The translations under genes and the position numbers were made by a program. The notes under the pieces are model-generated. The model did no database searches. It worked only from the letters and a program-made list of their open reading frames with translations, and had not been told where the DNA came from. From positions 868,001-932,000 of the forward strand of contig JALQBC010000004.1 in NCBI GenBank assembly GCA_023375675.1: a DNA stretch of 64,000 nt, written 5' to 3'. The stretch comes from Cytospora piceicola (Eukaryota > Ascomycota > Sordariomycetes > Diaporthales > Cytosporaceae). Below, one piece after another: positions 1 through 64,000 of this stretch; positions within the stretch are counted from its first letter, which is position 1; every line of letters begins with the position of its first letter.

Positions 1-206
1 GATTTGGTCATCTTTGATGGCCGTGCCCACTCCATCGAGATACGAACGAATATCAACCTTGGACTGGTGTTCAACAAAGTCTATTCAACATAATCACAAG
101 AGCCTGTTTGCCTTTGCACCTTTTCTGAAACCTTGGCCATTGAAATCACCCTATTCTCGAGTCTTTTCTGTGTGTTCCTCGTCACAGCACTCTCCTCATC
201 TTGGAC

Positions 207-1097
207 ATGGACTGTGGTCTGGAAGTACCATCTTTGGAACCACAAGATTCGAGACCACAAGATGCCGATGACACCATTATTACAAGCATTGAATCTACTT
301 CGAGTGAGAAAGTCATCCAATCCACATATGGACCTTTGTTGTATGTCTGATAGACCTTTTCCTTAAAATAGCGACTTCTGGTACCAGGTCTTAGCTGACA
401 TTTGATACAGTGCGCCTGCATCAATAGTTTCCATCACAGTCAAAGGCGGGCAGACCTTCCATCCCCACAAAAGCATCCTAACCCAGGACTCTGAATATTT
501 TGAGAGGGCATTGAATGGTCCATTCACTGAGGGGAAGACCCAGTCAATTGACCTTGACGACATCGAATCCAAACACTTCGGCCTCTACGTCAGCCTTGTC
601 TACCCGACAACTGTTGCCATGGGCACTGTGTCTCTGACCGATATCTGGACCCTCGAAAACACGAAGAAATGGTTCTGGACTGACCTCCTCCGCCTATGGC
701 AACTTTCAGATCGCTTTCTCAACAGCAAAATCGAGCCAATTGCCAGAGCTGCGCTTCTTGAACGGTTCGATGAACTGCATGTCCGCAAGCGGCTACGGAG
801 GTATAAAAAAAACCATGGCCTTTCATCAAGGATTATGTGTCAAACTTGAACTGCGCCTTCAGATTATGCAAAGATGAGAGCCTTCCATTTGAGGCATAAT
901 TCGTCACAGGGCTTGGCAATTCCTCACCTCAAGTCTCCGCAGAGTGTCTGCCATTGCTGGATGACGACTTCAAGACACAAGTTACGGTAAAGTTCGCCCT
1001 GCGGCATGCAAGCCCCAGAGTCACGGCCAAGAAGAGAATGAGAGATAAGGAGAGAGAGAAGAAAAATCTGGCCAAGAAGCAGAAACAAAATGACTAA
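207..1097 (+). pseudogene. BTB/POZ-domain protein, broken by a frameshift and a stop
   Basis: The frame opens at the ATG at 207, the first in frame after a stop at 141. It runs to 340, crosses a clean intron (341-410, GTATGT donor, CTGAC branch, ACAG acceptor) and continues from 411. Exon 2 encodes a fungal BTB/POZ core: FHPHKSILTQDSEYFERAL, then the acidic DLDDIESKHFGLYVSLVY. Coding signal then shifts frame at a run of eight A's (about 805-812); downstream PWPFIKDYV... reads in the frame of position 897. That frame meets TAA at 897-899, after LPFEA, but stays convincing up to the final TAA at 1095-1097, with a Lys/Arg-rich tail. A second intron (801-862, GTATAA...TTCAG) would bypass the frameshift but not the TAA. 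BTB proteins of this kind usually act as protein-interaction or Cul3-adaptor modules. The gene is either recently lost or carries assembly errors. Confidence 0.65.
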
Positions 1098-1704
1098 ACC
1101 AGGCCTTTCACATCGGCCTGGTTGCGGGAGGAAAGCGCGCGCTCTCTCATATCACTCAACTCAAGGTTTCGAGTAACCGTTGGCTGTCGTGCCTTCAACG
1201 GTAAGAATGCGCAAAGTTGCGATCTCATACCGGACCATCACTGGTTGTCACCACACACACAGAGAGAGACAAAGAAGGCACTGCAGAGGCTGGCTGTACA
1301 GCCCAGTCGATATGTCCTGCAGGTGACCTTCCCAGTCGCGTATCACGAACGGAGCACAGAGGTACTGGAAGAAGGAAATGGGGCGCTCATGCTCAAGCTT
1401 GACGTGCATAACGGCTGCCTACATGGGTATGGCTTTGACCAAAAATTACTATTTAAAAATAAGTGGTTTCAAGTCTCCTTCCCCTATCTGTCCTGCCGGT
1501 AACGAATCTGAATGACTTTATTGACAGCATGGTTCGTTTCAATTTTGGGGGTTGGGGTATTTGAGCCATTGGAAATTCAGTACCCATATGGAGCTGCTTC
1601 TGGCGGCTCTATTTCCAACGACGTTGGTACGATTTCATTAACCGAGCTACAGCATATTTCCAGACGCGACTTTCCAGCAACATGATACCGGACGCGCCCT
1701 TGTG
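1098..1704. other. Intergenic stretch, convergent gene ends
   Basis: This lies between the 3' end of the BTB gene (+) and the 3' end of the P450 (-). A 126-codon frame at 1122-1502 (+) is the only sizeable frame. It has no recognisable motif, hydrophobic profile or start context, so I treat it as chance. The stretch probably holds both 3' UTRs. Confidence 0.5.
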
Positions 1705-3275
1705 TCACGACGAGGGATAACTCCTCTTTTCGATGTGACAAGGCCACGAGTATAGTGCGACGGTAAAGTAGGCTTTCCATCGCCATTCTTGACCTGGACT
1801 GACCTGGCAAATGTCGTAGGCACGCACGAGCGTAGCGCAAATTTTGAACAACTCAATCCTTGCGATATTCTGCCCTGGACAGGACATGTAACCGAGTCCA
1901 AACTGTGTTTCTCATGCTTAGTGTTTGACCTATATAATACACAGTGAGGCGCTTGGTTCCAGTACTTCTCAAGGGCTGATGACTTCTCGCCTTCCAGCCA
2001 CCTTTCAGGACGGAATTCGCCTGCATCAGGGCCCCAAATCTCCTTCGAGTGATGGATCACCCAAACGCTGACCGACAAGGTCGTGCCCTCGGGAAACGTG
2101 CTGTCACCAATCGTGACGCCGCCCTTGCCCGCCACACGAGGAAGACCCATAGGCGCTGGACCAAACACTCTAAGCGCTTCCTTGATACAGGCCTGCAGGA
2201 GGGTCAATTTTTGCGCCTCAGCGTATGGAACGACCTTCTTCATCCCCGGACTCGACAGCCCTGCCTCGTCGATCTCGTTTCTCACCCGCTCCCACAAATC
2301 CGGACGCCGGATCATGTAGTAGACAAAAGCTTGTAGCCCGCAAGCAACCGTATCTGCGCCCGCCGCCACGGCGTTTATAGCAGCGGACTGGATCTCACTG
2401 GCTGCCATGCGATCGGGGTGCTGTTCCAGATACCGGAACCAATGGGCCACGGCGTCGAATCGCGCGTCAGAAGTCTTCCTGCGCTCCTCGATAGCGCTCT
2501 TGGCAGTATCGATGATGTGGCCGAAGGGAAGGATATCGAGCCACGTCACGAAGGGGTTTGACAGGAGGGCTTGAAGCCATTGCATATATCCGCCCACGGC
2601 CACGTGTATGTTGTGGGCCAGAGAGTTGGCGATGGCACCGCCGATGTCCCTCCCTTCACGCAGAAAGCCAAAGCTCTTGGAGAAGATGACCTCTCCCACG
2701 ACGTCGAAGGTCGTGTACGTGAAGAAGCGGTCCAGGTCGATGGGCCTGCGCTCGTCGGCGTGCTGGTCCAGCCAGCCAAGGAGAAGCTCGACGGTGTCGT
2801 CAATGGCCGGCTCCGCCTGGAGAACGTTGCTGAGGAGATAACCGGATGCGAGGTGCCGGCTCAGCTCGTTCTTTGTAGCCGGATCCGTCTCCCCCATGGC
2901 GTTCTTGAACCGGCGGTCGGGAAAGTGCATCATCTTGTACCAGTCTCCCTTGCGCAGCGGCTTGAGGAGGACTGACCTCAGCGCATCTGGGTGGCTGACG
3001 CTGACTTCATTCGGAGCGACGCGGACGAAGTGGCCGAGTTCATCATGGAGACGGATGAGTTCCAGGTTTTGGTCTCCCTTCAAGATGCGGTTCATATGCC
3101 ACAGACGTGTGAAGGATGCAACGAATGGCCCAGGAATATCGCTAAGGGGAGAGAAATATCTCCGCCGCACTAGCAGAGTGAGGATAGCCACGAATATAAA
3201 TCCTGTGGCCTGTAAGGCCACCGGAAAGCTGTTCAACTCATAGCTTCGAGAGAGTGTTTTCACATTATCCGGCAT
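1705..3275 (-). CDS. Cytochrome P450 monooxygenase, pisatin-demethylase-like
   Basis: Heme-thiolate monooxygenase of about 510 residues, expected in the ER membrane with the catalytic domain facing the cytosol. Start taken at ATG 3275; the frame stays open 12 codons further upstream. Residues 20-37 form the membrane anchor, followed by the proline hinge DIPGP. Other landmarks are the I-helix AGADT (305-309), ExxR in EALR (366-369), the PERF-type motif FRPERW (421-426) and the heme loop FGLGYMSCPG with Cys453. The heme loop is in a second exon: splicing 1940-1903 (GTATTA donor, ACACAG acceptor, only 38 nt) joins EKYWNQAPHC to FGLGY. Without this splice the protein loses its heme ligand. The stretch TRLWHMNRILKGDQNLELIRLH resembles the fungal pisatin-demethylase (CYP57-like) group, which includes phytoalexin-detoxifying enzymes; the substrate here is unknown. 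Confidence 0.88.
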
Positions 3276-4047
3276 CTCTGCTGTATTGCGAGTTCTCCGG
3301 CGTGTGCGCACCCTGGCCGACGTGATATTGGGTTCGGCTTAGACGAGTTCTCAGGCTTGTTCAAGGGATATGGTTGACTTTGCAGTTCGGCTTTGGTATG
3401 TGTTGAGCATATCTTTGGGGTTGCATCTTCAGGAGTCGAAGTATGCCACTGATCATGGACGATCCCCTCTCAGGTACTCAGACTAATGAGGACGTCTGAA
3501 AAAACAACAGGGTTCAACATTTACAAATATCTGATGGGGGTTCCCCGCATTGCGTGGCCTGACGTTGAATGGTTACGGTTGTTTACCATATTAACCACGC
3601 ATGGTTTACCAACGAGATGTGCTTACAGCCGTTTCGACCCCAGCAAGGCCGTCAATCCAGCCTGTACTCTGGCCTCTAGGCGATAATAATGCTGGGGATC
3701 AGCGCTTGGTCACCAACTCAGAGCCAGCACAAGATGGAGGGAGGTAAGAACGCACAGCGAACAACGAGCGCAAACAATATACTTCACATGCCGCGCACGT
3801 ATAACGGCTTGCGGCATGATTTCCAAACGTTCGGATTCCGTGAACATGACATGCATCCCTGGTTAAGCCAATATCGCAAGTGCAAAATCGGGACCAATGG
3901 GTATCTAATCGCTGATGAAACAAAACAAAGAAGTCCCGGTACTAGGTGAAGAAGAACCCGTTCCGTCCCCCGGGGACCGTCTCGGTAGATGAACTGAACC
4001 ATACGTCCAAAATAAACGACCCTCCAGTACGACTTCAACGACACCCT
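3276..4047. other. P450 upstream region
   Basis: About 770 bases between the P450 start and the end of the small membrane-protein gene, both on the minus strand. It should carry the P450 promoter. Frames at 3486-3686 and 3689-3949 (+) and 3784-4044 (-) have no recognisable features. I see no TATA box I would defend. Confidence 0.4.
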
Positions 4048-4390
4048 TCAAAACTTCTCCGGCTGAGACCCATGGTCTATGGTCCCTCGGTAAGTGCTTA
4101 TGTGGTCTGCAAAGAGCGACTGATTAGCGGGGGCGCAAATGGCACACTTGTGGCAGAGAGGAAAACATACCACGGACTGCTCTACCCCTACGATTTGGCG
4201 GGAAGTACTGCGCGATCTTGCCTTTCCCAGCCCCCAGGCACCAATAGCAGGCCAAAGTAGGCAGCGCGAGGATGGTGAACATCAAGAGCGGGAACAAGAC
4301 GACGTAGAAGGTGAATTTGGCCGGGACGGCGCCGTCGTAGGTGCGCCAGTTCGTAGTCGCCGCATCGGCTGCTATTGCGTCGGCGGACAT
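4048..4390 (-). CDS. Small single-helix membrane protein, 92 aa
   Basis: ATG at 4390. Exon 1 (4390-4171) ends ...NRRGRAVR-D, with a GTATGT donor at 4170. The intron (4170-4107, 64 nt) has a GCTAATC branch and a TTTGCAG acceptor. Exon 2 (4106-4048) adds HISTYRGTIDHGSQPEKF and a stop. The N terminus (MSADAIAADAATTNW) is Ala-rich and polar. Residues about 25-52 (FTFYVVLFPLLMFTILALPT and onward) form one hydrophobic helix, followed by a short basic tail. I do not recognise the family. The length, clean intron and one-helix layout resemble small ER or mitochondrial membrane proteins, but no function can be given. If the intron is retained the frame instead ends at 4124 with a different tail. Confidence 0.68.
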
Positions 4391-5776
4391 TATTGTTTGA
4401 ACTTTGTGGGACTGGCTGATTCTTCTTGGCCAGAGGAACTTGGAATTTGCGATTGAAGTCCGAACACAGCAAGGGTGGGTTGAACTGATCGTCGGATCTT
4501 CGATCCGTGAGTTCTAACTGGAACGTGTCGATGCAGGCGGTCGACGGTTGAGTATCCGGAAGTGGTTTTGAGAAGAGCAAAGAAGCGAATACTCGAGGGC
4601 AGTGATCAACACTATCTTCGGCAGGTCAAGGAAGTGAAAGCAACGAATCCAGCGTCAAAGAAAGTAAGAATGGGCAATACAAAGATGACCGGTGCAGAGG
4701 GGGAAAGGGAAAACAAACTCTAGACAAAAACAGCGGAAGGAAGCGCTGTAAAGAACCAACAGAACAGGAACCAACACCGCAGAATGGGAGTTCAATCACC
4801 CCACGTTACAACGATCCAGCCCGCCACTCAGGCCCAAGACCATCCCCGCCGTGGTCCCTAAATAAAACCAACAGACGTCAGGTCAATGTACACTAAGGTA
4901 AGCTGCATCCACACCATTGTTGCATCCCGAGCAATAAGGATGAAAGGGAGCAAACGACAAAGACTCCTCGTTCATTGGCCGGCTGTCGTAAGAAACCTAA
5001 GGGCACGGCGCGCTGATCCTGCCTGGGGTCGCACATCCGGGGCTGGCAATCACAAACCACACGAGTTGCCAATTTAACGGGGCGGTCCTGGTGCCATTCG
5101 GTTTCAGACCACCCCCTCCATTCATCCTCTAGGCAGGGGTGAGGCGAAGCGATGTGTATGATATGGCCCCACATAGGGCAACGAGGAGTTTGAGAGCTGG
5201 TGAGGAAACCGCCCGAACTCGGTTCTGAATAGCCTCGTGGAGGCTCATGGAGCTCATGGAACCTCGAAATGCCGATCTGGCACTGCATGAAGAGGAGGGT
5301 ATGGGATTTCCCACAACATAAAGGTGACGATCATCAGGGCACATGGTGGTTAAGGATCAGTCGTCGTGCTCTCGGCTGGGTCCGGTGTCATGACAGCCAG
5401 AGAAGGACCAGGGCTCCACTGTATATGAGACGAACCCCTGGGTCGATAAGCGAAGAACATTTCTAGATTACTACAACCTAAACGCACGCCATGTGGAGGG
5501 GAAAGAAACAAAAAAAAATTTGAGAAACATGTCAACGACGAGGACAAGGAAGTAAATCACAAGACTTGAAAATCGTGAAAATGCCCGAGAGCTTCGGAGC
5601 AGAGTAATGTTGGGAATAGGTTGCGCGGTCAGCCAACGGTGATGCTCTGGTGGCTGCAGGTGGGCCGTTCTTGCGCAGTTGTTTGTTTTATTTTCAAGAG
5701 TCGCTCATAGCCTGCTTGACGACAGCCGCTCTATCTTGTTTTGTTTTAAATGCTGTGCAATACTAATGCCGCCCTA
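4391..5776. other. Intergenic region between small membrane protein and MET12
   Basis: About 1.4 kb lying downstream of MET12 and upstream of the 92-aa gene, both on the minus strand. Read on the minus strand, 4600-4800 is pyrimidine-rich, as is common just upstream of fungal starts. A 131-codon minus frame at 4893-5288 has odd composition and no motif and is not called. Confidence 0.45.
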
Positions 5777-7831
5777 TCAAGCACTCTTCAAGAAATCCCA
5801 CAGAGCATCCTGCTCGACGTACTCGTGATGGATGATGTTCACCAACCACAGGTCTCCCTTCATCTTCTCCAGGAACTGGGCGGCCTCGGACCCCTTTCCG
5901 TAAACCTGGGCCCACTCGCCCCAAATCCCGAACGCCTCCTCCGCCCACGCCCTAAAGCTCACTTCCTCGACGATGGTGGGCGTGACGATCTCCTTCCCGG
6001 GGAAGACGCCCCAGGTTACCGCGTTCGTGCCGACCTCCTGCATGTCCTGGTCCGGCTCGCCGCTGAAATCCTGCGAGACGAAATCGCCCGCAGCGTTTGC
6101 GGCGTAGAACCAGATGCTCTCCTTCATCTCGGGCCTTGCTATTTTCTCGTGTAGCCTCTTCCACTGGTCGGCCGGCACGAAGAACTCGACGAAGGCCTTC
6201 TGGAACACGAACCCGTTCGCTGGGCCCCATCCGAAGGTCGGGTCCAGAGACTTCACCCCGTTCACCGCGGGCTGGGAGGCCACCGTCCACCACCCCTTCT
6301 GGTTCAAGGCGACCAGCTGGTCCTTGATCACCCCGGTCTCGTCGTTGAACTCGGCCTCGCTCCAGGGAATCGCCCGGAGGTCGCCCTGGAGGTGGCGGAT
6401 GAACAGGGTGTTGATGGCCTCGACCGAGCTGGGGGCGCCCCACAGCGACCGCGCCGCCGTCACGCTCATGTGCAGGCTCACGCCGTACCCGTCGATCTCG
6501 CCGTATGCCGGCGACCGTGCGTCTCCCCACCGGCCGTTGGGGAAGTCATCCCACGTCGCCTCGCGGCCCAGGACGCCCTCGCCCTCCGAGATGGCCAGTG
6601 TGTTGGCCCGGCTGTGCACGGGCTCGTAGGGCCGGGACGCCTCGAGCTGCGTGGCCTCGTACTCTGGGTTGGAGGGGGTCCGCTCGCCCGAGATGATGAC
6701 CCGGTTGCGGGGCTCAGACGAGACGGTGGACTGCCGGCGCGAGGCGCTGCTGATGCCGAGATGCTGCTGTGATGTGGAGCCGGTGCCGTTAGAGCTGGTG
6801 CCGTTGATCTCGACCGTCGGTACTGAGGTGATCAGGTCGTCCACGGCGAGCCCCTGCTCTCCCGCGGGGCTCTCTACTGGTATAAGGCCCGTCCGTTCCA
6901 GGATGAAGGACACGGCCTTCTCCAGGTTGAGCGTGTAGAAGTGGAATCCTTTGGGGCCGGAGCTGGTCCTGCTCTTGATCTCCTTGATCTGCTCGATAAG
7001 CTCACTGAGGATGTCGACGCCCACCAGCTTGACCCTCTCGTCGTCCCTCTTCACCTCGTCTAGCCGTGCCATCAGATCATCTGGTATTCCTGCGTGGCTC
7101 AATTTCGTTGTCCTCTTGATCATCTGGTAGTTCTGAATAGGCATGAGTCCCGGGACGATGATAATGTCCTTGAAAGCACCACTTGGGTGTTCCCTCAGTG
7201 TCGTTTCAAACTTGTCGTAAGCCTTGATGTCGAAGAAGAGTTGCGTCATGATGAAATCCGCTCCAGCCTGAACCTTCTCCACCAATGAAGGCAGGTCGTG
7301 TTCCATACTCTGCCCCAGCGGATGACTCTCATCGGCATGTCCCTCAGGATACGCAGCGACACCGATGCAGAAGTAATCTCCATGGTTCTTCCGTATGTAT
7401 TTGACCAGATCCACGGCCCACTTGAACTCGTCCTCGTCGCCCAAGTCGTCCTCGTCGTTCTCGTCCATGTATTCCGCCCTTCGTGGGGGGTCGCCTCTCA
7501 GTGCCAGTATATTCCGTATTCCCAAGACCTTGGCGTCCTCGAGTGCCTTGTCAATCAAGCGCCGGTTCATGTTGGTGCAGGTAAGGTGGAGGCAGGTGGT
7601 CAGACCGAGCTCCCGCTGGCATATCTCGGCAAGCTCGAGGGACTTCTGGGCTGTCGAGCCGCCAGCGCCCCAGGTAACGTTGACGAAGGTTGGTTTCAAG
7701 GCACGCGCCATACGCTCGAGACGCGACCGCAGGTTGGCAAAACCCATCTGGGTCTTGGGAGGGAAGAATTCGAGGGAGAAGTAGTTGGCGTCCGGCGGCA
7801 TTGCCGCGATCTTGTCGGTAATTTTGTCCAT
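5777..7831 (-). CDS. MET12: Methylenetetrahydrofolate reductase, MET12 type
   Basis: Reduces 5,10-methylene-THF to 5-methyl-THF, the methyl donor for methionine synthesis; cytosolic flavoenzyme. Single exon, 684 residues from ATG 7831. The frame extends to 7993, but that extension looks like 5' UTR, and MDKITDKIAA matches family starts. The N-terminal catalytic TIM barrel begins with LEFFPPKT (Glu21 is the expected acid), then VNVTWGAGGST, LHLTCTNMN, ILALRGDPPR, CIGVAAYPEGH and GADFIMTQLFFD. A Ser-rich, poorly conserved linker (about residues 330-415) leads to the fungal regulatory domain with TWDDFPNGRWGD, PAYGEIDGYG, ASQPAVNGV, FGWGPANG and AVTWGVFPG. WGAGGST, LEFFPPKT and the AYGEIDGYG block fit the yeast MET12 paralogue better than MET13. 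Length is slightly above yeast MET12 because of the linker. It is the last normal gene before the giant element. Confidence 0.95.
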   Translation of the reverse strand: MDKITDKIAAMPPDANYFSLEFFPPKTQMGFANLRSRLERMARALKPTFVNVTWGAGGSTAQKSLELAEICQRELGLTTCLHLTCTNMNRRLIDKALEDAKVLGIRNILALRGDPPRRAEYMDENDEDDLGDEDEFKWAVDLVKYIRKNHGDYFCIGVAAYPEGHADESHPLGQSMEHDLPSLVEKVQAGADFIMTQLFFDIKAYDKFETTLREHPSGAFKDIIIVPGLMPIQNYQMIKRTTKLSHAGIPDDLMARLDEVKRDDERVKLVGVDILSELIEQIKEIKSRTSSGPKGFHFYTLNLEKAVSFILERTGLIPVESPAGEQGLAVDDLITSVPTVEINGTSSNGTGSTSQQHLGISSASRRQSTVSSEPRNRVIISGERTPSNPEYEATQLEASRPYEPVHSRANTLAISEGEGVLGREATWDDFPNGRWGDARSPAYGEIDGYGVSLHMSVTAARSLWGAPSSVEAINTLFIRHLQGDLRAIPWSEAEFNDETGVIKDQLVALNQKGWWTVASQPAVNGVKSLDPTFGWGPANGFVFQKAFVEFFVPADQWKRLHEKIARPEMKESIWFYAANAAGDFVSQDFSGEPDQDMQEVGTNAVTWGVFPGKEIVTPTIVEEVSFRAWAEEAFGIWGEWAQVYGKGSEAAQFLEKMKGDLWLVNIIHHEYVEQDALWDFLKSA

Positions 7832-8715
7832 AATGTCGAGTGAGTCCCCCAAGTGGATGGAGAGAGAGGAATTGGGGTGGGTGGTTTGTGTGTTGAGTGT
7901 CGAGTCGTCAATGACACAAGAAACACTTGAGGTTTGCGACAGTCGGTGGCTCCGGTGTCGGCCGAGAAAGAAAGCACTTCCAGGCGTTCCCAAAGTGTAC
8001 GCGGTTGCTCAGTGATTCAAGCACAAGAATGTGACAATCTCGACAGGCAAGCAGTCCAGATTTCGAGATTGGGAGTAGACGTCACAAAAGCAGCTTGAAC
8101 TAAAGATAACAAAGAAGGCGACGTAGCTCAATTGCTTCTTAGGTGTGGTCCAAGGTCTGATGACTGTTCGTTTCTTGATTCTGCCCCGCCAGCCGTGGGC
8201 CAAGCACAAGTGAATGTGGGGTGTGCAGAACCTCATTCACCATAGCGCTCGCTCTGTGCTTTTGCGGCTTCAACATCGAAACCATTTAAACCCAGGAATA
8301 AGTCTGCTAAGTAATCTCTATTGATAGAATGGATGTCTACGACCAAGCACATGAAGCTTTATAAACAACCCTGTGCTGGGCATCTATCTTCGGCCTGCAA
8401 ATCACATATATTCAATGTCTATTCCCAGCCGTTCGAGATCTTCTTGCGAAGTTCATCAGTCTTGTATACCTACTAAGTATCCATAGGTGGTAGTAGCTAA
8501 GGTGAGTTTAGGTGTCTAGAGTCCAAGAGACTATCCAACATTAGCCTCTACTACATACCACGCTATAGTGGACATCAGAGGCGTTTAGGACTTTGTTGCT
8601 CAGGCAAGATATGTGCCAAAATGTTTTTCTTCCAGCTTAACCACGTCTTTACTGTAAAGCTCCTTGCGGATATCGCATGCAAACAGGCTGAACATTCAGA
8701 TTACCCCTTGTTAAC
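7832..8715. other. MET12 promoter region up to the element edge
   Basis: Read on the minus strand, the 60 bases before the MET12 ATG are CT-rich (CTCTCTCTCC), a usual fungal 5' leader. From about 8240 to 8715 the DNA has ordinary dinucleotide use, with CA and TG present, and shows no gene. The transition to the element is sharp, near 8716. Confidence 0.5.
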
Positions 8716-9061
8716 CGAGAGCGATTTTTTCCTATTTTCGGTAGGTCTTGACTCCTGAGACACTGTCTTATGCGGGGTTCTGGAGTGCATTTTCGAGTTA
8801 AAGACAGTTTTTAGAGTGTATTTTCGAGTCTGATACAGTTTCTGGAGTGCATTTTCGAGTGTGATATATATATCGTGAGTTGAAACTTTATCTTTAGAGT
8901 TTGCTTTCGAGCCTTCGAGACTATAACTTAAGGCTAGCCTTCGAGTCCTGATCGTAGCTATCTCTGTCTTTAAGTCGCTCTCGCCTTCGACTTTCGAGTC
9001 TTGATCGTCTGGCTTCTATTACGTCTAATAGTCTTCTGTCCTCTGTTTATCTGACCGTGGC

Positions 9062-9945
9062 CGTATCGGTGGTATGTTTCTAGTGTATCTTACGGTCGGT
9101 CCGCTACGGTCGGCTTAGGCTACATCGAGTAAGAAAGGCGATACTAGGCTACGATGTATCTTACGGTCGGTCCGCCGCGGAACACGTAGCGTATGGCCGG
9201 TCCGCCCCGGAAGATCTACGATAGCTATAATGCCTTTCGTATGGCCACGATGGCTCTTACGGTCGGTCTGCTACGGAACTAACTGCCTAGGTAATGGCTA
9301 CGATGCCTTTTATAGTCGGTCCGCTACGGAGCATATGACGTATAGCTACGATGCCTTTTACGGTCGGTCCGTTACGGAACACGTGACTGCCTGGGTAGTG
9401 ACTGCCTGAGTAATAGCTACGATGCCTTTACGGTCGGTCTGTTACGGTCGGCTTAGGCTATACCGAGTGGGAAAGGCGATGCGGGAGGCTATAATGCCTC
9501 TCACGGTCGGTCCGCTACGGAACTGACTGCCTTGGTAATAGCTACGATGCTTTTTACGGTCGGTCCGCTACGGAACACGGAACACGTAAGGTATAGCTAC
9601 GATGCCTTTTACGGTCGGTCTGCTACGGAACACGGAACACGTAAGGTATAGCTACGATGCCTTTACGGTCGGTTCGCTACGGGATATGTAACTGCCTAGG
9701 TGGTGACTGCCTGGGTAGTAACTGCTTAAGTGATAGCTACGATGCCTTTTACGGTCGGTCCGCTACGGAACACGTAATATATAGCTACGATATCTTTACG
9801 GTCGGTCCGCTACGGTCGGCTTAGGCTATACCGAGTGGGAAAGGCGATATTAGGCTATAATACCTTTTACGGTCGGTCCGCCCTAGAAGATTTACGATAG
9901 CTACGATGCCTTTTACGGTCGGTCTGCTATAGAACACGTGACTAG
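9062..9945 (+). repeat. Tandem array of ACGGTCGGTCCGCTACGGA units
   Basis: More than a dozen degenerate units, each with the core 'acggtcggtccgctacgga' followed by 'acacgta' or 'ctgactgcc' and 'atagctacgatgcctttt'. A longer insert, 'cggcttaggctataccgagt', recurs at about 9110, 9450 and 9820. The core is itself partly palindromic (CCG...CGG). The right TIR has a shorter inverted version (about 49885-50165). Such subterminal arrays are typical transposase-binding regions in large DNA transposons; binding is inferred, not seen. Confidence 0.75.
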
Positions 9946-9983
9946 TTAAGCCACCTATAGCACTTTTCCCTAGGACTAATTTA

Positions 9984-10080
9984 GCTGTGATGGCTGTGAT
10001 AGCTGTGATGGCTATAATAGCTGTGATAGCTGTAATAGCTGTGATGGCTGTGATAGCTGTGATAGCTATAATTATAAACA
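9984..10080. repeat. GCTGTGAT(G/A) microsatellite
   Basis: About ten 9-10 base units of 'gctgtgatg', 'gctgtgata' and 'gctataata' types. The corresponding right-TIR position (49803-49832) keeps only a short degenerate 'agctattacagttaaat' remnant, so the array expanded or contracted after the two TIRs diverged. Confidence 0.7.
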
Positions 10081-10173
10081 CGGTAGTAATTATATAAATA
10101 TAGCCGGTTAGTAAGCTCGCCTTTTAATTTTAGCGACCGGTTTATTAGCCGGTTATATCGATTCGAATGTTCG

Positions 10174-10248
10174 ACCGTAACCTTAACCTTAACTTTAACC
10201 TTAACCTTAACCTTAACCTTAACCTTAACCTTAACCTTAACCTTAACC
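10174..10248. repeat. CCTTAA hexamer array (telomere-like), left
   Basis: About twelve nearly perfect CCTTAA units at the inner edge of the left TIR. A second short copy (10353-10381) follows a duplicate of the CCGG box. The unit is hexameric like the fungal telomere CCCTAA but is not that sequence, and RIP at CpA would not convert one into the other. Confidence 0.85.
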
Positions 10249-10574
10249 TCCTAGGTACTTACTAACCTGAACGTTAGTAAGCTCGCCTCTTAATTTCAGC
10301 GACCGGTTTACTAGCCGGTTATATTAAATTAAATATTATCGACTATAACTATAACTTTAACCTTAACCTTAACCTTAACCTCGACTACGTTATAATACAT
10401 ACCGATATCAATAAGGTCTATAAACTTATACGTAGTTAAATTAAAATAAAATCGAGGTTAATACTATTAATTAATATGTCCTTATCGTTATCTACGAGTG
10501 TTTATTATATATACATTTATAAAGTATATTAGGCCGGTCTTTCTTTTAAAATCATATAAAATATTAAAGACTAA

Positions 10575-11350
10575 CTAACTATATAAAGTATATCGTCCTC
10601 CTTCTTTAACCTAGCAGCGAGAGCCTATTACTCTTTATTAGTAGTTTAGCGGCCCTTATTATTAGTAGTCTAGCGGTCTTTATCGTTAATAGTCTAACGG
10701 TCCTTATCCTCCTCGTCTTTTTCGATAGTAAGCCTTTTACGTTTAGATAATATCGCCTTAAAAGAACCGCTTTAAGAAATATTAAAAAGGGACCGATCGT
10801 AAACCTTATAGCTATTAGCTAGCTTAATAGCCGTAAAGCAGGTATAACTATATATTATAATACGGTCGATACCGCCGGCGACCTAATAGTTAAACGAGTA
10901 GTGCTTTTCTTTAACTTTCGTTATTTTAGCTTAAACACGTTATTTACGTTTAAGGTATAGCCTTAGCTTATTTTATACGGCGATTTAATATATTTTAAAA
11001 ACGAAGGTACAGACGCGGCCTTAGTTATCTTTTAAAGCTAGGCCGAAGGCGTTAATACCCGGTACGTAAGGCTTTTTAAATACTTCGTAAATATTATTTA
11101 TAATAAGAAAGGCTTTATAAAGGACTTTATAAAGGCCGGAGCCGACTAAGTATTATAAGTATTTATATATATAAAGGGAATTAGATAATACTTATAGAAA
11201 GTTTTAACTTTACTTAAGTTTTAGGTTTCGGATATCTTATTAATAAAGTAAGTAAGTAATAGCGTTAAATAAGTTTTATAGTTTTTTAGCCGGGTAGTAA
11301 TTAGTTTAAAAGTAAAAGTATATAAAGTTTAAAAGTAAAAGTATATAAAG
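10575..11350 (+). pseudogene. Degenerate frame next to the left TIR (unknown)
   Basis: Followed in one frame (phase of position 10742) across about 255 codons with about 14 TAA/TAG interruptions, each explainable as RIP of CAA, CAG or TGG. It begins with a hydrophobic stretch containing a 24-base in-frame repeat (10640-10700, pattern ISSLAVFIV). It continues with a mixed globular-looking part including NIKKGPIVN, KAGITIYYNTVDTAGDLIV and TRYVRLFKYFVNIIYNKK. The original start may be an ATG now read ATA near 10575. It is the first frame inside the left end, where giant elements often keep their recombinase, but no catalytic motif could be recognised. Orientation is inferred from composition. 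Confidence 0.4.
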
Positions 11351-11520
11351 TTTAAGAGTTTTAGGCTAACTAAGAGTACCGATAGTAGATAATTATAATA
11401 GGCGACTAACAGATCTTCTCTTTAAAAGTTAAGTATATAAAGTTTAAGAGTTCTAGCTAACTAAAAGTACTAGGACGATAGATAAATATAATAGACGACT
11501 AACGGATATTCTCTTATATA
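11300..11520. repeat. Short tandem repeats, 24 and about 110 bases
   Basis: First 'aaagtttaaaagtaaaagtat' repeats with a period near 24. Then a longer unit starting 'tataaagtttaagagtt' and containing 'gactaacagatcttctctt' appears twice (about 11343 and 11441). Both are degenerate and inside RIP-mutated DNA. Confidence 0.6.
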
Positions 11521-13754
11521 GAATCAGTCTGTATTTAAAGTAACGATATTTTATAGAGAACTGTAAAAGTTTAGATTAAAGTTTTTTATTACTTAAAAAC
11601 ACTGTATACACTTTACCTTACCGCCGCTAGCTATATAGAAATAACGACCTTTATTTATTAAGCAGGTCTTACTTTACAGGTAGGTCTTACTTTATAATAA
11701 TATCTGATTTACTATCGATAAGCAGAGAAAGAGAGAGAGGTATCGTATAGTATATAAAACTTATAAAGTATATAATAGCTAATAGCGTTTTATTTATTCG
11801 GCTGTTTTTACAGTTCTAGCTACTTTTACTACTAAGAACGTAAAAGCAGCTAAGAACGTTTACTATATATAGGTTTCGGAGTTATAAGGTTTCGGAATTA
11901 TAGATAGCCGGTAATATTTAGAATATATAATATAAGCAGGAGTTTTAAAAAGGGATCTTTTAACTCGAGTATCTTTTTATAGACGAGATACCGGTTAAGT
12001 AAAAAGACAATAAAAAAGCTAACTAATTAAAGCAATAAAAGCGATATACTAATCGAGGTTATTAAATAGTATTATATAATTAATAGCCGAAGTAAAAGAC
12101 GTTATATTATACGTTTATTTATCTAACTAAAAGAATTAATTACTTATAATAAGATTTCCTTATAAATATATTAAAAGCTATATCTAGTATACTAAAATAA
12201 TGTTCTATTAGGTATAAAACATACTTAAGAAAACATATATACCTTAATATAAAGTACTTTAGTAAAAAAAAAAAAGGTAGATAGTTAACCGGGGTGTTTA
12301 CAGACTAAAGTAACTACTAGCCCGAAGATAACTATAGCTACCTTTACGTATTATATCTCTCCTTTAACCTATTAGCTATAGGGGCGACTTAACTTATTAG
12401 TTATAAGTCTTACGGAGTTACCCCTTACTATAAAAGTATTAAGTCTTTACTTAATTTAATACCCTTAAAATAGTAATAATCTTTAATCTTTTTTTCGGTT
12501 TTATACAGCCTATTAAAGTTAAAGATTAGTATAGGTTTAGGTTTAAGTTTAGTTTAGTCCGGTAGTGTTCGTTAACGATAGAGATAGCGGTTTATTTCGA
12601 TATACCTATAAAATATATACCTTATATACTAAAAGCTATATTTAAATAAAAAGTAACTTTAACCGGTTATTTAATTTAGGTATAGGCGAGGAGGAGGTAT
12701 ATATAGCAGCCGGGGTAAGTATTTAAAACGGTCTATAACGTAAGAATAAAACAGTAAAATAATATAAAGGTATAAACGCGGCTAGTATAACGTAAGTGTA
12801 TAAGTTTAAATAGAAACGGCATAAGACTTTTTAAGCGCTTACGTTAATTAAAAGGCAGCGTTTTAAAGTACTTATATAATTACTACTTTATTAACTTTAG
12901 CCTTAACTATAATAACTACCTACCTAAATACCTAACTTAGTTAAACGTAAAAGAGGTTAAACGTAAAAGAAGCTAAACGTAAAGAAAGCTAAACATAAAA
13001 GATAGATTCCCTACTTCGAGCTAGTTATAGAAAGTAACCTTTTTCGCTACCTTATTAAAGGTATTAGGTTAAGCTACTTTTACGTTTCCGATTTTAGTTA
13101 AGACCTCTGTATAAAAGTAAACAGACTAAAACGATAAAAAGGCTAATACGATTTTACTTAACTTTATATATTATATAACCTACCGGAAGTTTACGTGTAC
13201 GGCTATAGCTATAGCTACGGCTACCTAGCTTAAGGTTTATTTTCCGCTATAGTATAGCTTAAAAAAAGTATAAATAGCCGAGGCGATAGTAAAACGATAA
13301 TAAAAAGCGGTTTAAGTTAAAGGATTTCTTTACGATAAGTCGGGGTAGCTATACTAAAAGAAGCTTTAGCCGGGACGTTATAAATAAGTTATTAGCTAAC
13401 GATAAGTTTACAGTCGTTTAAAGATAGCCTTTCCGCTTAAGCTTTAATTATTAAGCCTAAAGCGGGAAAGCCTTACGAAATACTATTATATCTTTTATAA
13501 CTACTTATTAAATATCTCGGTAAAAATATAATATAAGGGATAGTATATAAACAGGGATATTACTACCGTCTTTAAGATATTATAATACAGACTTCCGGTA
13601 TTCGGTTTAAAAACTTATAAGTAGCTTAGCCTGTTTATACTATTAAAACCCTTCGGCCTTTAAATATTTAATAAAAAGGCGATAACCTTTTAGTTTATCG
13701 AATTAAACGCTATCGGCTTAAATATACTAATTTCTTACCTTAAAGTAAAGATAA

Positions 13755-14310
13755 TATAGCTTCGGCTTAGCCTTTTATACCTTTTCTATTAAAAGAGCTC
13801 GCTTTTTATACCTTCTCTATTAAAAAAGCCTTAGCTTAGCCTTTTATACCTTCTCTAATAAAGGTAAAAAAGCTTACCTCTTATACCTTCTCTACTAAAA
13901 GAGCTTTAGCTTAGCCTTTTACCCTTTCTCTAGTAAAAGTAAAAAAGCTCGCCTTTTATACCTTTATTAAAAGAGCCTTAGCTTAGCCTCTTACCTTTTC
14001 TTTAATAAAAGTAAAGGAGCTTACCTCTTATACCTTTATTAAAAAAGCCCTAACTTAGCCTCTTACTTCTTTTTTAGCAAAGGCAGAAGAGCTCGCCTCT
14101 TATACCTTTACTAGAAGAGCTTTAGCTTAGCCTCCTATCCCTTTTTTAACAGAAGTAGAAAAGCTTACCTTTTATACCTTTATTAAAGAAGCCTTAGCTT
14201 AGCCTCTTACCCTTTTTCTAATAAAGGTAGAGAAGCTTACTTTTTATACCTCTGCTAGTAAAGCTTTAGCTTAGCCTTTTATACCTTTTCTATTAAAAGA
14301 GCTTTATAGG
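13755..14310 (+). repeat. 72-base minisatellite, about 7 copies
   Basis: The landmark TTAGCTTAGCC recurs at 13831, 13906, 13978, 14050, 14122, 14194 and 14266, that is steps of 75 once and 72 five times. Each unit also holds 'ttataccttt' and 'taaaagta'. Steps are always multiples of three, which suggests in-frame expansion inside a coding region (24 residues per unit). Confidence 0.82.
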
Positions 14311-14457
14311 GAAATCGTAAAAATATTTATCCTTAACAGGTTCTTTAACTTAAGACTAAAGTATAGTTTTACCTTACCGGTACTTATATAAACAGATTAT
14401 TCCTTATAAAGACTCTATATCGAAATAACTAAATATAACCTACCTACAGTAAAATTA

Positions 14458-14612
14458 GCGTTTATAAACTCGGCTAAAGACGATAAAATATCGGCGTTTA
14501 TAAATTCAGTTAAAGACGATAAGATATCGGCGTTTATAAACTCGGCTAAAAACGATAAGATATCGGCGTTTATAAACTCGGCTAAAGATAATAAAATATC
14601 GGCGTCTATAGA
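14458..14612 (+). repeat. 36-base minisatellite, 4 copies plus a partial
   Basis: GCG at 14458, 14494, 14530, 14566 and 14602 starts units that read AFINSAKDDKIS on the + strand. Twelve residues per unit, charged and stop-free, so very likely a coding repeat. Confidence 0.85.
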
Positions 14613-16225
14613 ATAGGCGTTACGTAGTATATAAATACCGAGCGAGATAAATTCGTTAAACTAACTCTGTCTTAGTAGTAAATATAAACCTGTTTTAAAT
14701 AACTAGAAACGATATTATCTTAGTCGATACGTAGTTTTTCTTTAAAAAGCTAGTATTCGAGAATACCGAGCAGATCGAGTAAGTTACTCTACTTTATACT
14801 TTAATAAAAACTAACTAGTCCGTTACCTTAAATAGTCTATTAAACTTAAAAGTAGTAGTTTTAGCTTTCCCGATATTCTTTAAATAAAAGTATAACTACT
14901 ACCGGATAATAAACGATAACCTGCTATCTCTTATAAACGGTATATTCTATACGGAGTAGAAGGGGGTTTTTAAAAGCTAGCTAAGCTACTATTATCTTAG
15001 TATTATTATATTCGACAGTAATCTTTTTTATCCGGGCCGCTATTATAAAAGCTTTAAGTACGTTATAATAAACCTTTATACGTAGCTTAGTAACCCCGAT
15101 AACTGCCTTAAAAAAACCGAAAAGCCGGTAGTTCGGGTTTATAATCTTTAGTTATATAACCTTTTAGCTTAAATTAAGCGGTATTATAACGATGTTTTCC
15201 CCTGTTAAAGTAACGGCGAATATAACTAAAGTACGTCCTCTTTTATATTAACGTAATAGACTATTTATAAAGTAAAACTAACTTTAACGTATAGGCTAAT
15301 AGGTCGGAACGTTTATTAAAAGCTAAAGGATTAACTACGGTAGAATCTATTAAAACTAACCTATGTTTAAAATATATATATAAGTTTAAGCGCCTTATAT
15401 AAAGTAATTACTCTTACCTTAGATATTCCTAAAGGTTATTAATAAGATAAAGCTTAATAGATAATAATATAGATTATATATTTTACACTTACGTATATTC
15501 CTTTTATATATATATAAACAGACTAAATTCCGGATCGGTTTTTTCCTTACTTTATTAATTTAATATAATATATAGCTACGTTTAAAAGATATAGTATATA
15601 TACTATTACCTATACTTACCTTCGGCTAGTTTTTATAAAAACTTAACTTCCTTCGGCTCGCCGTAGATTATAATAGCTTTAAAGACTTAAAGTATTTATA
15701 AGCCGAGAGAAGAAAAGGCGTAACTTACTATATTAAAGTTTATTATAAGGTTTATTATCGATCTGTATTAGCTTTTAATTATCTCCCTCCTATATAATCT
15801 ATAGTTTCGGATTTAATACTATACGAAAAGCTAGCGTCGCGGTAATAACTAGCTAACGAACTCTCTTCTTTATATCTAAAGTAGCTTTACTTTATTTATA
15901 AGTTTTAAAAAAATATAAATAGAAGCTATATATAAATATTAACTTTAAAACGTTACTACTATAGCTACCTTTTTAAATCCTATTCCTTTATATAATACTA
16001 CTTAAACCCTATGCTTAATACTTATTCTACCTTTTTAACTGTCGGATTACTCGGCGATAGCTTAAATAATACTTTTAAGTACTACTTTTACCTTACCGCC
16101 GAAGCCTAAACCTCGATAAGCCGGGTTGCCTTTAAAGTATCGTTATAATAAAAGAAAAGATAACTTTAATAAGTAAAGACCCTTATAAAAAACTTAATAA
16201 TAATACAGAAAAGACAGAAAAGCTA

Positions 16226-17320
16226 CGGCCGGTCGACTTTCTTTTAAATCCTCGACAGATAATAAAGCTAGCTAAAATCTATAGCGATAGCGGCGCTAAA
16301 CAGGACCGGCAGCTTATACTCGAATAAAGAAAACGTATACTACTATAGCTATAGCGTTTTTAAGCCTTCCGGCGTACCTTTAAACTCCTTTAATACTTAG
16401 ATTTAAAGTAAGACGTGCTTAAAGGTCGTTAAAACCGCGTACTATCTTATATTAGCCGCTTATTTATATACCGAAAAGGCCGATATACTTAAAGGAGATA
16501 AAGTAGTTCGTATTTCGAATACGTTAACAGGATAAGTAGTTTACTCCGGCGTAGTAAAAGGGCGTAGTTATAGTACTTTATCTTACTTTAGTTAATATAA
16601 TACGGTTTTTAAGTAAGATAGTTAAGATTAATATAAAGCGAGTTATAGTATAAATAGCTGCCGTTATACCTAATAAACAGCTTATACTCGACTAAGTTAT
16701 TAAGTTAAATCCCGCTTTATAGCTAGTATTCCGTCGAAAACTAAGCTAACGCTTTAAATAATATAGTAATATAGTCTTTTTTTCTATAAAACTTTATATT
16801 ATTAATACCGTACCGGCCTTAAGGTAGATAACTTACTATATAAGGTACGATTAGCTTCGAGTATACTACCGGCTTAAAATTCTATATTAAAGTTTCCGAC
16901 GATACTATCTTTTACTCGGAAGTTAAAAGGATATATATACTAGAATACTCGTATATAACGCTTTACGAGTTTATTAGCTTAGCTATACGTTAGTTTAGCC
17001 TTTACTTCGCCTTATATATAAGCTAGAAAACCCCCTTTTATTACGTAGAAACCTTATTCGACCGTTTAATATTATAGATAGGTATAACTTTAAAGTAATT
17101 CTTATAGTAGTCTTAACGCTTCTTTAAAGCGTAAGTCTTAAAATTTACGTCGGAACCGACCGGGTAGTCGCTTAAATACTTTAGAAAGCTGCCGATAAGA
17201 ATATAACGGAATATTTTATCGCCGTTATAGTTATAAGCTAACGGCTAAATCTGTCTTTTATAAGGCTATATCGCTAAAAAGTCGACAGTAATAAAAGTAT
17301 AGCTTATAGCTTTACTATAA
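16226..17320 (+). pseudogene. Degenerate frame, unknown product
   Basis: One frame (phase of 16226) holds for about 365 codons. Stops are frequent (roughly one in eight codons), but there is an uninterrupted stretch of about 50 codons at about 16830-16985, containing SFEYTTGLKFYIKVSDD and VKRIYILEYSYITLYEF, and other readable parts such as RQIIKLAKIYSDSGAKQD and FTSEPTG-SLKYFRKLPIR. No family was recognised. Support is weaker than for the frames at 20.6-21.5 kb and 28.5-29.5 kb. Confidence 0.3.
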
Positions 17321-19420
17321 ACCTTTTATTAATATTATATACGTATATAACGCTATAGATTTTATAGCCGTAAGAAAGGCCTTTTATAAAAAATACCGTC
17401 GAGCCGCTTTTCGCGGTACTAATATATTAAGTCTTATTCGTCGTTTATAATAGTATTATAGTACCGGGCAGGAGGCTTTTTATACTTTCCGGCGTTATAG
17501 CTAAATACCTTTAACCTTTAACGTTATCGGAGTATTTAATAGTTACTTATAGCTGTTTTTAAAGTCGAAGTACCTCGAGTATTATTTTAATTTATTATTA
17601 TAGTAATCGGAGCGCCTAACTTTACTACTTACGATAGTAACAGTTTTATATAGCTTTTAAAAAACTATAGTTTAGCTAAAGATACTTTTATCTGTTAGGG
17701 TATATATACGTTCATTATAACTCTTCTATAAGCGACTCGTTAAGTTCGGATTTCTTTATAGTAAAGAGTATAATTATTTTTTATACCGGAAATACAGTCT
17801 AAAGGACTAAGAATATAATATACGAGTATAATCGTGAATAAGCGGTAAGGTGCGAAAATACCGATATATAATAACGTTAAACGAGATTCCCTTTATTTCT
17901 TATTTATCTAAAACTTCTTATTTAATTTAAAGGTTATCTTATAAGCGGTATTAATAATTAGCGAAACACAACAAACACGATAACTTACCCCTACTTACTA
18001 TTTTATCCGGCGCTCTTTAAGATAGCTATAATCTTAAACAGGCTAAGCGGCTATTTTTAGTCTATAGCCTATAAGAGGCTATAGACGATACGGTAGCGGT
18101 TTTCGGCTTATACCTTAAATACGTAAAGAAAGACAAGGTTATCGATAAAGCCGACCTATATACCGGTTATACCGGTTAGCTCTTTTATAGTTATAGTCTT
18201 TAAAGTATCGGCGACACGCGTATAATAGAACTTCCGGATATTATCTTCGCCTTTTTTTAACTTACGCCGGAGGGGGTTTATAAGGTAATCGAAGCTTAGT
18301 TAGTCGAGGGCTTTATCTACGACTTACTTCCTCTTTATATTTAAAAGGATAAGTATATCCTTTTCGGACCTGTTCTACTCGGAATATAAAATAGTATAAA
18401 ACATTTCGATATTAAGGTATAAAGGCTTAATTTAAAACCGCGCAGTATTATCGACGTCCTTATTATAGATAAAACCGTTGTTTAATATCGTTAACGGCTT
18501 TATACTAAAGGAGGCGGATTTAAAATGTATTAGTACTAGTTTATAAAACGACGAAAGTTAAAACCTACGTAGAAAATATAAGACTTTAAAAACGAGATCT
18601 TAGACCGTTAACGGCTTTATACTAGAGAAGGGTCTAGGATGTATTAGTATTAGTCGGTAAGGACGACGAAAGTTAAAACCTACGTAAAAGATATAAGACT
18701 TTAAAGACGAGATCTTAAATAGTAAAAGATATAAAAGCGACGACGATATATAAGTTTAGAACGGTAAAATATAAGATAAAAGCGATATTAAAAATATACT
18801 AAAAAAAAGGTAATATAAAAAACGTTAGAATATACCGTTATATAGTTTTTATTTATATAGCTATAAGTGTTTTTTATTTTTTATTTATTTACTAAAGACT
18901 AACACTAAAGTACTTTAGGTAGTTAACCCCGAAATACTTTAATATCGGCCTTTTCGGTAGTAACTATACTAACTTTATAATCTATATCTTTTCCGGCATC
19001 TTAATTACTTAGTAGTAGAGTATTATAGGCGGCTAACCTTATAATACCTTACTACTAAGTAATCGCGATATTAAAAAAAGACTAAACACTATCGTTATAT
19101 CTGTCTTAAACCCGCCTAAAGTATATACTTATTTTTATTATAAGTCCGACTAACTACGTTACAGTTTAGTAATTCTAAATTATATTAAATATTATAACTA
19201 AGCGGCTAACCTTAAAAACTATACTTAATACGTCCTTTAATCGTATTATCCGAAACTACCTCCCTTAACCCCTTTAATCTAGACAACAGATATAATATCA
19301 CGCTACCTTAACGTGTTTATATATACGTACCTAAAACGCTATACTAGCGGAAGCTAAACCTCGACGGCCCGGATAGTCTATTTATTTAATACTTTTTCGC
19401 CGGTAGATTTAATATCGCCG

Positions 19421-19585
19421 AGTAGTTTATTTTATATCTAGGTATAATCTCGCTAAGTAGTTTATTTTATATCTAAGTATAATCTCGCCGGGTGGTTTAT
19501 TTTATATTTAGCTATAATCTTACTAAGTAGTTTATTTTATATTTAGCTATAATCTCGCTAAGTAGATATAATCTTATCGAGTGCT
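19421..19585. repeat. 35-base minisatellite, 4 copies plus a partial
   Basis: Units start with AGTAGTTTATTTTATAT at 19421, 19456, 19491 (GGTGG variant) and 19526, then decay. The period is not a multiple of three, so this one is probably intergenic. Confidence 0.82.
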
Positions 19586-20469
19586 TTTTAGTCTCTTTAT
19601 CTATAAACTCGTAAGTATAAAGAACGAAAGTACTTAGTTATAAAAGCTTCCGGTAATAATCTCGCCGGAAGTTTACTTACTTATTTATACTACAGTATTA
19701 TTAAATATAAACGATAAAACACGCGTTCTCCGGCTATATATCTATATCTTATCTAATAATAATAGTTACTTCCGGCGGTAATTTCGTTAAATATAAAAAA
19801 GAAAGTCTACCCGGCTATAAAGTATTATAAGGAAAAGGGTGTTTAATAATAATAACTACCTTCGGCAGTAATCTTACTAAATATAAGGAAGTACGGTAAT
19901 AAGCTATAAGTAAAAAAGGGTGTTTAATAATAATAAATACTTTAACTTATCGTTATATAGCTTAGAATTAGCTATATATATTATTACCGATAGCGAGATT
20001 TATATTAACAGACCTTTAGTTCCGCTTCTTACTTAGTTATAAAAACCGGTCTCCGTATATAATATTCTGCTTTAGTAAAATATTTAAACTTATAGGCTAT
20101 ATGCTTTTACCTATATCTTTTTACGCAATAGCTATTACTTTCTTATATTATAAGCTTAAATATTTAACTTCGTAAGCTAAAGTTATTACCGGCGTGTTTA
20201 TATATATAGACTATTACTTTCTTAATAAGTTTAAGTCGGCTTTTACTATTTCTGTATACAATAGACTACTGTTTTATCGTAAAATAGTGTTTATATACCG
20301 GCCGTTATAAGGAAAGGTGTTTAACAGGTTTTTACTACCTATATCTTATCGTAAAGGCAGCTATAAACGGTAAGCCCGGCCTTTCAAGGCGACAGTATAC
20401 GATATATAGGTATAAATCTGCTATCGTGTATTTTACTTTACTTATTAAGTACCTTTTAAACTTTATTAA

Positions 20470-20625
20470 CTGTTTATATCTTTCTATTTATATCTTTCTG
20501 TCTATATCTTTCTATCTATATCTTTCTGTCTATATCTTTTTATCTACATCTTTCTATCTATACCTTTCTGTCTATATCTTTCTATCTATATCGTTCTGTC
20601 TATATCTTCCCTATCTACATCCTTA
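20470..20625. repeat. 14-base TCTATATCTTTCTG repeat
   Basis: About eleven pyrimidine-rich units alternating 'tgtctatatctttc' and 'tatctatatctttc'. Because 3 x 14 = 42, all frames stay open and a spurious 82-codon frame (20426-20674) results. I treat it as a simple repeat just upstream of the frame at 20.6-21.5 kb. Confidence 0.8.
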
Positions 20626-20639
20626 CTATCTATATAAGC

Positions 20640-21485
20640 CTCCCCGTCCTCGCCCTTTTAAAGCGTTATCGTAACTACTAAGCCGACTTCCTTCGCAACT
20701 TAAAATAAGAGAATAAAGCTTATAGCCTCCTACTTACCTTTAACAGCCTTACTTATAACCGTAATAATCATATTACCTTCCGGGCTATTTACGACTTAAA
20801 CGTCTTACAGCCTCTTTATATAATAGTATTCCCCTTTATCTGTCCTACCGTCTCCTTTAAAAAAGATAGTATAGTCGAAGATACCTAAAAGCGCTTTAAA
20901 GTAAGATATAGTAATATAAAAAAAAAAGACGTTCTCTTTATTATTATACACGCCGTTATAAATATAGCTAAGTTACGCTACTTAGACAGGTTTAAAACAT
21001 ATAGCTTAATCGATATCGTTAATAAAGCTATAGGCGATAACTCAACTAACCTTTTCCGGAAAACTATAAACAGTAACTTAACTAATACTTTCGGAGTTAT
21101 AAACAGAAACTTAACTAATACCTTAAAAACTATAAACAGAAAGCCGACTAGTACCTCCGGAATAACTATAAACAGCTTAACTAACTTCGGAATAGCTATA
21201 AACGGCCTAACTAACTTCGGAATAGCTATAAACGGCTTAACTAATACCTTCGGAAAGATTATAAACAAAAACCTAACTAACGCCCTCAAAACGACTATAA
21301 ATAACGTCTTCGAAACGACTATAAATAACGCCTTTAAAAAGACTATAAACAGAAGGCCGACCTATACGCTCGATAAAGCGTATACCCCCGGAAAGCCTAT
21401 ACGTCCTAGCTTTAACGTCGATACCGGAGATACTTTAGCCCTAGCTACTAGTCTCCCGGCCGAGCTACCTGCTAAGTCCTATTAA
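20640..21485 (+). pseudogene. Best-preserved degenerate frame, repeat-rich C-terminal half
   Basis: About 280 codons in one frame (phase of 20643) with only three or four TAA stops, ending at TAA 21483-21485. The first part reads as a globular domain, for example LLTFNSLTYNRNNHITF, RAIYDLNVLQPLYIIVF and AKLRYLDRFKTYSLIDIV. From about 21010 a 30-39 base coding repeat gives units like NGLTNFGIAI and NNAFKKTI. A Pro/Thr-rich tail (PGKPIRPSFNVDTGDT) follows. No family was recognised. The antisense direction is open only across the repeats, so the + orientation is favoured. Confidence 0.5.
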
Positions 21486-24400
21486 GTAAGTCTCCCTTAT
21501 ATAAAGTCTACAGCCTAGCTAATATAAATAGTAACCGGAAAACCTTCTTATCGTACTTAACGATAAGGTTAAAGGCTTTAATATAAAGACTATCTAAAAA
21601 GGTAAGATACTAAAAGGCTAAGCTACTACCTATATCGAAGCCGATAAGGCTATTAAAAGGATAGTAGCTAAAACTAACCTCGATACTTTTAGCTAAAAGC
21701 GTATAATCGATACAGTTAAGTCTATTAGTAAGTCTTTATATATCTTTATAAAGGCAGCCGCCGTTATAATACTAGTATATCGCCTTTATTTAGCCCGGAA
21801 GGCTAAAGCTAATATCGTATAAAACGATAATAACGACAGGTAAGGTAAAAGAGATAAAGCTTAATAGTATATTTAGTTCTTAATACTAGCCGATAAATCA
21901 TACCTCTTAAACGGCCTAAATCTTATATATATATATAGATATAGAATTATAAGTAGTGTTTTTTTTTACTTTAGTTTTATTTTAAAGTAACAGTTTTAAT
22001 ATTTACTTTAATTTAATATATTATAAACTGTCTTTAACTTAAAAATTTTATTTTAAATCTATATAAAGGTTACGGCTTATTAATTAACCGGCCGAATAAT
22101 TAATAGTTTTAATTATAAAAAGTATATTCCTAACCTAACGTAATAACTATAACTACTCTGTTATATTTAGTACTTTTAATATTATAATTAAAAGTTATAG
22201 GAAATAGCTGTTCGGTACCGAATATAGTTATATAACCTTTACCGTTAGAATTTAGGTAAGGAGTCTATAAATTCGATAACTTACTATAAAGTTTAAAACT
22301 AGATAACTAAATAATTAATCTATTTACTACGAAAGGGCCTGTTTATAACATTTAAGCTAATTATAATATCGCTATTACTATAAAGCTCTTTTAGCCTTTT
22401 AATATAATTATTTCTCTTCCGGTTATAAGCAGCTATATCGGTATATATACTTAAATAGCAGGCTAAACCGGTTTTTCTTTCCTTTAGTTATTAGAATTAT
22501 TACGATCTTAAGATAACGCCCTTATATACCAAGGCCGTAGATAATCTAAATAATAGAATACTCTTTTACATTTAAGCGTAAGGTGTTATAAGCATTATAA
22601 AAACCGGGGCTATAGCCGTTAAACCTATAGCTAAGGCTCTTTTAAATCTATAGGTCTATCGCTTATAAGCTTAAAACGAAGGTTCCGGAAGAAGCTATAG
22701 ATACGCTTAAACTCCTGTTTCCGCTCTTTTCGAGTAGCGTTAGCTATCTCGGTACCGAACTTATAACTAAAACGCCTTAAGGTATTATTATCGGCTTCCG
22801 CTTACTACTTAGCCTTAAGTTTAAAGGCCTTTTCTAATACTATATCTACTAGTATAAAACCCTCGTTATTATCGACCTTATTACTTAAAAAGATAACCTT
22901 ATTATCTCTACCGAAAAAACTATCGTTTATTATAATATCTCTGTTTTTATTTTCCTCGTCTACTATAAGGACGGTAAAAGAAAAGGGTACGGAAGGTTTA
23001 TACTAGCTATTTCCGTCTTTACCTTCCTCGCCTTTCTTTACTACGGTAAGAAAAAGAGCTACTACTATAAGAGCGACAAGAAAAGTAAATACAAAAGGTT
23101 TTTACTATATAACTTAACTAAGCTATAACGTATTAAAGAAAAAAGTAAGCTACCGATAGTAATAAGCCTTTCTATAATACGTATAGTTAGCGTAGGTATT
23201 ACCGGTATAAAACTTAATCTTTAAACCGTCTACTTTTTTTAAATTAATATAGTATCTAATAAAAAGACTATTACCTTTTATATACCGTCGGTAAAAACCG
23301 AATACGTAAATACCTATAATCTATACAAGTAAAGCGATAAGGTTTTTAACTTAACGTATACCTCAGCTATTACCTATACTTTATAGACGAAAGCGGGCGT
23401 TCTGTCGTAAGTTATAAACAACCGCGTTTATAGCCGGCAGGTCGAGCTATATACTATTAATAAAGAAAGAAAGGAGAAAAAGGATAATACTTACTAATTA
23501 CTTAACTTTATAGTTCGTCGGGTAACGGTTATCCGGAAATCTTATAACTAAATCTAAATACCTCGTTCTAATAACCTCTTAAGCAAACCCTAGTATAACC
23601 GGGGCCTTTAAGCAATAGCGTTAATTAAAATATAACCGTTTAATAAACCGGTCGATAAAGTTTAGTAATAGATTTACTAAAACCTTACTTTAAAGAACTT
23701 ACAGTTTAAAAAGGTATTAAAAAGGGCAGTAGAGTTAAAGGTTGTAGAAAAGGCGATAAAAGATATTATTAAATAAGTAATTAATTTAAACAGTATTAAA
23801 ATATATATATTAAGAGAGTGCATTATACTTACTAAAAGATTAAAAAAAAGGTTAATTATAATATCTGTTATTAAAAAACGTTAAATATTAATGTTTTACT
23901 ATAGTTTAATATAACGTTTATATAGTTAAAGTAACCGGTTTAATAACCGGTCGCATTATTATAGTAACGCGTTACTATACAGGTAACTATAGTAATATAC
24001 GTTCTAAATCTAAGTATTAACTGTATTTATAATATAGCTAGTAGTATAGCTTTTATATAGCTAATACGACCGGTTCAGCTACCGGTTACGTTATTATAGT
24101 AACGTATTTCTATACAGGTTATAACTATTATATTAGATAGTTAAGTTACAAATACCGTAGTAGTATTATATATATAATCTTAATTTAGGCTATTAAAACC
24201 TATTATATTATACACCTTACTTAGATCTAAATCAGGTATAAAATATAGATCTGTAAAAACTAGCTCTTTAACGTCTACTTAAAGGTCTTTAAAAACCTTT
24301 AAGCCTTCTACCTCTATATACCTTACTACCCTTATATACGTTACCTTATTGACTTACCTTTTTATTTTATACCCTTTACTAAACCTATTTTCTAAATAAC

Positions 24401-24498
24401 TATAATCGTTAAAGCTAGTTTAAATAGTTACTTTACACTTAATAGCTAGATCTATCCTATACCTTACTTATTTTAATTAATAACACTACCTTTTTTAT
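21486..24498. other. Element interior with a duplicated CCGG module
   Basis: RIP-mutated and AT-richer than the flanking 10-20 kb. It contains isolated CCGG boxes (about 22088 and 23650) and a duplicated module at 23930-24130. I did not follow a frame; short readable pieces exist around 22900-23100. Confidence 0.45.
23927..24130. repeat. Duplicated paired-CCGG module (period about 134)
   Basis: Two copies of a module: two CCGG sites 10-11 bases apart (GTAACCGGTTTAATAACCGG and ACCGGTTCAGCTACCGG), then TTATTATAGTAACG (23956 and 24090), then TATACAGGT. The same paired-CCGG motif is in both TIRs and at 40.3-40.5 kb. It lies upstream of the frame at 24.5-25.5 kb, so a promoter or protein-binding role is possible but only inferred. 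Confidence 0.65.
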
Positions 24499-25494
24499 AC
24501 TTACTTAAACATAGCACTATAATAAGCGTATAAACGTAACGCGCTTTAATTAAGTCGCCGTCTAATCGTATAATCGGAATAATATAAGTAAGTTAAAACA
24601 TCTGTCCTATAGCGCGCCTATAATCTAGCTCGATACAATAGCCCGCCCTTTTTATATTATAGTAAAGTTACTTCTTAGTCCTTTACTTTAAGATATTTAC
24701 TAACTTAAAAGTAAATTCCTTTAAAAATCGGTAACGTAACTATTAATATTAAAGCCGACAGACTAAAGAATAACTAGCCCGATATCTACTTTAATATATA
24801 CCTCTTAGCTATAAGTAGTTAAAAGCTTAAGCTATATATCGACAACTTACTTACTACAAACCCTAATAAAGAGATAATACTTATAATCCTTATTCGGCTA
24901 AACGCCCGGCTTATAGCCTACTTTACTATTAACGATAAGTTTAGTAGTAGGTTACTTAATACTTTTATATAAAAGAAAAGTACAGTAAAAGCTATACTAG
25001 TATAGTTACGTAAATATAAATAAGTATAGTACAACGCTTTTACTAATAATAGCCGTATTAAAAATAGCCTTTATAAGGTATATTAGAGTATAAAGTACAG
25101 CCTCGGGTATAGAGTACCTTTTATATATTACTACCGGCTTAAAAGTATTTATAGTAAAAGTATCTTCGGCAGAAAGTACGGTAACTCCTTATAAAAGGAA
25201 GATATAATAGTAGTAAAAAACTCGGATAATATAAACGAAGTAAAAGACCGGGATAATATAAACGATACTAAAGACTTAGACAATATAGGCGATACAAAGG
25301 ACTCGGACGATATATACGACGCTAAAGACTTAAACGACGCTAAAGATATAGATAATATAAATAACACGGAGGACTCGGACAGCGTAAACGAAGTAAAGAA
25401 TTCGGACAGTACGACTAAAGTAAAGGACTAAAATAATATAGATAGTTTCCGAGAAATAAAGATCAGAAGTATAAAAAGTGCCTATAAAAAGTAA
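24499..25494 (+). pseudogene. Degenerate frame with acidic Asp-rich repeat tail
   Basis: About 330 codons in one frame (phase of 24511), interrupted by roughly 20 TAA/TAG codons. The N-terminal part is basic and Gln-rich if the stops are RIP-converted Gln. The middle includes IGNVTINIKADRLKNN, LLTTNPNKEIILIILIR and FTNNSRIKNSLYKVY. The stop-free end (about 25195-25430) is a run of acidic units such as KDRDNINDTKDLDNIGD. The antisense reading of that end is a hydrophobic artefact. Function unknown. An acidic low-complexity tail on a basic domain is common in DNA- or chromatin-associated proteins. Confidence 0.42.
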
Positions 25495-28482
25495 ATATAA
25501 AGAAAATAAAGGTTAAACTATATCGATAACTTTTTAAAAATAAAGGTCTATAATATAAATACTTAAAAAAAGGATATATTTCTTTTAATTTATAATTAGA
25601 CTAACACGGTCTATAACTAAATAAAGAAACAGATCTTATCTTAAAGTTAATCTAAAATATTTTAATACTTTATAACATTATATCCTTTAATATTATATCG
25701 TTAATATACCTTCGGTATTACACCCTTTAATAACATATTATTAATATACCTCCGGCATTATATCCTTTAATAATATACCTTTAATATACCTCTAATATCA
25801 TATCCTTTAACATTATATCCCTCGATATCCATTATCCTCTAAACTTAAAGATCCCTTTAGTATTAAGTATCCCCTAGGATTAAATATTATTAAGTAGTAA
25901 ACATTATTAAGCAGTAGACATTATTAAACAGTAGATATTATTAAATAGTAGATATTATCAGGTAGTAGATATTATTAGACAGTAGATATTATTAAGCGGT
26001 AGATATTATAAGCTGTTTTTTAAGACTTTCTTAAAGACTAACTATTATATAGTTAACCTTCTTATTACAATATATCTAGACTCGAGAACTATAATATAAA
26101 CCGCTAAAACACATCTTCTCTTAATAAATAACCTTTATCTTTTCTAAAACGACTTATTTTAAACATCCTTACTACTATCTATACTAAATATAGCTACCTT
26201 TAAGTATAACTCCTTAATAAAAAAAGAGTTAAGCAGTATATAAGGAAGCTCGAACGTTAGTATATCTATTAATAAATCTATTCTGCTTATAATCCCCTCG
26301 TAGTTCTAAATAAGGAAATAAGTAAGGTCTGTTAAAAAGGCCTTAACCGCTCGTTCTTAAGTAACGTATTTAACGTTACTTAAGATAAAACGAGGTATTT
26401 CGTATCTATAAGTAATACCCTAAAAGAATATATAGGTATACTTATCTATTAGATTAAGAGGACAGTCGTTAATAAAGACTAAACCCTTAAAACTAAAACC
26501 GGCTTACGTATTACGATACGTTATTATATCAGCTAGCAAACTAGGTTCTTATAATAAGATCGTTAAATTAATTATAAAAAAGAATAGGAAAGGTATACTT
26601 ATATTAGTAATCCTAATAATTAAGTTACCGAGTGTATTAAAGTTACCTATCTCTCTTATAAACTTAAAGTTAAAGCCGCTAGTCGTTAAGGTTACTACTA
26701 GCTTAGTAAAAGGCTTTTAAATATCTCTTAGCTTATACATTAGCTTAAAAGATAAAGCGGGGTATAATAATAATATTAAGTCTTTAATAAAAGCCTTTAC
26801 TATATAAACATCTATTATAAGGCCTTCTGTTAACAGCTAGCTCTAAATAATATAATATATTAAATATACACGATAAGAATTAAAAGGAAATATATTTTAC
26901 TATAATACACTTATACCTAAATAAGCGGGAGTACTATAAGTATTCTAAGCTGCTTATAAAGTTAAACTTATAGCTGTATAAGTATATAATTAAATAACTA
27001 AAGTATATATCGGTATTCTTACGGTTTAGATTATTAATAAAAACAGTTAAGCAGACGTAGTAAAAAACTTCGGTAAACTTATTAATAAAACGGTATACTA
27101 ACTTATACAAACCGTACTTATTAATAATAAAAGGCTAAGTGTTATCTTTACTACCGTAAATAGTAATATCGATTAAAAAAGTACGAGAAGGTTCTCTACC
27201 TTAACTATTAAAACCTTTATTAAATAAATCAGAGTTAAACTATATAGTAGTCTTAAAAAACTATTACTTCGTATTAAAACCTATTATAATATTATTATTA
27301 TACTCGCCTCTACTAAAGATAAAAGGCTTTTAAGTATCTATATCTACGCTAGTCTCTTATATAGCTAGTCTCTTACCTAAACTCTTCTATAATTACTATA
27401 CTGTATAAGCAGGGCTCCGTGCCTATATATTAGAACTAATTAACTAAAAGGTATTATTACCTATACTAGATATAATAGCGGAAGGTAAGCTAAAACTAAA
27501 GGCGGGGGTAGAAAAAAAGGTATTATTATTTACTAGTTCTTATTTAATTACTCGGTCTGCTTCGTTTAAAACAGAACTACTAATTACAGCTTAAAACTAC
27601 TAAGGAGTAACGTCTCGCATAAAGCTATTAGCAGGAAAGGAAATATCTAAGTCAGTACTATTAGTACTACGACGGATAAATATACTACAGGTAGGTTATT
27701 AAGTAGGTTATTAGGTAAGGGGTTTTATAAGAGTGCTCTGTATATTAAAAAAAGAAAACTAACAACTAATAATAAGAGTTATAATAGTTCGAACTTTACT
27801 ATTTAATAAAAAAAGAGTAGTAAGCTTATACTTACCTATATCGTACTCGATGTTTTTTTCCTTACTAATATCGAAGATATTAATAAAATTTTAAGATTAA
27901 TAACTCGGTAACACGATTTATAAAGTATAGGCCGTGTCTTTAACAGGCTTAATAAGCTTAAGCTACTTAGATCTACCGCTTATCTTAAAGTTTATAGTAA
28001 ACTAAATAATAACAGATTAAGAAGGAATTAATTAAAAAGAAAAGAATCACTAATTAAGATATACGATTTTAAGTTTTAAGCAGGTTATAAAGGTAAAAAA
28101 GATATAAAGCGTAGAATAGTTAAAAGTAGAAAGTTTAGTTTTTAATAGGCTTAAAAGGTATTATAAGTAAAACAGGCTAGAAAAAGGTAAGGCCGGTAAT
28201 TATCGATTAAATAAACGCGGAAACTAATATTATTAGCTAAGAAAACACAAAGTAACGAAAGCTAATATCATTAGTTAATACAATTCTAGCAGGTATATAT
28301 AAACAGATACTTTACCTACTAGTTATATAGTAACTACGTTTCTTTATACCTGCCTAATAACTTAACGCTTTTATTTTTAACTATTCTACCTCTATAAAAA
28401 AAGAATTAACCTTTACCTTAATCGAAAGTATAAAGTCGATTACAACTTTCTCTTAATTTAAGCTCTGTATTTCTTTAATTAG
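25495..28482. other. Element interior with short minisatellites
   Basis: RIP-mutated. It includes three degenerate units of about 60 bases around 'tatcctttaatattatatc' (25680-25820) and the 17-base repeat at 25885-26010. From about 26000 to 28400 the sequence is very AT-rich, and I followed no frame. Confidence 0.45.
25885..26010. repeat. 17-base ATTATTAAGCAGTAGAC repeat, about 7 copies
   Basis: Units at 25902, 25919, 25936 and onward, with variants such as TATTATTAAATAGTAGA. A period of 17 is not compatible with coding. The CAGTAGACA variants escaped complete RIP. Confidence 0.8.
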
Positions 28483-29502
28483 TTAAGCTATTAAGCTATT
28501 ATAATAACGCTTAAACAGAAGAATAAAACTATAGCTGTTAAGCCCGACCTACTAACTAAGCTTAACGCTAAAAATACAACCTATACTACCGGTCTCAGTA
28601 TTTAATTTAATACCGTTATTTAAACCACCCTTTCTACCTAAAGTAAGCTTACTCCTAGCTTATAATATACCCGCTAGTCTACTCTAAATAACTCTATAGA
28701 GTTATCTTACTAAAGCGATAATTACTAAACTATTAGAGTTAGCACCCTTATACCTTTACGTTATAAGTAGCAGGTATAGACTTCTAAACTCTTTACTTTA
28801 AAAGACAACACTTCGTTACCTAACCTTAATAAGTCCATTCCTTCTACCCTTAAAATTTACAAATCCCTTTTAGTAATCACTAATAATTACGACGATAAAG
28901 ACGTTAAGGTTATAATCTCAATTCCTAACGTTAACTTAAACGATATCGTTTTATAAAAGCTACTAGAGATTCTTAAAACCGTTAGTTATAAAAAGACTAT
29001 AAGAATAAAATATAAAAACTCCCTTCCTACCGACTTTAATACTAATCTTACCGTTTACAATAGTAACGTAACGGCTATTAATCTAAATAATAAGAACACT
29101 TAAGTAACGTTAGCGGGATAAAATATAATTACTAAAGGTAAATAACCCGAGAAGCCCTTTAAAGGCATTTTCGGTTAAGTCCTTTAAGATATAGAGTATA
29201 ACAAACCCTCTCTTAACAGTACTAACACTATATTTTATAAAAGCCTTTATATTTTAACACCTTTTAGCCGTAAAGATAACGATAAGGATTATATAAACGA
29301 CGAGATATTAGTCGATCTCGGAGATAACTTAAATAAAAAGCTTAATAAGCTACTTAAGAATAATATAGTTAATACTAGTATCCCGGTCCCTTAAGAATAT
29401 AAAAAGCGAAGTATCTCTTTATAGGCCGATTATAGTCTATAGTACTAACTTATAAACTTAGTCTTTAAAGAAATTAGTTTAATCGAAGTCTACTACTCTT
29501 AA
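28483..29502 (+). pseudogene. Degenerate Thr/Asn-rich frame, unknown product
   Basis: One frame (line-start phase, for example 28741, 28921, 29281) holds for 340 codons with about 21 TAA/TAG. Readable parts include KNKTIAVKPDLLTKLNAKNT, SLPTDFNTNLTVYNSNVTAI, ITKGK-PEKPFKGIFG and DNDKDYINDEILVDLGDNLN. The last is a clean charged stretch. Antisense codons in the same phase contain about as many stops in the part I checked (28861-29160), so orientation rests on the hydrophilic composition and is uncertain. No family recognised. Confidence 0.4.
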
Positions 29503-31133
29503 TATCTCGATATATTTATAATAAAGGTTATATTATTATTTTAAAAGAAACACCTTTTAATTACGTAATTATATAACTATTCTTTTAGTTTAAAAGGTAG
29601 TATTCGATACTTATATTACGAGTCGGCTAACCTTTATAACTATATTATAGTACATACTATCCTTTAACTTCGTTAAACTTTCTTATATTAATAATATACG
29701 TTTTATAAAGTAAACTTATTACCGAAGGTCTAGTTATAAACACTTATATAGCTAGGATATATATTATTAATATAATAAAGGATACTCGTCTTATATTATT
29801 AAAGACTTTAACGGCTAAGTTAAGCCGGATTTAAAGCCGTCTTATAAAAGTAGCTGTTATCTTAACTACCGGTAGCTTAAATAACTTATATAAAACCGAT
29901 ATATATAAGGTTAACAACTTAAGTTATAACTTAAAAAAGGTAGATATAAGTGCCGCTAATCGTAGTCGTCGTATATCCTCTGTTAACTAAATTCGTTTTA
30001 TCTATAAGTAAAAGCTCTTTAGTCTTTTATAAACCGCCGCTAAGGTTTATCTAAACAGGCTTTTATAATATCGCCTAAAATTATTACTAATAACAGACCT
30101 AACTTAAATACCGACCTTATTACTATCTCCCTTAATAACTATTTATTAGTATTCGACCTGCTTCGCCTACTACCTAATAATAAAGGCTTCGTAATCTAAA
30201 GTAATAAGGTAAAAGAGTTCTTAATAGAGTTAGAACTCTTTTATAGTAAGATATATAGTTTTATACCCCCTCGCTAAAATAAGCTAAACGAGTTAATATA
30301 CTATCGTATACCCTATACGTTACCCGACTAAAAAGATCTCTAGTAGTACAGTCATATAATTAACAGTATAACCGAGGTAAAGAATGTTAAGGATTCCCCT
30401 TTAAAAAGGCAGAAGGTTTTAGGTATAAGTAAGGCAAAAGGTATTAAAGAACCTCCTTTAAAAATCTTTAAAAGGTACGATATCTCTAAAAAACTTATAG
30501 CATATATCTTAGATTAGTAAAGAAGATATATATAAATCACAATTAATAAAATATATTAAGATAAAGTAAAGACAGATTAAATAAAACCGAGTAAAACCGA
30601 GATTAATACTATATTTAATCAGATCCGAAAAACAGGTGCTATAGCAGATTAGTATAATTATAATTTAAAGCTAATTAAAATTAAAAACAAGTAGTATAAA
30701 TCTTAAGGCATAGCTTTCTATATACTTACCTGCTTTCTCTATAACGGAAGGTATATAGAAGTTATATCTAAGTTAGTTAAACTCGTACCCCTATACTATA
30801 TAACGCTCGAGTATCTGCTTACACTAGTCTACCTATTCGTTTTTACCTTATAAGCTGTCTTTAAAGCCTGCTTTAGCTACGATACGTACTTCTGCTCTGT
30901 CTATACTTAAACTGTATAGCCGTTTAGCGTATCGCGTTATCTAGCGATAGTATTTAGTATATAAGGCGTATATTTTATAGGTGTATCGAGATAAATCGTT
31001 ATTTCCGTTACTAACGAATACCTTTAAACTAAACTTAAACTTAAACTAAAAAACTACTAACTACTAACTTAACTATACTAGATTAATATTAATATAAAAA
31101 AAACCTGCTAATTATATATAAATACGAGAAGAA

Positions 31134-31210
31134 TTAAGAACTAAAAATTAAGAATTAAAAACCGAGAATTAAGAATTAAGAATTAAGAATTAAGAATTAA
31201 GAATTAAGAA
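31134..31210. repeat. GAATTAA 7-base repeat
   Basis: About ten units of 'gaattaa', with a few AAAATTAA/AAAACC interruptions at the left. Simple-sequence tract in the element. Confidence 0.85.
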
Positions 31211-32579
31211 ATTAAATTAAATCAATAAACGACGGTCTATAACTACCGGCTAGTAGTCGATTATATACTTAGCGTTAGTATACTACTAACTAAACAATAC
31301 TATAACTAAGCCTTTAAGCCTAAAGATTTAAAGCTCCTTTAAGACAGTACGGCACCTGCGCCTATACTTAAGGTTACGCTTCTCTTCTTACTATTTTTAT
31401 CTCTTTTACCGATATACTTTATCTTATAAGGTATATATTATTTTATATATATACCGTACTTAATATAATATAATTTAAAACCGGTCGGCTACTAATATAG
31501 TCTCTCTTTTTAATAGTATAAATATATAGCGCCTTTTAAACGGATGTTGCTTTTATCGCTTTTTTAATCGGCCGTTAAGCCGCTCGGTCGCTCGTATTAA
31601 ACTCTAATTAAACACTACTTAAGTAAACCTTAAAATAGCCCTACCTAATCGCCTTAATTATAATCACTACATACTATTACTATTACCCTCGACCTTAACC
31701 TTAATTAATCGCTACCTACGCGCTACTAGTTATTATAGGAATAATCCTTTATTATCTCTACCCTTTCTCCTTTACTCTTTTCTACCCTTTAAATAATACC
31801 TTATAACCCGACACCTTAAGCAGGTTTTAGCTTCCGGCCTACCTAATAACCCTCCGTTACGTTAGTATTCTTATAATACTACTAGCGCCTACTTAGACCT
31901 AAAGTATAGCTAAACTATCTAGTTCTCGTTCTTTAAAACAATTAAATTTAACTACCGCTGTAAAGATCTCCTTTATACTAGTAGCCTCGTCTATTTAAAC
32001 GCTATAGTCGCGCAGATATACGCCCTACCCTTCCTCTTACTCCTTTTCTTCTTTCTCTTATATTAAGTCGAGAAATTCTGTAAATACTAATAAAAAGATA
32101 ATACTATAGGTTTTTATAGTATTAAGTTAATAATACTAAACGAATATCTATAAAAAGGGAAAGAAAGATAAAAATAATAACGAAATAAAAAATAAAATAC
32201 GAAAGCTTTATAATATACTTAACCGAGAATCGAATATCTATACTAACCCGAGAGCGGCGATATATTAGAAGTTGCTAATATCTTTAAAGCATAATCTACC
32301 GGTTCGATATCTCGTTTAAAACCTCGATATCGTTACTTTAGTAAAACCGACAGTCGTTATACTACCGCTATACCTTTAACGATTCGTACTTTCGATCTTC
32401 GAACTAACGATAGCCTTTTTCCTTTTAACTTATTTTCGGTAGCTACCTTTTATATAATAGTTATAGCCTTAGTTATAGCTATTATAAGGTCGAGGTAAGG
32501 CCGTATAGCTAAGCGCTTTTATTAAATATAATATACCTTTTTAATACCCTTATTTAACTACCGAATTACCTATAATAAA

Positions 32580-32910
32580 CTACTATAAAATACTTTTTAC
32601 GTAAAACGTAACCTATATAAAAGATCTTATAAAGGAGATCTACTTCTATATAGGCTATAATAAATCGAGGTATTTTTATTTTTCCTATATTTATTAATAA
32701 ACTATAATATACCTTTTATATAAAACGTAACCTGCTTAAAGGATTTTATAAAAGAGATTTACTTTCGTATAAGCTATAATAGGTCGAGGTATCTTTATCT
32801 TTCCCGTATTTATTAACGAACTATAATATACCTTTTACATAAAACGTAACCTACTTAAAGGATCTTATAGAAGAGATCTACTTCTATATAAGCTATACTA
32901 CGCCGAGGCG
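32580..32910. repeat. Tandem repeat, period about 120, nearly 3 copies
   Basis: The landmark TAAAACGTAACC appears at about 32601, 32722 and 32842, each followed by 'aaaggatcttataaaagagat' variants and 'ggctataataaatcgaggtat' variants. Copies differ mainly at RIP-type sites. Confidence 0.8.
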
Positions 32911-32934
32911 TTTTTATAAAACGTTAATAAGTAA

Positions 32935-33215
32935 TATAGTAAGAAAAAAAGAGAGAAATAATAAGCCGGGAGAGGGGGAAGGTACGTTAACGTAGTAAAA
33001 GGCAGAAGATAACAGGCCGTAAAGAAAGGCACGATAGTATAGTAGAACGTAATAAGGTAAGTAAAGGGAATAACAGGCCGGAAAGGGGGAAGGCAGAATA
33101 ACGTAGTAAGAGCAGGAGATAATAGGCCGGAAGAGATAACAGACCGTAAAGAAAGGCACGATAGTATAGTAAGACGTAGTAAGGAAAATAGAGGGAAATA
33201 ACAGGCCGGAGAGGT
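32935..33215. repeat. Tandem repeat, period about 128, about 2 copies
   Basis: 'taacaggccgtaaagaaagg' near 33009 and 'taacagaccgtaaagaaagg' near 33137, both followed by 'cacgatagtatagta'. Purine-rich on the + strand. Confidence 0.75.
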
Positions 33216-34188
33216 AAAAGGTACGATAAAGTATATTCTGTTTTAGTATAAAGTAGAAATATCTTAAACTAAACAGATTAAAGCTTTCTTAATCGGTATA
33301 GACCACGCCGATTAAAAAAAGATCTTATTTAATATTTAACTACTAGCTATCGTACCTGCTTCTGCTATTTTTAGTTATTATCGCCTTTAAAGCTCTTACT
33401 TTTTATTAGTAGGATTAGCGGCGTTTAATTAGCCTGCTTAACGATATTTATTCCGTTATATTATAATAAGAAGGACTTCCTTTTATTTTAATTTTTAATA
33501 CTTTTAGTTTCTACTCTTTTTAATTACTTACCCTCGTTCCTTAAATTATTTTCTATAGTAAGTATAGTAAATTAATTTTTTATAATAGAAACGTGCCTAA
33601 AGATAAGCTACTCGTTACAATACTCGAAAAAATATTTAAGTAATCGTCTTTTATCGCTCTTTTACGTAGTACGTTCTCTTACGTAATACGTTATAACGAG
33701 AACTTAAAACGATAGACTTCGTCGAAAAAGAAATATAAAACTAAGTAAACGTGTTTTATTCTGTTATTCCCTTCCCCGGTTTAATAACACTTTTAAAGCT
33801 ACGCCTAATAAGTATAAACTAATACTATATATAAAGACAACTTTATTAATAACGTTTTAATCTTTTAAATTAAGACTAACGTTTAAGTAGTAACGACGTC
33901 GATAAAAAGGATCTTTTCGACTTTAGCCCTATTATTATTCTCGAGACCTTTAAGCTAAAGCTAAAAATCTCGATTCCGTAAACCGTATAAATAACAAGTC
34001 CGATAAAAAGGACTAACTATAACAACCTTTATAAAATTACACCGTAAACTAGATTATATAAAAAGATAACCGAGGAAATACTATCGGCCGAAGTCTTTAT
34101 AGATAAGGACGGCGCGCCCGCGCTATAAAGCCTAGCCGTTATAAAGCGTAGCCGCCCTTCGTTCTACGTTACGCACGTCGACCTTTAT

Positions 34189-35296
34189 TAAAACCCCCAT
34201 CTCGCTTACAAGCTATATCGCCTATAAGCTATATCGCCTACAAGCTATATCGCCTACAAGCTATAAAGCGTAGCCGCCCTTCGCTTTCTACGTCGCACAC
34301 GTCGACCTTAAAAACTCCGAAGAGATTTTCTTATAAATAGTCATTCAGGCTATAAAGACTAGGACCAGGACGACGGGAGGAATTCACAGCAGATTCGGCC
34401 GAATCGCTAACAAGTTCGGTTTTATTTTTATTACAAACGCCGACGACAGCTATAAACACCGACAACAGCTATAGACGGACACCGACAACGGCCACCCTGT
34501 AGAGGCTACTATAAGCAAGCGGAAGGCCAGGACCGACGTAGCTATAGACACCGATAACGGCCACCCCGTAAAGGCTACTATAAATAAGCGGAAAGCTAAG
34601 ACCGACGAAGCTATAGACACCGACGACGGCCACCCTGTTAAAAAGCCCGCCTACGAGGCTACTATAATAAGCAAGCGGAAGGCTAGGACCGATAAGGCTA
34701 TAGACACCGACGACGGCCACCCCGTTAAAAAGCCCGCCTACAAGGCTACTACAAGCAAGCGGAAGGCTAGGACCGACGAGGCTATAGATACCGACGACGG
34801 CCACCCCGTTAAAAAGCCCGCCTATAAAGCTACTATAATAAGCAAGCAGAAGGCTAAGACCGACGATAGTATAAACACCGATAAGGACGGCGAAAAGACA
34901 CGTAAGAAGGGAAAAGAGCTAAAGCCTTCCGTAAAAGATAACGACTTTATAAAGCCTCCTTTTAAAGGGGAGGACGATAAGCACGGCATTTTTCCCTTTT
35001 AAACATATAGCACCTACTATAATACATTATTTCCCTCGTCGGTATAAAGCAATATCCTCGGCTTAGATCCCGATAAAAGAACACCGGACTTTTAAAGGCT
35101 TAGCCGATCTCGACCCCCGCGCAGACCTAAGCTTAACAGCAGTAATCGTAAGCCTAACGGCTTTAAGGACAGCCTCGCTACCACTAAGAGCTTCTAGGCC
35201 ACGCGTAAGAGGCTTTAAGCAGTTAAGACCGACAGCGACAATAACGATACGGCCGCTAATAAAGGCTTTTAAACGACTCTGCGGCTACCTCACTAG
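34189..35296 (+). pseudogene. Less-mutated hydrophilic repeat protein frame
   Basis: One frame (phase of 34304) runs about 370 codons with only about eight stops, in DNA with visibly more TG/CA and higher GC than its surroundings. It opens with an 18-base 'agctatatcgcctac' repeat (34199-34262). SFYVAHVDL-like and TRTTGGIHSRFGRIANKFGF segments follow, then five in-frame repeats (34470-34880) of the type SKRKARTDEAIDTDDGHPVK. The tail has FIKPPFKGEDDKHG, LGLDPDKRTPDF and a basic SRPPRRPKLNSSNRKPNG. The Lys/Arg and Asp alternation suggests a nuclear or nucleic-acid-associated protein. Family unknown. Confidence 0.5.
34470..34880 (+). repeat. Coding minisatellite, 69-87 base units
   Basis: GCCACCC recurs at 34491, 34560, 34629, 34716 and 34800: spacings 69, 69, 87 and 84, all multiples of three. 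The longer units add codons for KKPAYEA. In-frame length variation in every step supports past selection on a protein. Confidence 0.85.
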
Positions 35297-35440
35297 CATA
35301 CTCTCTAACTACCTAACTACCTACCTACCAGACTACCTACCTACTAGACTGCCCATATACTAAACTGCCTACATACTAGACTGCCTATATACTAGACTAC
35401 CTACATACCAGACTACCTACCTACCTAACTACCTATAAGT
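35285..35440. repeat. CTAC/CTACATAC simple repeat
   Basis: Tetranucleotide-based tract ('ctacctacctaccagactacc', 'tactagactgcc') between two degenerate frames; probably an intergenic spacer. Confidence 0.75.
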
Positions 35441-36275
35441 ACGGTAGCGAGCGGAAGGCCGTAGGCTCTACCGAGAAGCCTCTTATTAAACGCTCTAGCC
35501 GCGCTATTAGACCGGTCCGATAGAAATTATAAGATAAATATCTTAAATAATAGCGTTAAGGTATTGCTTTCTTAACGAGGTATAAGGCGAGCAATAAAGA
35601 GAAAAAGGCCGTTTTTAAGGCGGTAGAGAAGGAGGCCGCTCTTAAAACTACTGCGTCTATAAAGAAGTTACCTTATTAATATTCTCCGTCTAAGCCGATC
35701 CGATACTATCTACACTATAATAAATAGCATGGCCTATAGAGAAGCCGGTTAAATATACGAGTGCTACAAGAAGACTACCTATACTTTAACCCGCCGTACT
35801 ATATAAGGCGCCGCCGGAAGATCGCGTAGGCTAGTTAGGCTAAGGTTAAGCTAAGGCGATTATAAACGCTTAAGATAACAACGGATTTACTTTTATATAA
35901 GGTCTATTAAGACTATATAAATCTTACTCTTTCTTATATCCCGATATCGAATATACCTCTTAAGAAAGCCGGAATCGAGCCTGTTATAAGCAGCGACAGC
36001 GTTACATCTGCTATTACCGTTCTTATAAGTCCCTTCTTCTTTATCGTCTAGGCTGTTTTATTAGCTGCGATAGGGTCTAATTAAACGTAGTAAATAGTGT
36101 CGCCTAATTATAAGTTACGATAACCTTAAGGCCGACGACTTTAAGGCCGATAACCTTAAGGCCAATAACTTTAAGGCTAACAACCTTAAGGCCGACAACC
36201 TTAAGGCCGATAACCTTAAGGCCGACAACCTTAAGGCCGATAACCTTAAGGCCGACAACCTTAAGGCGATAACTC
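35431..36275 (+). pseudogene. Degenerate Lys-rich frame
   Basis: One frame (line-start phase) for about 280 codons. The first part is Lys/Arg-rich and well preserved: GSERKAVGSTEKPLIKRSSR and YKASNKEKKAVFKAVEKEAA, helix-forming. The later part includes PLKKAGIEPVISSDSVTSAI. It runs into the 15-base repeat at 36120-36272. Family unknown. Confidence 0.4.
36120..36272 (+). repeat. 15-base repeat, about 10 copies
   Basis: Units 'gacaaccttaaggcc' and 'gataaccttaaggcc', a strict period of 15. In one + frame each unit reads DNLKA; in the frame continuing from upstream each gives Gln-Pro-Gln-Gly-Arg once RIP stops are read as Gln. The CCTTAAGG core is palindromic. Confidence 0.85.
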
Positions 36276-36923
36276 TAAGCTTGCTCTTATCCTCGGAATC
36301 GCGTAGGCTAAGAATGTATAGTCTACCTTTTCGTTTTAAGATATCGTCCTTTATTTTACCTTAGTCTTAAGGCTAAACCTTCTCCGCTTTTTAATTATAG
36401 CTATAAGGCGATTAATAACGTAATAAAGAACTACTTTTTAATCCCGGTTAAGCTAAAGCTATTAAACGTTAAAGATAACAACGGGTTTACCTGTGTTATC
36501 GTATTATTTTAGTTATATTAGTAATCTGCTACTACTATTAATCGAAGGGCTTAAAAGCACATTCGAACTAGCCGCCGGCTATTTTGCAAGAGGTATAGAG
36601 ACTATTAAGGTCGTTAAGTAGTAAGATTAATTAAGTCTTTAAATACTATCTCTGTTAATATAACTAGTCATCTTATATCTTATTCTTATATCCTATAGAA
36701 AGTTACGGTATAGTTACATCTTAGCATACCCGAGACATTACTATAGTTAACCTATCGGAAACGTAAAACGCGTTATAAAGTCTTATATTTTACCTTTAAC
36801 TCTCGTTTTATATTCCCGCTAGTTAGGTATACTACTAATATTTAAGATTAAACCTTACTATTACGAAACTTTCTAACCTATATCCTAATAGTTTATTTAT
36901 ATTTATATATATTCTAGCTATTT
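36276..36923. other. Spacer between degenerate frames
   Basis: About 650 bases of RIP-mutated DNA; no frame followed and no repeat seen. Confidence 0.4.
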
Positions 36924-38351
36924 TTTTAGTCAGGGATTAGACGTATATTTAAAGACGAACTTAATATATAAGGTTAAAAGCTTAGTTATTATTATAATTA
37001 TTTAACTATCTATCTATCTCGTTACCTATACTCCTTTTAATAACTACTTTTTAAAATATTCTCCCGGTAAAGCTATATCGAACCCCTTATTAAAACTTAT
37101 ATTAACTACTAAAGTACTACCGACTTAATAACGTACTATAAGAGCCGTCTGCTCCCGGAGCTTAATACCGACTTATAGAAATAAACTAAAAAAGAGCTAT
37201 TACTATACGCCGTTATATATAATATAAGTATACCGCAGGAGCTTTTCTAGACTATATATAAGGAGGTAAGAAAGACGTCGGACTTAAACCTTAACCTTAT
37301 ACGTACGCTCGTAAAGGACTAATACGGACTATAGGTTAAGGAAAAGGCTATAAAGGTATAGATTCTCGAAGGTATTATTTATAAGATTACTAAACGACTA
37401 TAGCCGGTAGCTATATTTATAGGTCTGCCTACAGGTCTACCTATAGGTCTGCTTATAGCGATATTAGCTTAGCCTGTTAAAAAAAACCTTACCTGCTTTA
37501 TCTTTTACCTTTAATAGTAAAGACTTAATAATATTTTCGACGTTACTAACCCTTATCTTAATACCGAAGCTACCTCGCCTACCTGCTATACTATATTTAA
37601 TATACCTTCGACTTCGAAAACCTCCGACCTTTTTATAAGCCTTTTACCGGCCGGCGTTTTTAATAGTTTATCGACTTCTCTTTAAAGCCGGCGGATACGT
37701 TAGGTTTATATAAATACAGATATATTTTAGCGTATATTTAACGTAATAAATATACCTTCTGTTAATTTTACCCCGGATATTACTCGTAGCCGTTTTATTT
37801 TTAATATACCGGAAAAAATAGCTGTATATAGCTTTACACGGCTTTCGAAGCTTTATAAACGTAAGAAAAACTAAAGCTTAGTATTTTTTATTTAAAAAAA
37901 CCTGTCGTAGGCTTATAACCTACTAGTAGACTTTATAAAGGTTATCGATACTAAATACCCGGACGTTACTATTATCTTAATAAACGACAGAGGTAGCTAA
38001 AATACCGAAAAGGCTATATAAGTCTTTCTTTAAGGTATAAATAATATTAACGAACGAGCCCTTATAATAAAGATATATACCGCGGGTACTCGGCAGACCG
38101 CTTTAAACTAGCTCGAAGTTTTTTTTAAAATTATTAAAGATACAGACCGGGTAAGTAAAACGATAAATAAGGTAGTTAATAAGATAAAACGCCTTAACGT
38201 AACGATCCTTAGTAATAACAGTAAGGCTTCCGATAACGCTAAGTATAATAGTAGGCGTAAGGGCAGGCGTAAAGGCAGGTGTAAAGGTAGGCGGGATAGT
38301 AAGTAAGATAGTAACAGCCGGGCTTACTTTAAGGATACGATAGAAACTTAA
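36924..38351 (+). pseudogene. Long degenerate frame with Arg/Lys-rich C terminus
   Basis: One frame (codons starting at positions divisible by three, checked at 37236, 37281, 37422, 37611, 37731 and 37926) holds for about 475 codons with about 24 TAA/TAG. That is near the normal Gln+Trp frequency, as expected if each came from CAA, CAG or TGG. Parts: KEVRKTSDLNLNLIRTLVKD, NPYLNTEATSPTCYTIFNIP, YNLLVDFIKVIDTKYPDVTI and IIKDTDRVSKTINKVVNKIK. The tail is a basic repeat of Arg-Arg-Lys-Gly type ending before TAA 38349-38351. Reading may continue beyond. No family recognised. Trp/Gln identities at the stops cannot be resolved by eye. Confidence 0.45.
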
Positions 38352-39242
38352 TCTATTACTCCGGGAATAGCTGTGTATAAGCTATAAGTTAGAACTAAGT
38401 ACAGATACTTATATAAACTTATTACTATAACAGTCTTATCGAAGTTATAACGTTACCTTTAGTCGGTATTAATAGCCTTATATATATAATACCGATAATA
38501 TAACCTTAACCTTCGCTATAGTTAATAACCTTTACTACAGTTTATCTTTAGCCGTAATAATATTAACGGCTAAGTAAGCTATAAGTAAATCTAAGTCGAC
38601 TTTTAAAGTAAAAAGCTATATACTTACTTAGTTTATATACTAATAGCTAAATATCGGCCGCCTTTACCCGGCTAATCTTTCTCTCCTTTTCTTTATTAAA
38701 GGCGTTACAGGTTAGTAAATTATAAGCCTTATATATAATTAATATTATAACTCTTTCTACTTAAGAAACGTTTATATAATATTATATACTATTAATATAA
38801 GGGGTATAGTATAGTAGCCGCTGTTTTAATTAGTTAGTATAAAAGGGAAAACAAGCGTTAAAACGAATAGTATAGATAGGTATCGATACTATATATATAT
38901 TTTATCTAAGGAATCGATCCCGACAGAGATTATCGAAGGAGGTAAAGACAGGAAACTTATAGCAGTAATCCTTTTTATACTCGGTATATACGAACTACAG
39001 ATATATATTTACTTTAATATATACTCTTAATATTATTTATAATCTTAACAGGTAAGGTATAAAGTAAATAGCCGTTTTATCTGTTTATAAAAATATAGCT
39101 ATCTTTCGGATTAATATCTTAATCTTTTCTCTTTTATAATCTTAACTTAGTTTACTTATTATTTACTATTAACGAACTATATTTACTACTTAGTATAATT
39201 TTAAATAGTTTAAGCTTTAAAAACCTGTTATTCTTTTAGATT
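38352..39242. other. Element interior between two frames
   Basis: RIP-mutated. The frame ending at 38351 may continue to about 38480 (readable SITPGIAVYKL). Nothing else was called. Confidence 0.35.
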
Positions 39243-40247
39243 TTAGATAAGCTTCGAACTCGTCGGTAATTACTTATAGACTTTTAGCTTTTATCGAGCT
39301 TAAAGTTAAAAATATCTTCCGTATACTTTATCTTTCGACTTATAACATTAGAAGCCGTAGCTAGTAACCTAACTATATACAGTAGCGATAGCTATATTAA
39401 GACTGCCGAAGGAAATATATCGTTTAGCACGGCGAATAACCGGGGTACGTTATTAACGCTTCCGATAGATATACTAAATTACGAACAGCTTAAGCTAAAA
39501 ACTAAGATCGAAGCCGATTTCGTCGGTAGTCTACTTAATAAGTTCCGGAACGCCTTCGGTAAAGATATCGGCGAGAATATTATTAACGACGTATAGCTAT
39601 AGGTAGGACAGGCTAAGTCTATTTATAGCAGTATCCTTAATAAAAAGTTAAGGTATATTCCCGATATAACCGATACGATAGCCGAGAGTATTATTATAAT
39701 ATCTTAAAAGATAGCTACGATATCCGAAAATATTATAATAATAATAAAAAGGCTCGTTAATATAAAGGCTATAGTCGATAGTATAAATAAGGTTTTTTAT
39801 ACGAACTACGATAGTCTATTAAGGATATTTAATAAGCTAAGAATACTTTTTATATTATAAATACTTCTCGGCTATCTTTTTAATTTTACGACCTTTTAAC
39901 TTAATACCTTCGTTAATAGTAGTTATAGCTAAGACTAAGTATTACTTACGGCTAATAGTAGTTTTATCGAATTATTATCCGTTAATAAAAACAGCGATTA
40001 AAACGTATCGCTTATAGCCGATAGCGGTTCTGTCCGGTAAGCGTTATTATTTAATTTAATAAACAAAGATACTAATAATAAATAAATAAAGGGTAATATA
40101 AAGAACGAAAGTAGTATAAAGAATAAAGGAGATTATAAGTATAATAGTAAATATTAAACGTTAGCTATAAAATAAAAGGGGCGATTTAAAGGCTAAATAG
40201 TTCCCGTTTTTTATAACGCCTATTAGAACTTTTATTATAATAGCTAG
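39243..40247 (+). pseudogene. Degenerate frame ending at the 124-base duplication
   Basis: One frame (positions divisible by three, for example 39336, 39921, 40242) spans about 335 codons. A stretch of about 100 codons (39290-39590) has no stop; it includes TLEAVASNLTIYSSDSYIKT and QLKLKTKIEADFVGSLLNKF. A hydrophobic segment near 39850-39895 could be a membrane helix. The end is Lys/Asn-rich (KDTNNK, NESSIKNKGDYKY) and stops at TAG 40245-40247, exactly where the duplicated CCGG module begins. That coincidence supports a real gene boundary. Family unknown. Confidence 0.45.
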
Positions 40248-40494
40248 TAGTAGTAGCTATATTAATAGTAATAAGCTTAATTTCCTGTATATATAACCTA
40301 TTAGTAAACCGGTCGTTAATATTTAATAATATGTTTACCCGATTTAAATATAAACAGGTAAAGAGATATAGTAGTAGTAGCGATATTAATAGTAATAAGA
40401 TTAATTTCTTATATATATAACCTGTCGGTAAACCGGTTGTTTAAATTTAGTAATACGTTTACCCGATTTAAATATAAACGGGTAAAAGGACGAA
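40247..40494. repeat. 124-base direct duplication with paired-CCGG module
   Basis: GTAGTAGTAGC(T/G)AT at 40247 and 40371 starts two copies. Each then holds 'aatagtaataag', 'tatatataacct', AGTAAACCGGTCGTT (second copy GGTAAACCGGTTGTT), GTTTACCCGATTTAAATATA and 'ac(a/g)ggtaaa'. The copies differ mostly at RIP sites. The CCGG element matches the TIR box and the 24 kb module. Confidence 0.8.
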
Positions 40495-41042
40495 AAGAGG
40501 TTATTACCTACTAGTTTCTTATAGTATAATATTTATTAAGTAAGCTGCCTATCTTTTATCGACTTATAGTAAATTCTAAGGTTTTCGAGTAAATCGGTAG
40601 GCTTTATACTATAGCCTTTACTATTAATAGTAATTCCTATACCCTATACCTTTAAATCCTTTTACGCTCGGTAAGGGCTATACCGGGCAAGAGAGGGTTT
40701 ATTTCGCGCGGTATTATTATTTAAAGCCTCTTACGCTCGGTAAAGGCTATACCGGGCAGGACAGGTACCGTAAGCCCTACTTATTATTACGTTAACTAGT
40801 ATAGTATAAGCCCTACCTATTATACTATACGTTTATTTAAATCGTTACCTTTACATTACTTTTAAATATAGTTATAATACTAAGTCTTAAGTATACATTA
40901 ACGTTAAAACCGCCCTTTCTTCGCGAGAATATAAGTTATCTAGTATTAATCCTTTTAGCCTTTATAAACCTCCTATTAACAGTTAGTTTACTAATAGCGA
41001 AAAGATTTACGCTAAAAAACATCTTAACGTAAGCAGATCCGA
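40495..41042. other. Spacer with a repeated 'ctcggtaaggctataccgggca' tract
   Basis: Contains two copies, 67 bases apart, of 'gctcggtaagggctatacc' followed by GGGCA (about 40669 and 40736) and a 'ccctac..tattat' duplication near 40770-40825. Partly readable frames exist, but I could not settle on one because my trace slipped frame near 41170. Confidence 0.45.
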
Positions 41043-41612
41043 CTAGCTTAAATATTAATAATAGCTAATAAGGCTTAGAATCTTTGTAACTACTTATATA
41101 ACTACTTAAATAATACTTTTAGTATCCTCGTCGAATTTATCCGGATTATTTAAGACGGCTACCTAAAGTTTTCCGGCTTTATAAAGTATAATACTATATC
41201 TGATTTCGATAATAAAGCACGACGCCTCGATAATTTCGAGTATAATATCGCAGAGAGAAAGCGCTATATCTTTAAAAAGAAGCTTTAAATATCCGAGAAA
41301 GAACGTTAAGTCGAAGCTAAAAATAAGCAGCTTAATAAAAAGTCCTTTATCCTTAAGCGGTATAAGTAATATATCGAAGCCTATAATACGTAAATAAGGG
41401 AACGGGAGAGTTACTTAGTAAAGGTTATCAGTTCGATTTTAAAAGCTTTAATAAAAGCCGAGTTATAAAGCGTTTAAGCAGAGCAAAATATAAAGGTTAC
41501 TAATAAAGCTTTCTTAAAAGTAAAGGCTAAGTTATAAAAGGTCCGGAAAGCTATAAAGAACGTAGTTAGTATACTAAGATATACTAGTTCGAGGTTAAGT
41601 AACGATATTTAA
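41043..41612 (+). pseudogene. Degenerate coiled-coil-like frame
   Basis: One frame (positions divisible by three, for example 41229) for about 190 codons, ending at TAA 41610-41612. The first part reads CNYLYNYLNNTFSILVEFIR and GYLKFSGFIKYNTISDFDNK. The rest is a charged helical region (EYNIAERKRYIFKKKL, VEAKNKQLNKKSFILKRYK, IREREHY-like, KVRKAIKNVVSILRYTSS) with heptad-like spacing, typical of a coiled coil. This composition makes the + orientation credible. Family unknown. Confidence 0.45.
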
Positions 41613-41934
41613 ATAAGAAAGTCCTTAATAAATTAAAGCTATCTCGCGGCGGTCGGATTAAACTAGCCTTTATATATTAATAAGCTATTTTAAGGCATAT
41701 ACTTTAAATACTTATCTTTATAATATTAAAAACCTATAGGCCGTAGCCTGTTATAACGATACTAGTAACTTTTAGTCTCTTTTAATCTAATTAATCGACC
41801 TACTTATTATACCGTAAAGAAACTTAAACCTGTTACGTTACGATTTAATAAACTCTCCGTCGACCTCGGATATAACTATAATAATAACCGTCTTCTCTTC
41901 GACTACGATACCTTTTTTTCTACCGACCGCAATA

Positions 41935-42170
41935 CTTTCCGACAGCTAGCTATAATACCTTATAACCGCTAGCTATAATACCCTTCGACCGTTAGCTATA
42001 ATACCCTCCGACTACGGCTATAATACCTTTTACTACAATACTTTTCCCTTACTAACCGCGATTCCTTTTACTCCTCTAGTTATAATACCCTCTTATAATA
42101 ACCTGCCGCGATAACCTTCCGTAATAACCTCTTATAACAACCTACTACAATAACCTTTACTATAATTACT
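41935..42170. repeat. TAGCTATAATACCCTTCGACCG degenerate repeat
   Basis: Units of about 23 bases ending in TATAATACC, decaying rightwards into 'ataacctcttataacaacc' units. Confidence 0.65.
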
Positions 42171-44888
42171 TTTATTAATTACAATTATATTTAAAATAGC
42201 TTAATAAAAGGTAGAATATTACTTTATACTTAACTTAACGCTTAAAGATAATAGTATATATAAAACGGTCTATTAGCCGTATATTAAATAGTCGTTTTTA
42301 GCTTAACTATACCTATTCTTTAAGCGTTAGCTTTAATCTTTTAAAACTAGGTTAAATCGATTTTATCGAACAGCTCGAGAAATCTCGTTTTTAACTTAGT
42401 ATAGCTTTAAAAAAAAAGCCGTATCTTTTCCGTCCTCCTTCTTTCTTAATTTTTTTTTTTTAATCCGACTAAGCCGGAATACTACCGGAAACTATTATAT
42501 ATATATTATTATAGCTTTATCTTTAAGTTAAGTAAATATTCTATTACCGGTATCTATTTTCTCCGAGTAAAACAGTTAACGCCTTCCCTTTTATCTTTTT
42601 TAGTATACCGAATATAAGCTAAAAACCCTTATAAAGACTTACTTCCCGCACTTCGCTTACTCTAACTCTTTTATCTTTTAGATAATCTTTTAGATAATAC
42701 ATTTTATAAAAGGCTTTTTATTATTATATAAAAGATTACTATATAAAACCCGGTACTTCTACTACGCCTACGCTATTATATCCGGATACCTTCGTTTAAG
42801 GTTACCTTTTAAAATAAGTAAAACTTTTTCGTATATTATTATACCGAAGGAAACGCTTTTATTATCTAATAAAAGCCGCGAAACTAGCTTAGCCTTCTCT
42901 TTACTTTTCTTTCCGTCGACTAAATATAGAATATCCTTATTATCGAGCTTTTCTTAAAGCTAAGTCGGCGTTTAAAAGAAAACACCCTTCTTCGGCTTTA
43001 CTTTCGCTATCGGCTACGTCGGCTTAATACCGGTTTTTTAATATACAAGAAGCGTACGCCTCTTTACGTAAGAGAGATCTGTTAAGGTATTAACTAATAA
43101 GTTTTACTCTAAGCAGGCAGGTATACCTATACTTCGTAGCTAGTTATCTAATTCTTATTACGGCTAATTATTTAAGCTCTATCGCGGCTAATTATTTAAG
43201 CTCTATCGTAGCTATATAGTGTCTTCTACTTAAAGACATATTTATTTAGGCGTAATAGCCGTAAAAATATTACTTTGTTTTTATTATTAGTTATCGCTTA
43301 GGTTAAAGATAGTATATATACCTTTCGAAAAGCCTTTACTATAAGCGAGCTTCTACGCTAACGGGATAATCGTAAGGATATCGCTTTATAGCTAGTTCTC
43401 GACCGAAACGACGATATTATACTTAGCTACCTTTAAGTAGTTTTTATATTATAAAAGCTTACGCTTTAACAGGATAGCTATCGAGGCGTTTACTAATAGC
43501 CGATTAAGACTAATATATAAAAAAACTATTTAACCTACTAGTTTATAAGCTTAAACAGGTTTACCTATACCTTTCGGGAAATCCGAATATTTTAGCCTTA
43601 TATCTTATATAATTAGCTTAGCGAGTTTCTCTTAAAATATCTCGTTTAAAGCCGACTGTATATTTTTACGCTCGAAATATATATATATACTTTAGTAGTT
43701 TATTATAACTATATTAAAGATATCGGGTAGTAATATCCGGTACGTATTTATATTAGATCGTAAGTCTTTACTAGCTAAAGCGTTAGCGATTAATAAATAA
43801 GTAACGAGTAGTTTACGCTATTATAACTTTTAGTCTTTTCTATTTAGTAGAATACGTTAGTCGATAACCTACTAACGTAGCTTTAAAACTGTTATCTCGA
43901 ACAGTATCTTTAACCTGCTAGGTATAAGCTATACCTATTATATTATATCCGGTCGGTCTTATTCTTAAAGCTAAGACTAGTAATATATAAGTACTAGTTT
44001 TAGATAAAGTAATAGAAAGTAGGTATAAACCTTAATATAACTCGAAATAATACTCTTTTTCGTTTAATACTTTAACTCGAGAGTTCGGTCTTTAATCTTT
44101 TTAATTAATAGGTTTATAAAAGGTAATAGTTTCTCTCCGAGTAGGTTATCCTATAGTAACTTAAACTCTTATAACGTAAAGAAGATTATTAAGTAGTTAA
44201 GGTCGGACTTTTCTATAATCCTTTACTAGTTAGTAAAGCAGCGAAGGTAGTTTTCGGTCTACTAGTTTATATACTTAGGTATTTCTTATACGAAGATAAA
44301 CCTTATTAGTATCGGCTTTTCCCGGTCTTTTAAAGCTATAGTAATTTCGAAAGTTAATAAGTAGTTTAAGTATAGTTAAGCATATATTAGTATAAGACTT
44401 ATAGTTTTATTTTTTAAACAGCTAAATTTAAACCTTAATATAAAAGTTTTCTAAATAACTAAACAGGTTTACTAAGTATCTCTATTAAGTACCTTTATTT
44501 TTTTAAAGGCAGATTAAAAAAGGCATATTTAAGCTAGTAATATTAAGAGGTTAATACTACTTTTTAAACGCTATCTTAAATACTTAGTTTTATCGGCATT
44601 TACTACTAGGTAGAAATAATAATAGGTATAAGAAGAGAAATCTTCTTAAGACCTTAGATATTTAGGCTTTTATTAGATACTTAACTTAATACGATATAAA
44701 CCTACCGATCGATATAACCTTTAAGTATATTTTAACCTTAAAAGTAAATATTAAAAAAAGTCGAACGTTATATACAGAAAGTTAGCCTTAAAGATTAAAT
44801 CCGAACCTTTACGTTTTATTATTAAATAAATACTACGTTAAAGTTTTAATATAGTTTTATTACTAAGCCGTTTACTTACCGTCGCCTG

Positions 44889-45090
44889 TCTAATAAAGAT
44901 ACTATTATTTAAATATCTTAATTATTCTGCTCTCTGTTAAGGCGATAAGCTAGTCGATAAAGATATTGTTATTTAGGTATTTTATATACCTTATACTACT
45001 TTCCGTTAAAGCGATAAGCTAGTCGCCTATCGCCTATTTAATAAAGATACTGTTATTTAAGTATCTCGTATACCTTATACTGCTTTCTGT
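44889..45090. repeat. Tandem repeat, period about 83, 2-3 copies
   Basis: 'aaagatactattatttaaatatctt' and variants at about 44895, 44957 and 45051, each followed by 'ttaaggcgataagctagtcg' type sequence. Spacing is uneven. Confidence 0.65.
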
Positions 45091-46380
45091 TATTAATATT
45101 TAGCTTTTTATCGGGTAACTATTACGTAATAGGCTAATACTATTTCTTAAAGCCGCCGTAGTTGCTTAACCGACTTAACAGATATCTAGATCTAACCTAT
45201 ACGAACTAAATAGGTATAATAATATTTAAACTGTTAAAACTATAGGCAGACTTACCTTAAGTTTTACTTTAGTTCTGCCTGCTTTTTACTTTTAATATTA
45301 TACTTTATATTTTATATAAGCCTAGCCTGCTTAATACTTATATTACCTACTATTATAAATAGATCTATTAAACTAGTTTTTAATATTAGGAAGTTATTTT
45401 TTAAGCCGACGCCTACGTAAATATAAATCATTAATTTAGCCTTTAGCTTTATAGTAAGTCGAAACTCCTTATACCTACTTCCTTACTCAATACTAATTCT
45501 ATCTGCTTTATAGCTAACCCCTCGAGGAGACTACCTAATAGCCGACTAACCCTATATAATGCCTAGCTAGTTATCGACTAAACTATCGATAGTAAGTTAG
45601 AAAGTATCTTATTCTTTATCTCGACGGATTAATACTAACAATCTTAGCTAAAGCTAACCCTTAAAAGAAAGAACTAACTAGCCGACTAACTAGCCGACTA
45701 GTCTTATACGATACCCGAGGGTTCATTTTAGCCTTACGTTATTAAAGATAAGTATGTAATTGTTGTTAAAGTATTTATTAACTAAAAGGCTAGTAATAAA
45801 GTATTCCCGGTCGGTCTTAAGGATATTCTTACGTTAAAACTAAAAAACAATCAGTTTTAAGAGTATTTTCGAAGCGATAAAGCATTTATACCCGGCCTTT
45901 CTTAAACATAGTATAATAAATGTCTTAAAAACGTTATAAACAGCTTCCGGTATAACTTTCACGAGATCTCGTTAGCTAATATCACTTCGTCGAAGGCTGA
46001 CGAAACCGAATTTCTAAAACTATAAGCCTTTAACTCCTTAACCGGCTAAAACGTCCTCTTCTCTACTTTACTATTTAATATATCCTTAAAGGCTTTTATA
46101 CTATTCGCTCTTCGTTAAAAGGCCTTATACTATTATATAAGGGCTAATCTAGCAGTTATTATAAGCTTTTTTAATTAGGTAAAAGGCCTAGATATATTTA
46201 TTTTAAACCTTATAGTCGCCGCTTATTAGTAAAAGGTTTTATAAGATTTCGAAACGCTTTAAGATTAATACCTTCCTATTCTCTAATAGCTTACCGTTAT
46301 TATAAAGAACTTTACGACAGCTCGACTTTTACTAAAGCTTAATAACCGTAAACGTTAAGCTCGGCTAAAAGAATAGGCCG

Positions 46381-47140
46381 ATATAATAAACGAAAACTTA
46401 AAGATAGTTTTTAAGACCGTCTTTATTAAGAGAAAGACGTAGATTTTAAAAGAGAAGCTCGTAAAAGCTAAACGAAATAAAACTCCGCTTTTTAAGCTCC
46501 GACTTAATAAGCTTAGATTAGTCGACTACGTATCGACTTAAGAAGCGTCTCGGATTTAATAAAGCTGTTTAGCTATTTTTAAAAGCTATAGCTTCGGCGA
46601 ATAAAAGTTTAAAACCTATATACTTCTCGACGGTATATATATCTATCCTTTCTATATCTTTTACTATAGCTAGTTATACTCCCTTAACTATACGATCGGT
46701 ACTTTATATATTATACTAGTTTTATTAAATTTCTATATAAAATATAATAAAGCTATAGTACGCTTCGACCTTTATAAGCTTAAACTAGGTATCTATTAAG
46801 AGCGGTTCCTCTTTTAGATTATTCACAACGTCTTATAATAAGTCGTTTAAGCTGTTTAAGAGGTTAGTAACCGGAAGACAGACAACCGCTATTCGCCAGA
46901 CTTTATACTTAAGGTTTAATAGTCGATTACAGACCGTTAAGGCTTTCCGATCGTCTCGTTCGAGAATAGTCTTTTCCGACACGTTACTACTATACAAGAA
47001 CCTCCGAACTCGGTAATGTTTTCAGGGTACTAAAGTCTTTTATTACCGGTAGTTAGACTTATTAAATATCCGGACCTATTCGATCCGGTCGAAAGCTTTT
47101 AAAATAAGTTTTATAACGTTATCTAAAATAGTAATATTAT
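46381..47140 (+). pseudogene. Degenerate Ser/Arg-rich frame
   Basis: One frame (line-start phase, checked every 60 bases) for about 250 codons with about 15 stops. Readable stretches: KRLGFNKAV, LFLKAIASANKSLKPIYFST and RQTTAIRQTLYLRFNSRLQT. The stretch 46790-47010 is stop-free for about 70 codons and basic. Family unknown; it may belong to the same gene as the next frame, in a different phase. Confidence 0.4.
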
Positions 47141-47762
47141 AAATAAGGTTATAGGCTTTTACAATCCTTTATTTTAGCTAGCTTAGTTTACTTACTTATT
47201 ATAGATTTTAATAAGTAATCTGTTTTAAAAGCTTTACTACGAACTTAGTATAAAGCGATAGGCTTTACCTAAAAAACACCTTAAAATAAAAGCCTTTAAC
47301 TCTTCGTTTCCCGACCTCGATACTCTAAACCCTTTATTAGCCTATCTTATAAGTAGTTAAGACTAGCCGTTCTCTTTCTAATACTTATACCTAAACTACC
47401 CTCCTTTTAACCTCGACGCCGGTTAGTACTAGTATTATCTTAACCGCTTTTATAGTAACTAGTAGTATCGGTATTAGTAATACTAAAAGGTTTTCTTTAA
47501 TTAAATCGCTTTAAAAGCTTATTTTAAAATTAACTTTTATCTCGGTATAGAAGGTATTCTTGACTAAGCTTATAACTTTTTTTAGAAATACCTTTATTAT
47601 AACTATATCGACTATACTAAAAGGTAGGAGAAATATAAAAATAAAAAAAACCTAAATTAATACCGCTAAAGTTATATACTTTTAGAAGAACGATCGTCTC
47701 CGACAATAGTTTACGAATATAGCTTTTATTAGACGAGTAAAATAAGATAATTTAGCATATAT

Positions 47763-49290
47763 TAAGCTACTAAACTCTATTAATAATATATAAACGACCG
47801 CGGTAAGCCTAACTAAAGGCTGTCGAAAACGTTCTAATACTCGGTTTATTATATCGAGACTAACTATAAGAAGGATTAACAGAGATATAAAAACTCGGAA
47901 ACCTATAAAAAGGTCGTCTTCTACTCTAACTTCTGTTCTAAAGGTAAGATAGATATTATCGATAAGGCTGCCGTTTAAACGTAGAAAGCTGTTTAAAAGC
48001 CTTTTTTATCGTAGGTACTTTAAGATTCTTAGAATAACTATAAGGCTACGTAGGATCGCGGTCTGTAAAAGAGGGGCTAAAACGACGAATAGAAGGAAAA
48101 ACCTTTTATTTATAAGGCTTATAAATACGGATTTATACAGACCTAAAATTTCTATCGATATCTTCGAAGTCTAGAATACGAGTTCCGTAACCTGACCTCT
48201 GTGCTATTACCGCGGGAACACTATTATTAGTATTATAAATTCGAAACTAATATCTCTTACCGATTTAAAAAGTATATAGCAGAACGCTATCTAAGAGTAA
48301 AACCTTAAAGCACGCCGTTAAACCTCGTAGGGAAGGTTAAGAACCTTTCTAAAGGGCTTCGAGATATCCTTTCAAGTAACGACGGCATCCTTACCGACCT
48401 AAAGATACACGTATATTCCGAATACCTTTATTCATTCTCTTAAAGAAGCAGGCTTTTATAATACTAGTTAACAGACAGCTGCTATATAAACTACGATATA
48501 CTTAAGTCGATCGATAACGATATTTTAATCGCCTATATAAAAGCGTACATATATTTTAAAGGAGAAGGTTAAGTATTTACTAGACATGTTACTACTAATA
48601 GAGGTATTGCTAAATAATAGCCGGTTTCGAGTATTAAAAAGCCGACCTTAAAACATTATAATTCTAACGATAATTACTCCCCGGAGAGATCTTTAAAACG
48701 TTAGTATTCGAAGCCGACTTTAAAACGTCGGAATTCTAACGATAATTACTCCTTAGAGAGATCTTTAAAGCGTTAGTGTTCGAAGCCGACCTTAAAATAT
48801 CGGAATTTTAACGATAATTACTCCTCGGAGAGATTTTTAAAGCGTTAGTATTCGAAGCCGACTTTAAAACGTCGGAATTTTAATAATAATTACTTTTCAA
48901 AAAGATTTTTAAAGCGTTAGTATCCGAAGGTAAAATTAAGTAACGAAATCGAAACTACTATATATCGGCGTTTATTATAGCTAGCCGCCTTTTAGCTGTT
49001 AAGTAGTAGTATATCGATACTAATATAGGCGGTAACGTTAGACGATATCGTAGATAAGGGTAAGAATAGCGCCGGTAGTATTAATGATAACGACGGTAGC
49101 GATAGTAGCGATAGTTTTAAGGCTAACTATGCCGACGATAGTAACGATAGTTCTAAAGGTAAACAATAGGTTTAAGGGTGCGAGGTGATATAAGGAAATA
49201 AGGGCAAGGATATTCAGATTAGACATATGAATTTAAGCGTTAGGATATTATACGAACGATTATAACTATTTTATCGCTTTTATCGCTTTT
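47763..49290 (+). pseudogene. Terminal degenerate frame next to the right TIR
   Basis: One frame (positions divisible by three, checked at 47943, 48639, 49041) for about 500 codons. The N-terminal part includes YIETNYKKD, RYKNSETYKKVVFYSNFCSK and KGKIDIIDKAAV. The middle includes FYRYLRSLEYEFRNLTSVLL, GKVKNLSKGLRDILSSNDGI and DLKIHVYSEYLYSF. Four in-frame 24-residue basic repeats follow (KPTLKRRNSNDNYSPERSLK type), then an acidic Ser tail (NDNDGSDSSDSFKANYADDS). It ends about 150 bases before the right telomere-like array. It is the longest readable frame and the natural candidate for a DNA-binding function, but no catalytic motif was recognised. Confidence 0.48.
48642..48928 (+). repeat. 72-base coding minisatellite, 4 copies
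   Basis: GCCGAC at 48641, 48713, 48785 and 48857: exact steps of 72. Each unit reads as a basic 24-residue repeat with LKRRNSNDNYS in the frame that continues from upstream. Confidence 0.88.
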
Positions 49291-49456
49291 AGAATTTAAT
49301 CGAATAGCCTTCCTTTATATCCCTTTTAAGCCGGAGGCCCTTTATAACTGACTTTTAAGCAACGATTCCTACGTTACCTATATCGTATTTTAGCAGCTAT
49401 TTCTGGTATTAGTTATAGATTCTACTTATCGTGTTCCGGGTGTACGAAGTATCGTA

Positions 49457-49719
49457 GTTAAGGTTAAGGTTAGTGGTTAAAGTCGAGGTTAGTAGTTAAG
49501 GTTAAGGTTAGTAGTTAAGGTTAAGGTCAAGGTTAATAGTTAAGGTTAAGGTCAGTGGTTAAAGTTAAGGTCAGTGGTTAAGGTTAAGGTTAAGGTCAGT
49601 AGTTAAGGTTAAGGTTAGTGGTTAAGGTCAAGGTCAGTGGTCAAGGTTAAGGTCAGTAGTTAAGGTTAGTTAGATATTAAGGTTAGTCAGATGTTAAGGT
49701 TAAGGTTAAGGTTAAGGTA
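49457..49719. repeat. TTAAGG hexamer array (telomere-like), right
   Basis: Degenerate array of GGTTAA units with 'ggtcagtggtt' variants. It is the inverted counterpart of the left CCTTAA array at the inner edge of the TIR. It is longer (about 260 bases against 75) and more diverged. Confidence 0.85.
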
Positions 49720-50544
49720 AAATATTCGAATTAATATAACCGGCTAGTAAACCGGTCGTTAAAATTAAAAGGCGAGCTTACTAACCGGCTATATCTTATA
49801 AATTTTATTTACTATTTTATAGCTATTACAGTTAAATTAGTCCTAAGGAAAGGTAATATAAGTGGTTTAACCGGTTATATATTTTATAGCGGACCGACTA
49901 AAAGAAGCATCGTAGCCTTTCGTATCGCCTTTCCTACTCGGTATAGCCTAAGCCGACTGTAAAAGGCATTATAGCCGTTACGTGTTCTGTAGCGGACCGA
50001 CCGTAAGAGGTATCGTAGCCTAGTATCGCCTTTCCCTACTCGGTGTAGCCCGGACCGACTGTAAGAGGCATTATAGCTATATATCTTCTGTAGCCGAGTG
50101 TACGATATACTTCTTTCGTACCGCCTCTTACCCGGTATAGCCTAAGCCGACCGTAGCGAACCGACTGTAAGACGTATTAAAAACACTACCTATACGGCTA
50201 CTGTCAGATAATTAGTAGTCTATTAGGCGTAATAGAAGCTAAACGATTAGGACTCGAAGGCCGAGGGTCGAAGGTTAAGGGCGATATAGAGATAGATAGC
50301 TACAATTAGACTCGAAGGTCGAAGGTCGAGAGTCGAGGGCGATATAGAGATAGTAATAGTTACGATTAAGACTTAAAGACTAATTCGAAGGTCGAGGATA
50401 TACTCTAAAGACATAGTTTCAACTTACGATATATATATCACACTCGAGATGCACTCTAAAAACAGGTTTTAAACTCGAAAATACACTTTAGAGATAATGT
50501 CTCAGGAGTTGAGACCTATTAAAATCGGAAATTATCGCCTCTCG
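49457..50544 (-). repeat. Right terminal inverted repeat
   Basis: About 1.09 kb. Every block of the left TIR is found in inverted order: hexamer array, AAAAGGCGAGCTTACT box with two CCGG sites (49740-49790), TAAATTAGTCCT, a short ACGGTCGG array (49885-50165), 'cgaaggtcgagg' tract (50245-50395), ACGATATATATATCAC, GTCTCAGGAGTTGAGACCTA and the terminal ATCGCCTCTCG. It is shorter than the left copy because its unit array has fewer copies. Confidence 0.78.
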
Positions 50545-51110
50545 ATGTCGAGGCAGATGATTGATGGTTGCATTATCGCAGGTCCCTAGGGATTGCAGAT
50601 GTGTTTAAGAAGAGAAGACCGATACTTACGTTTTACCAGGCAAGGTATATATCAAGATTGCCATATAGAAATAGTAGAATGTTCGTAGCTTCAGGTCGTC
50701 ATCAGATCATGGGTGCCACGCAAATTAGGGGCCCTCATAATGACGGTTTTAGAGTACATCCAAGTCAAGCTTGTTGTTCTCGACCACGATTTCGGAGCTG
50801 CCAGTAAAGTGGAGGTGATGCCTTGCTGGCGGCGATTTGAGTAAGTGGTCTTGGAGTTGAAGAAAAAGGAGAAAAGAAAAGAGAGCGACGAAACGCGTCC
50901 GCGTCTAGAAGTAGAAAAAGTTGCCCGTTTGGCCGGCAGTAATCTTCACCGCCTTACATTCTGTGTCTTGGCACGTACCTGGAAGGATAAAGGGAATATC
51001 ACAGATTACCTAATCCTGGCCTGCCAAATCATAGTGGGGTTTGCGGTCGCGAACCAACAACCACCGACCAACATCAGCACAACACCCGATCAACACCACC
51101 AAACCTAGCC
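50545..51110. other. YJU2 upstream region
   Basis: Ordinary CA/TG content resumes abruptly after 50544. The stretch should hold the YJU2 promoter, which begins within 570 bases of the element end. The last 60 bases are CA-rich (ACCACCAAACCTAGCC before ATG), a typical fungal leader. Open frames at 50568-50807 and 50845-51108 lack any recognisable feature. Confidence 0.5.
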
Positions 51111-52139
51111 ATGTCCGAAAGAAAGGTGCTCAGTAAATACTATCCGCCGGATTTCGATCCGGCGCAGTTGGTCCGGAAGAAGGGGCCCAAGCAGGTGGGA
51201 CCCAAGGTGCAGACGGTTCGGCTCATGGCCCCATTCAGTATGAAATGTACCAGTTGCGGCGAAGTAAGTGAAACCCAAACAGCATTCAATCGTCGATTGA
51301 GTTCAAAGCTGGGCGTTTTTCCTGCTTCTCGCTATCGGAAGCCTGCTAACACAATGGCACAGTACATCTACAAGGGGCGCAAGTTCAACGCGCGCAAGGA
51401 GACGCCCGAGGAGGAGAAGTACCTCGGGATCCAGATCTTCCGGTTCTACATCCGGTGCACGCGGTGCAGCTCCGAGATCACCTTCAAGACGGACCCCAAG
51501 AACCAGGACTACACGTGCGAGCGGGGCGCCAAGCGCAACACGGAGCCCTGGCGCAAGGTCGACGAGGAGGAGACGGACGAGCAGCGGCTCGACCGCCTGG
51601 AGCAGGAGGAGGAGGAGAGGAACGCCATGCAGGAGCTCGAGGCCAAGACGGTCGACGCCAAGAGGGAGATGGCCATCGCCGACGCCCTGGACGAGATCAG
51701 GACCCGGAACGCCCGCATGGAGAGGGCGAACCACGACGGCATGATGGGCGACGTCACAGTCGTGAGGCCCGAGGATGAAAAGAGACGGCTGGAGGACGAG
51801 GAGGATGAGGATGCATATCGACGGGCGGTGGCTGCCGCCAAGACCCAGGAGGTCATCTGGGAGGTGGTAGAAGAAGACGAGGCAGAGGGCCCGACTGGCA
51901 TAGGGGCCAGTAACGGCAGTAATGGCCTAAAGAGGAAGGCCGAGGAGGACGAGGAGCCTCAACCGTCCTTCACGTTCAAAAAGCCACCGAAGAAGAAGGA
52001 GCCGGTCCTGATCCCTGGCCTCAAGAAGAACCCCGTGTCTGCGCCTACGCCTGCGCCAACACCGAAGGCAGCCCCAAATCCAGCCCCTGTCACGAAAGCA
52101 AAGGCGAGTTTGGTTGATTACGGGTCAGACAGCGACTAG
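51111..52139 (+). CDS. YJU2: Splicing factor YJU2 / CWC16 (CCDC94 family)
   Basis: Nuclear protein that joins the Prp19-associated spliceosome and promotes the first catalytic step of splicing. ATG at 51111. Exon 1 to 51263, intron 51264-51362 (GTAAGT donor, TGCTAAC branch, GGCACAG acceptor), exon 2 to 52139; 309 residues. Splicing restores the family signature APFSMKCTSCGEYIYKGRKF. The zinc-binding pair is Cys46-x2-Cys49 and Cys83-x2-Cys86 (RCTRC). Next comes ITFKTDPKNQDYTCERGAKR, then a Glu-rich coiled region, and a Lys/Pro-rich C terminus with the basic stretch KKPPKKKEP. The intron is 99 nt with no in-frame stop, so an unspliced message would still be read through with 33 extra residues inside the zinc module. 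It is the first normal gene right of the element. Confidence 0.95.
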   Translation: MSERKVLSKYYPPDFDPAQLVRKKGPKQVGPKVQTVRLMAPFSMKCTSCGEVSETQTAFNRRLSSKLGVFPASRYRKPANTMAQYIYKGRKFNARKETPEEEKYLGIQIFRFYIRCTRCSSEITFKTDPKNQDYTCERGAKRNTEPWRKVDEEETDEQRLDRLEQEEEERNAMQELEAKTVDAKREMAIADALDEIRTRNARMERANHDGMMGDVTVVRPEDEKRRLEDEEDEDAYRRAVAAAKTQEVIWEVVEEDEAEGPTGIGASNGSNGLKRKAEEDEEPQPSFTFKKPPKKKEPVLIPGLKKNPVSAPTPAPTPKAAPNPAPVTKAKASLVDYGSDSD

Positions 52140-53134
52140 GATTTTGTACCGGCATCTCAAGCACACATCATATGATACCCATTGTCAAATTACCAGTTAA
52201 ATCTAATTCCGGGAGACCTAGAACTTCCTCCCTTCATCACTCTCCTGCACTCAACAGGCGATACACCGGCCAAACTCGGTGTGGCTATGACGGAGGAACT
52301 ACAAGGGTCCAAAACCATGCGTCATGGTGCTGACGGGATGGAGGCGAACTATGAGTAACCCACGACACAACCCATGGGAATGTTGCCGGCCCACCATGTT
52401 GAGTATCACAACAGCTTGACACGCTAAATTTGGAAAACCGAATACCAGATTTATGTTCATCGCTTGTAGCGAATGTTTACGAGAAGCAGGTTTACTTTGC
52501 TTGCAGAAGCAACCGCCCCGTGCTTGGTTCCGCACATGCATCACTGTCGACCATGGTACGGGGGTTTGATGACGAACGTTCTGGAGTCTGGACTACTCAT
52601 TGTATTTCACGCGATGCGACACTGGTAAGGCCAAGAAGGATTTATCAAGTACCAATGTAAGTTCAAATTTCGCTTCGTTTGCTCGATAAAAGTATCGAAG
52701 ATGTTGTATCATCTACTATCGTATATCCCAGATGATATATCAAATCAACTCCTGCTCCCAAAAGCTCCTGCTCTCAATCCCATACACGCTTCCATTCAGT
52801 CAAAGCTTCAAACGCTCCGCCATGATGTATATACAATCCTCCACACCCTTAAGTAGCCTCAACATCATGATGACGTCGAAGCTACTCGCTACCACGCCTT
52901 GGCTTGGATGGGTGTAGGGCTACTTCTCGCCGATCCAGGTGTCTCGGTTGTGGTGTGACCATTTCGAGAGAATCATATCGTGTACAGATCCTCAGTCACA
53001 GCAAACCACTCTTCGCATGTACTTGTGTTCATGCCGAACACTTCACTCCGTCGGCGCACCATCTCGAGTGTGGATGATGAGGATTGGTTTGTTTTGTGGG
53101 TTTTTTATATCATGAACATTTCCATGTTGCCCTT
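52140..53134. other. Convergent intergenic region
   Basis: 3' ends of YJU2 (+) and of the small Ser-rich gene (-) face each other. No frame with recognisable content. Confidence 0.45.
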
Positions 53135-53383
53135 TCATGTATGGTGGTACTCGTCGGGGCTGGAACTTGTCTGTGCCACGCCGTTGGGCATAGATGGTGT
53201 TCCATGATGGCTGCTGTTGCGAGAACGACGATCCGATGAACGAGAAGAGAAAGCCTCCATTTGCCTCTTGGTGTGCTGGTGCATCGACCGGGAGTAAGAG
53301 CAAATGTCGGTTGGTGGTGGTGGGGAGTTTGGCATGTTGACGGAGTAAGAGTCTTCGTGGGACGACATTCTGAGGAGAGGCAT
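53135..53383 (-). CDS. Small Ser/His-rich hypothetical protein, 77-82 aa
   Basis: Single exon. ATG at 53383 (MPLLRMSSHED...) or, more likely, the inner ATG at 53368, since MSSHEDSYSVNMPNSPPPP resembles starts of small fungal hypothetical proteins. The sequence is polar and low in hydrophobics: a proline run, SYSRSMHQHTKRQMEAF, SSRSSDRRSRNSSHHG, and MPNGVAQTSSSPDEYHHT at the end. No signal peptide or membrane segment. A TATA-like TTTATAAAG lies 191 bases upstream, and the leader is CA-rich. Function unknown. Probably intrinsically disordered. Confidence 0.6.
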   Translation of the reverse strand: MPLLRMSSHEDSYSVNMPNSPPPPTDICSYSRSMHQHTKRQMEAFSSRSSDRRSRNSSHHGTPSMPNGVAQTSSSPDEYHHT

Positions 53384-53573
53384 ATTATGCGGTGGTGAAG
53401 GTTGAGGGTGTTTGTTTTGTTGTGTAAGTTGTGAGGTTTGTGATGAAGATAGCAGTGAGATAGTTACTTGAAGTCTGATAGGCTTGAGATGTCGAAAGCT
53501 TATGCAAGGAGATGTGATTAGTGTTTGATGAGGAATAATGTTTGGAAGATTGTTTCCGCGGGATGCATCGAGG

Positions 53574-53582
53574 CTTTATAAA
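53574..53582 (-). promoter_or_regulatory. TATA-like box of the small Ser-rich gene
   Basis: TTTATAAAG on the minus strand, 191 bases before the first ATG, in a region with a plausible CA-rich leader. Confidence 0.4.
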
Positions 53583-56497
53583 CCACCTAGGCAGGCTGAT
53601 GGGATGGGCTCAGTATGCCTTGTGCCTGGTCCTAGTCCCGTCCGCATCACCCTGTCTCCGAGTCCAGACCCTCTGACCCTCAAGCCCACTTGACGAGGGA
53701 GACCAAAAAGCTGTTAGGGCGATTACCTCACTGCCCCGGCCCTTTCCTGCTGCAGTACGCCCGTGGGGATCGACATGCCTGGGTACCATGTTAGTCTGGC
53801 AGTAATGGCTGTCTAACGCATGGCTGCACAGAATGTCGTGACCCAGCATATGTGCGTGTGCTCGTCCAATAAGGGGCGAGGGAGGACGGCCGGCCGCCAC
53901 CTTGCAGTGCTGGGTGATGTATCCGTGCCAACGGTGATGCGGTTGCATGGGTTGCCGCCACAGACTAAGACAATTAGAGGGTCTGGCCTGAGTACTGGAT
54001 ACTGTGGGAGTGACGAGCTGAGCCGAGAGTGGAAAGACCCTGCAGATCAATGACGGGACTGAAGTCATGAACGATGTCAGTGGTCCGGCAAGGGCCCCAA
54101 AATCCTAATGGAGATCAGAGGGAATGTCGTCAGGCTTTCCTCGAGGAGTCTGATAGAGAGTAGCGATGGCTTGTTCCCAAAGCGCCACCAGCAATGACCG
54201 CTACCACTAGTTGAGAATGGGACGAAAAGAGGGCGCTCATAATATCACGACGAGATAATTCAGTCCCCCCAGGAGAAGGGGTTTGGTTGAACGACTGTTG
54301 GGCAGGGCTGGCAGGACACAGGTACTGCGGTGACGGCCGCTTCGAAGATCGACATAGTCTTCCACACCAGCTTGTTCTGGCATGATGTCATTGGCTGGCT
54401 CTCGAGAGGTAGCACGGCCGGGTCACAATGGCGGCGGCGGCGTACATACAACGTACATAGATTTGCGCGGTACTGGCTACAAGAGCAGTCAGTATTCAGG
54501 GTTCCCCTCAAGTCCGTCGCCGGAATTCTCTGCCCAGTGCGACAGCTTACATACTGGCTGCAGATGGTGACAGTGGTGATCACGCAGGCTGTTGGGGCCC
54601 CAAGCCAATCTGGAAGCCGTGATCTCCTCTCCCCCCTTACTACTCCTCCATACTGGGGCTGACTGGCCATCCACATTCGATGTCAAGGTACGGGTCAAGG
54701 TTGTGTACATAGTTGGTGATAGCAGATGCAGATACACGTACTATTCCATGGAACAGCGTCGGATGCTTCGCATCCCCATGCATGATGGGTGGTCTGGTTT
54801 CCTGAGCCCAGTCAGCCAGTGTTCCATAATCTGGAACGCATGATACGGCATGCAGATTGTGGTGTGGAGACCAACGAGGTCTAGAACTGCGAGAAGCCAT
54901 CATGGCAGCCTTGAGTGTTGCTGGTCTCACACCGACCGAGCGTCCTCCTGGCGTCTAGTATTTTTGCTCCTCGATACCGACAGACCCTTTCTCACGCCCC
55001 CCATGTCATCAACATTTTTGCGTGGCATATGTACTGTACATTAGAGCTTGTACTTGTGGTACCCCCCCTCTCCCCTTGGGGAAAAAAAAAAAAGAAAAGA
55101 GCCCGCCGCAATGGGAAAGAGTGGGAAATCCGATGACATCTGGCTTGAATTGGCTTGAACTGGCTTTGACTGGACCCGACCGTTACCCCGGAGATGAAGG
55201 GTCCAGCCGCGTCCAAGGAGGCTGACCTGGCTGACCTGGCTGACTTAGCACGAGGTGAGGTCAGAAATGATGAAAGGCGTAACTGGCGTGCCACCTCTTG
55301 GCAGCTGGCGGATCTACGTCATAGGCTCATTACGGTTTAGCCCCAAGCGTTTTTTTGTTTTTATTTGGGGTTGGTTTGACACCATACAACAGCGATGGAG
55401 GCAAGGTTGGCCGGTCCGCGCACAGAGTGGCCACTAATAATCCCGTAAGTACTAGTGTACTTAGTACAATAGTCCGGGGGGTTCTGCGGCTCCGCAGAGT
55501 CTCTCATGCAGGCAGCCAGCAAGTACACTACTTAGCGAGCAACAAGCAACAAGCAACAAGCAAACAAGCATCCATCCAGGCTGGCATCCTGCAGCCACTT
55601 TTCTCTTTTTAATTTGCCAGGGGTCTTTGTACTATCTTTTTTTGCCTCATCAACCCGTCTGTGCTTCCCGTTCTTTTTTTGATCTGTTTTACCCGAAAGT
55701 TCATCTCAAACGTCAGTCAGTAAGGGGTGTGTGGTGTTGTGGTGGTTCTTCTCCTTGGAGGTTGACGTCTCCCGTCTCACATTCCGACGACATCGAACGG
55801 GTTTCCTTTTCACTAGGGCACTCACTAGGCTACGATGAGGTCTCGATTAGCCGTCTTGACGTCGTCGCCACAGCTGTCATACTAGGCCGGAGAGAAACAC
55901 TCTGCGCACACGCTTGCAACACGTAGACGTTCCTGTTAGTGCTGAACCGAGACGGGTGAGATCATTCCGTGCCCATAACAGGTTCGTCTCGGGCAAGTAA
56001 GAGTGACCTCAGCTCAACGTCTGCCCGTCCCTAGCTAACAAGCCACAGATGCACGAAGGGTCCAAGGCAAATCTCCTGAATAAGAGAGCCAGATAATATC
56101 CTCAACCTTCCGGAGGAGGTGCCCCGGATAGCGGTTCATGCCGAACTGAACCTTCGGTCATCTTTTGTTCATGCAACAATAATCTGCCGTCTACCATATT
56201 ACTACAATACAGTGGACATCATCAACCTCTCCGCAACTGCAAGGCTGGAATGGACCCGTCCCACGTGATGACGTTCACGAACACCACTTCGATCTCGGAT
56301 CTGATGATATCCTATCTGTGGATTACAGCCTTGTCGGCTCCAGCTGCGTCTAGATCGTCTAGATCCGTCCACCTCCTCATCTGAGGGGCTCTCCCGTCTC
56401 TCCTTCCAGACCCTCCTGACGTCTACGTCTGTCTGTACCCGCTCGGAATGCCGCAGCGCCAGCTGGCCGCATAGACCAACAGCCAGGAGATATCATC
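53583..56497. other. Long gene-poor region
   Basis: Nearly 3 kb with no gene I can support. The 152-codon minus frame at 53610-54068 and the 138-codon minus frame at 54260-54676 overlap other frames and have no motif. Noted: an A12 run (55082-55093) after a C/T-rich run, a 'ctgacctgg' triplet repeat (55221-55245), a GCAACAA repeat (55540-55565), and a hairpin TTCTGCGGCTCCGCAGAG (55482-55499). It could be a long regulatory or untranslated region or hold noncoding RNA. Confidence 0.4.
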
Positions 56498-56803
56498 ATG
56501 GCTCCACGATACGCCACCGAGACCGTGGTGCCTGCAGCAAACATTCCCCCAAAAAATAAGGTACTGCGTTAGCTACTTTCTGTAAGACCCGGTCTTCCGT
56601 CCCGGCTCCGCGGTCAACGTTTTCCTCCCGGAAGTGGGCTTCCTTCCTTCCCCCTTCCTCGTCCGACAAACATTTCTACCTTTATGCGTCATGGTTCACC
56701 CGGTGGAGAGAGGCTTCGGGCCCTAGTAATCCTCATCATTGTTCTTCTTGTTGGTCTCTCATCATCACCGGGGGTCGTCCCCCGTTCCTCATCATTTGCT
56801 TGA
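56498..56803 (+). other. Candidate small exon and micro-ORF
   Basis: ATG at 56498 in a good context (TATCATCATGGCTCC) opens 21 clean codons (MAPRYATETVVPAANIPPKN plus K) up to a possible donor GTACTG at 56561. Without splicing the frame stops three codons later. A separate ATG at 56684 encodes 39 residues with a hydrophobic helix (LRALVILIIVLLVGLSSS) ending at 56803. A good acceptor (CCAGTTGCAG, about 56880) could join the first exon to the frame running to 57243. None is confirmed. Confidence 0.22.
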
Positions 56804-57580
56804 AAGATTTGCTTCCGTCGTCATAGGCTCAGAAAACACTGGTGCTCACCACTCAACCCGCTGTTTTCCACCAGTTGCAGGAAAACTGCGAATATCAACA
56901 TGACGGCATGTCAGCCTACAAAGGCCTATCGCAAACCTCGATCTCCTTCCAGCACTGGTACCTCTCTGATTTGTGCAACGTCTTTCGTAACCTAATCGGG
57001 CGGGCGTCTCCCCCGGCAAAAATGACGTCTCCTTCACGCGCTTGGGAGGCGTCACATCGAGATTCTCGGAGCCGGTATGACGACCATTCTTTCAACTTTG
57101 TTACCACTTATTCTACGAATGATGCCAACGGTCATCTTACCTATCATCAATATCTCTACAGTGTTAGAGTGTACAGCCGTGTGGTTACACTTGGACAGCT
57201 AATATCTCACAAGGCGGGAGCAATGACGGCGAGGGCAAAATGACGTTACAGCATGACGAAATCGGGGGGCGAACGAATTCACTCAGCCTGTGGGATCAGA
57301 ATCTGGGAAAGGGTTGTCTCTCTTCCCAACCGTGGTGGCTGAGGGCATCATCCCAGAACACGAGACACTGATGAAACAGCGTATCGAAATTCCTAGCCAT
57401 CGTCATCGCTAACAATACCAGGAAATTGTAGAGCCTCCCCGTGGACCCTTTCCTGGCTTGGGAAGGAGACGGCTTGAGGGTCATAATGACTGGTTACACG
57501 TCTTGCAGTACCATGGGCCGCATTGAGAATTCTCAGGCTCAACTCAAACCTCCACACACCATCACTCAAATGGGGCGGCT
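56804..57580. other. Region downstream of the HET gene
   Basis: The 133-codon + frame at 56842-57243 has no domain and may be chance or a second exon of the candidate above. The rest is the 3' flank of the HET-domain gene. Confidence 0.35.
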
Positions 57581-60037
57581 TTACTCTAGGCGTACCTCTA
57601 CGTCAGTAGCATAGCACCGCTCAGGTCCCTGTAAAGCCTCCCCGTGCATGATACCAAGTACAAAGGCCTCCCCTATTAGTCGGAAAGTCTCCCGGCGTTC
57701 CACCCTTCGCAGTACGAGGGGAACGTTAGCACCATGAACAAGCCAAACTTCATCTCCTGGAGCAAGTGATTGTGGTCCCATGCCGAGGCGTTGACTGGTG
57801 GTGGTAAATAGACGTCTGGAGTCAGTCTTCATCCCAAGTGAGGTCTCGAACCTGTCGATGCCGTCCTGTATTACTCCCTTAATCGCATCTGCCTGGGGCG
57901 CCTTTGTCTCCATCATCCTCAAGGTGCCGGTGATGCGTTCTGGACTCGGAAACACATCATATGGGTCGAGATGCCAAAGTTGGTGAAGTCTGTGGGACAA
58001 CTGCTTTTCCAGTTCCCTCAGTTTCGTCTTTCTGTGATCATCGTGTCGTTTCTTCTGGGTTTCAAGGACCGTGCCAAAGAACTCTGGTATCTCCTCGTGA
58101 GCCAGGGGCTGGCTATTGATGGTATCCTCGGCATCCTTGCCAAAGGCCTGGATGTCGAACACGAGGTCGTCAAGGCTATACATCTTGGCTAGTATGTACT
58201 CGTTCAGATCATCATGGAGGTGTCGATCTGGGTTCCGGAGCGCATCTAAGAGCGAGATACACCAGTCGCCGAACTCGTGACCCAAGCTGACGGTCGTCGG
58301 CGAACTCCCTAACGGCGAGTTTGGGGTCGCTACCAGGGTTCGCCAGAGAGCCTCTCCCAGCTTCAGGCCGGACAGATGAGGCCCGGAGCGCGAGGAAAAG
58401 TGGCTCACAAATTCAAATATATGGGACCATGAATCATCTTCCTTCGCAATATTATTGAATGGCTCCGCGACTGGGCCCACCGAGTCGATTCTTCGGCCCT
58501 GGAGGACGAGACGCTCGCCTTCGAAGGTGACATCGGCCCCGTAATGGGGTGCGCCCCAGCAGTGGAAAAGACTATCCTGGTACACCCCTAGGACATCAGC
58601 TTCGAGTGGAAGGGGGAGCAGTGGTGCCGATGGGTCTGGCAGCCAAGATGGAAATCCTTCCGCATGCTTGGTCCTGTGGGCTGGGTCTTCAACCAGGGCT
58701 AACAAGCTGACGTTCCTGGACTTCGTCATGTGGTATCTCGCAAACTCCATCGCAATCTCCTTCAGGCTTCGCGCATAATCTACATGTGGCAGATCTTGTC
58801 TTCGGCCTTGATGAATGATGGTACTTCGTCTCGCGATCCCCAGCATTGCGAAGAACTTGTCCGCCACCACACTCGCCTGGAACTGTCTGCCGAGGAACAA
58901 CAGTTTCTGGGCTGATGGGTCATCCCCGCGGATTGTCCGCTGGGCCTCCAAAAGAGCAGCCAAGTGTCCACCGAAGCGCGTGGATATCCTTGCGTTGCTG
59001 GGGTTTACTTTGTCCTCGTCTGGTTGAAATACCTTGACATGCTGCGACAGAATGGCCCAAGCCCTGGACTCTTCCAGTAACTTTGACGTCGCAACCAGAT
59101 CCTTCCAGTCGATTATTCCGTCTCCACATAGAACAAGGAGCTTTCTTGCCAAGGCTACTTCTTGTACGATCCAAGCACGTTCGAAGTACGACCTGGAGAG
59201 GAGGCCAGCCAGGGACTGCCAGTCGTCGCCCGGGATCGCCCTGACGAGACGGGCAGCAGCAGAACCAGGTTCGGAATCGCTGGCTGGCCAAGCTCCCAGC
59301 TTCTTCACGAGCTGGATGGCAGCGTCAGTCTGGCCATCCTTCTCTCCAAGCCAAGAGATGACTTCCTCGGCCTGGGAGTAGACACAATCCATCAGGGCCA
59401 CCTGTGCATTTTTCTCTGCGATATTTGCCTGGTTGATACAGAGCTGGTCGATCCAGATAGGAGTGTTCCTGACGCGTTTGAGGGGCCCATCCGTTGCGAA
59501 GAATATCCGTCGAAGGAAACAGTATAGATTATGTGTGACCTCGATCCTGGCCCCGTCCAAGAGGATGGGGAACCGTCTCTCAGAGCGTTTCTGGTGGTGC
59601 CTTTGACCGAGGGGAGCTCGGTAGTCCCCCCACACGTAAGACAAGACATTGAACGTCGGCGTGGCATCAAGGTCCACGTCCTCAAACAGGAGCGTGATGG
59701 TCTTGTCATTGTCTTCCGCAATGCCGAATCGAACGAGTCTTATGGACGAATGATCCTTCAATGGTCTGTACTGGAAAGGCCTGTGTTGGGCAAGATCCGG
59801 CAAGTTGGCTGCATATGTCTGTTCCCGAAGAGAGGACATCGCGGACAGGGCATAGTCCATATGATGGGTGAAACCGGGCACTTCTTTGAGGTCAAATAGG
59901 GCCCTCAAGTCTTTCAGCACCCCTTTCACGTTCTGTGGCGAGTCGATGTCGACAGTCGCCTCGTTGCTGAAGAACGCATTCCTCATCTCAACCTCAAGCC
60001 TTTCCAAGAAAGGCATCGGCTTCGTGGTTGGTGGCAT
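57581..60037 (-). CDS. HET-domain (heterokaryon incompatibility) protein
   Basis: Single exon, 818 residues, ATG at 60037. The HET domain occupies about residues 125-300 with its three blocks: FNVLSYVWGD (129-138), PIWIDQLCINQ then EKNAQVALMDCVYSQAEEVI (193-228), and SRSYFERAWIVQEVALA (281-297). HET domains act in nonself recognition and trigger cell death on fusion of unlike strains in characterised cases, or in related immune-type signalling. The N-terminal 120 residues are a predicted helical extension, and the C-terminal 500 residues carry no motif I recognise (no NACHT or WD repeats seen). The end, GDEVWLVHGANVPLVLRRV then FRLIGEAFVLGIMHGEAL, is the usual C-terminal block of fungal HET proteins. 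Such genes are often polymorphic and strain-specific. Confidence 0.93.
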   Translation of the reverse strand: MPPTTKPMPFLERLEVEMRNAFFSNEATVDIDSPQNVKGVLKDLRALFDLKEVPGFTHHMDYALSAMSSLREQTYAANLPDLAQHRPFQYRPLKDHSSIRLVRFGIAEDNDKTITLLFEDVDLDATPTFNVLSYVWGDYRAPLGQRHHQKRSERRFPILLDGARIEVTHNLYCFLRRIFFATDGPLKRVRNTPIWIDQLCINQANIAEKNAQVALMDCVYSQAEEVISWLGEKDGQTDAAIQLVKKLGAWPASDSEPGSAAARLVRAIPGDDWQSLAGLLSRSYFERAWIVQEVALARKLLVLCGDGIIDWKDLVATSKLLEESRAWAILSQHVKVFQPDEDKVNPSNARISTRFGGHLAALLEAQRTIRGDDPSAQKLLFLGRQFQASVVADKFFAMLGIARRSTIIHQGRRQDLPHVDYARSLKEIAMEFARYHMTKSRNVSLLALVEDPAHRTKHAEGFPSWLPDPSAPLLPLPLEADVLGVYQDSLFHCWGAPHYGADVTFEGERLVLQGRRIDSVGPVAEPFNNIAKEDDSWSHIFEFVSHFSSRSGPHLSGLKLGEALWRTLVATPNSPLGSSPTTVSLGHEFGDWCISLLDALRNPDRHLHDDLNEYILAKMYSLDDLVFDIQAFGKDAEDTINSQPLAHEEIPEFFGTVLETQKKRHDDHRKTKLRELEKQLSHRLHQLWHLDPYDVFPSPERITGTLRMMETKAPQADAIKGVIQDGIDRFETSLGMKTDSRRLFTTTSQRLGMGPQSLAPGDEVWLVHGANVPLVLRRVERRETFRLIGEAFVLGIMHGEALQGPERCYATDVEVRLE

Positions 60038-61264
60038 TTCGTCGGCCTTCGCAGCGTGTGCGTATGTTAGAACTACTGGACCCTCGGGAAGTATAAGAGT
60101 GAACTAGCATGTGCGACATGAAGTGATCGATTCTGGCTTGATATCTCTCGGGTGAGAAAAGAGCTCTAGTTATAAGTTACTTATTGAACCGGACACCTCA
60201 GCCGCTAAGCCTCTGCCACAGTCCAATAAGCCTGACGAAGGCATCCTCACGTGTGTTCGCGTACCCAAGTAGGTTAGTCGTGCCACGGGTAATTCGTCCT
60301 CAGCTGAAAGTGCAGCCGCCGGTAATTTACTTTTCATCTTAGGTATAATAATACCCAGTCTCTGCAGGTTAGATGTTGACCTGGAGCTCGAATCTACATC
60401 AGGTAGGTAGCAGTTGGTTTTGAGGTCGACATAATATTAGAAATAGCTTCTGGCTTGATAGGTACCTTCTTGAAGCCCAGGAGTATGTTTATCACTGTAC
60501 TATCTATCCCAGTTCATTCTCTCACCTTAAACCTTCCATCAACTCAAATATCTTACCCTCCAGTTCCTCCCATTTTCTGTTGCAAATACAGGATTCTACT
60601 TGAGAGGCTTGGCTTCACTACTCCAGTAGCAACAGGAGTCTTGTGGCACCTTTGCGAGCACAATTCCTGCTTTTCCCACACAGATAAACAGTTGCCTCGA
60701 TCTAGAATATCCAACACTTTTTGGTTCAAAGTTTTCCGGAGCTTCTAGTATAATTACAGTGCGTAGTTGATGACTGAAGATTGACTTGGCCACAGTTCCG
60801 AGTTTGGTAGACATCAATGACTGATTGGCTGCGTATTATCTATTATTACTTGACAAATGCATGTGCCCAGCTGCAATTGAAGCGTGATCAAATACCCTAG
60901 GGTAGACAACAGCGATGAATCTAGAGTAGTCACTATGTAACTTTGGCGGGGAAGACTCGTTACCAACCAAATATAATTGTTTGTACCATCCTCCATGACA
61001 GCTGATCTATTTATCAAGTGAACACAATTCAACATCCCCTAATTCCACAATACATGATGTACATATGCCAATATAGATTCCCTCGAGTCCTGCACTGCTT
61101 CAGGTCATCTCCAAAGAGTTTATTTACGGGTATACACTACCAACTCTCCCAGAAGTTCAAAAGGGCCTTCAAAAATTCATAGTAATAGAAATTATCATTA
61201 ACGTATTATCCAAATCATAAAATCAATCGTATGTCGCGGCAGTGGTGATATCCGTCCCATCCCA
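60038..61264. other. HET gene upstream region
   Basis: About 1.2 kb between the HET start and the asparaginase end, both on the minus strand. Small frames (60455-60748, 60814-61035) show nothing. The region is AT-richer than the genes. Confidence 0.4.
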
Positions 61265-62386
61265 TCAGCCATCGTACTCAAACAGACTCGTCATCTGCTT
61301 AGGCGTGTACCCAGCGTGGATAGCAAGCTGGAGCATGATCCTCGCCTTGGCCGGGTTCTGGAACCCGCCCCCGTACCAGCCCGCGCTCCCCGTGGGCTCG
61401 ACGTAGCCGTCCATGGTCCGGCGCGACACGACGACCTGCGTGCCGTTGTTCGCAACGAGCCCGTTCAGCACCTCCGTCCCGTCGTCGGTCCACCCGCCGG
61501 CGCCCATGCCGGCCAGCACGAGCCCCTTGGCCCCGCTCTCGACGGCCGCGGTGGCGAGGTATGTGTTCAGGCTCTGGTGGCCGTACAGCACGTCGACCTG
61601 CGGCAGCTCGCTCGCGCCCGACACGTCGAAGACGACCTTGCCGATGGGCGTGGCGGGCGGGTAGTAGAAGATGGGCGCGACGTCGATGAAGACGCCCAGG
61701 AAGCCGGCCTCGACGGCCTTGAAGGTGTCGAGCGCGTTGGCGTTGGTCTTGGTGGCGTAGAAGGCGCTCAGGATGCGGTCGTTCAGCACCACCATGGCGC
61801 CCCGGCCCACGGCGCTCTCGCTGCCCGCCAGCGTGACCGCCTCGAGCAGGTTGATGGGCCCGTCGGCGCTGATGGCCGTGGCGGGCCTCATGGCGCCCAC
61901 GATGACCACAGGCTTGCTGCTGTTGACGGTGAGGTCCATGAAGAAGGCGCTCTCCTCGAGCGTGTCGGTGCCGTGCGTGATGACCACGCCCTGGCAGTAG
62001 GGGTCCTCCAGCTCCGCCTGGACCTGCTGCGTGATGTTGAGCAGGATCTCGGGCGTGATGGACTCGCTGCCCACGTTGGAGACCTGCACGCCCTTGACGT
62101 TGGACACGTTGGCGAGCGAGGGCACCGCGTCGATCAGCAGGTCCACGCCCAGCGCGCCGGCCTGGTACCCCGTCGTCTGGGTGTCGGACGTGGCGCTGCC
62201 GGCGATGGTGCCGCCCGTCGCGTAGATGGTCACGTTGGGCAGGCTGGCGTTATACGATGTGTCCCGCTTGGAGAGCTGGTAGAGGGGGAATGGCCGCGAC
62301 GGGATGTCGCGGGCTGCCGGGGCCGGGTGGGGAGCGGCGAGGACCACGGCCGCGAGGGCTGACAGGGTGAGGGCGTTGGCGAACAT
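61265..62386 (-). CDS. L-asparaginase, type II, secreted
   Basis: Hydrolyses L-asparagine to aspartate and ammonia outside the cell or in the wall. Single exon, 373 residues from ATG 62386 (the longer frame to 62443 lacks an ATG). MFANALTLSALAAVVLAAP is a clear signal peptide. Lys40-Arg41 is a possible Kex2 site that would start the mature chain at DTSYNAS. The first active-site motif is TGGTIAG (57-63) and the second HGTDTLEE (138-145), providing the nucleophilic Thr and the Thr-Asp pair. SADGPINLLEAV and the C-terminal TMDGYVEP block are also typical. Several N-glycosylation sequons (NAS, NVT, NVS, NIT, NSS, NGT) fit secretion. Length matches yeast Asp3-type enzymes. GC-rich codon use contrasts with the AT-rich flank. 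Confidence 0.94.
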   Translation of the reverse strand: MFANALTLSALAAVVLAAPHPAPAARDIPSRPFPLYQLSKRDTSYNASLPNVTIYATGGTIAGSATSDTQTTGYQAGALGVDLLIDAVPSLANVSNVKGVQVSNVGSESITPEILLNITQQVQAELEDPYCQGVVITHGTDTLEESAFFMDLTVNSSKPVVIVGAMRPATAISADGPINLLEAVTLAGSESAVGRGAMVVLNDRILSAFYATKTNANALDTFKAVEAGFLGVFIDVAPIFYYPPATPIGKVVFDVSGASELPQVDVLYGHQSLNTYLATAAVESGAKGLVLAGMGAGGWTDDGTEVLNGLVANNGTQVVVSRRTMDGYVEPTGSAGWYGGGFQNPAKARIMLQLAIHAGYTPKQMTSLFEYDG

Positions 62387-62523
62387 GGTGGCGGAGACGG
62401 TGAGATGGTGCAACGGGTGAGCACTTGAAAGTACTGCAGCCAAGAGGTTGGCTGGAGGCTGGATGGGTGGGCGAGCGTAAGGAGTTCATAACTTCGAATC
62501 TTCATTATAATGTTCGGGCAGGC

Positions 62524-62531
62524 CCTTTATA
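62524..62531 (-). promoter_or_regulatory. TATA box of the asparaginase gene
   Basis: TATAAAGG on the minus strand, about 140 bases before the ATG; good sequence and distance for a fungal TATA box. Confidence 0.55.
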
Positions 62532-62539
62532 CTTGGTCT

Positions 62540-64000
62540 TCTTGGCCATCTTGTCGATCTCTGGATTGATTGTGGATGGTATTACAAGCAACCATTGCGA
62601 TTGTGCTTATCGATGCCACAATCATATACACCCCCGAGAGCCGGCAGAGAAAGGAGATGGGAGGTGCCTTGGGCTGCTTGGGCACGAAGGAAAGACACCG
62701 AGCGACCGGCAACCCACCTTGCTTATCTCACCGGTGTAAGCGAAGGATGGACTCTATGATGCTAGCCAACTAGGTAGCTTTGTTAGTCCCAAAGCTACAG
62801 CGATCTAAAAGCTCGGCATTGCCGTAGTAGATAGGGGATTTAGGGGAATTAAGTTTCCCGGGACGGAGGAATTCGGGAGGGTAGTATAAAGCATACTAAC
62901 AGTAGAATAATCCTTAGGGAAGCGAAACTTTAAGTCGAGTAATTACAAAGAGAAATATCACACGCAGTAATAGTTGATTATATACATTAGCCTGGTAACT
63001 ATATACTTGAATCAAGATTTACGATTTTCTTATCTGTATAAAGGTGTAAGTAGGGAGGTCGCCTGCTGTTGCAATTTAATTCAATTAAATAATATGGAAA
63101 CACGTAATTCAGATATACTGAAGTCTTTGATCAGATACAGACGAAACAGACACCACCTTTACCTGATCATTCCCGCTTTTGATCACTGATCATTTAATAC
63201 TTTGAGATCTCTCTTTGCAATTGCCGAACCTAGAGTTTCAATTCCCAGGACTGTTCAGCTCATTAATCACCAAGAATAGGTAGTTAAGATCTCTGGATAG
63301 CAAACTTATATATGCTCCTGAGCATTATAAAACAAAATGCAAAGTCTCTAAAAGAATGCAATTTATATTTGAAACCGAAATAATAGATCTAGCTGTGTGT
63401 GAAAAGCTTCTCTATCAAGTAGATTGCCTGGATGGGTCATTATATAGGGCCTCCTACTGTGATAGCATCCTTGAATGGTAATGACAGAAAAGTCGTCAAT
63501 TGTCATTAGGTCCCCGAGTGCTCAAGCGAATATGAACATGTACCACCCATCGGCAAATTTGTCTTTTAGATTTATACTTTCTTTTCTCTCTTATGGTAGG
63601 TCTGTGGCGAGGACTGTTGGGACAATACATGCACCCGTGTGTAAAGGACCACCCTGGCGCATGTATCAGATATGTGATATATGGTGGATGATAAAGTAAT
63701 TGCATCTATGAATAGTCGATGTTGAGAAGGAAATTCCGGTATATCCAATAGGCAGGTTTTATCGACTCGTCATCTAAGAAAGTTTCAATCTGTCGATTAG
63801 ATAAGTTAACAAGCTGCACTTTCGTAACGCTCATCAAGTCTCATGCGTACTGACCAATCCCTTAAGGAAGGATTTAATATCATTAATGATTAGTTACCAG
63901 GTAGATTTTGTCTCCGGTAGGAATCTCAAAATGACTCCAAATCCATATGAAGATAGATCACTCTTAAGTTCGGATAGGGATTTATCTTTAACCGTTAGGT
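62540..64000. other. AT-rich right end without genes
   Basis: Frames up to 74 codons only. A segment at 62775-62960 ('tagataggggatttagggg', TTTCCCGGGACGGAGGAATTC) looks unlike its flanks and may be a small transposon remnant, but no terminal repeat is visible. From 62970 the DNA is AT-rich with normal CA/TG, so not RIP-mutated. Confidence 0.4.

What the first reader, a model, noticed from the sequence alone, without database searches (positions are those of the whole stretch)
8716..50544. A 41.8 kb element bounded by long, block-by-block inverted repeats
At least seven distinct sequence blocks occur in the same order from each edge inwards, in opposite orientation, and the change in dinucleotide use coincides with the outermost block on both sides. 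This is the architecture of one very large DNA element inserted between the MET12 and YJU2 genes. Elements over 40 kb with TIRs above 1 kb are rare in fungi, and no family I know fits directly. Maverick/Polinton-like, KDZ-type or an undescribed class are open options.
Basis: partly seen in the sequence, partly recalled or inferred. Interest (0 to 1): 0.88.

Follow-up and report, generated by a model that had tools for sequence, protein, structure and literature searches.

The report
Giant dead transposon family in fungus
The 41.8 kb block is one copy of a large family of mostly 35-42 kb jumping elements that spread through this fungal genome, apparently inserting without the usual target duplication, and were then mutated to death by the fungus's own repeat defence; no known domain was found in the copy examined.

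Summary
The finding is real. The window holds one complete mobile element, 8705-50554, with 1.2-1.7 kb inverted ends built of the same blocks in the same order (chain score 493, 0 in 200 shuffles). Its genes recur at 49 or more places in this 43.6 Mb genome. Sixteen copies with both ends read are 18.8-41.9 kb long. None has an exact abutting target duplication of 3 bp or more, and A follows the right end in 15 of 16. In a disrupted ammonium transporter, joining the flanks with one C restores the protein and joining them with none does not; three other disrupted genes fit one C but do not prove it. Three genes keep the order C-B-A and are destroyed by repeat-induced point mutation (74-106 stops per gene A copy, 39 copies). 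Six-frame Pfam scans of the window copy give nothing above cut-off, although RIP-simulated host genes and real RIP'd Helitron and DUF3435 pieces are found. Polinton, Starship and Helitron are not supported; KDZ conflicts on the duplication. Best reading: an undescribed superfamily of giant DNA transposon. Catalytic fold and host species are not identified.

The parts
8705..50554 (.). Complete element (41.85 kb) between MET12 and YJU2, at a C^A step, with no abutting target duplication of 3 bp or more
   Evidence: Ends shared with other copies; composition step
8705..10400 (+). Left inverted end: terminus CCCTTGTTAACCGAGAG, subterminal repeats, array of ~55-nt blocks, TTAACC hexamer array
49400..50554 (-). 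Right inverted end: terminus (reverse complement) GCCTCGACATCGAGAGGC, blocks in the same order, GGTTAA array
8785..8860 (+). Three direct repeats GTGYATTTTCGAGT at 8785, 8816 and 8847 (31-bp period), candidate recombinase-binding sites
   Evidence: ATTTTCGAG with up to 1 mismatch 1-5 times in the first 300 nt of 31 left-end reads (some ends read twice) and 0-3 times in 6 right-end reads; mononucleotide-shuffled means 0.06 and 0.05
45183..48770 (+). Gene A (core about 45660-48590), candidate recombinase; 104 in-frame TAA/TAG stops
   Evidence: (39 of 69 candidates scored), third-position transversions p=4e-5
36855..38250 (+). Gene B (about 465 aa)
   Evidence: (p=1.5e-12)
15968..17490 (-). Gene C, in two frames joined near 16451
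   Evidence: (p=4e-8 and 1e-5)
10640..11536 (-). Gene D, small conserved frame near the left end (weak coding signal)
   Evidence: third-position p=0.04
41022..44100 (+). Further conserved, probably coding stretches shared between subfamilies
   Evidence: 41022-41606 p=3.5e-4; 42400-44100 p=0.03
34475..35002 (+). Open frame of tandem peptide repeats in a GC-richer island (about 34.0-36.0 kb)

Best explanation
The block is one copy of a family of giant, multi-gene DNA transposons of an undescribed superfamily. Shown: two different ends in inverted orientation, no exact abutting target duplication of 3 bp or more in 16 of 16 pairs, a strong A after the right end, 49 or more places carrying the core genes, gene order C-B-A, and RIP damage in each of the 39 scored gene A copies. 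Shown in one gene and fitting three others: insertion at C^A that adds or removes no target base apart from one ambiguous C. Inferred: protein A (about 970 aa) is the recombinase and binds the subterminal repeats; B, C and perhaps D are accessory or replication proteins; strand exchange leaves no repaired gap (rolling-circle-like or site-specific-recombinase-like, probably through a circular or free intermediate).
For: Ends recur genome-wide (63 matches, 40 of 86 candidates scored; 56 matches, 40 of 98). In 16 pairs no exact abutting duplication of 3 bp or more; A after the right end in 15 of 16 (p=6e-9), G or T next in 16 of 16. Ammonium transporter (C1): with one C between the flanks, 7 chains labelled MEP2 or ammonium transporter align to residue 121, past the junction at 104; with none the same 7 stop at 103 and lose about 4 bits. 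Frames fitting one C: HET-like gene 60+500 aa, another 203+142 aa. Gene A (39 of 69 candidates scored), B (64 of 64) and C (78 of 88) fall into 49 clusters, 38 with all three genes, B in the middle in all 38. Codon-position bias of transversions shows past protein selection. Window against C12: 3,725 transitions and 239 transversions in 28,610 sites.
Against: No catalytic domain was identified; both AlphaFold models failed (pLDDT 30 and 32). Gene A is not always beside the same end type: in the window it lies by the right end, but on C79 (19 kb copy) and C58 the end next to it matches the left-type query, which weakens the idea that A pairs with one end. The aldo/keto reductase junction does not discriminate: 0 or 1 inserted base score alike. 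In several pairs other frames stay open with 0 or 2 bases. One pair has a 2-bp match, and an offset 5-nt near-duplication occurs in 5 of 16 where shuffled pairings reach at most 3. 62% of transitions against C12 are outside the CpA context (2,307 of 3,725); I read this as CpA saturation plus CpT. No empty site was seen directly. The end-to-end junction on C26 is unexplained.
Confidence: 0.62

Rival explanations
1. Giant non-canonical Helitron (Helitron2/Helentron-like) that inserts by rolling circle without duplication and whose Rep-helicase is unrecognised or supplied by another copy.
For: No duplication and a one-base ambiguity at the insertion step, as described for Fusarium Helitrons (PMC5148889, 12 of 25 passages shown), and asymmetric inverted ends. 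Two RIP'd Helitron_like_N matches exist in the genome.
Against: Helitron_like_N (PF14214) rings at 2 places, neither inside an element mapped here, although one of them carries 17 stops. No helicase family above cut-off in six frames of the window copy. Ends are kb-long; the right-end hairpin is no stronger than shuffles (z=-0.52).
Confidence: 0.15
2. A tyrosine-recombinase element related to Starships or Cryptons with a very divergent captain.
For: Giant size, RIP, asymmetric inverted ends.
Against: DUF3435 (PF11917) rings only as two pieces at one place on C51, probably a nested insertion. No abutting direct repeats of 3 bp or more.
Confidence: 0.15
3. Endogenous linear DNA virus or linear plasmid (Polinton-like) integrated many times.
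For: Long inverted ends with repeat arrays; several genes; one head-to-head end junction (L078).
Against: No Pfam family above cut-off in six frames; PF03175 gives no match in the genome (but its controls also gave none). No relative in viral contigs. A constant C^A step argues against end-joining capture.
Confidence: 0.06

Closest known systems
Helitron2 / FoHeli (PMC5148889, passages read)
   Same: Insertion without target duplication; one-base ambiguity at the insertion step; asymmetric inverted ends
   Different: FoHeli are about 5-11 kb with short inverted repeats and a Rep-helicase; here mostly 35-42 kb, kb-long ends and no such domain found
Starship (PMC12257634, passages read)
   Same: Giant size, fungal host, RIP damage, asymmetric terminal inverted repeats
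   Different: No DUF3435 captain in the window copy and only one place in the genome; no flanking direct repeats; kb-long inverted ends; 49 or more places in one genome
Polinton/Maverick (recalled)
   Same: Long inverted ends, several genes, tens of kb
   Different: No 6-bp duplication; no polymerase B, integrase or capsid domain found
KDZ: Kyakuja-Dileera-Zisupton (PMC12730594, abstract and one results section read)
   Same: Fungal DNA transposons with several genes
   Different: 8-bp duplication reported for Zisupton-1_PGr; none here; no Pfam match
CACTA/EnSpm (PMC12730594, one results section read; subterminal repeats recalled)
   Same: Repeated subterminal motifs
   Different: CAC..GTG ends and 2-5 bp duplications are absent

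Membership tests
Polinton/Maverick | Long terminal inverted repeats | tested here: met
Polinton/Maverick | 6-bp target duplication (recalled) | tested here: not met
   0 of 16 pairs
Polinton/Maverick | Protein-primed DNA polymerase B, integrase, capsid (recalled) | tested here: not met
   No Pfam family above cut-off in six frames of 10300-49400 of one copy; PF03175 search of the genome empty, but its controls were empty too
Starship | DUF3435 captain gene | tested here: not met
   PF11917: two pieces at one place on C51 only
Starship | Flanking direct repeats | tested here: not met
   one offset class of near-repeats in 5 of 16
Helitron2 | Insertion without target duplication | tested here: met
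Helitron2 | Rep and helicase domains | tested here: not met
   PF14214 at two places outside the elements mapped here; no such family in the window copy
Helitron2 | Terminal hairpin | tested here: inconclusive
   Window ends fold no better than shuffles, z=-0.52 right and -0.66 left
KDZ | 8-bp target duplication | tested here: not met
   0 of 16
KDZ | KDZ transposase domain | tested here: inconclusive
   No Pfam match in the window copy or in ten reads from other copies; proteins heavily mutated, fold not predicted
CACTA/EnSpm | CAC..GTG ends, 2-5 bp duplication | tested here: not met
   Ends CCCTTG / GCCTCG; no consistent duplication (2 bp in 1 of 16, 3 bp or more in 0)

The most novel reading that the evidence does not exclude
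These elements are a new class of giant eukaryotic mobile DNA: mostly 35-42 kb, kb-long asymmetric inverted ends, seamless insertion at C^A, and a conserved gene set whose recombinase belongs to no described family.
Probability: 0.33. Interest if true: 0.9.

Novelty: new variant of a known kind. Interest (0 to 1): 0.74.

Why it matters
To my knowledge, giant fungal transposons are known chiefly as Starships. A second kind, perhaps 4% of one genome (49 places times the 38.7 kb median of 16 copies is about 1.9 Mb, an extrapolation), with kb-long inverted ends, insertion into genes without duplication and no recognised domain, would mean that large AT-rich RIP'd blocks in fungal genomes may hide mobile-element classes that homology-based annotation cannot see. 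The end motifs, the C^A rule and the C-B-A gene set give concrete handles for finding unmutated relatives.

Tried and rejected
Identification of the proteins failed by every route tried: profile search of solved structures with genes A, B and C (none); protein database with alignments of A and B (7990 and 7995 candidates scored, none at E<=1) and with an unmutated 83-residue relic of gene C from C25 (53 candidates, none; weak PDB matches only, E 0.29 and above; no Pfam match); viral contigs with A, B, C and a left-end pattern; bacterial and archaeal genome contigs with a right-end pattern; AlphaFold on A and B (pLDDT 30 and 32, so no fold search was made). I did not verify that fungal proteins are well represented in the protein database, so its silence is weak evidence.

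The few Pfam matches with E<=1 inside the element (TTRAP 0.069, Decapeptide 0.001, PMG 0.003, CUX1_N 0.89) are all below the curated cut-offs, and I take them for chance or low-complexity matches. A terminal hairpin was dropped. Target duplications were sought at many offsets. The aldo/keto reductase junction, first taken as proof of the one-C rule, proved not to discriminate when a no-insert control was run; odds for the best explanation and the novel case were lowered for this and for gene A's variable end. Papers: the searches listed nothing that I recognised as this family from titles and abstract openings; only PMC12730594 (abstract, outline, one results section), PMC5148889 and PMC12257634 (passages) were read.
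Full report
WHAT IS THERE. The window is C36:868001-932000 of a 43.6 Mb, 99-contig genome. RIP and the neighbours MET12 and YJU2 mark it as a fungus; the species was not identified. Between the two genes lies an AT-rich block of 41.85 kb with ends at 8705 and 50554. Its edges are inverted and built of the same blocks in the same order: a chain of five blocks scores 493, and none of 200 shuffles gives any chain; further paired blocks appear. In the window copy the terminal ~60 bp of both ends share a core ending in CTCCTGAGACA, but the outermost bases differ (left CCCTTGTTAACCGAGAG, right in reverse complement GCCTCGACATCGAGAGGC). The other 15 pairs read show the same two ends, partly by construction, because they were located with these motifs (up to 4 differences allowed).

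A FAMILY. The left-end query gave 63 matches (40 of 86 candidates scored) and the right-end query 56 (40 of 98); 34 of the first 41 rows start within ten bases of the terminus. Sixteen copies with both ends read measure 18.8 to 41.9 kb, median 38.7, fifteen of them 34.7 kb or more. Four other pairs are wider by coordinates (about 54, 60, 62 and 102 kb on C47, C58, C90 and C51) and may hold nested insertions. Searches with genes A, B and C give 49 clusters: 38 with all three genes, 9 with B and C, 1 with A and B, 1 with C alone (one row per place was kept by hand, secondary pieces and the C25 relic were dropped; gene A was scored for only 39 of 69 candidates). One B+C cluster, the 18.8 kb copy on C79, does hold A. 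B lies between A and C in all 38. Relative to A, both B and C are read in opposite directions in different subfamilies. Gene A is beside the right-type end in the window, but on C79 (18.8 kb copy) and C58 the end next to A matches the left-type query, so the core has been turned relative to the ends at least once.

CODING. In divergent copies transversions pile up at third codon positions in A (95/83/145 by position, p=4e-5), B (p=1.5e-12) and C (p=4e-8 and 1e-5), as expected of genes once under protein selection. Of twelve conserved stretches tested, D is weak (p=0.04), 18006-18830 and 42400-44100 weak (0.02, 0.03), and the A N-terminal part, H, I and J show nothing. The 39 gene A copies scored carry 74-106 in-frame stops each, at most one of them TGA; the window copy has 104.

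RIP. CpA/TpG is depleted about sixfold against the flanks and TpA enriched. Between the window copy and C12, differences are 3,725 transitions to 239 transversions in 28,610 sites; against C9, 4,571 to 264 in 34,490. Most of these transitions (2,307 and 2,779) are not in CpA context. I explain this by saturation: CpA is nearly exhausted in both copies, and the per-copy estimate is 0.73 for CpA, 0.25 for CpT and about 0.05 for other C. About half of the transversions (124 of 239; 122 of 264) lie at 44.7-48.7 kb, so the gene A part of the window copy looks chimeric. The rest of these three copies was close to identical when RIP began, which implies a recent burst in this subfamily.

INSERTION. 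No exact abutting duplication of 3 bp or more occurs in 16 pairs, and one of 2 bp in a single pair. Of offset near-duplications, one class (5 of 16, shuffled maximum 3) slightly exceeds chance and is unexplained. The base after the right end is A in 15 of 16, with G or T next in 16 of 16; G is common at -7 and -2 of the left flank (15 and 13 of 21). Some copies sit in genes. The best case is an ammonium transporter on C1. With one C between the flanks, seven chains labelled MEP2 or ammonium transporter align to residue 121, past the junction at 104, while the other 18 of 25 chains, one more MEP2 among them, stop at or before 103; with no base the same seven stop at 103. Two further genes give long frames with one C (60+500 aa, HET-like, the motif recalled and not tested; 203+142 aa), but other frames also stay open with 0 or 2 bases. 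An aldo/keto reductase has only six residues beyond the junction; 15 of 60 listed chains reach past it with one C, and with no base the result is about the same, so it is inconclusive. The empty site is therefore inferred as ...C A..., the C being ambiguous between target and element end.

WHAT IT IS NOT. Six-frame translations of 10300-49400 with X at stops give no Pfam family above cut-off; ten reads of genes A, B and C from other copies give none at E<=5. The method works on RIP'd genes: two host genes (of four simulated) were found at 3e-30 and 7e-49, and at 8e-27 and 8e-53 with the measured spectrum. Real RIP'd Helitron (17 stops) and DUF3435 pieces in this genome are found by their families, outside the copies mapped here except the C51 place. 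Genes A, B and C have no match in solved structures, and A and B none in the protein database at the sensitivity allowed. These negatives are limited by the mutations, by word-based candidate choice and by unknown fungal coverage.

MECHANISM. Insertion without duplication argues against most cut-and-paste transposases, which repair staggered cuts. The remaining choices are rolling-circle-like joining, site-specific recombination, or a transposase with blunt or one-base stagger. Different left and right ends and the 31-bp-spaced subterminal repeats suggest a protein that recognises the ends; gene A, the largest conserved gene, is my candidate. This step is inference.

WHERE IT STANDS. The family, its ends, the lack of duplication, its core genes and its death by RIP are shown. 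The exact one-C rule rests on one discriminating gene and agreement of others. Superfamily and catalysis are open. On the features tested it fails Polinton, Starship and Helitron on content and KDZ and CACTA on target duplication.

Noticed in passing
L079 (C25:1455601-1458000), about 996-1244, minus strand: A decayed, un-RIP'd relic of about 60 residues of gene C lies in sequence of ordinary GC, so a related gene once existed here outside the RIP'd copies.
   Followed up: partly
L078 (C26:347930-348300): Two right ends stand head to head two bases apart (CGAGG-TA-CCTCG), a palindromic junction with no explanation yet.
   Followed up: no
C51:181911-182709: RIP'd DUF3435 (Starship captain-like) pieces lie inside a 102 kb pair of element ends, suggesting a nested giant element.
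   Followed up: no
C14:1048290-1048820 and C57:602280-602882: RIP'd Helitron_like_N remnants, the only two matches that one search found.
   Followed up: no
window 34000-36000: GC-richer island (0.42-0.47) inside the element with coding tandem repeats and a 175-aa open frame, less scarred than its surroundings.
   Followed up: no
window 44700-48700: Gene A region far more diverged in transversions from C12 and C9 than the rest of the element, suggesting exchange of this part between subfamilies.
   Followed up: partly
window 8705-10400: In the left end CpA is depleted but TpG is not (13 per kb against about 52 per kb), unlike the interior.
   Followed up: no
C79:1020503-1039297 (L056, L057) and C58: The core genes are turned relative to the end types: the end next to gene A matches the left-type query.
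   Followed up: partly
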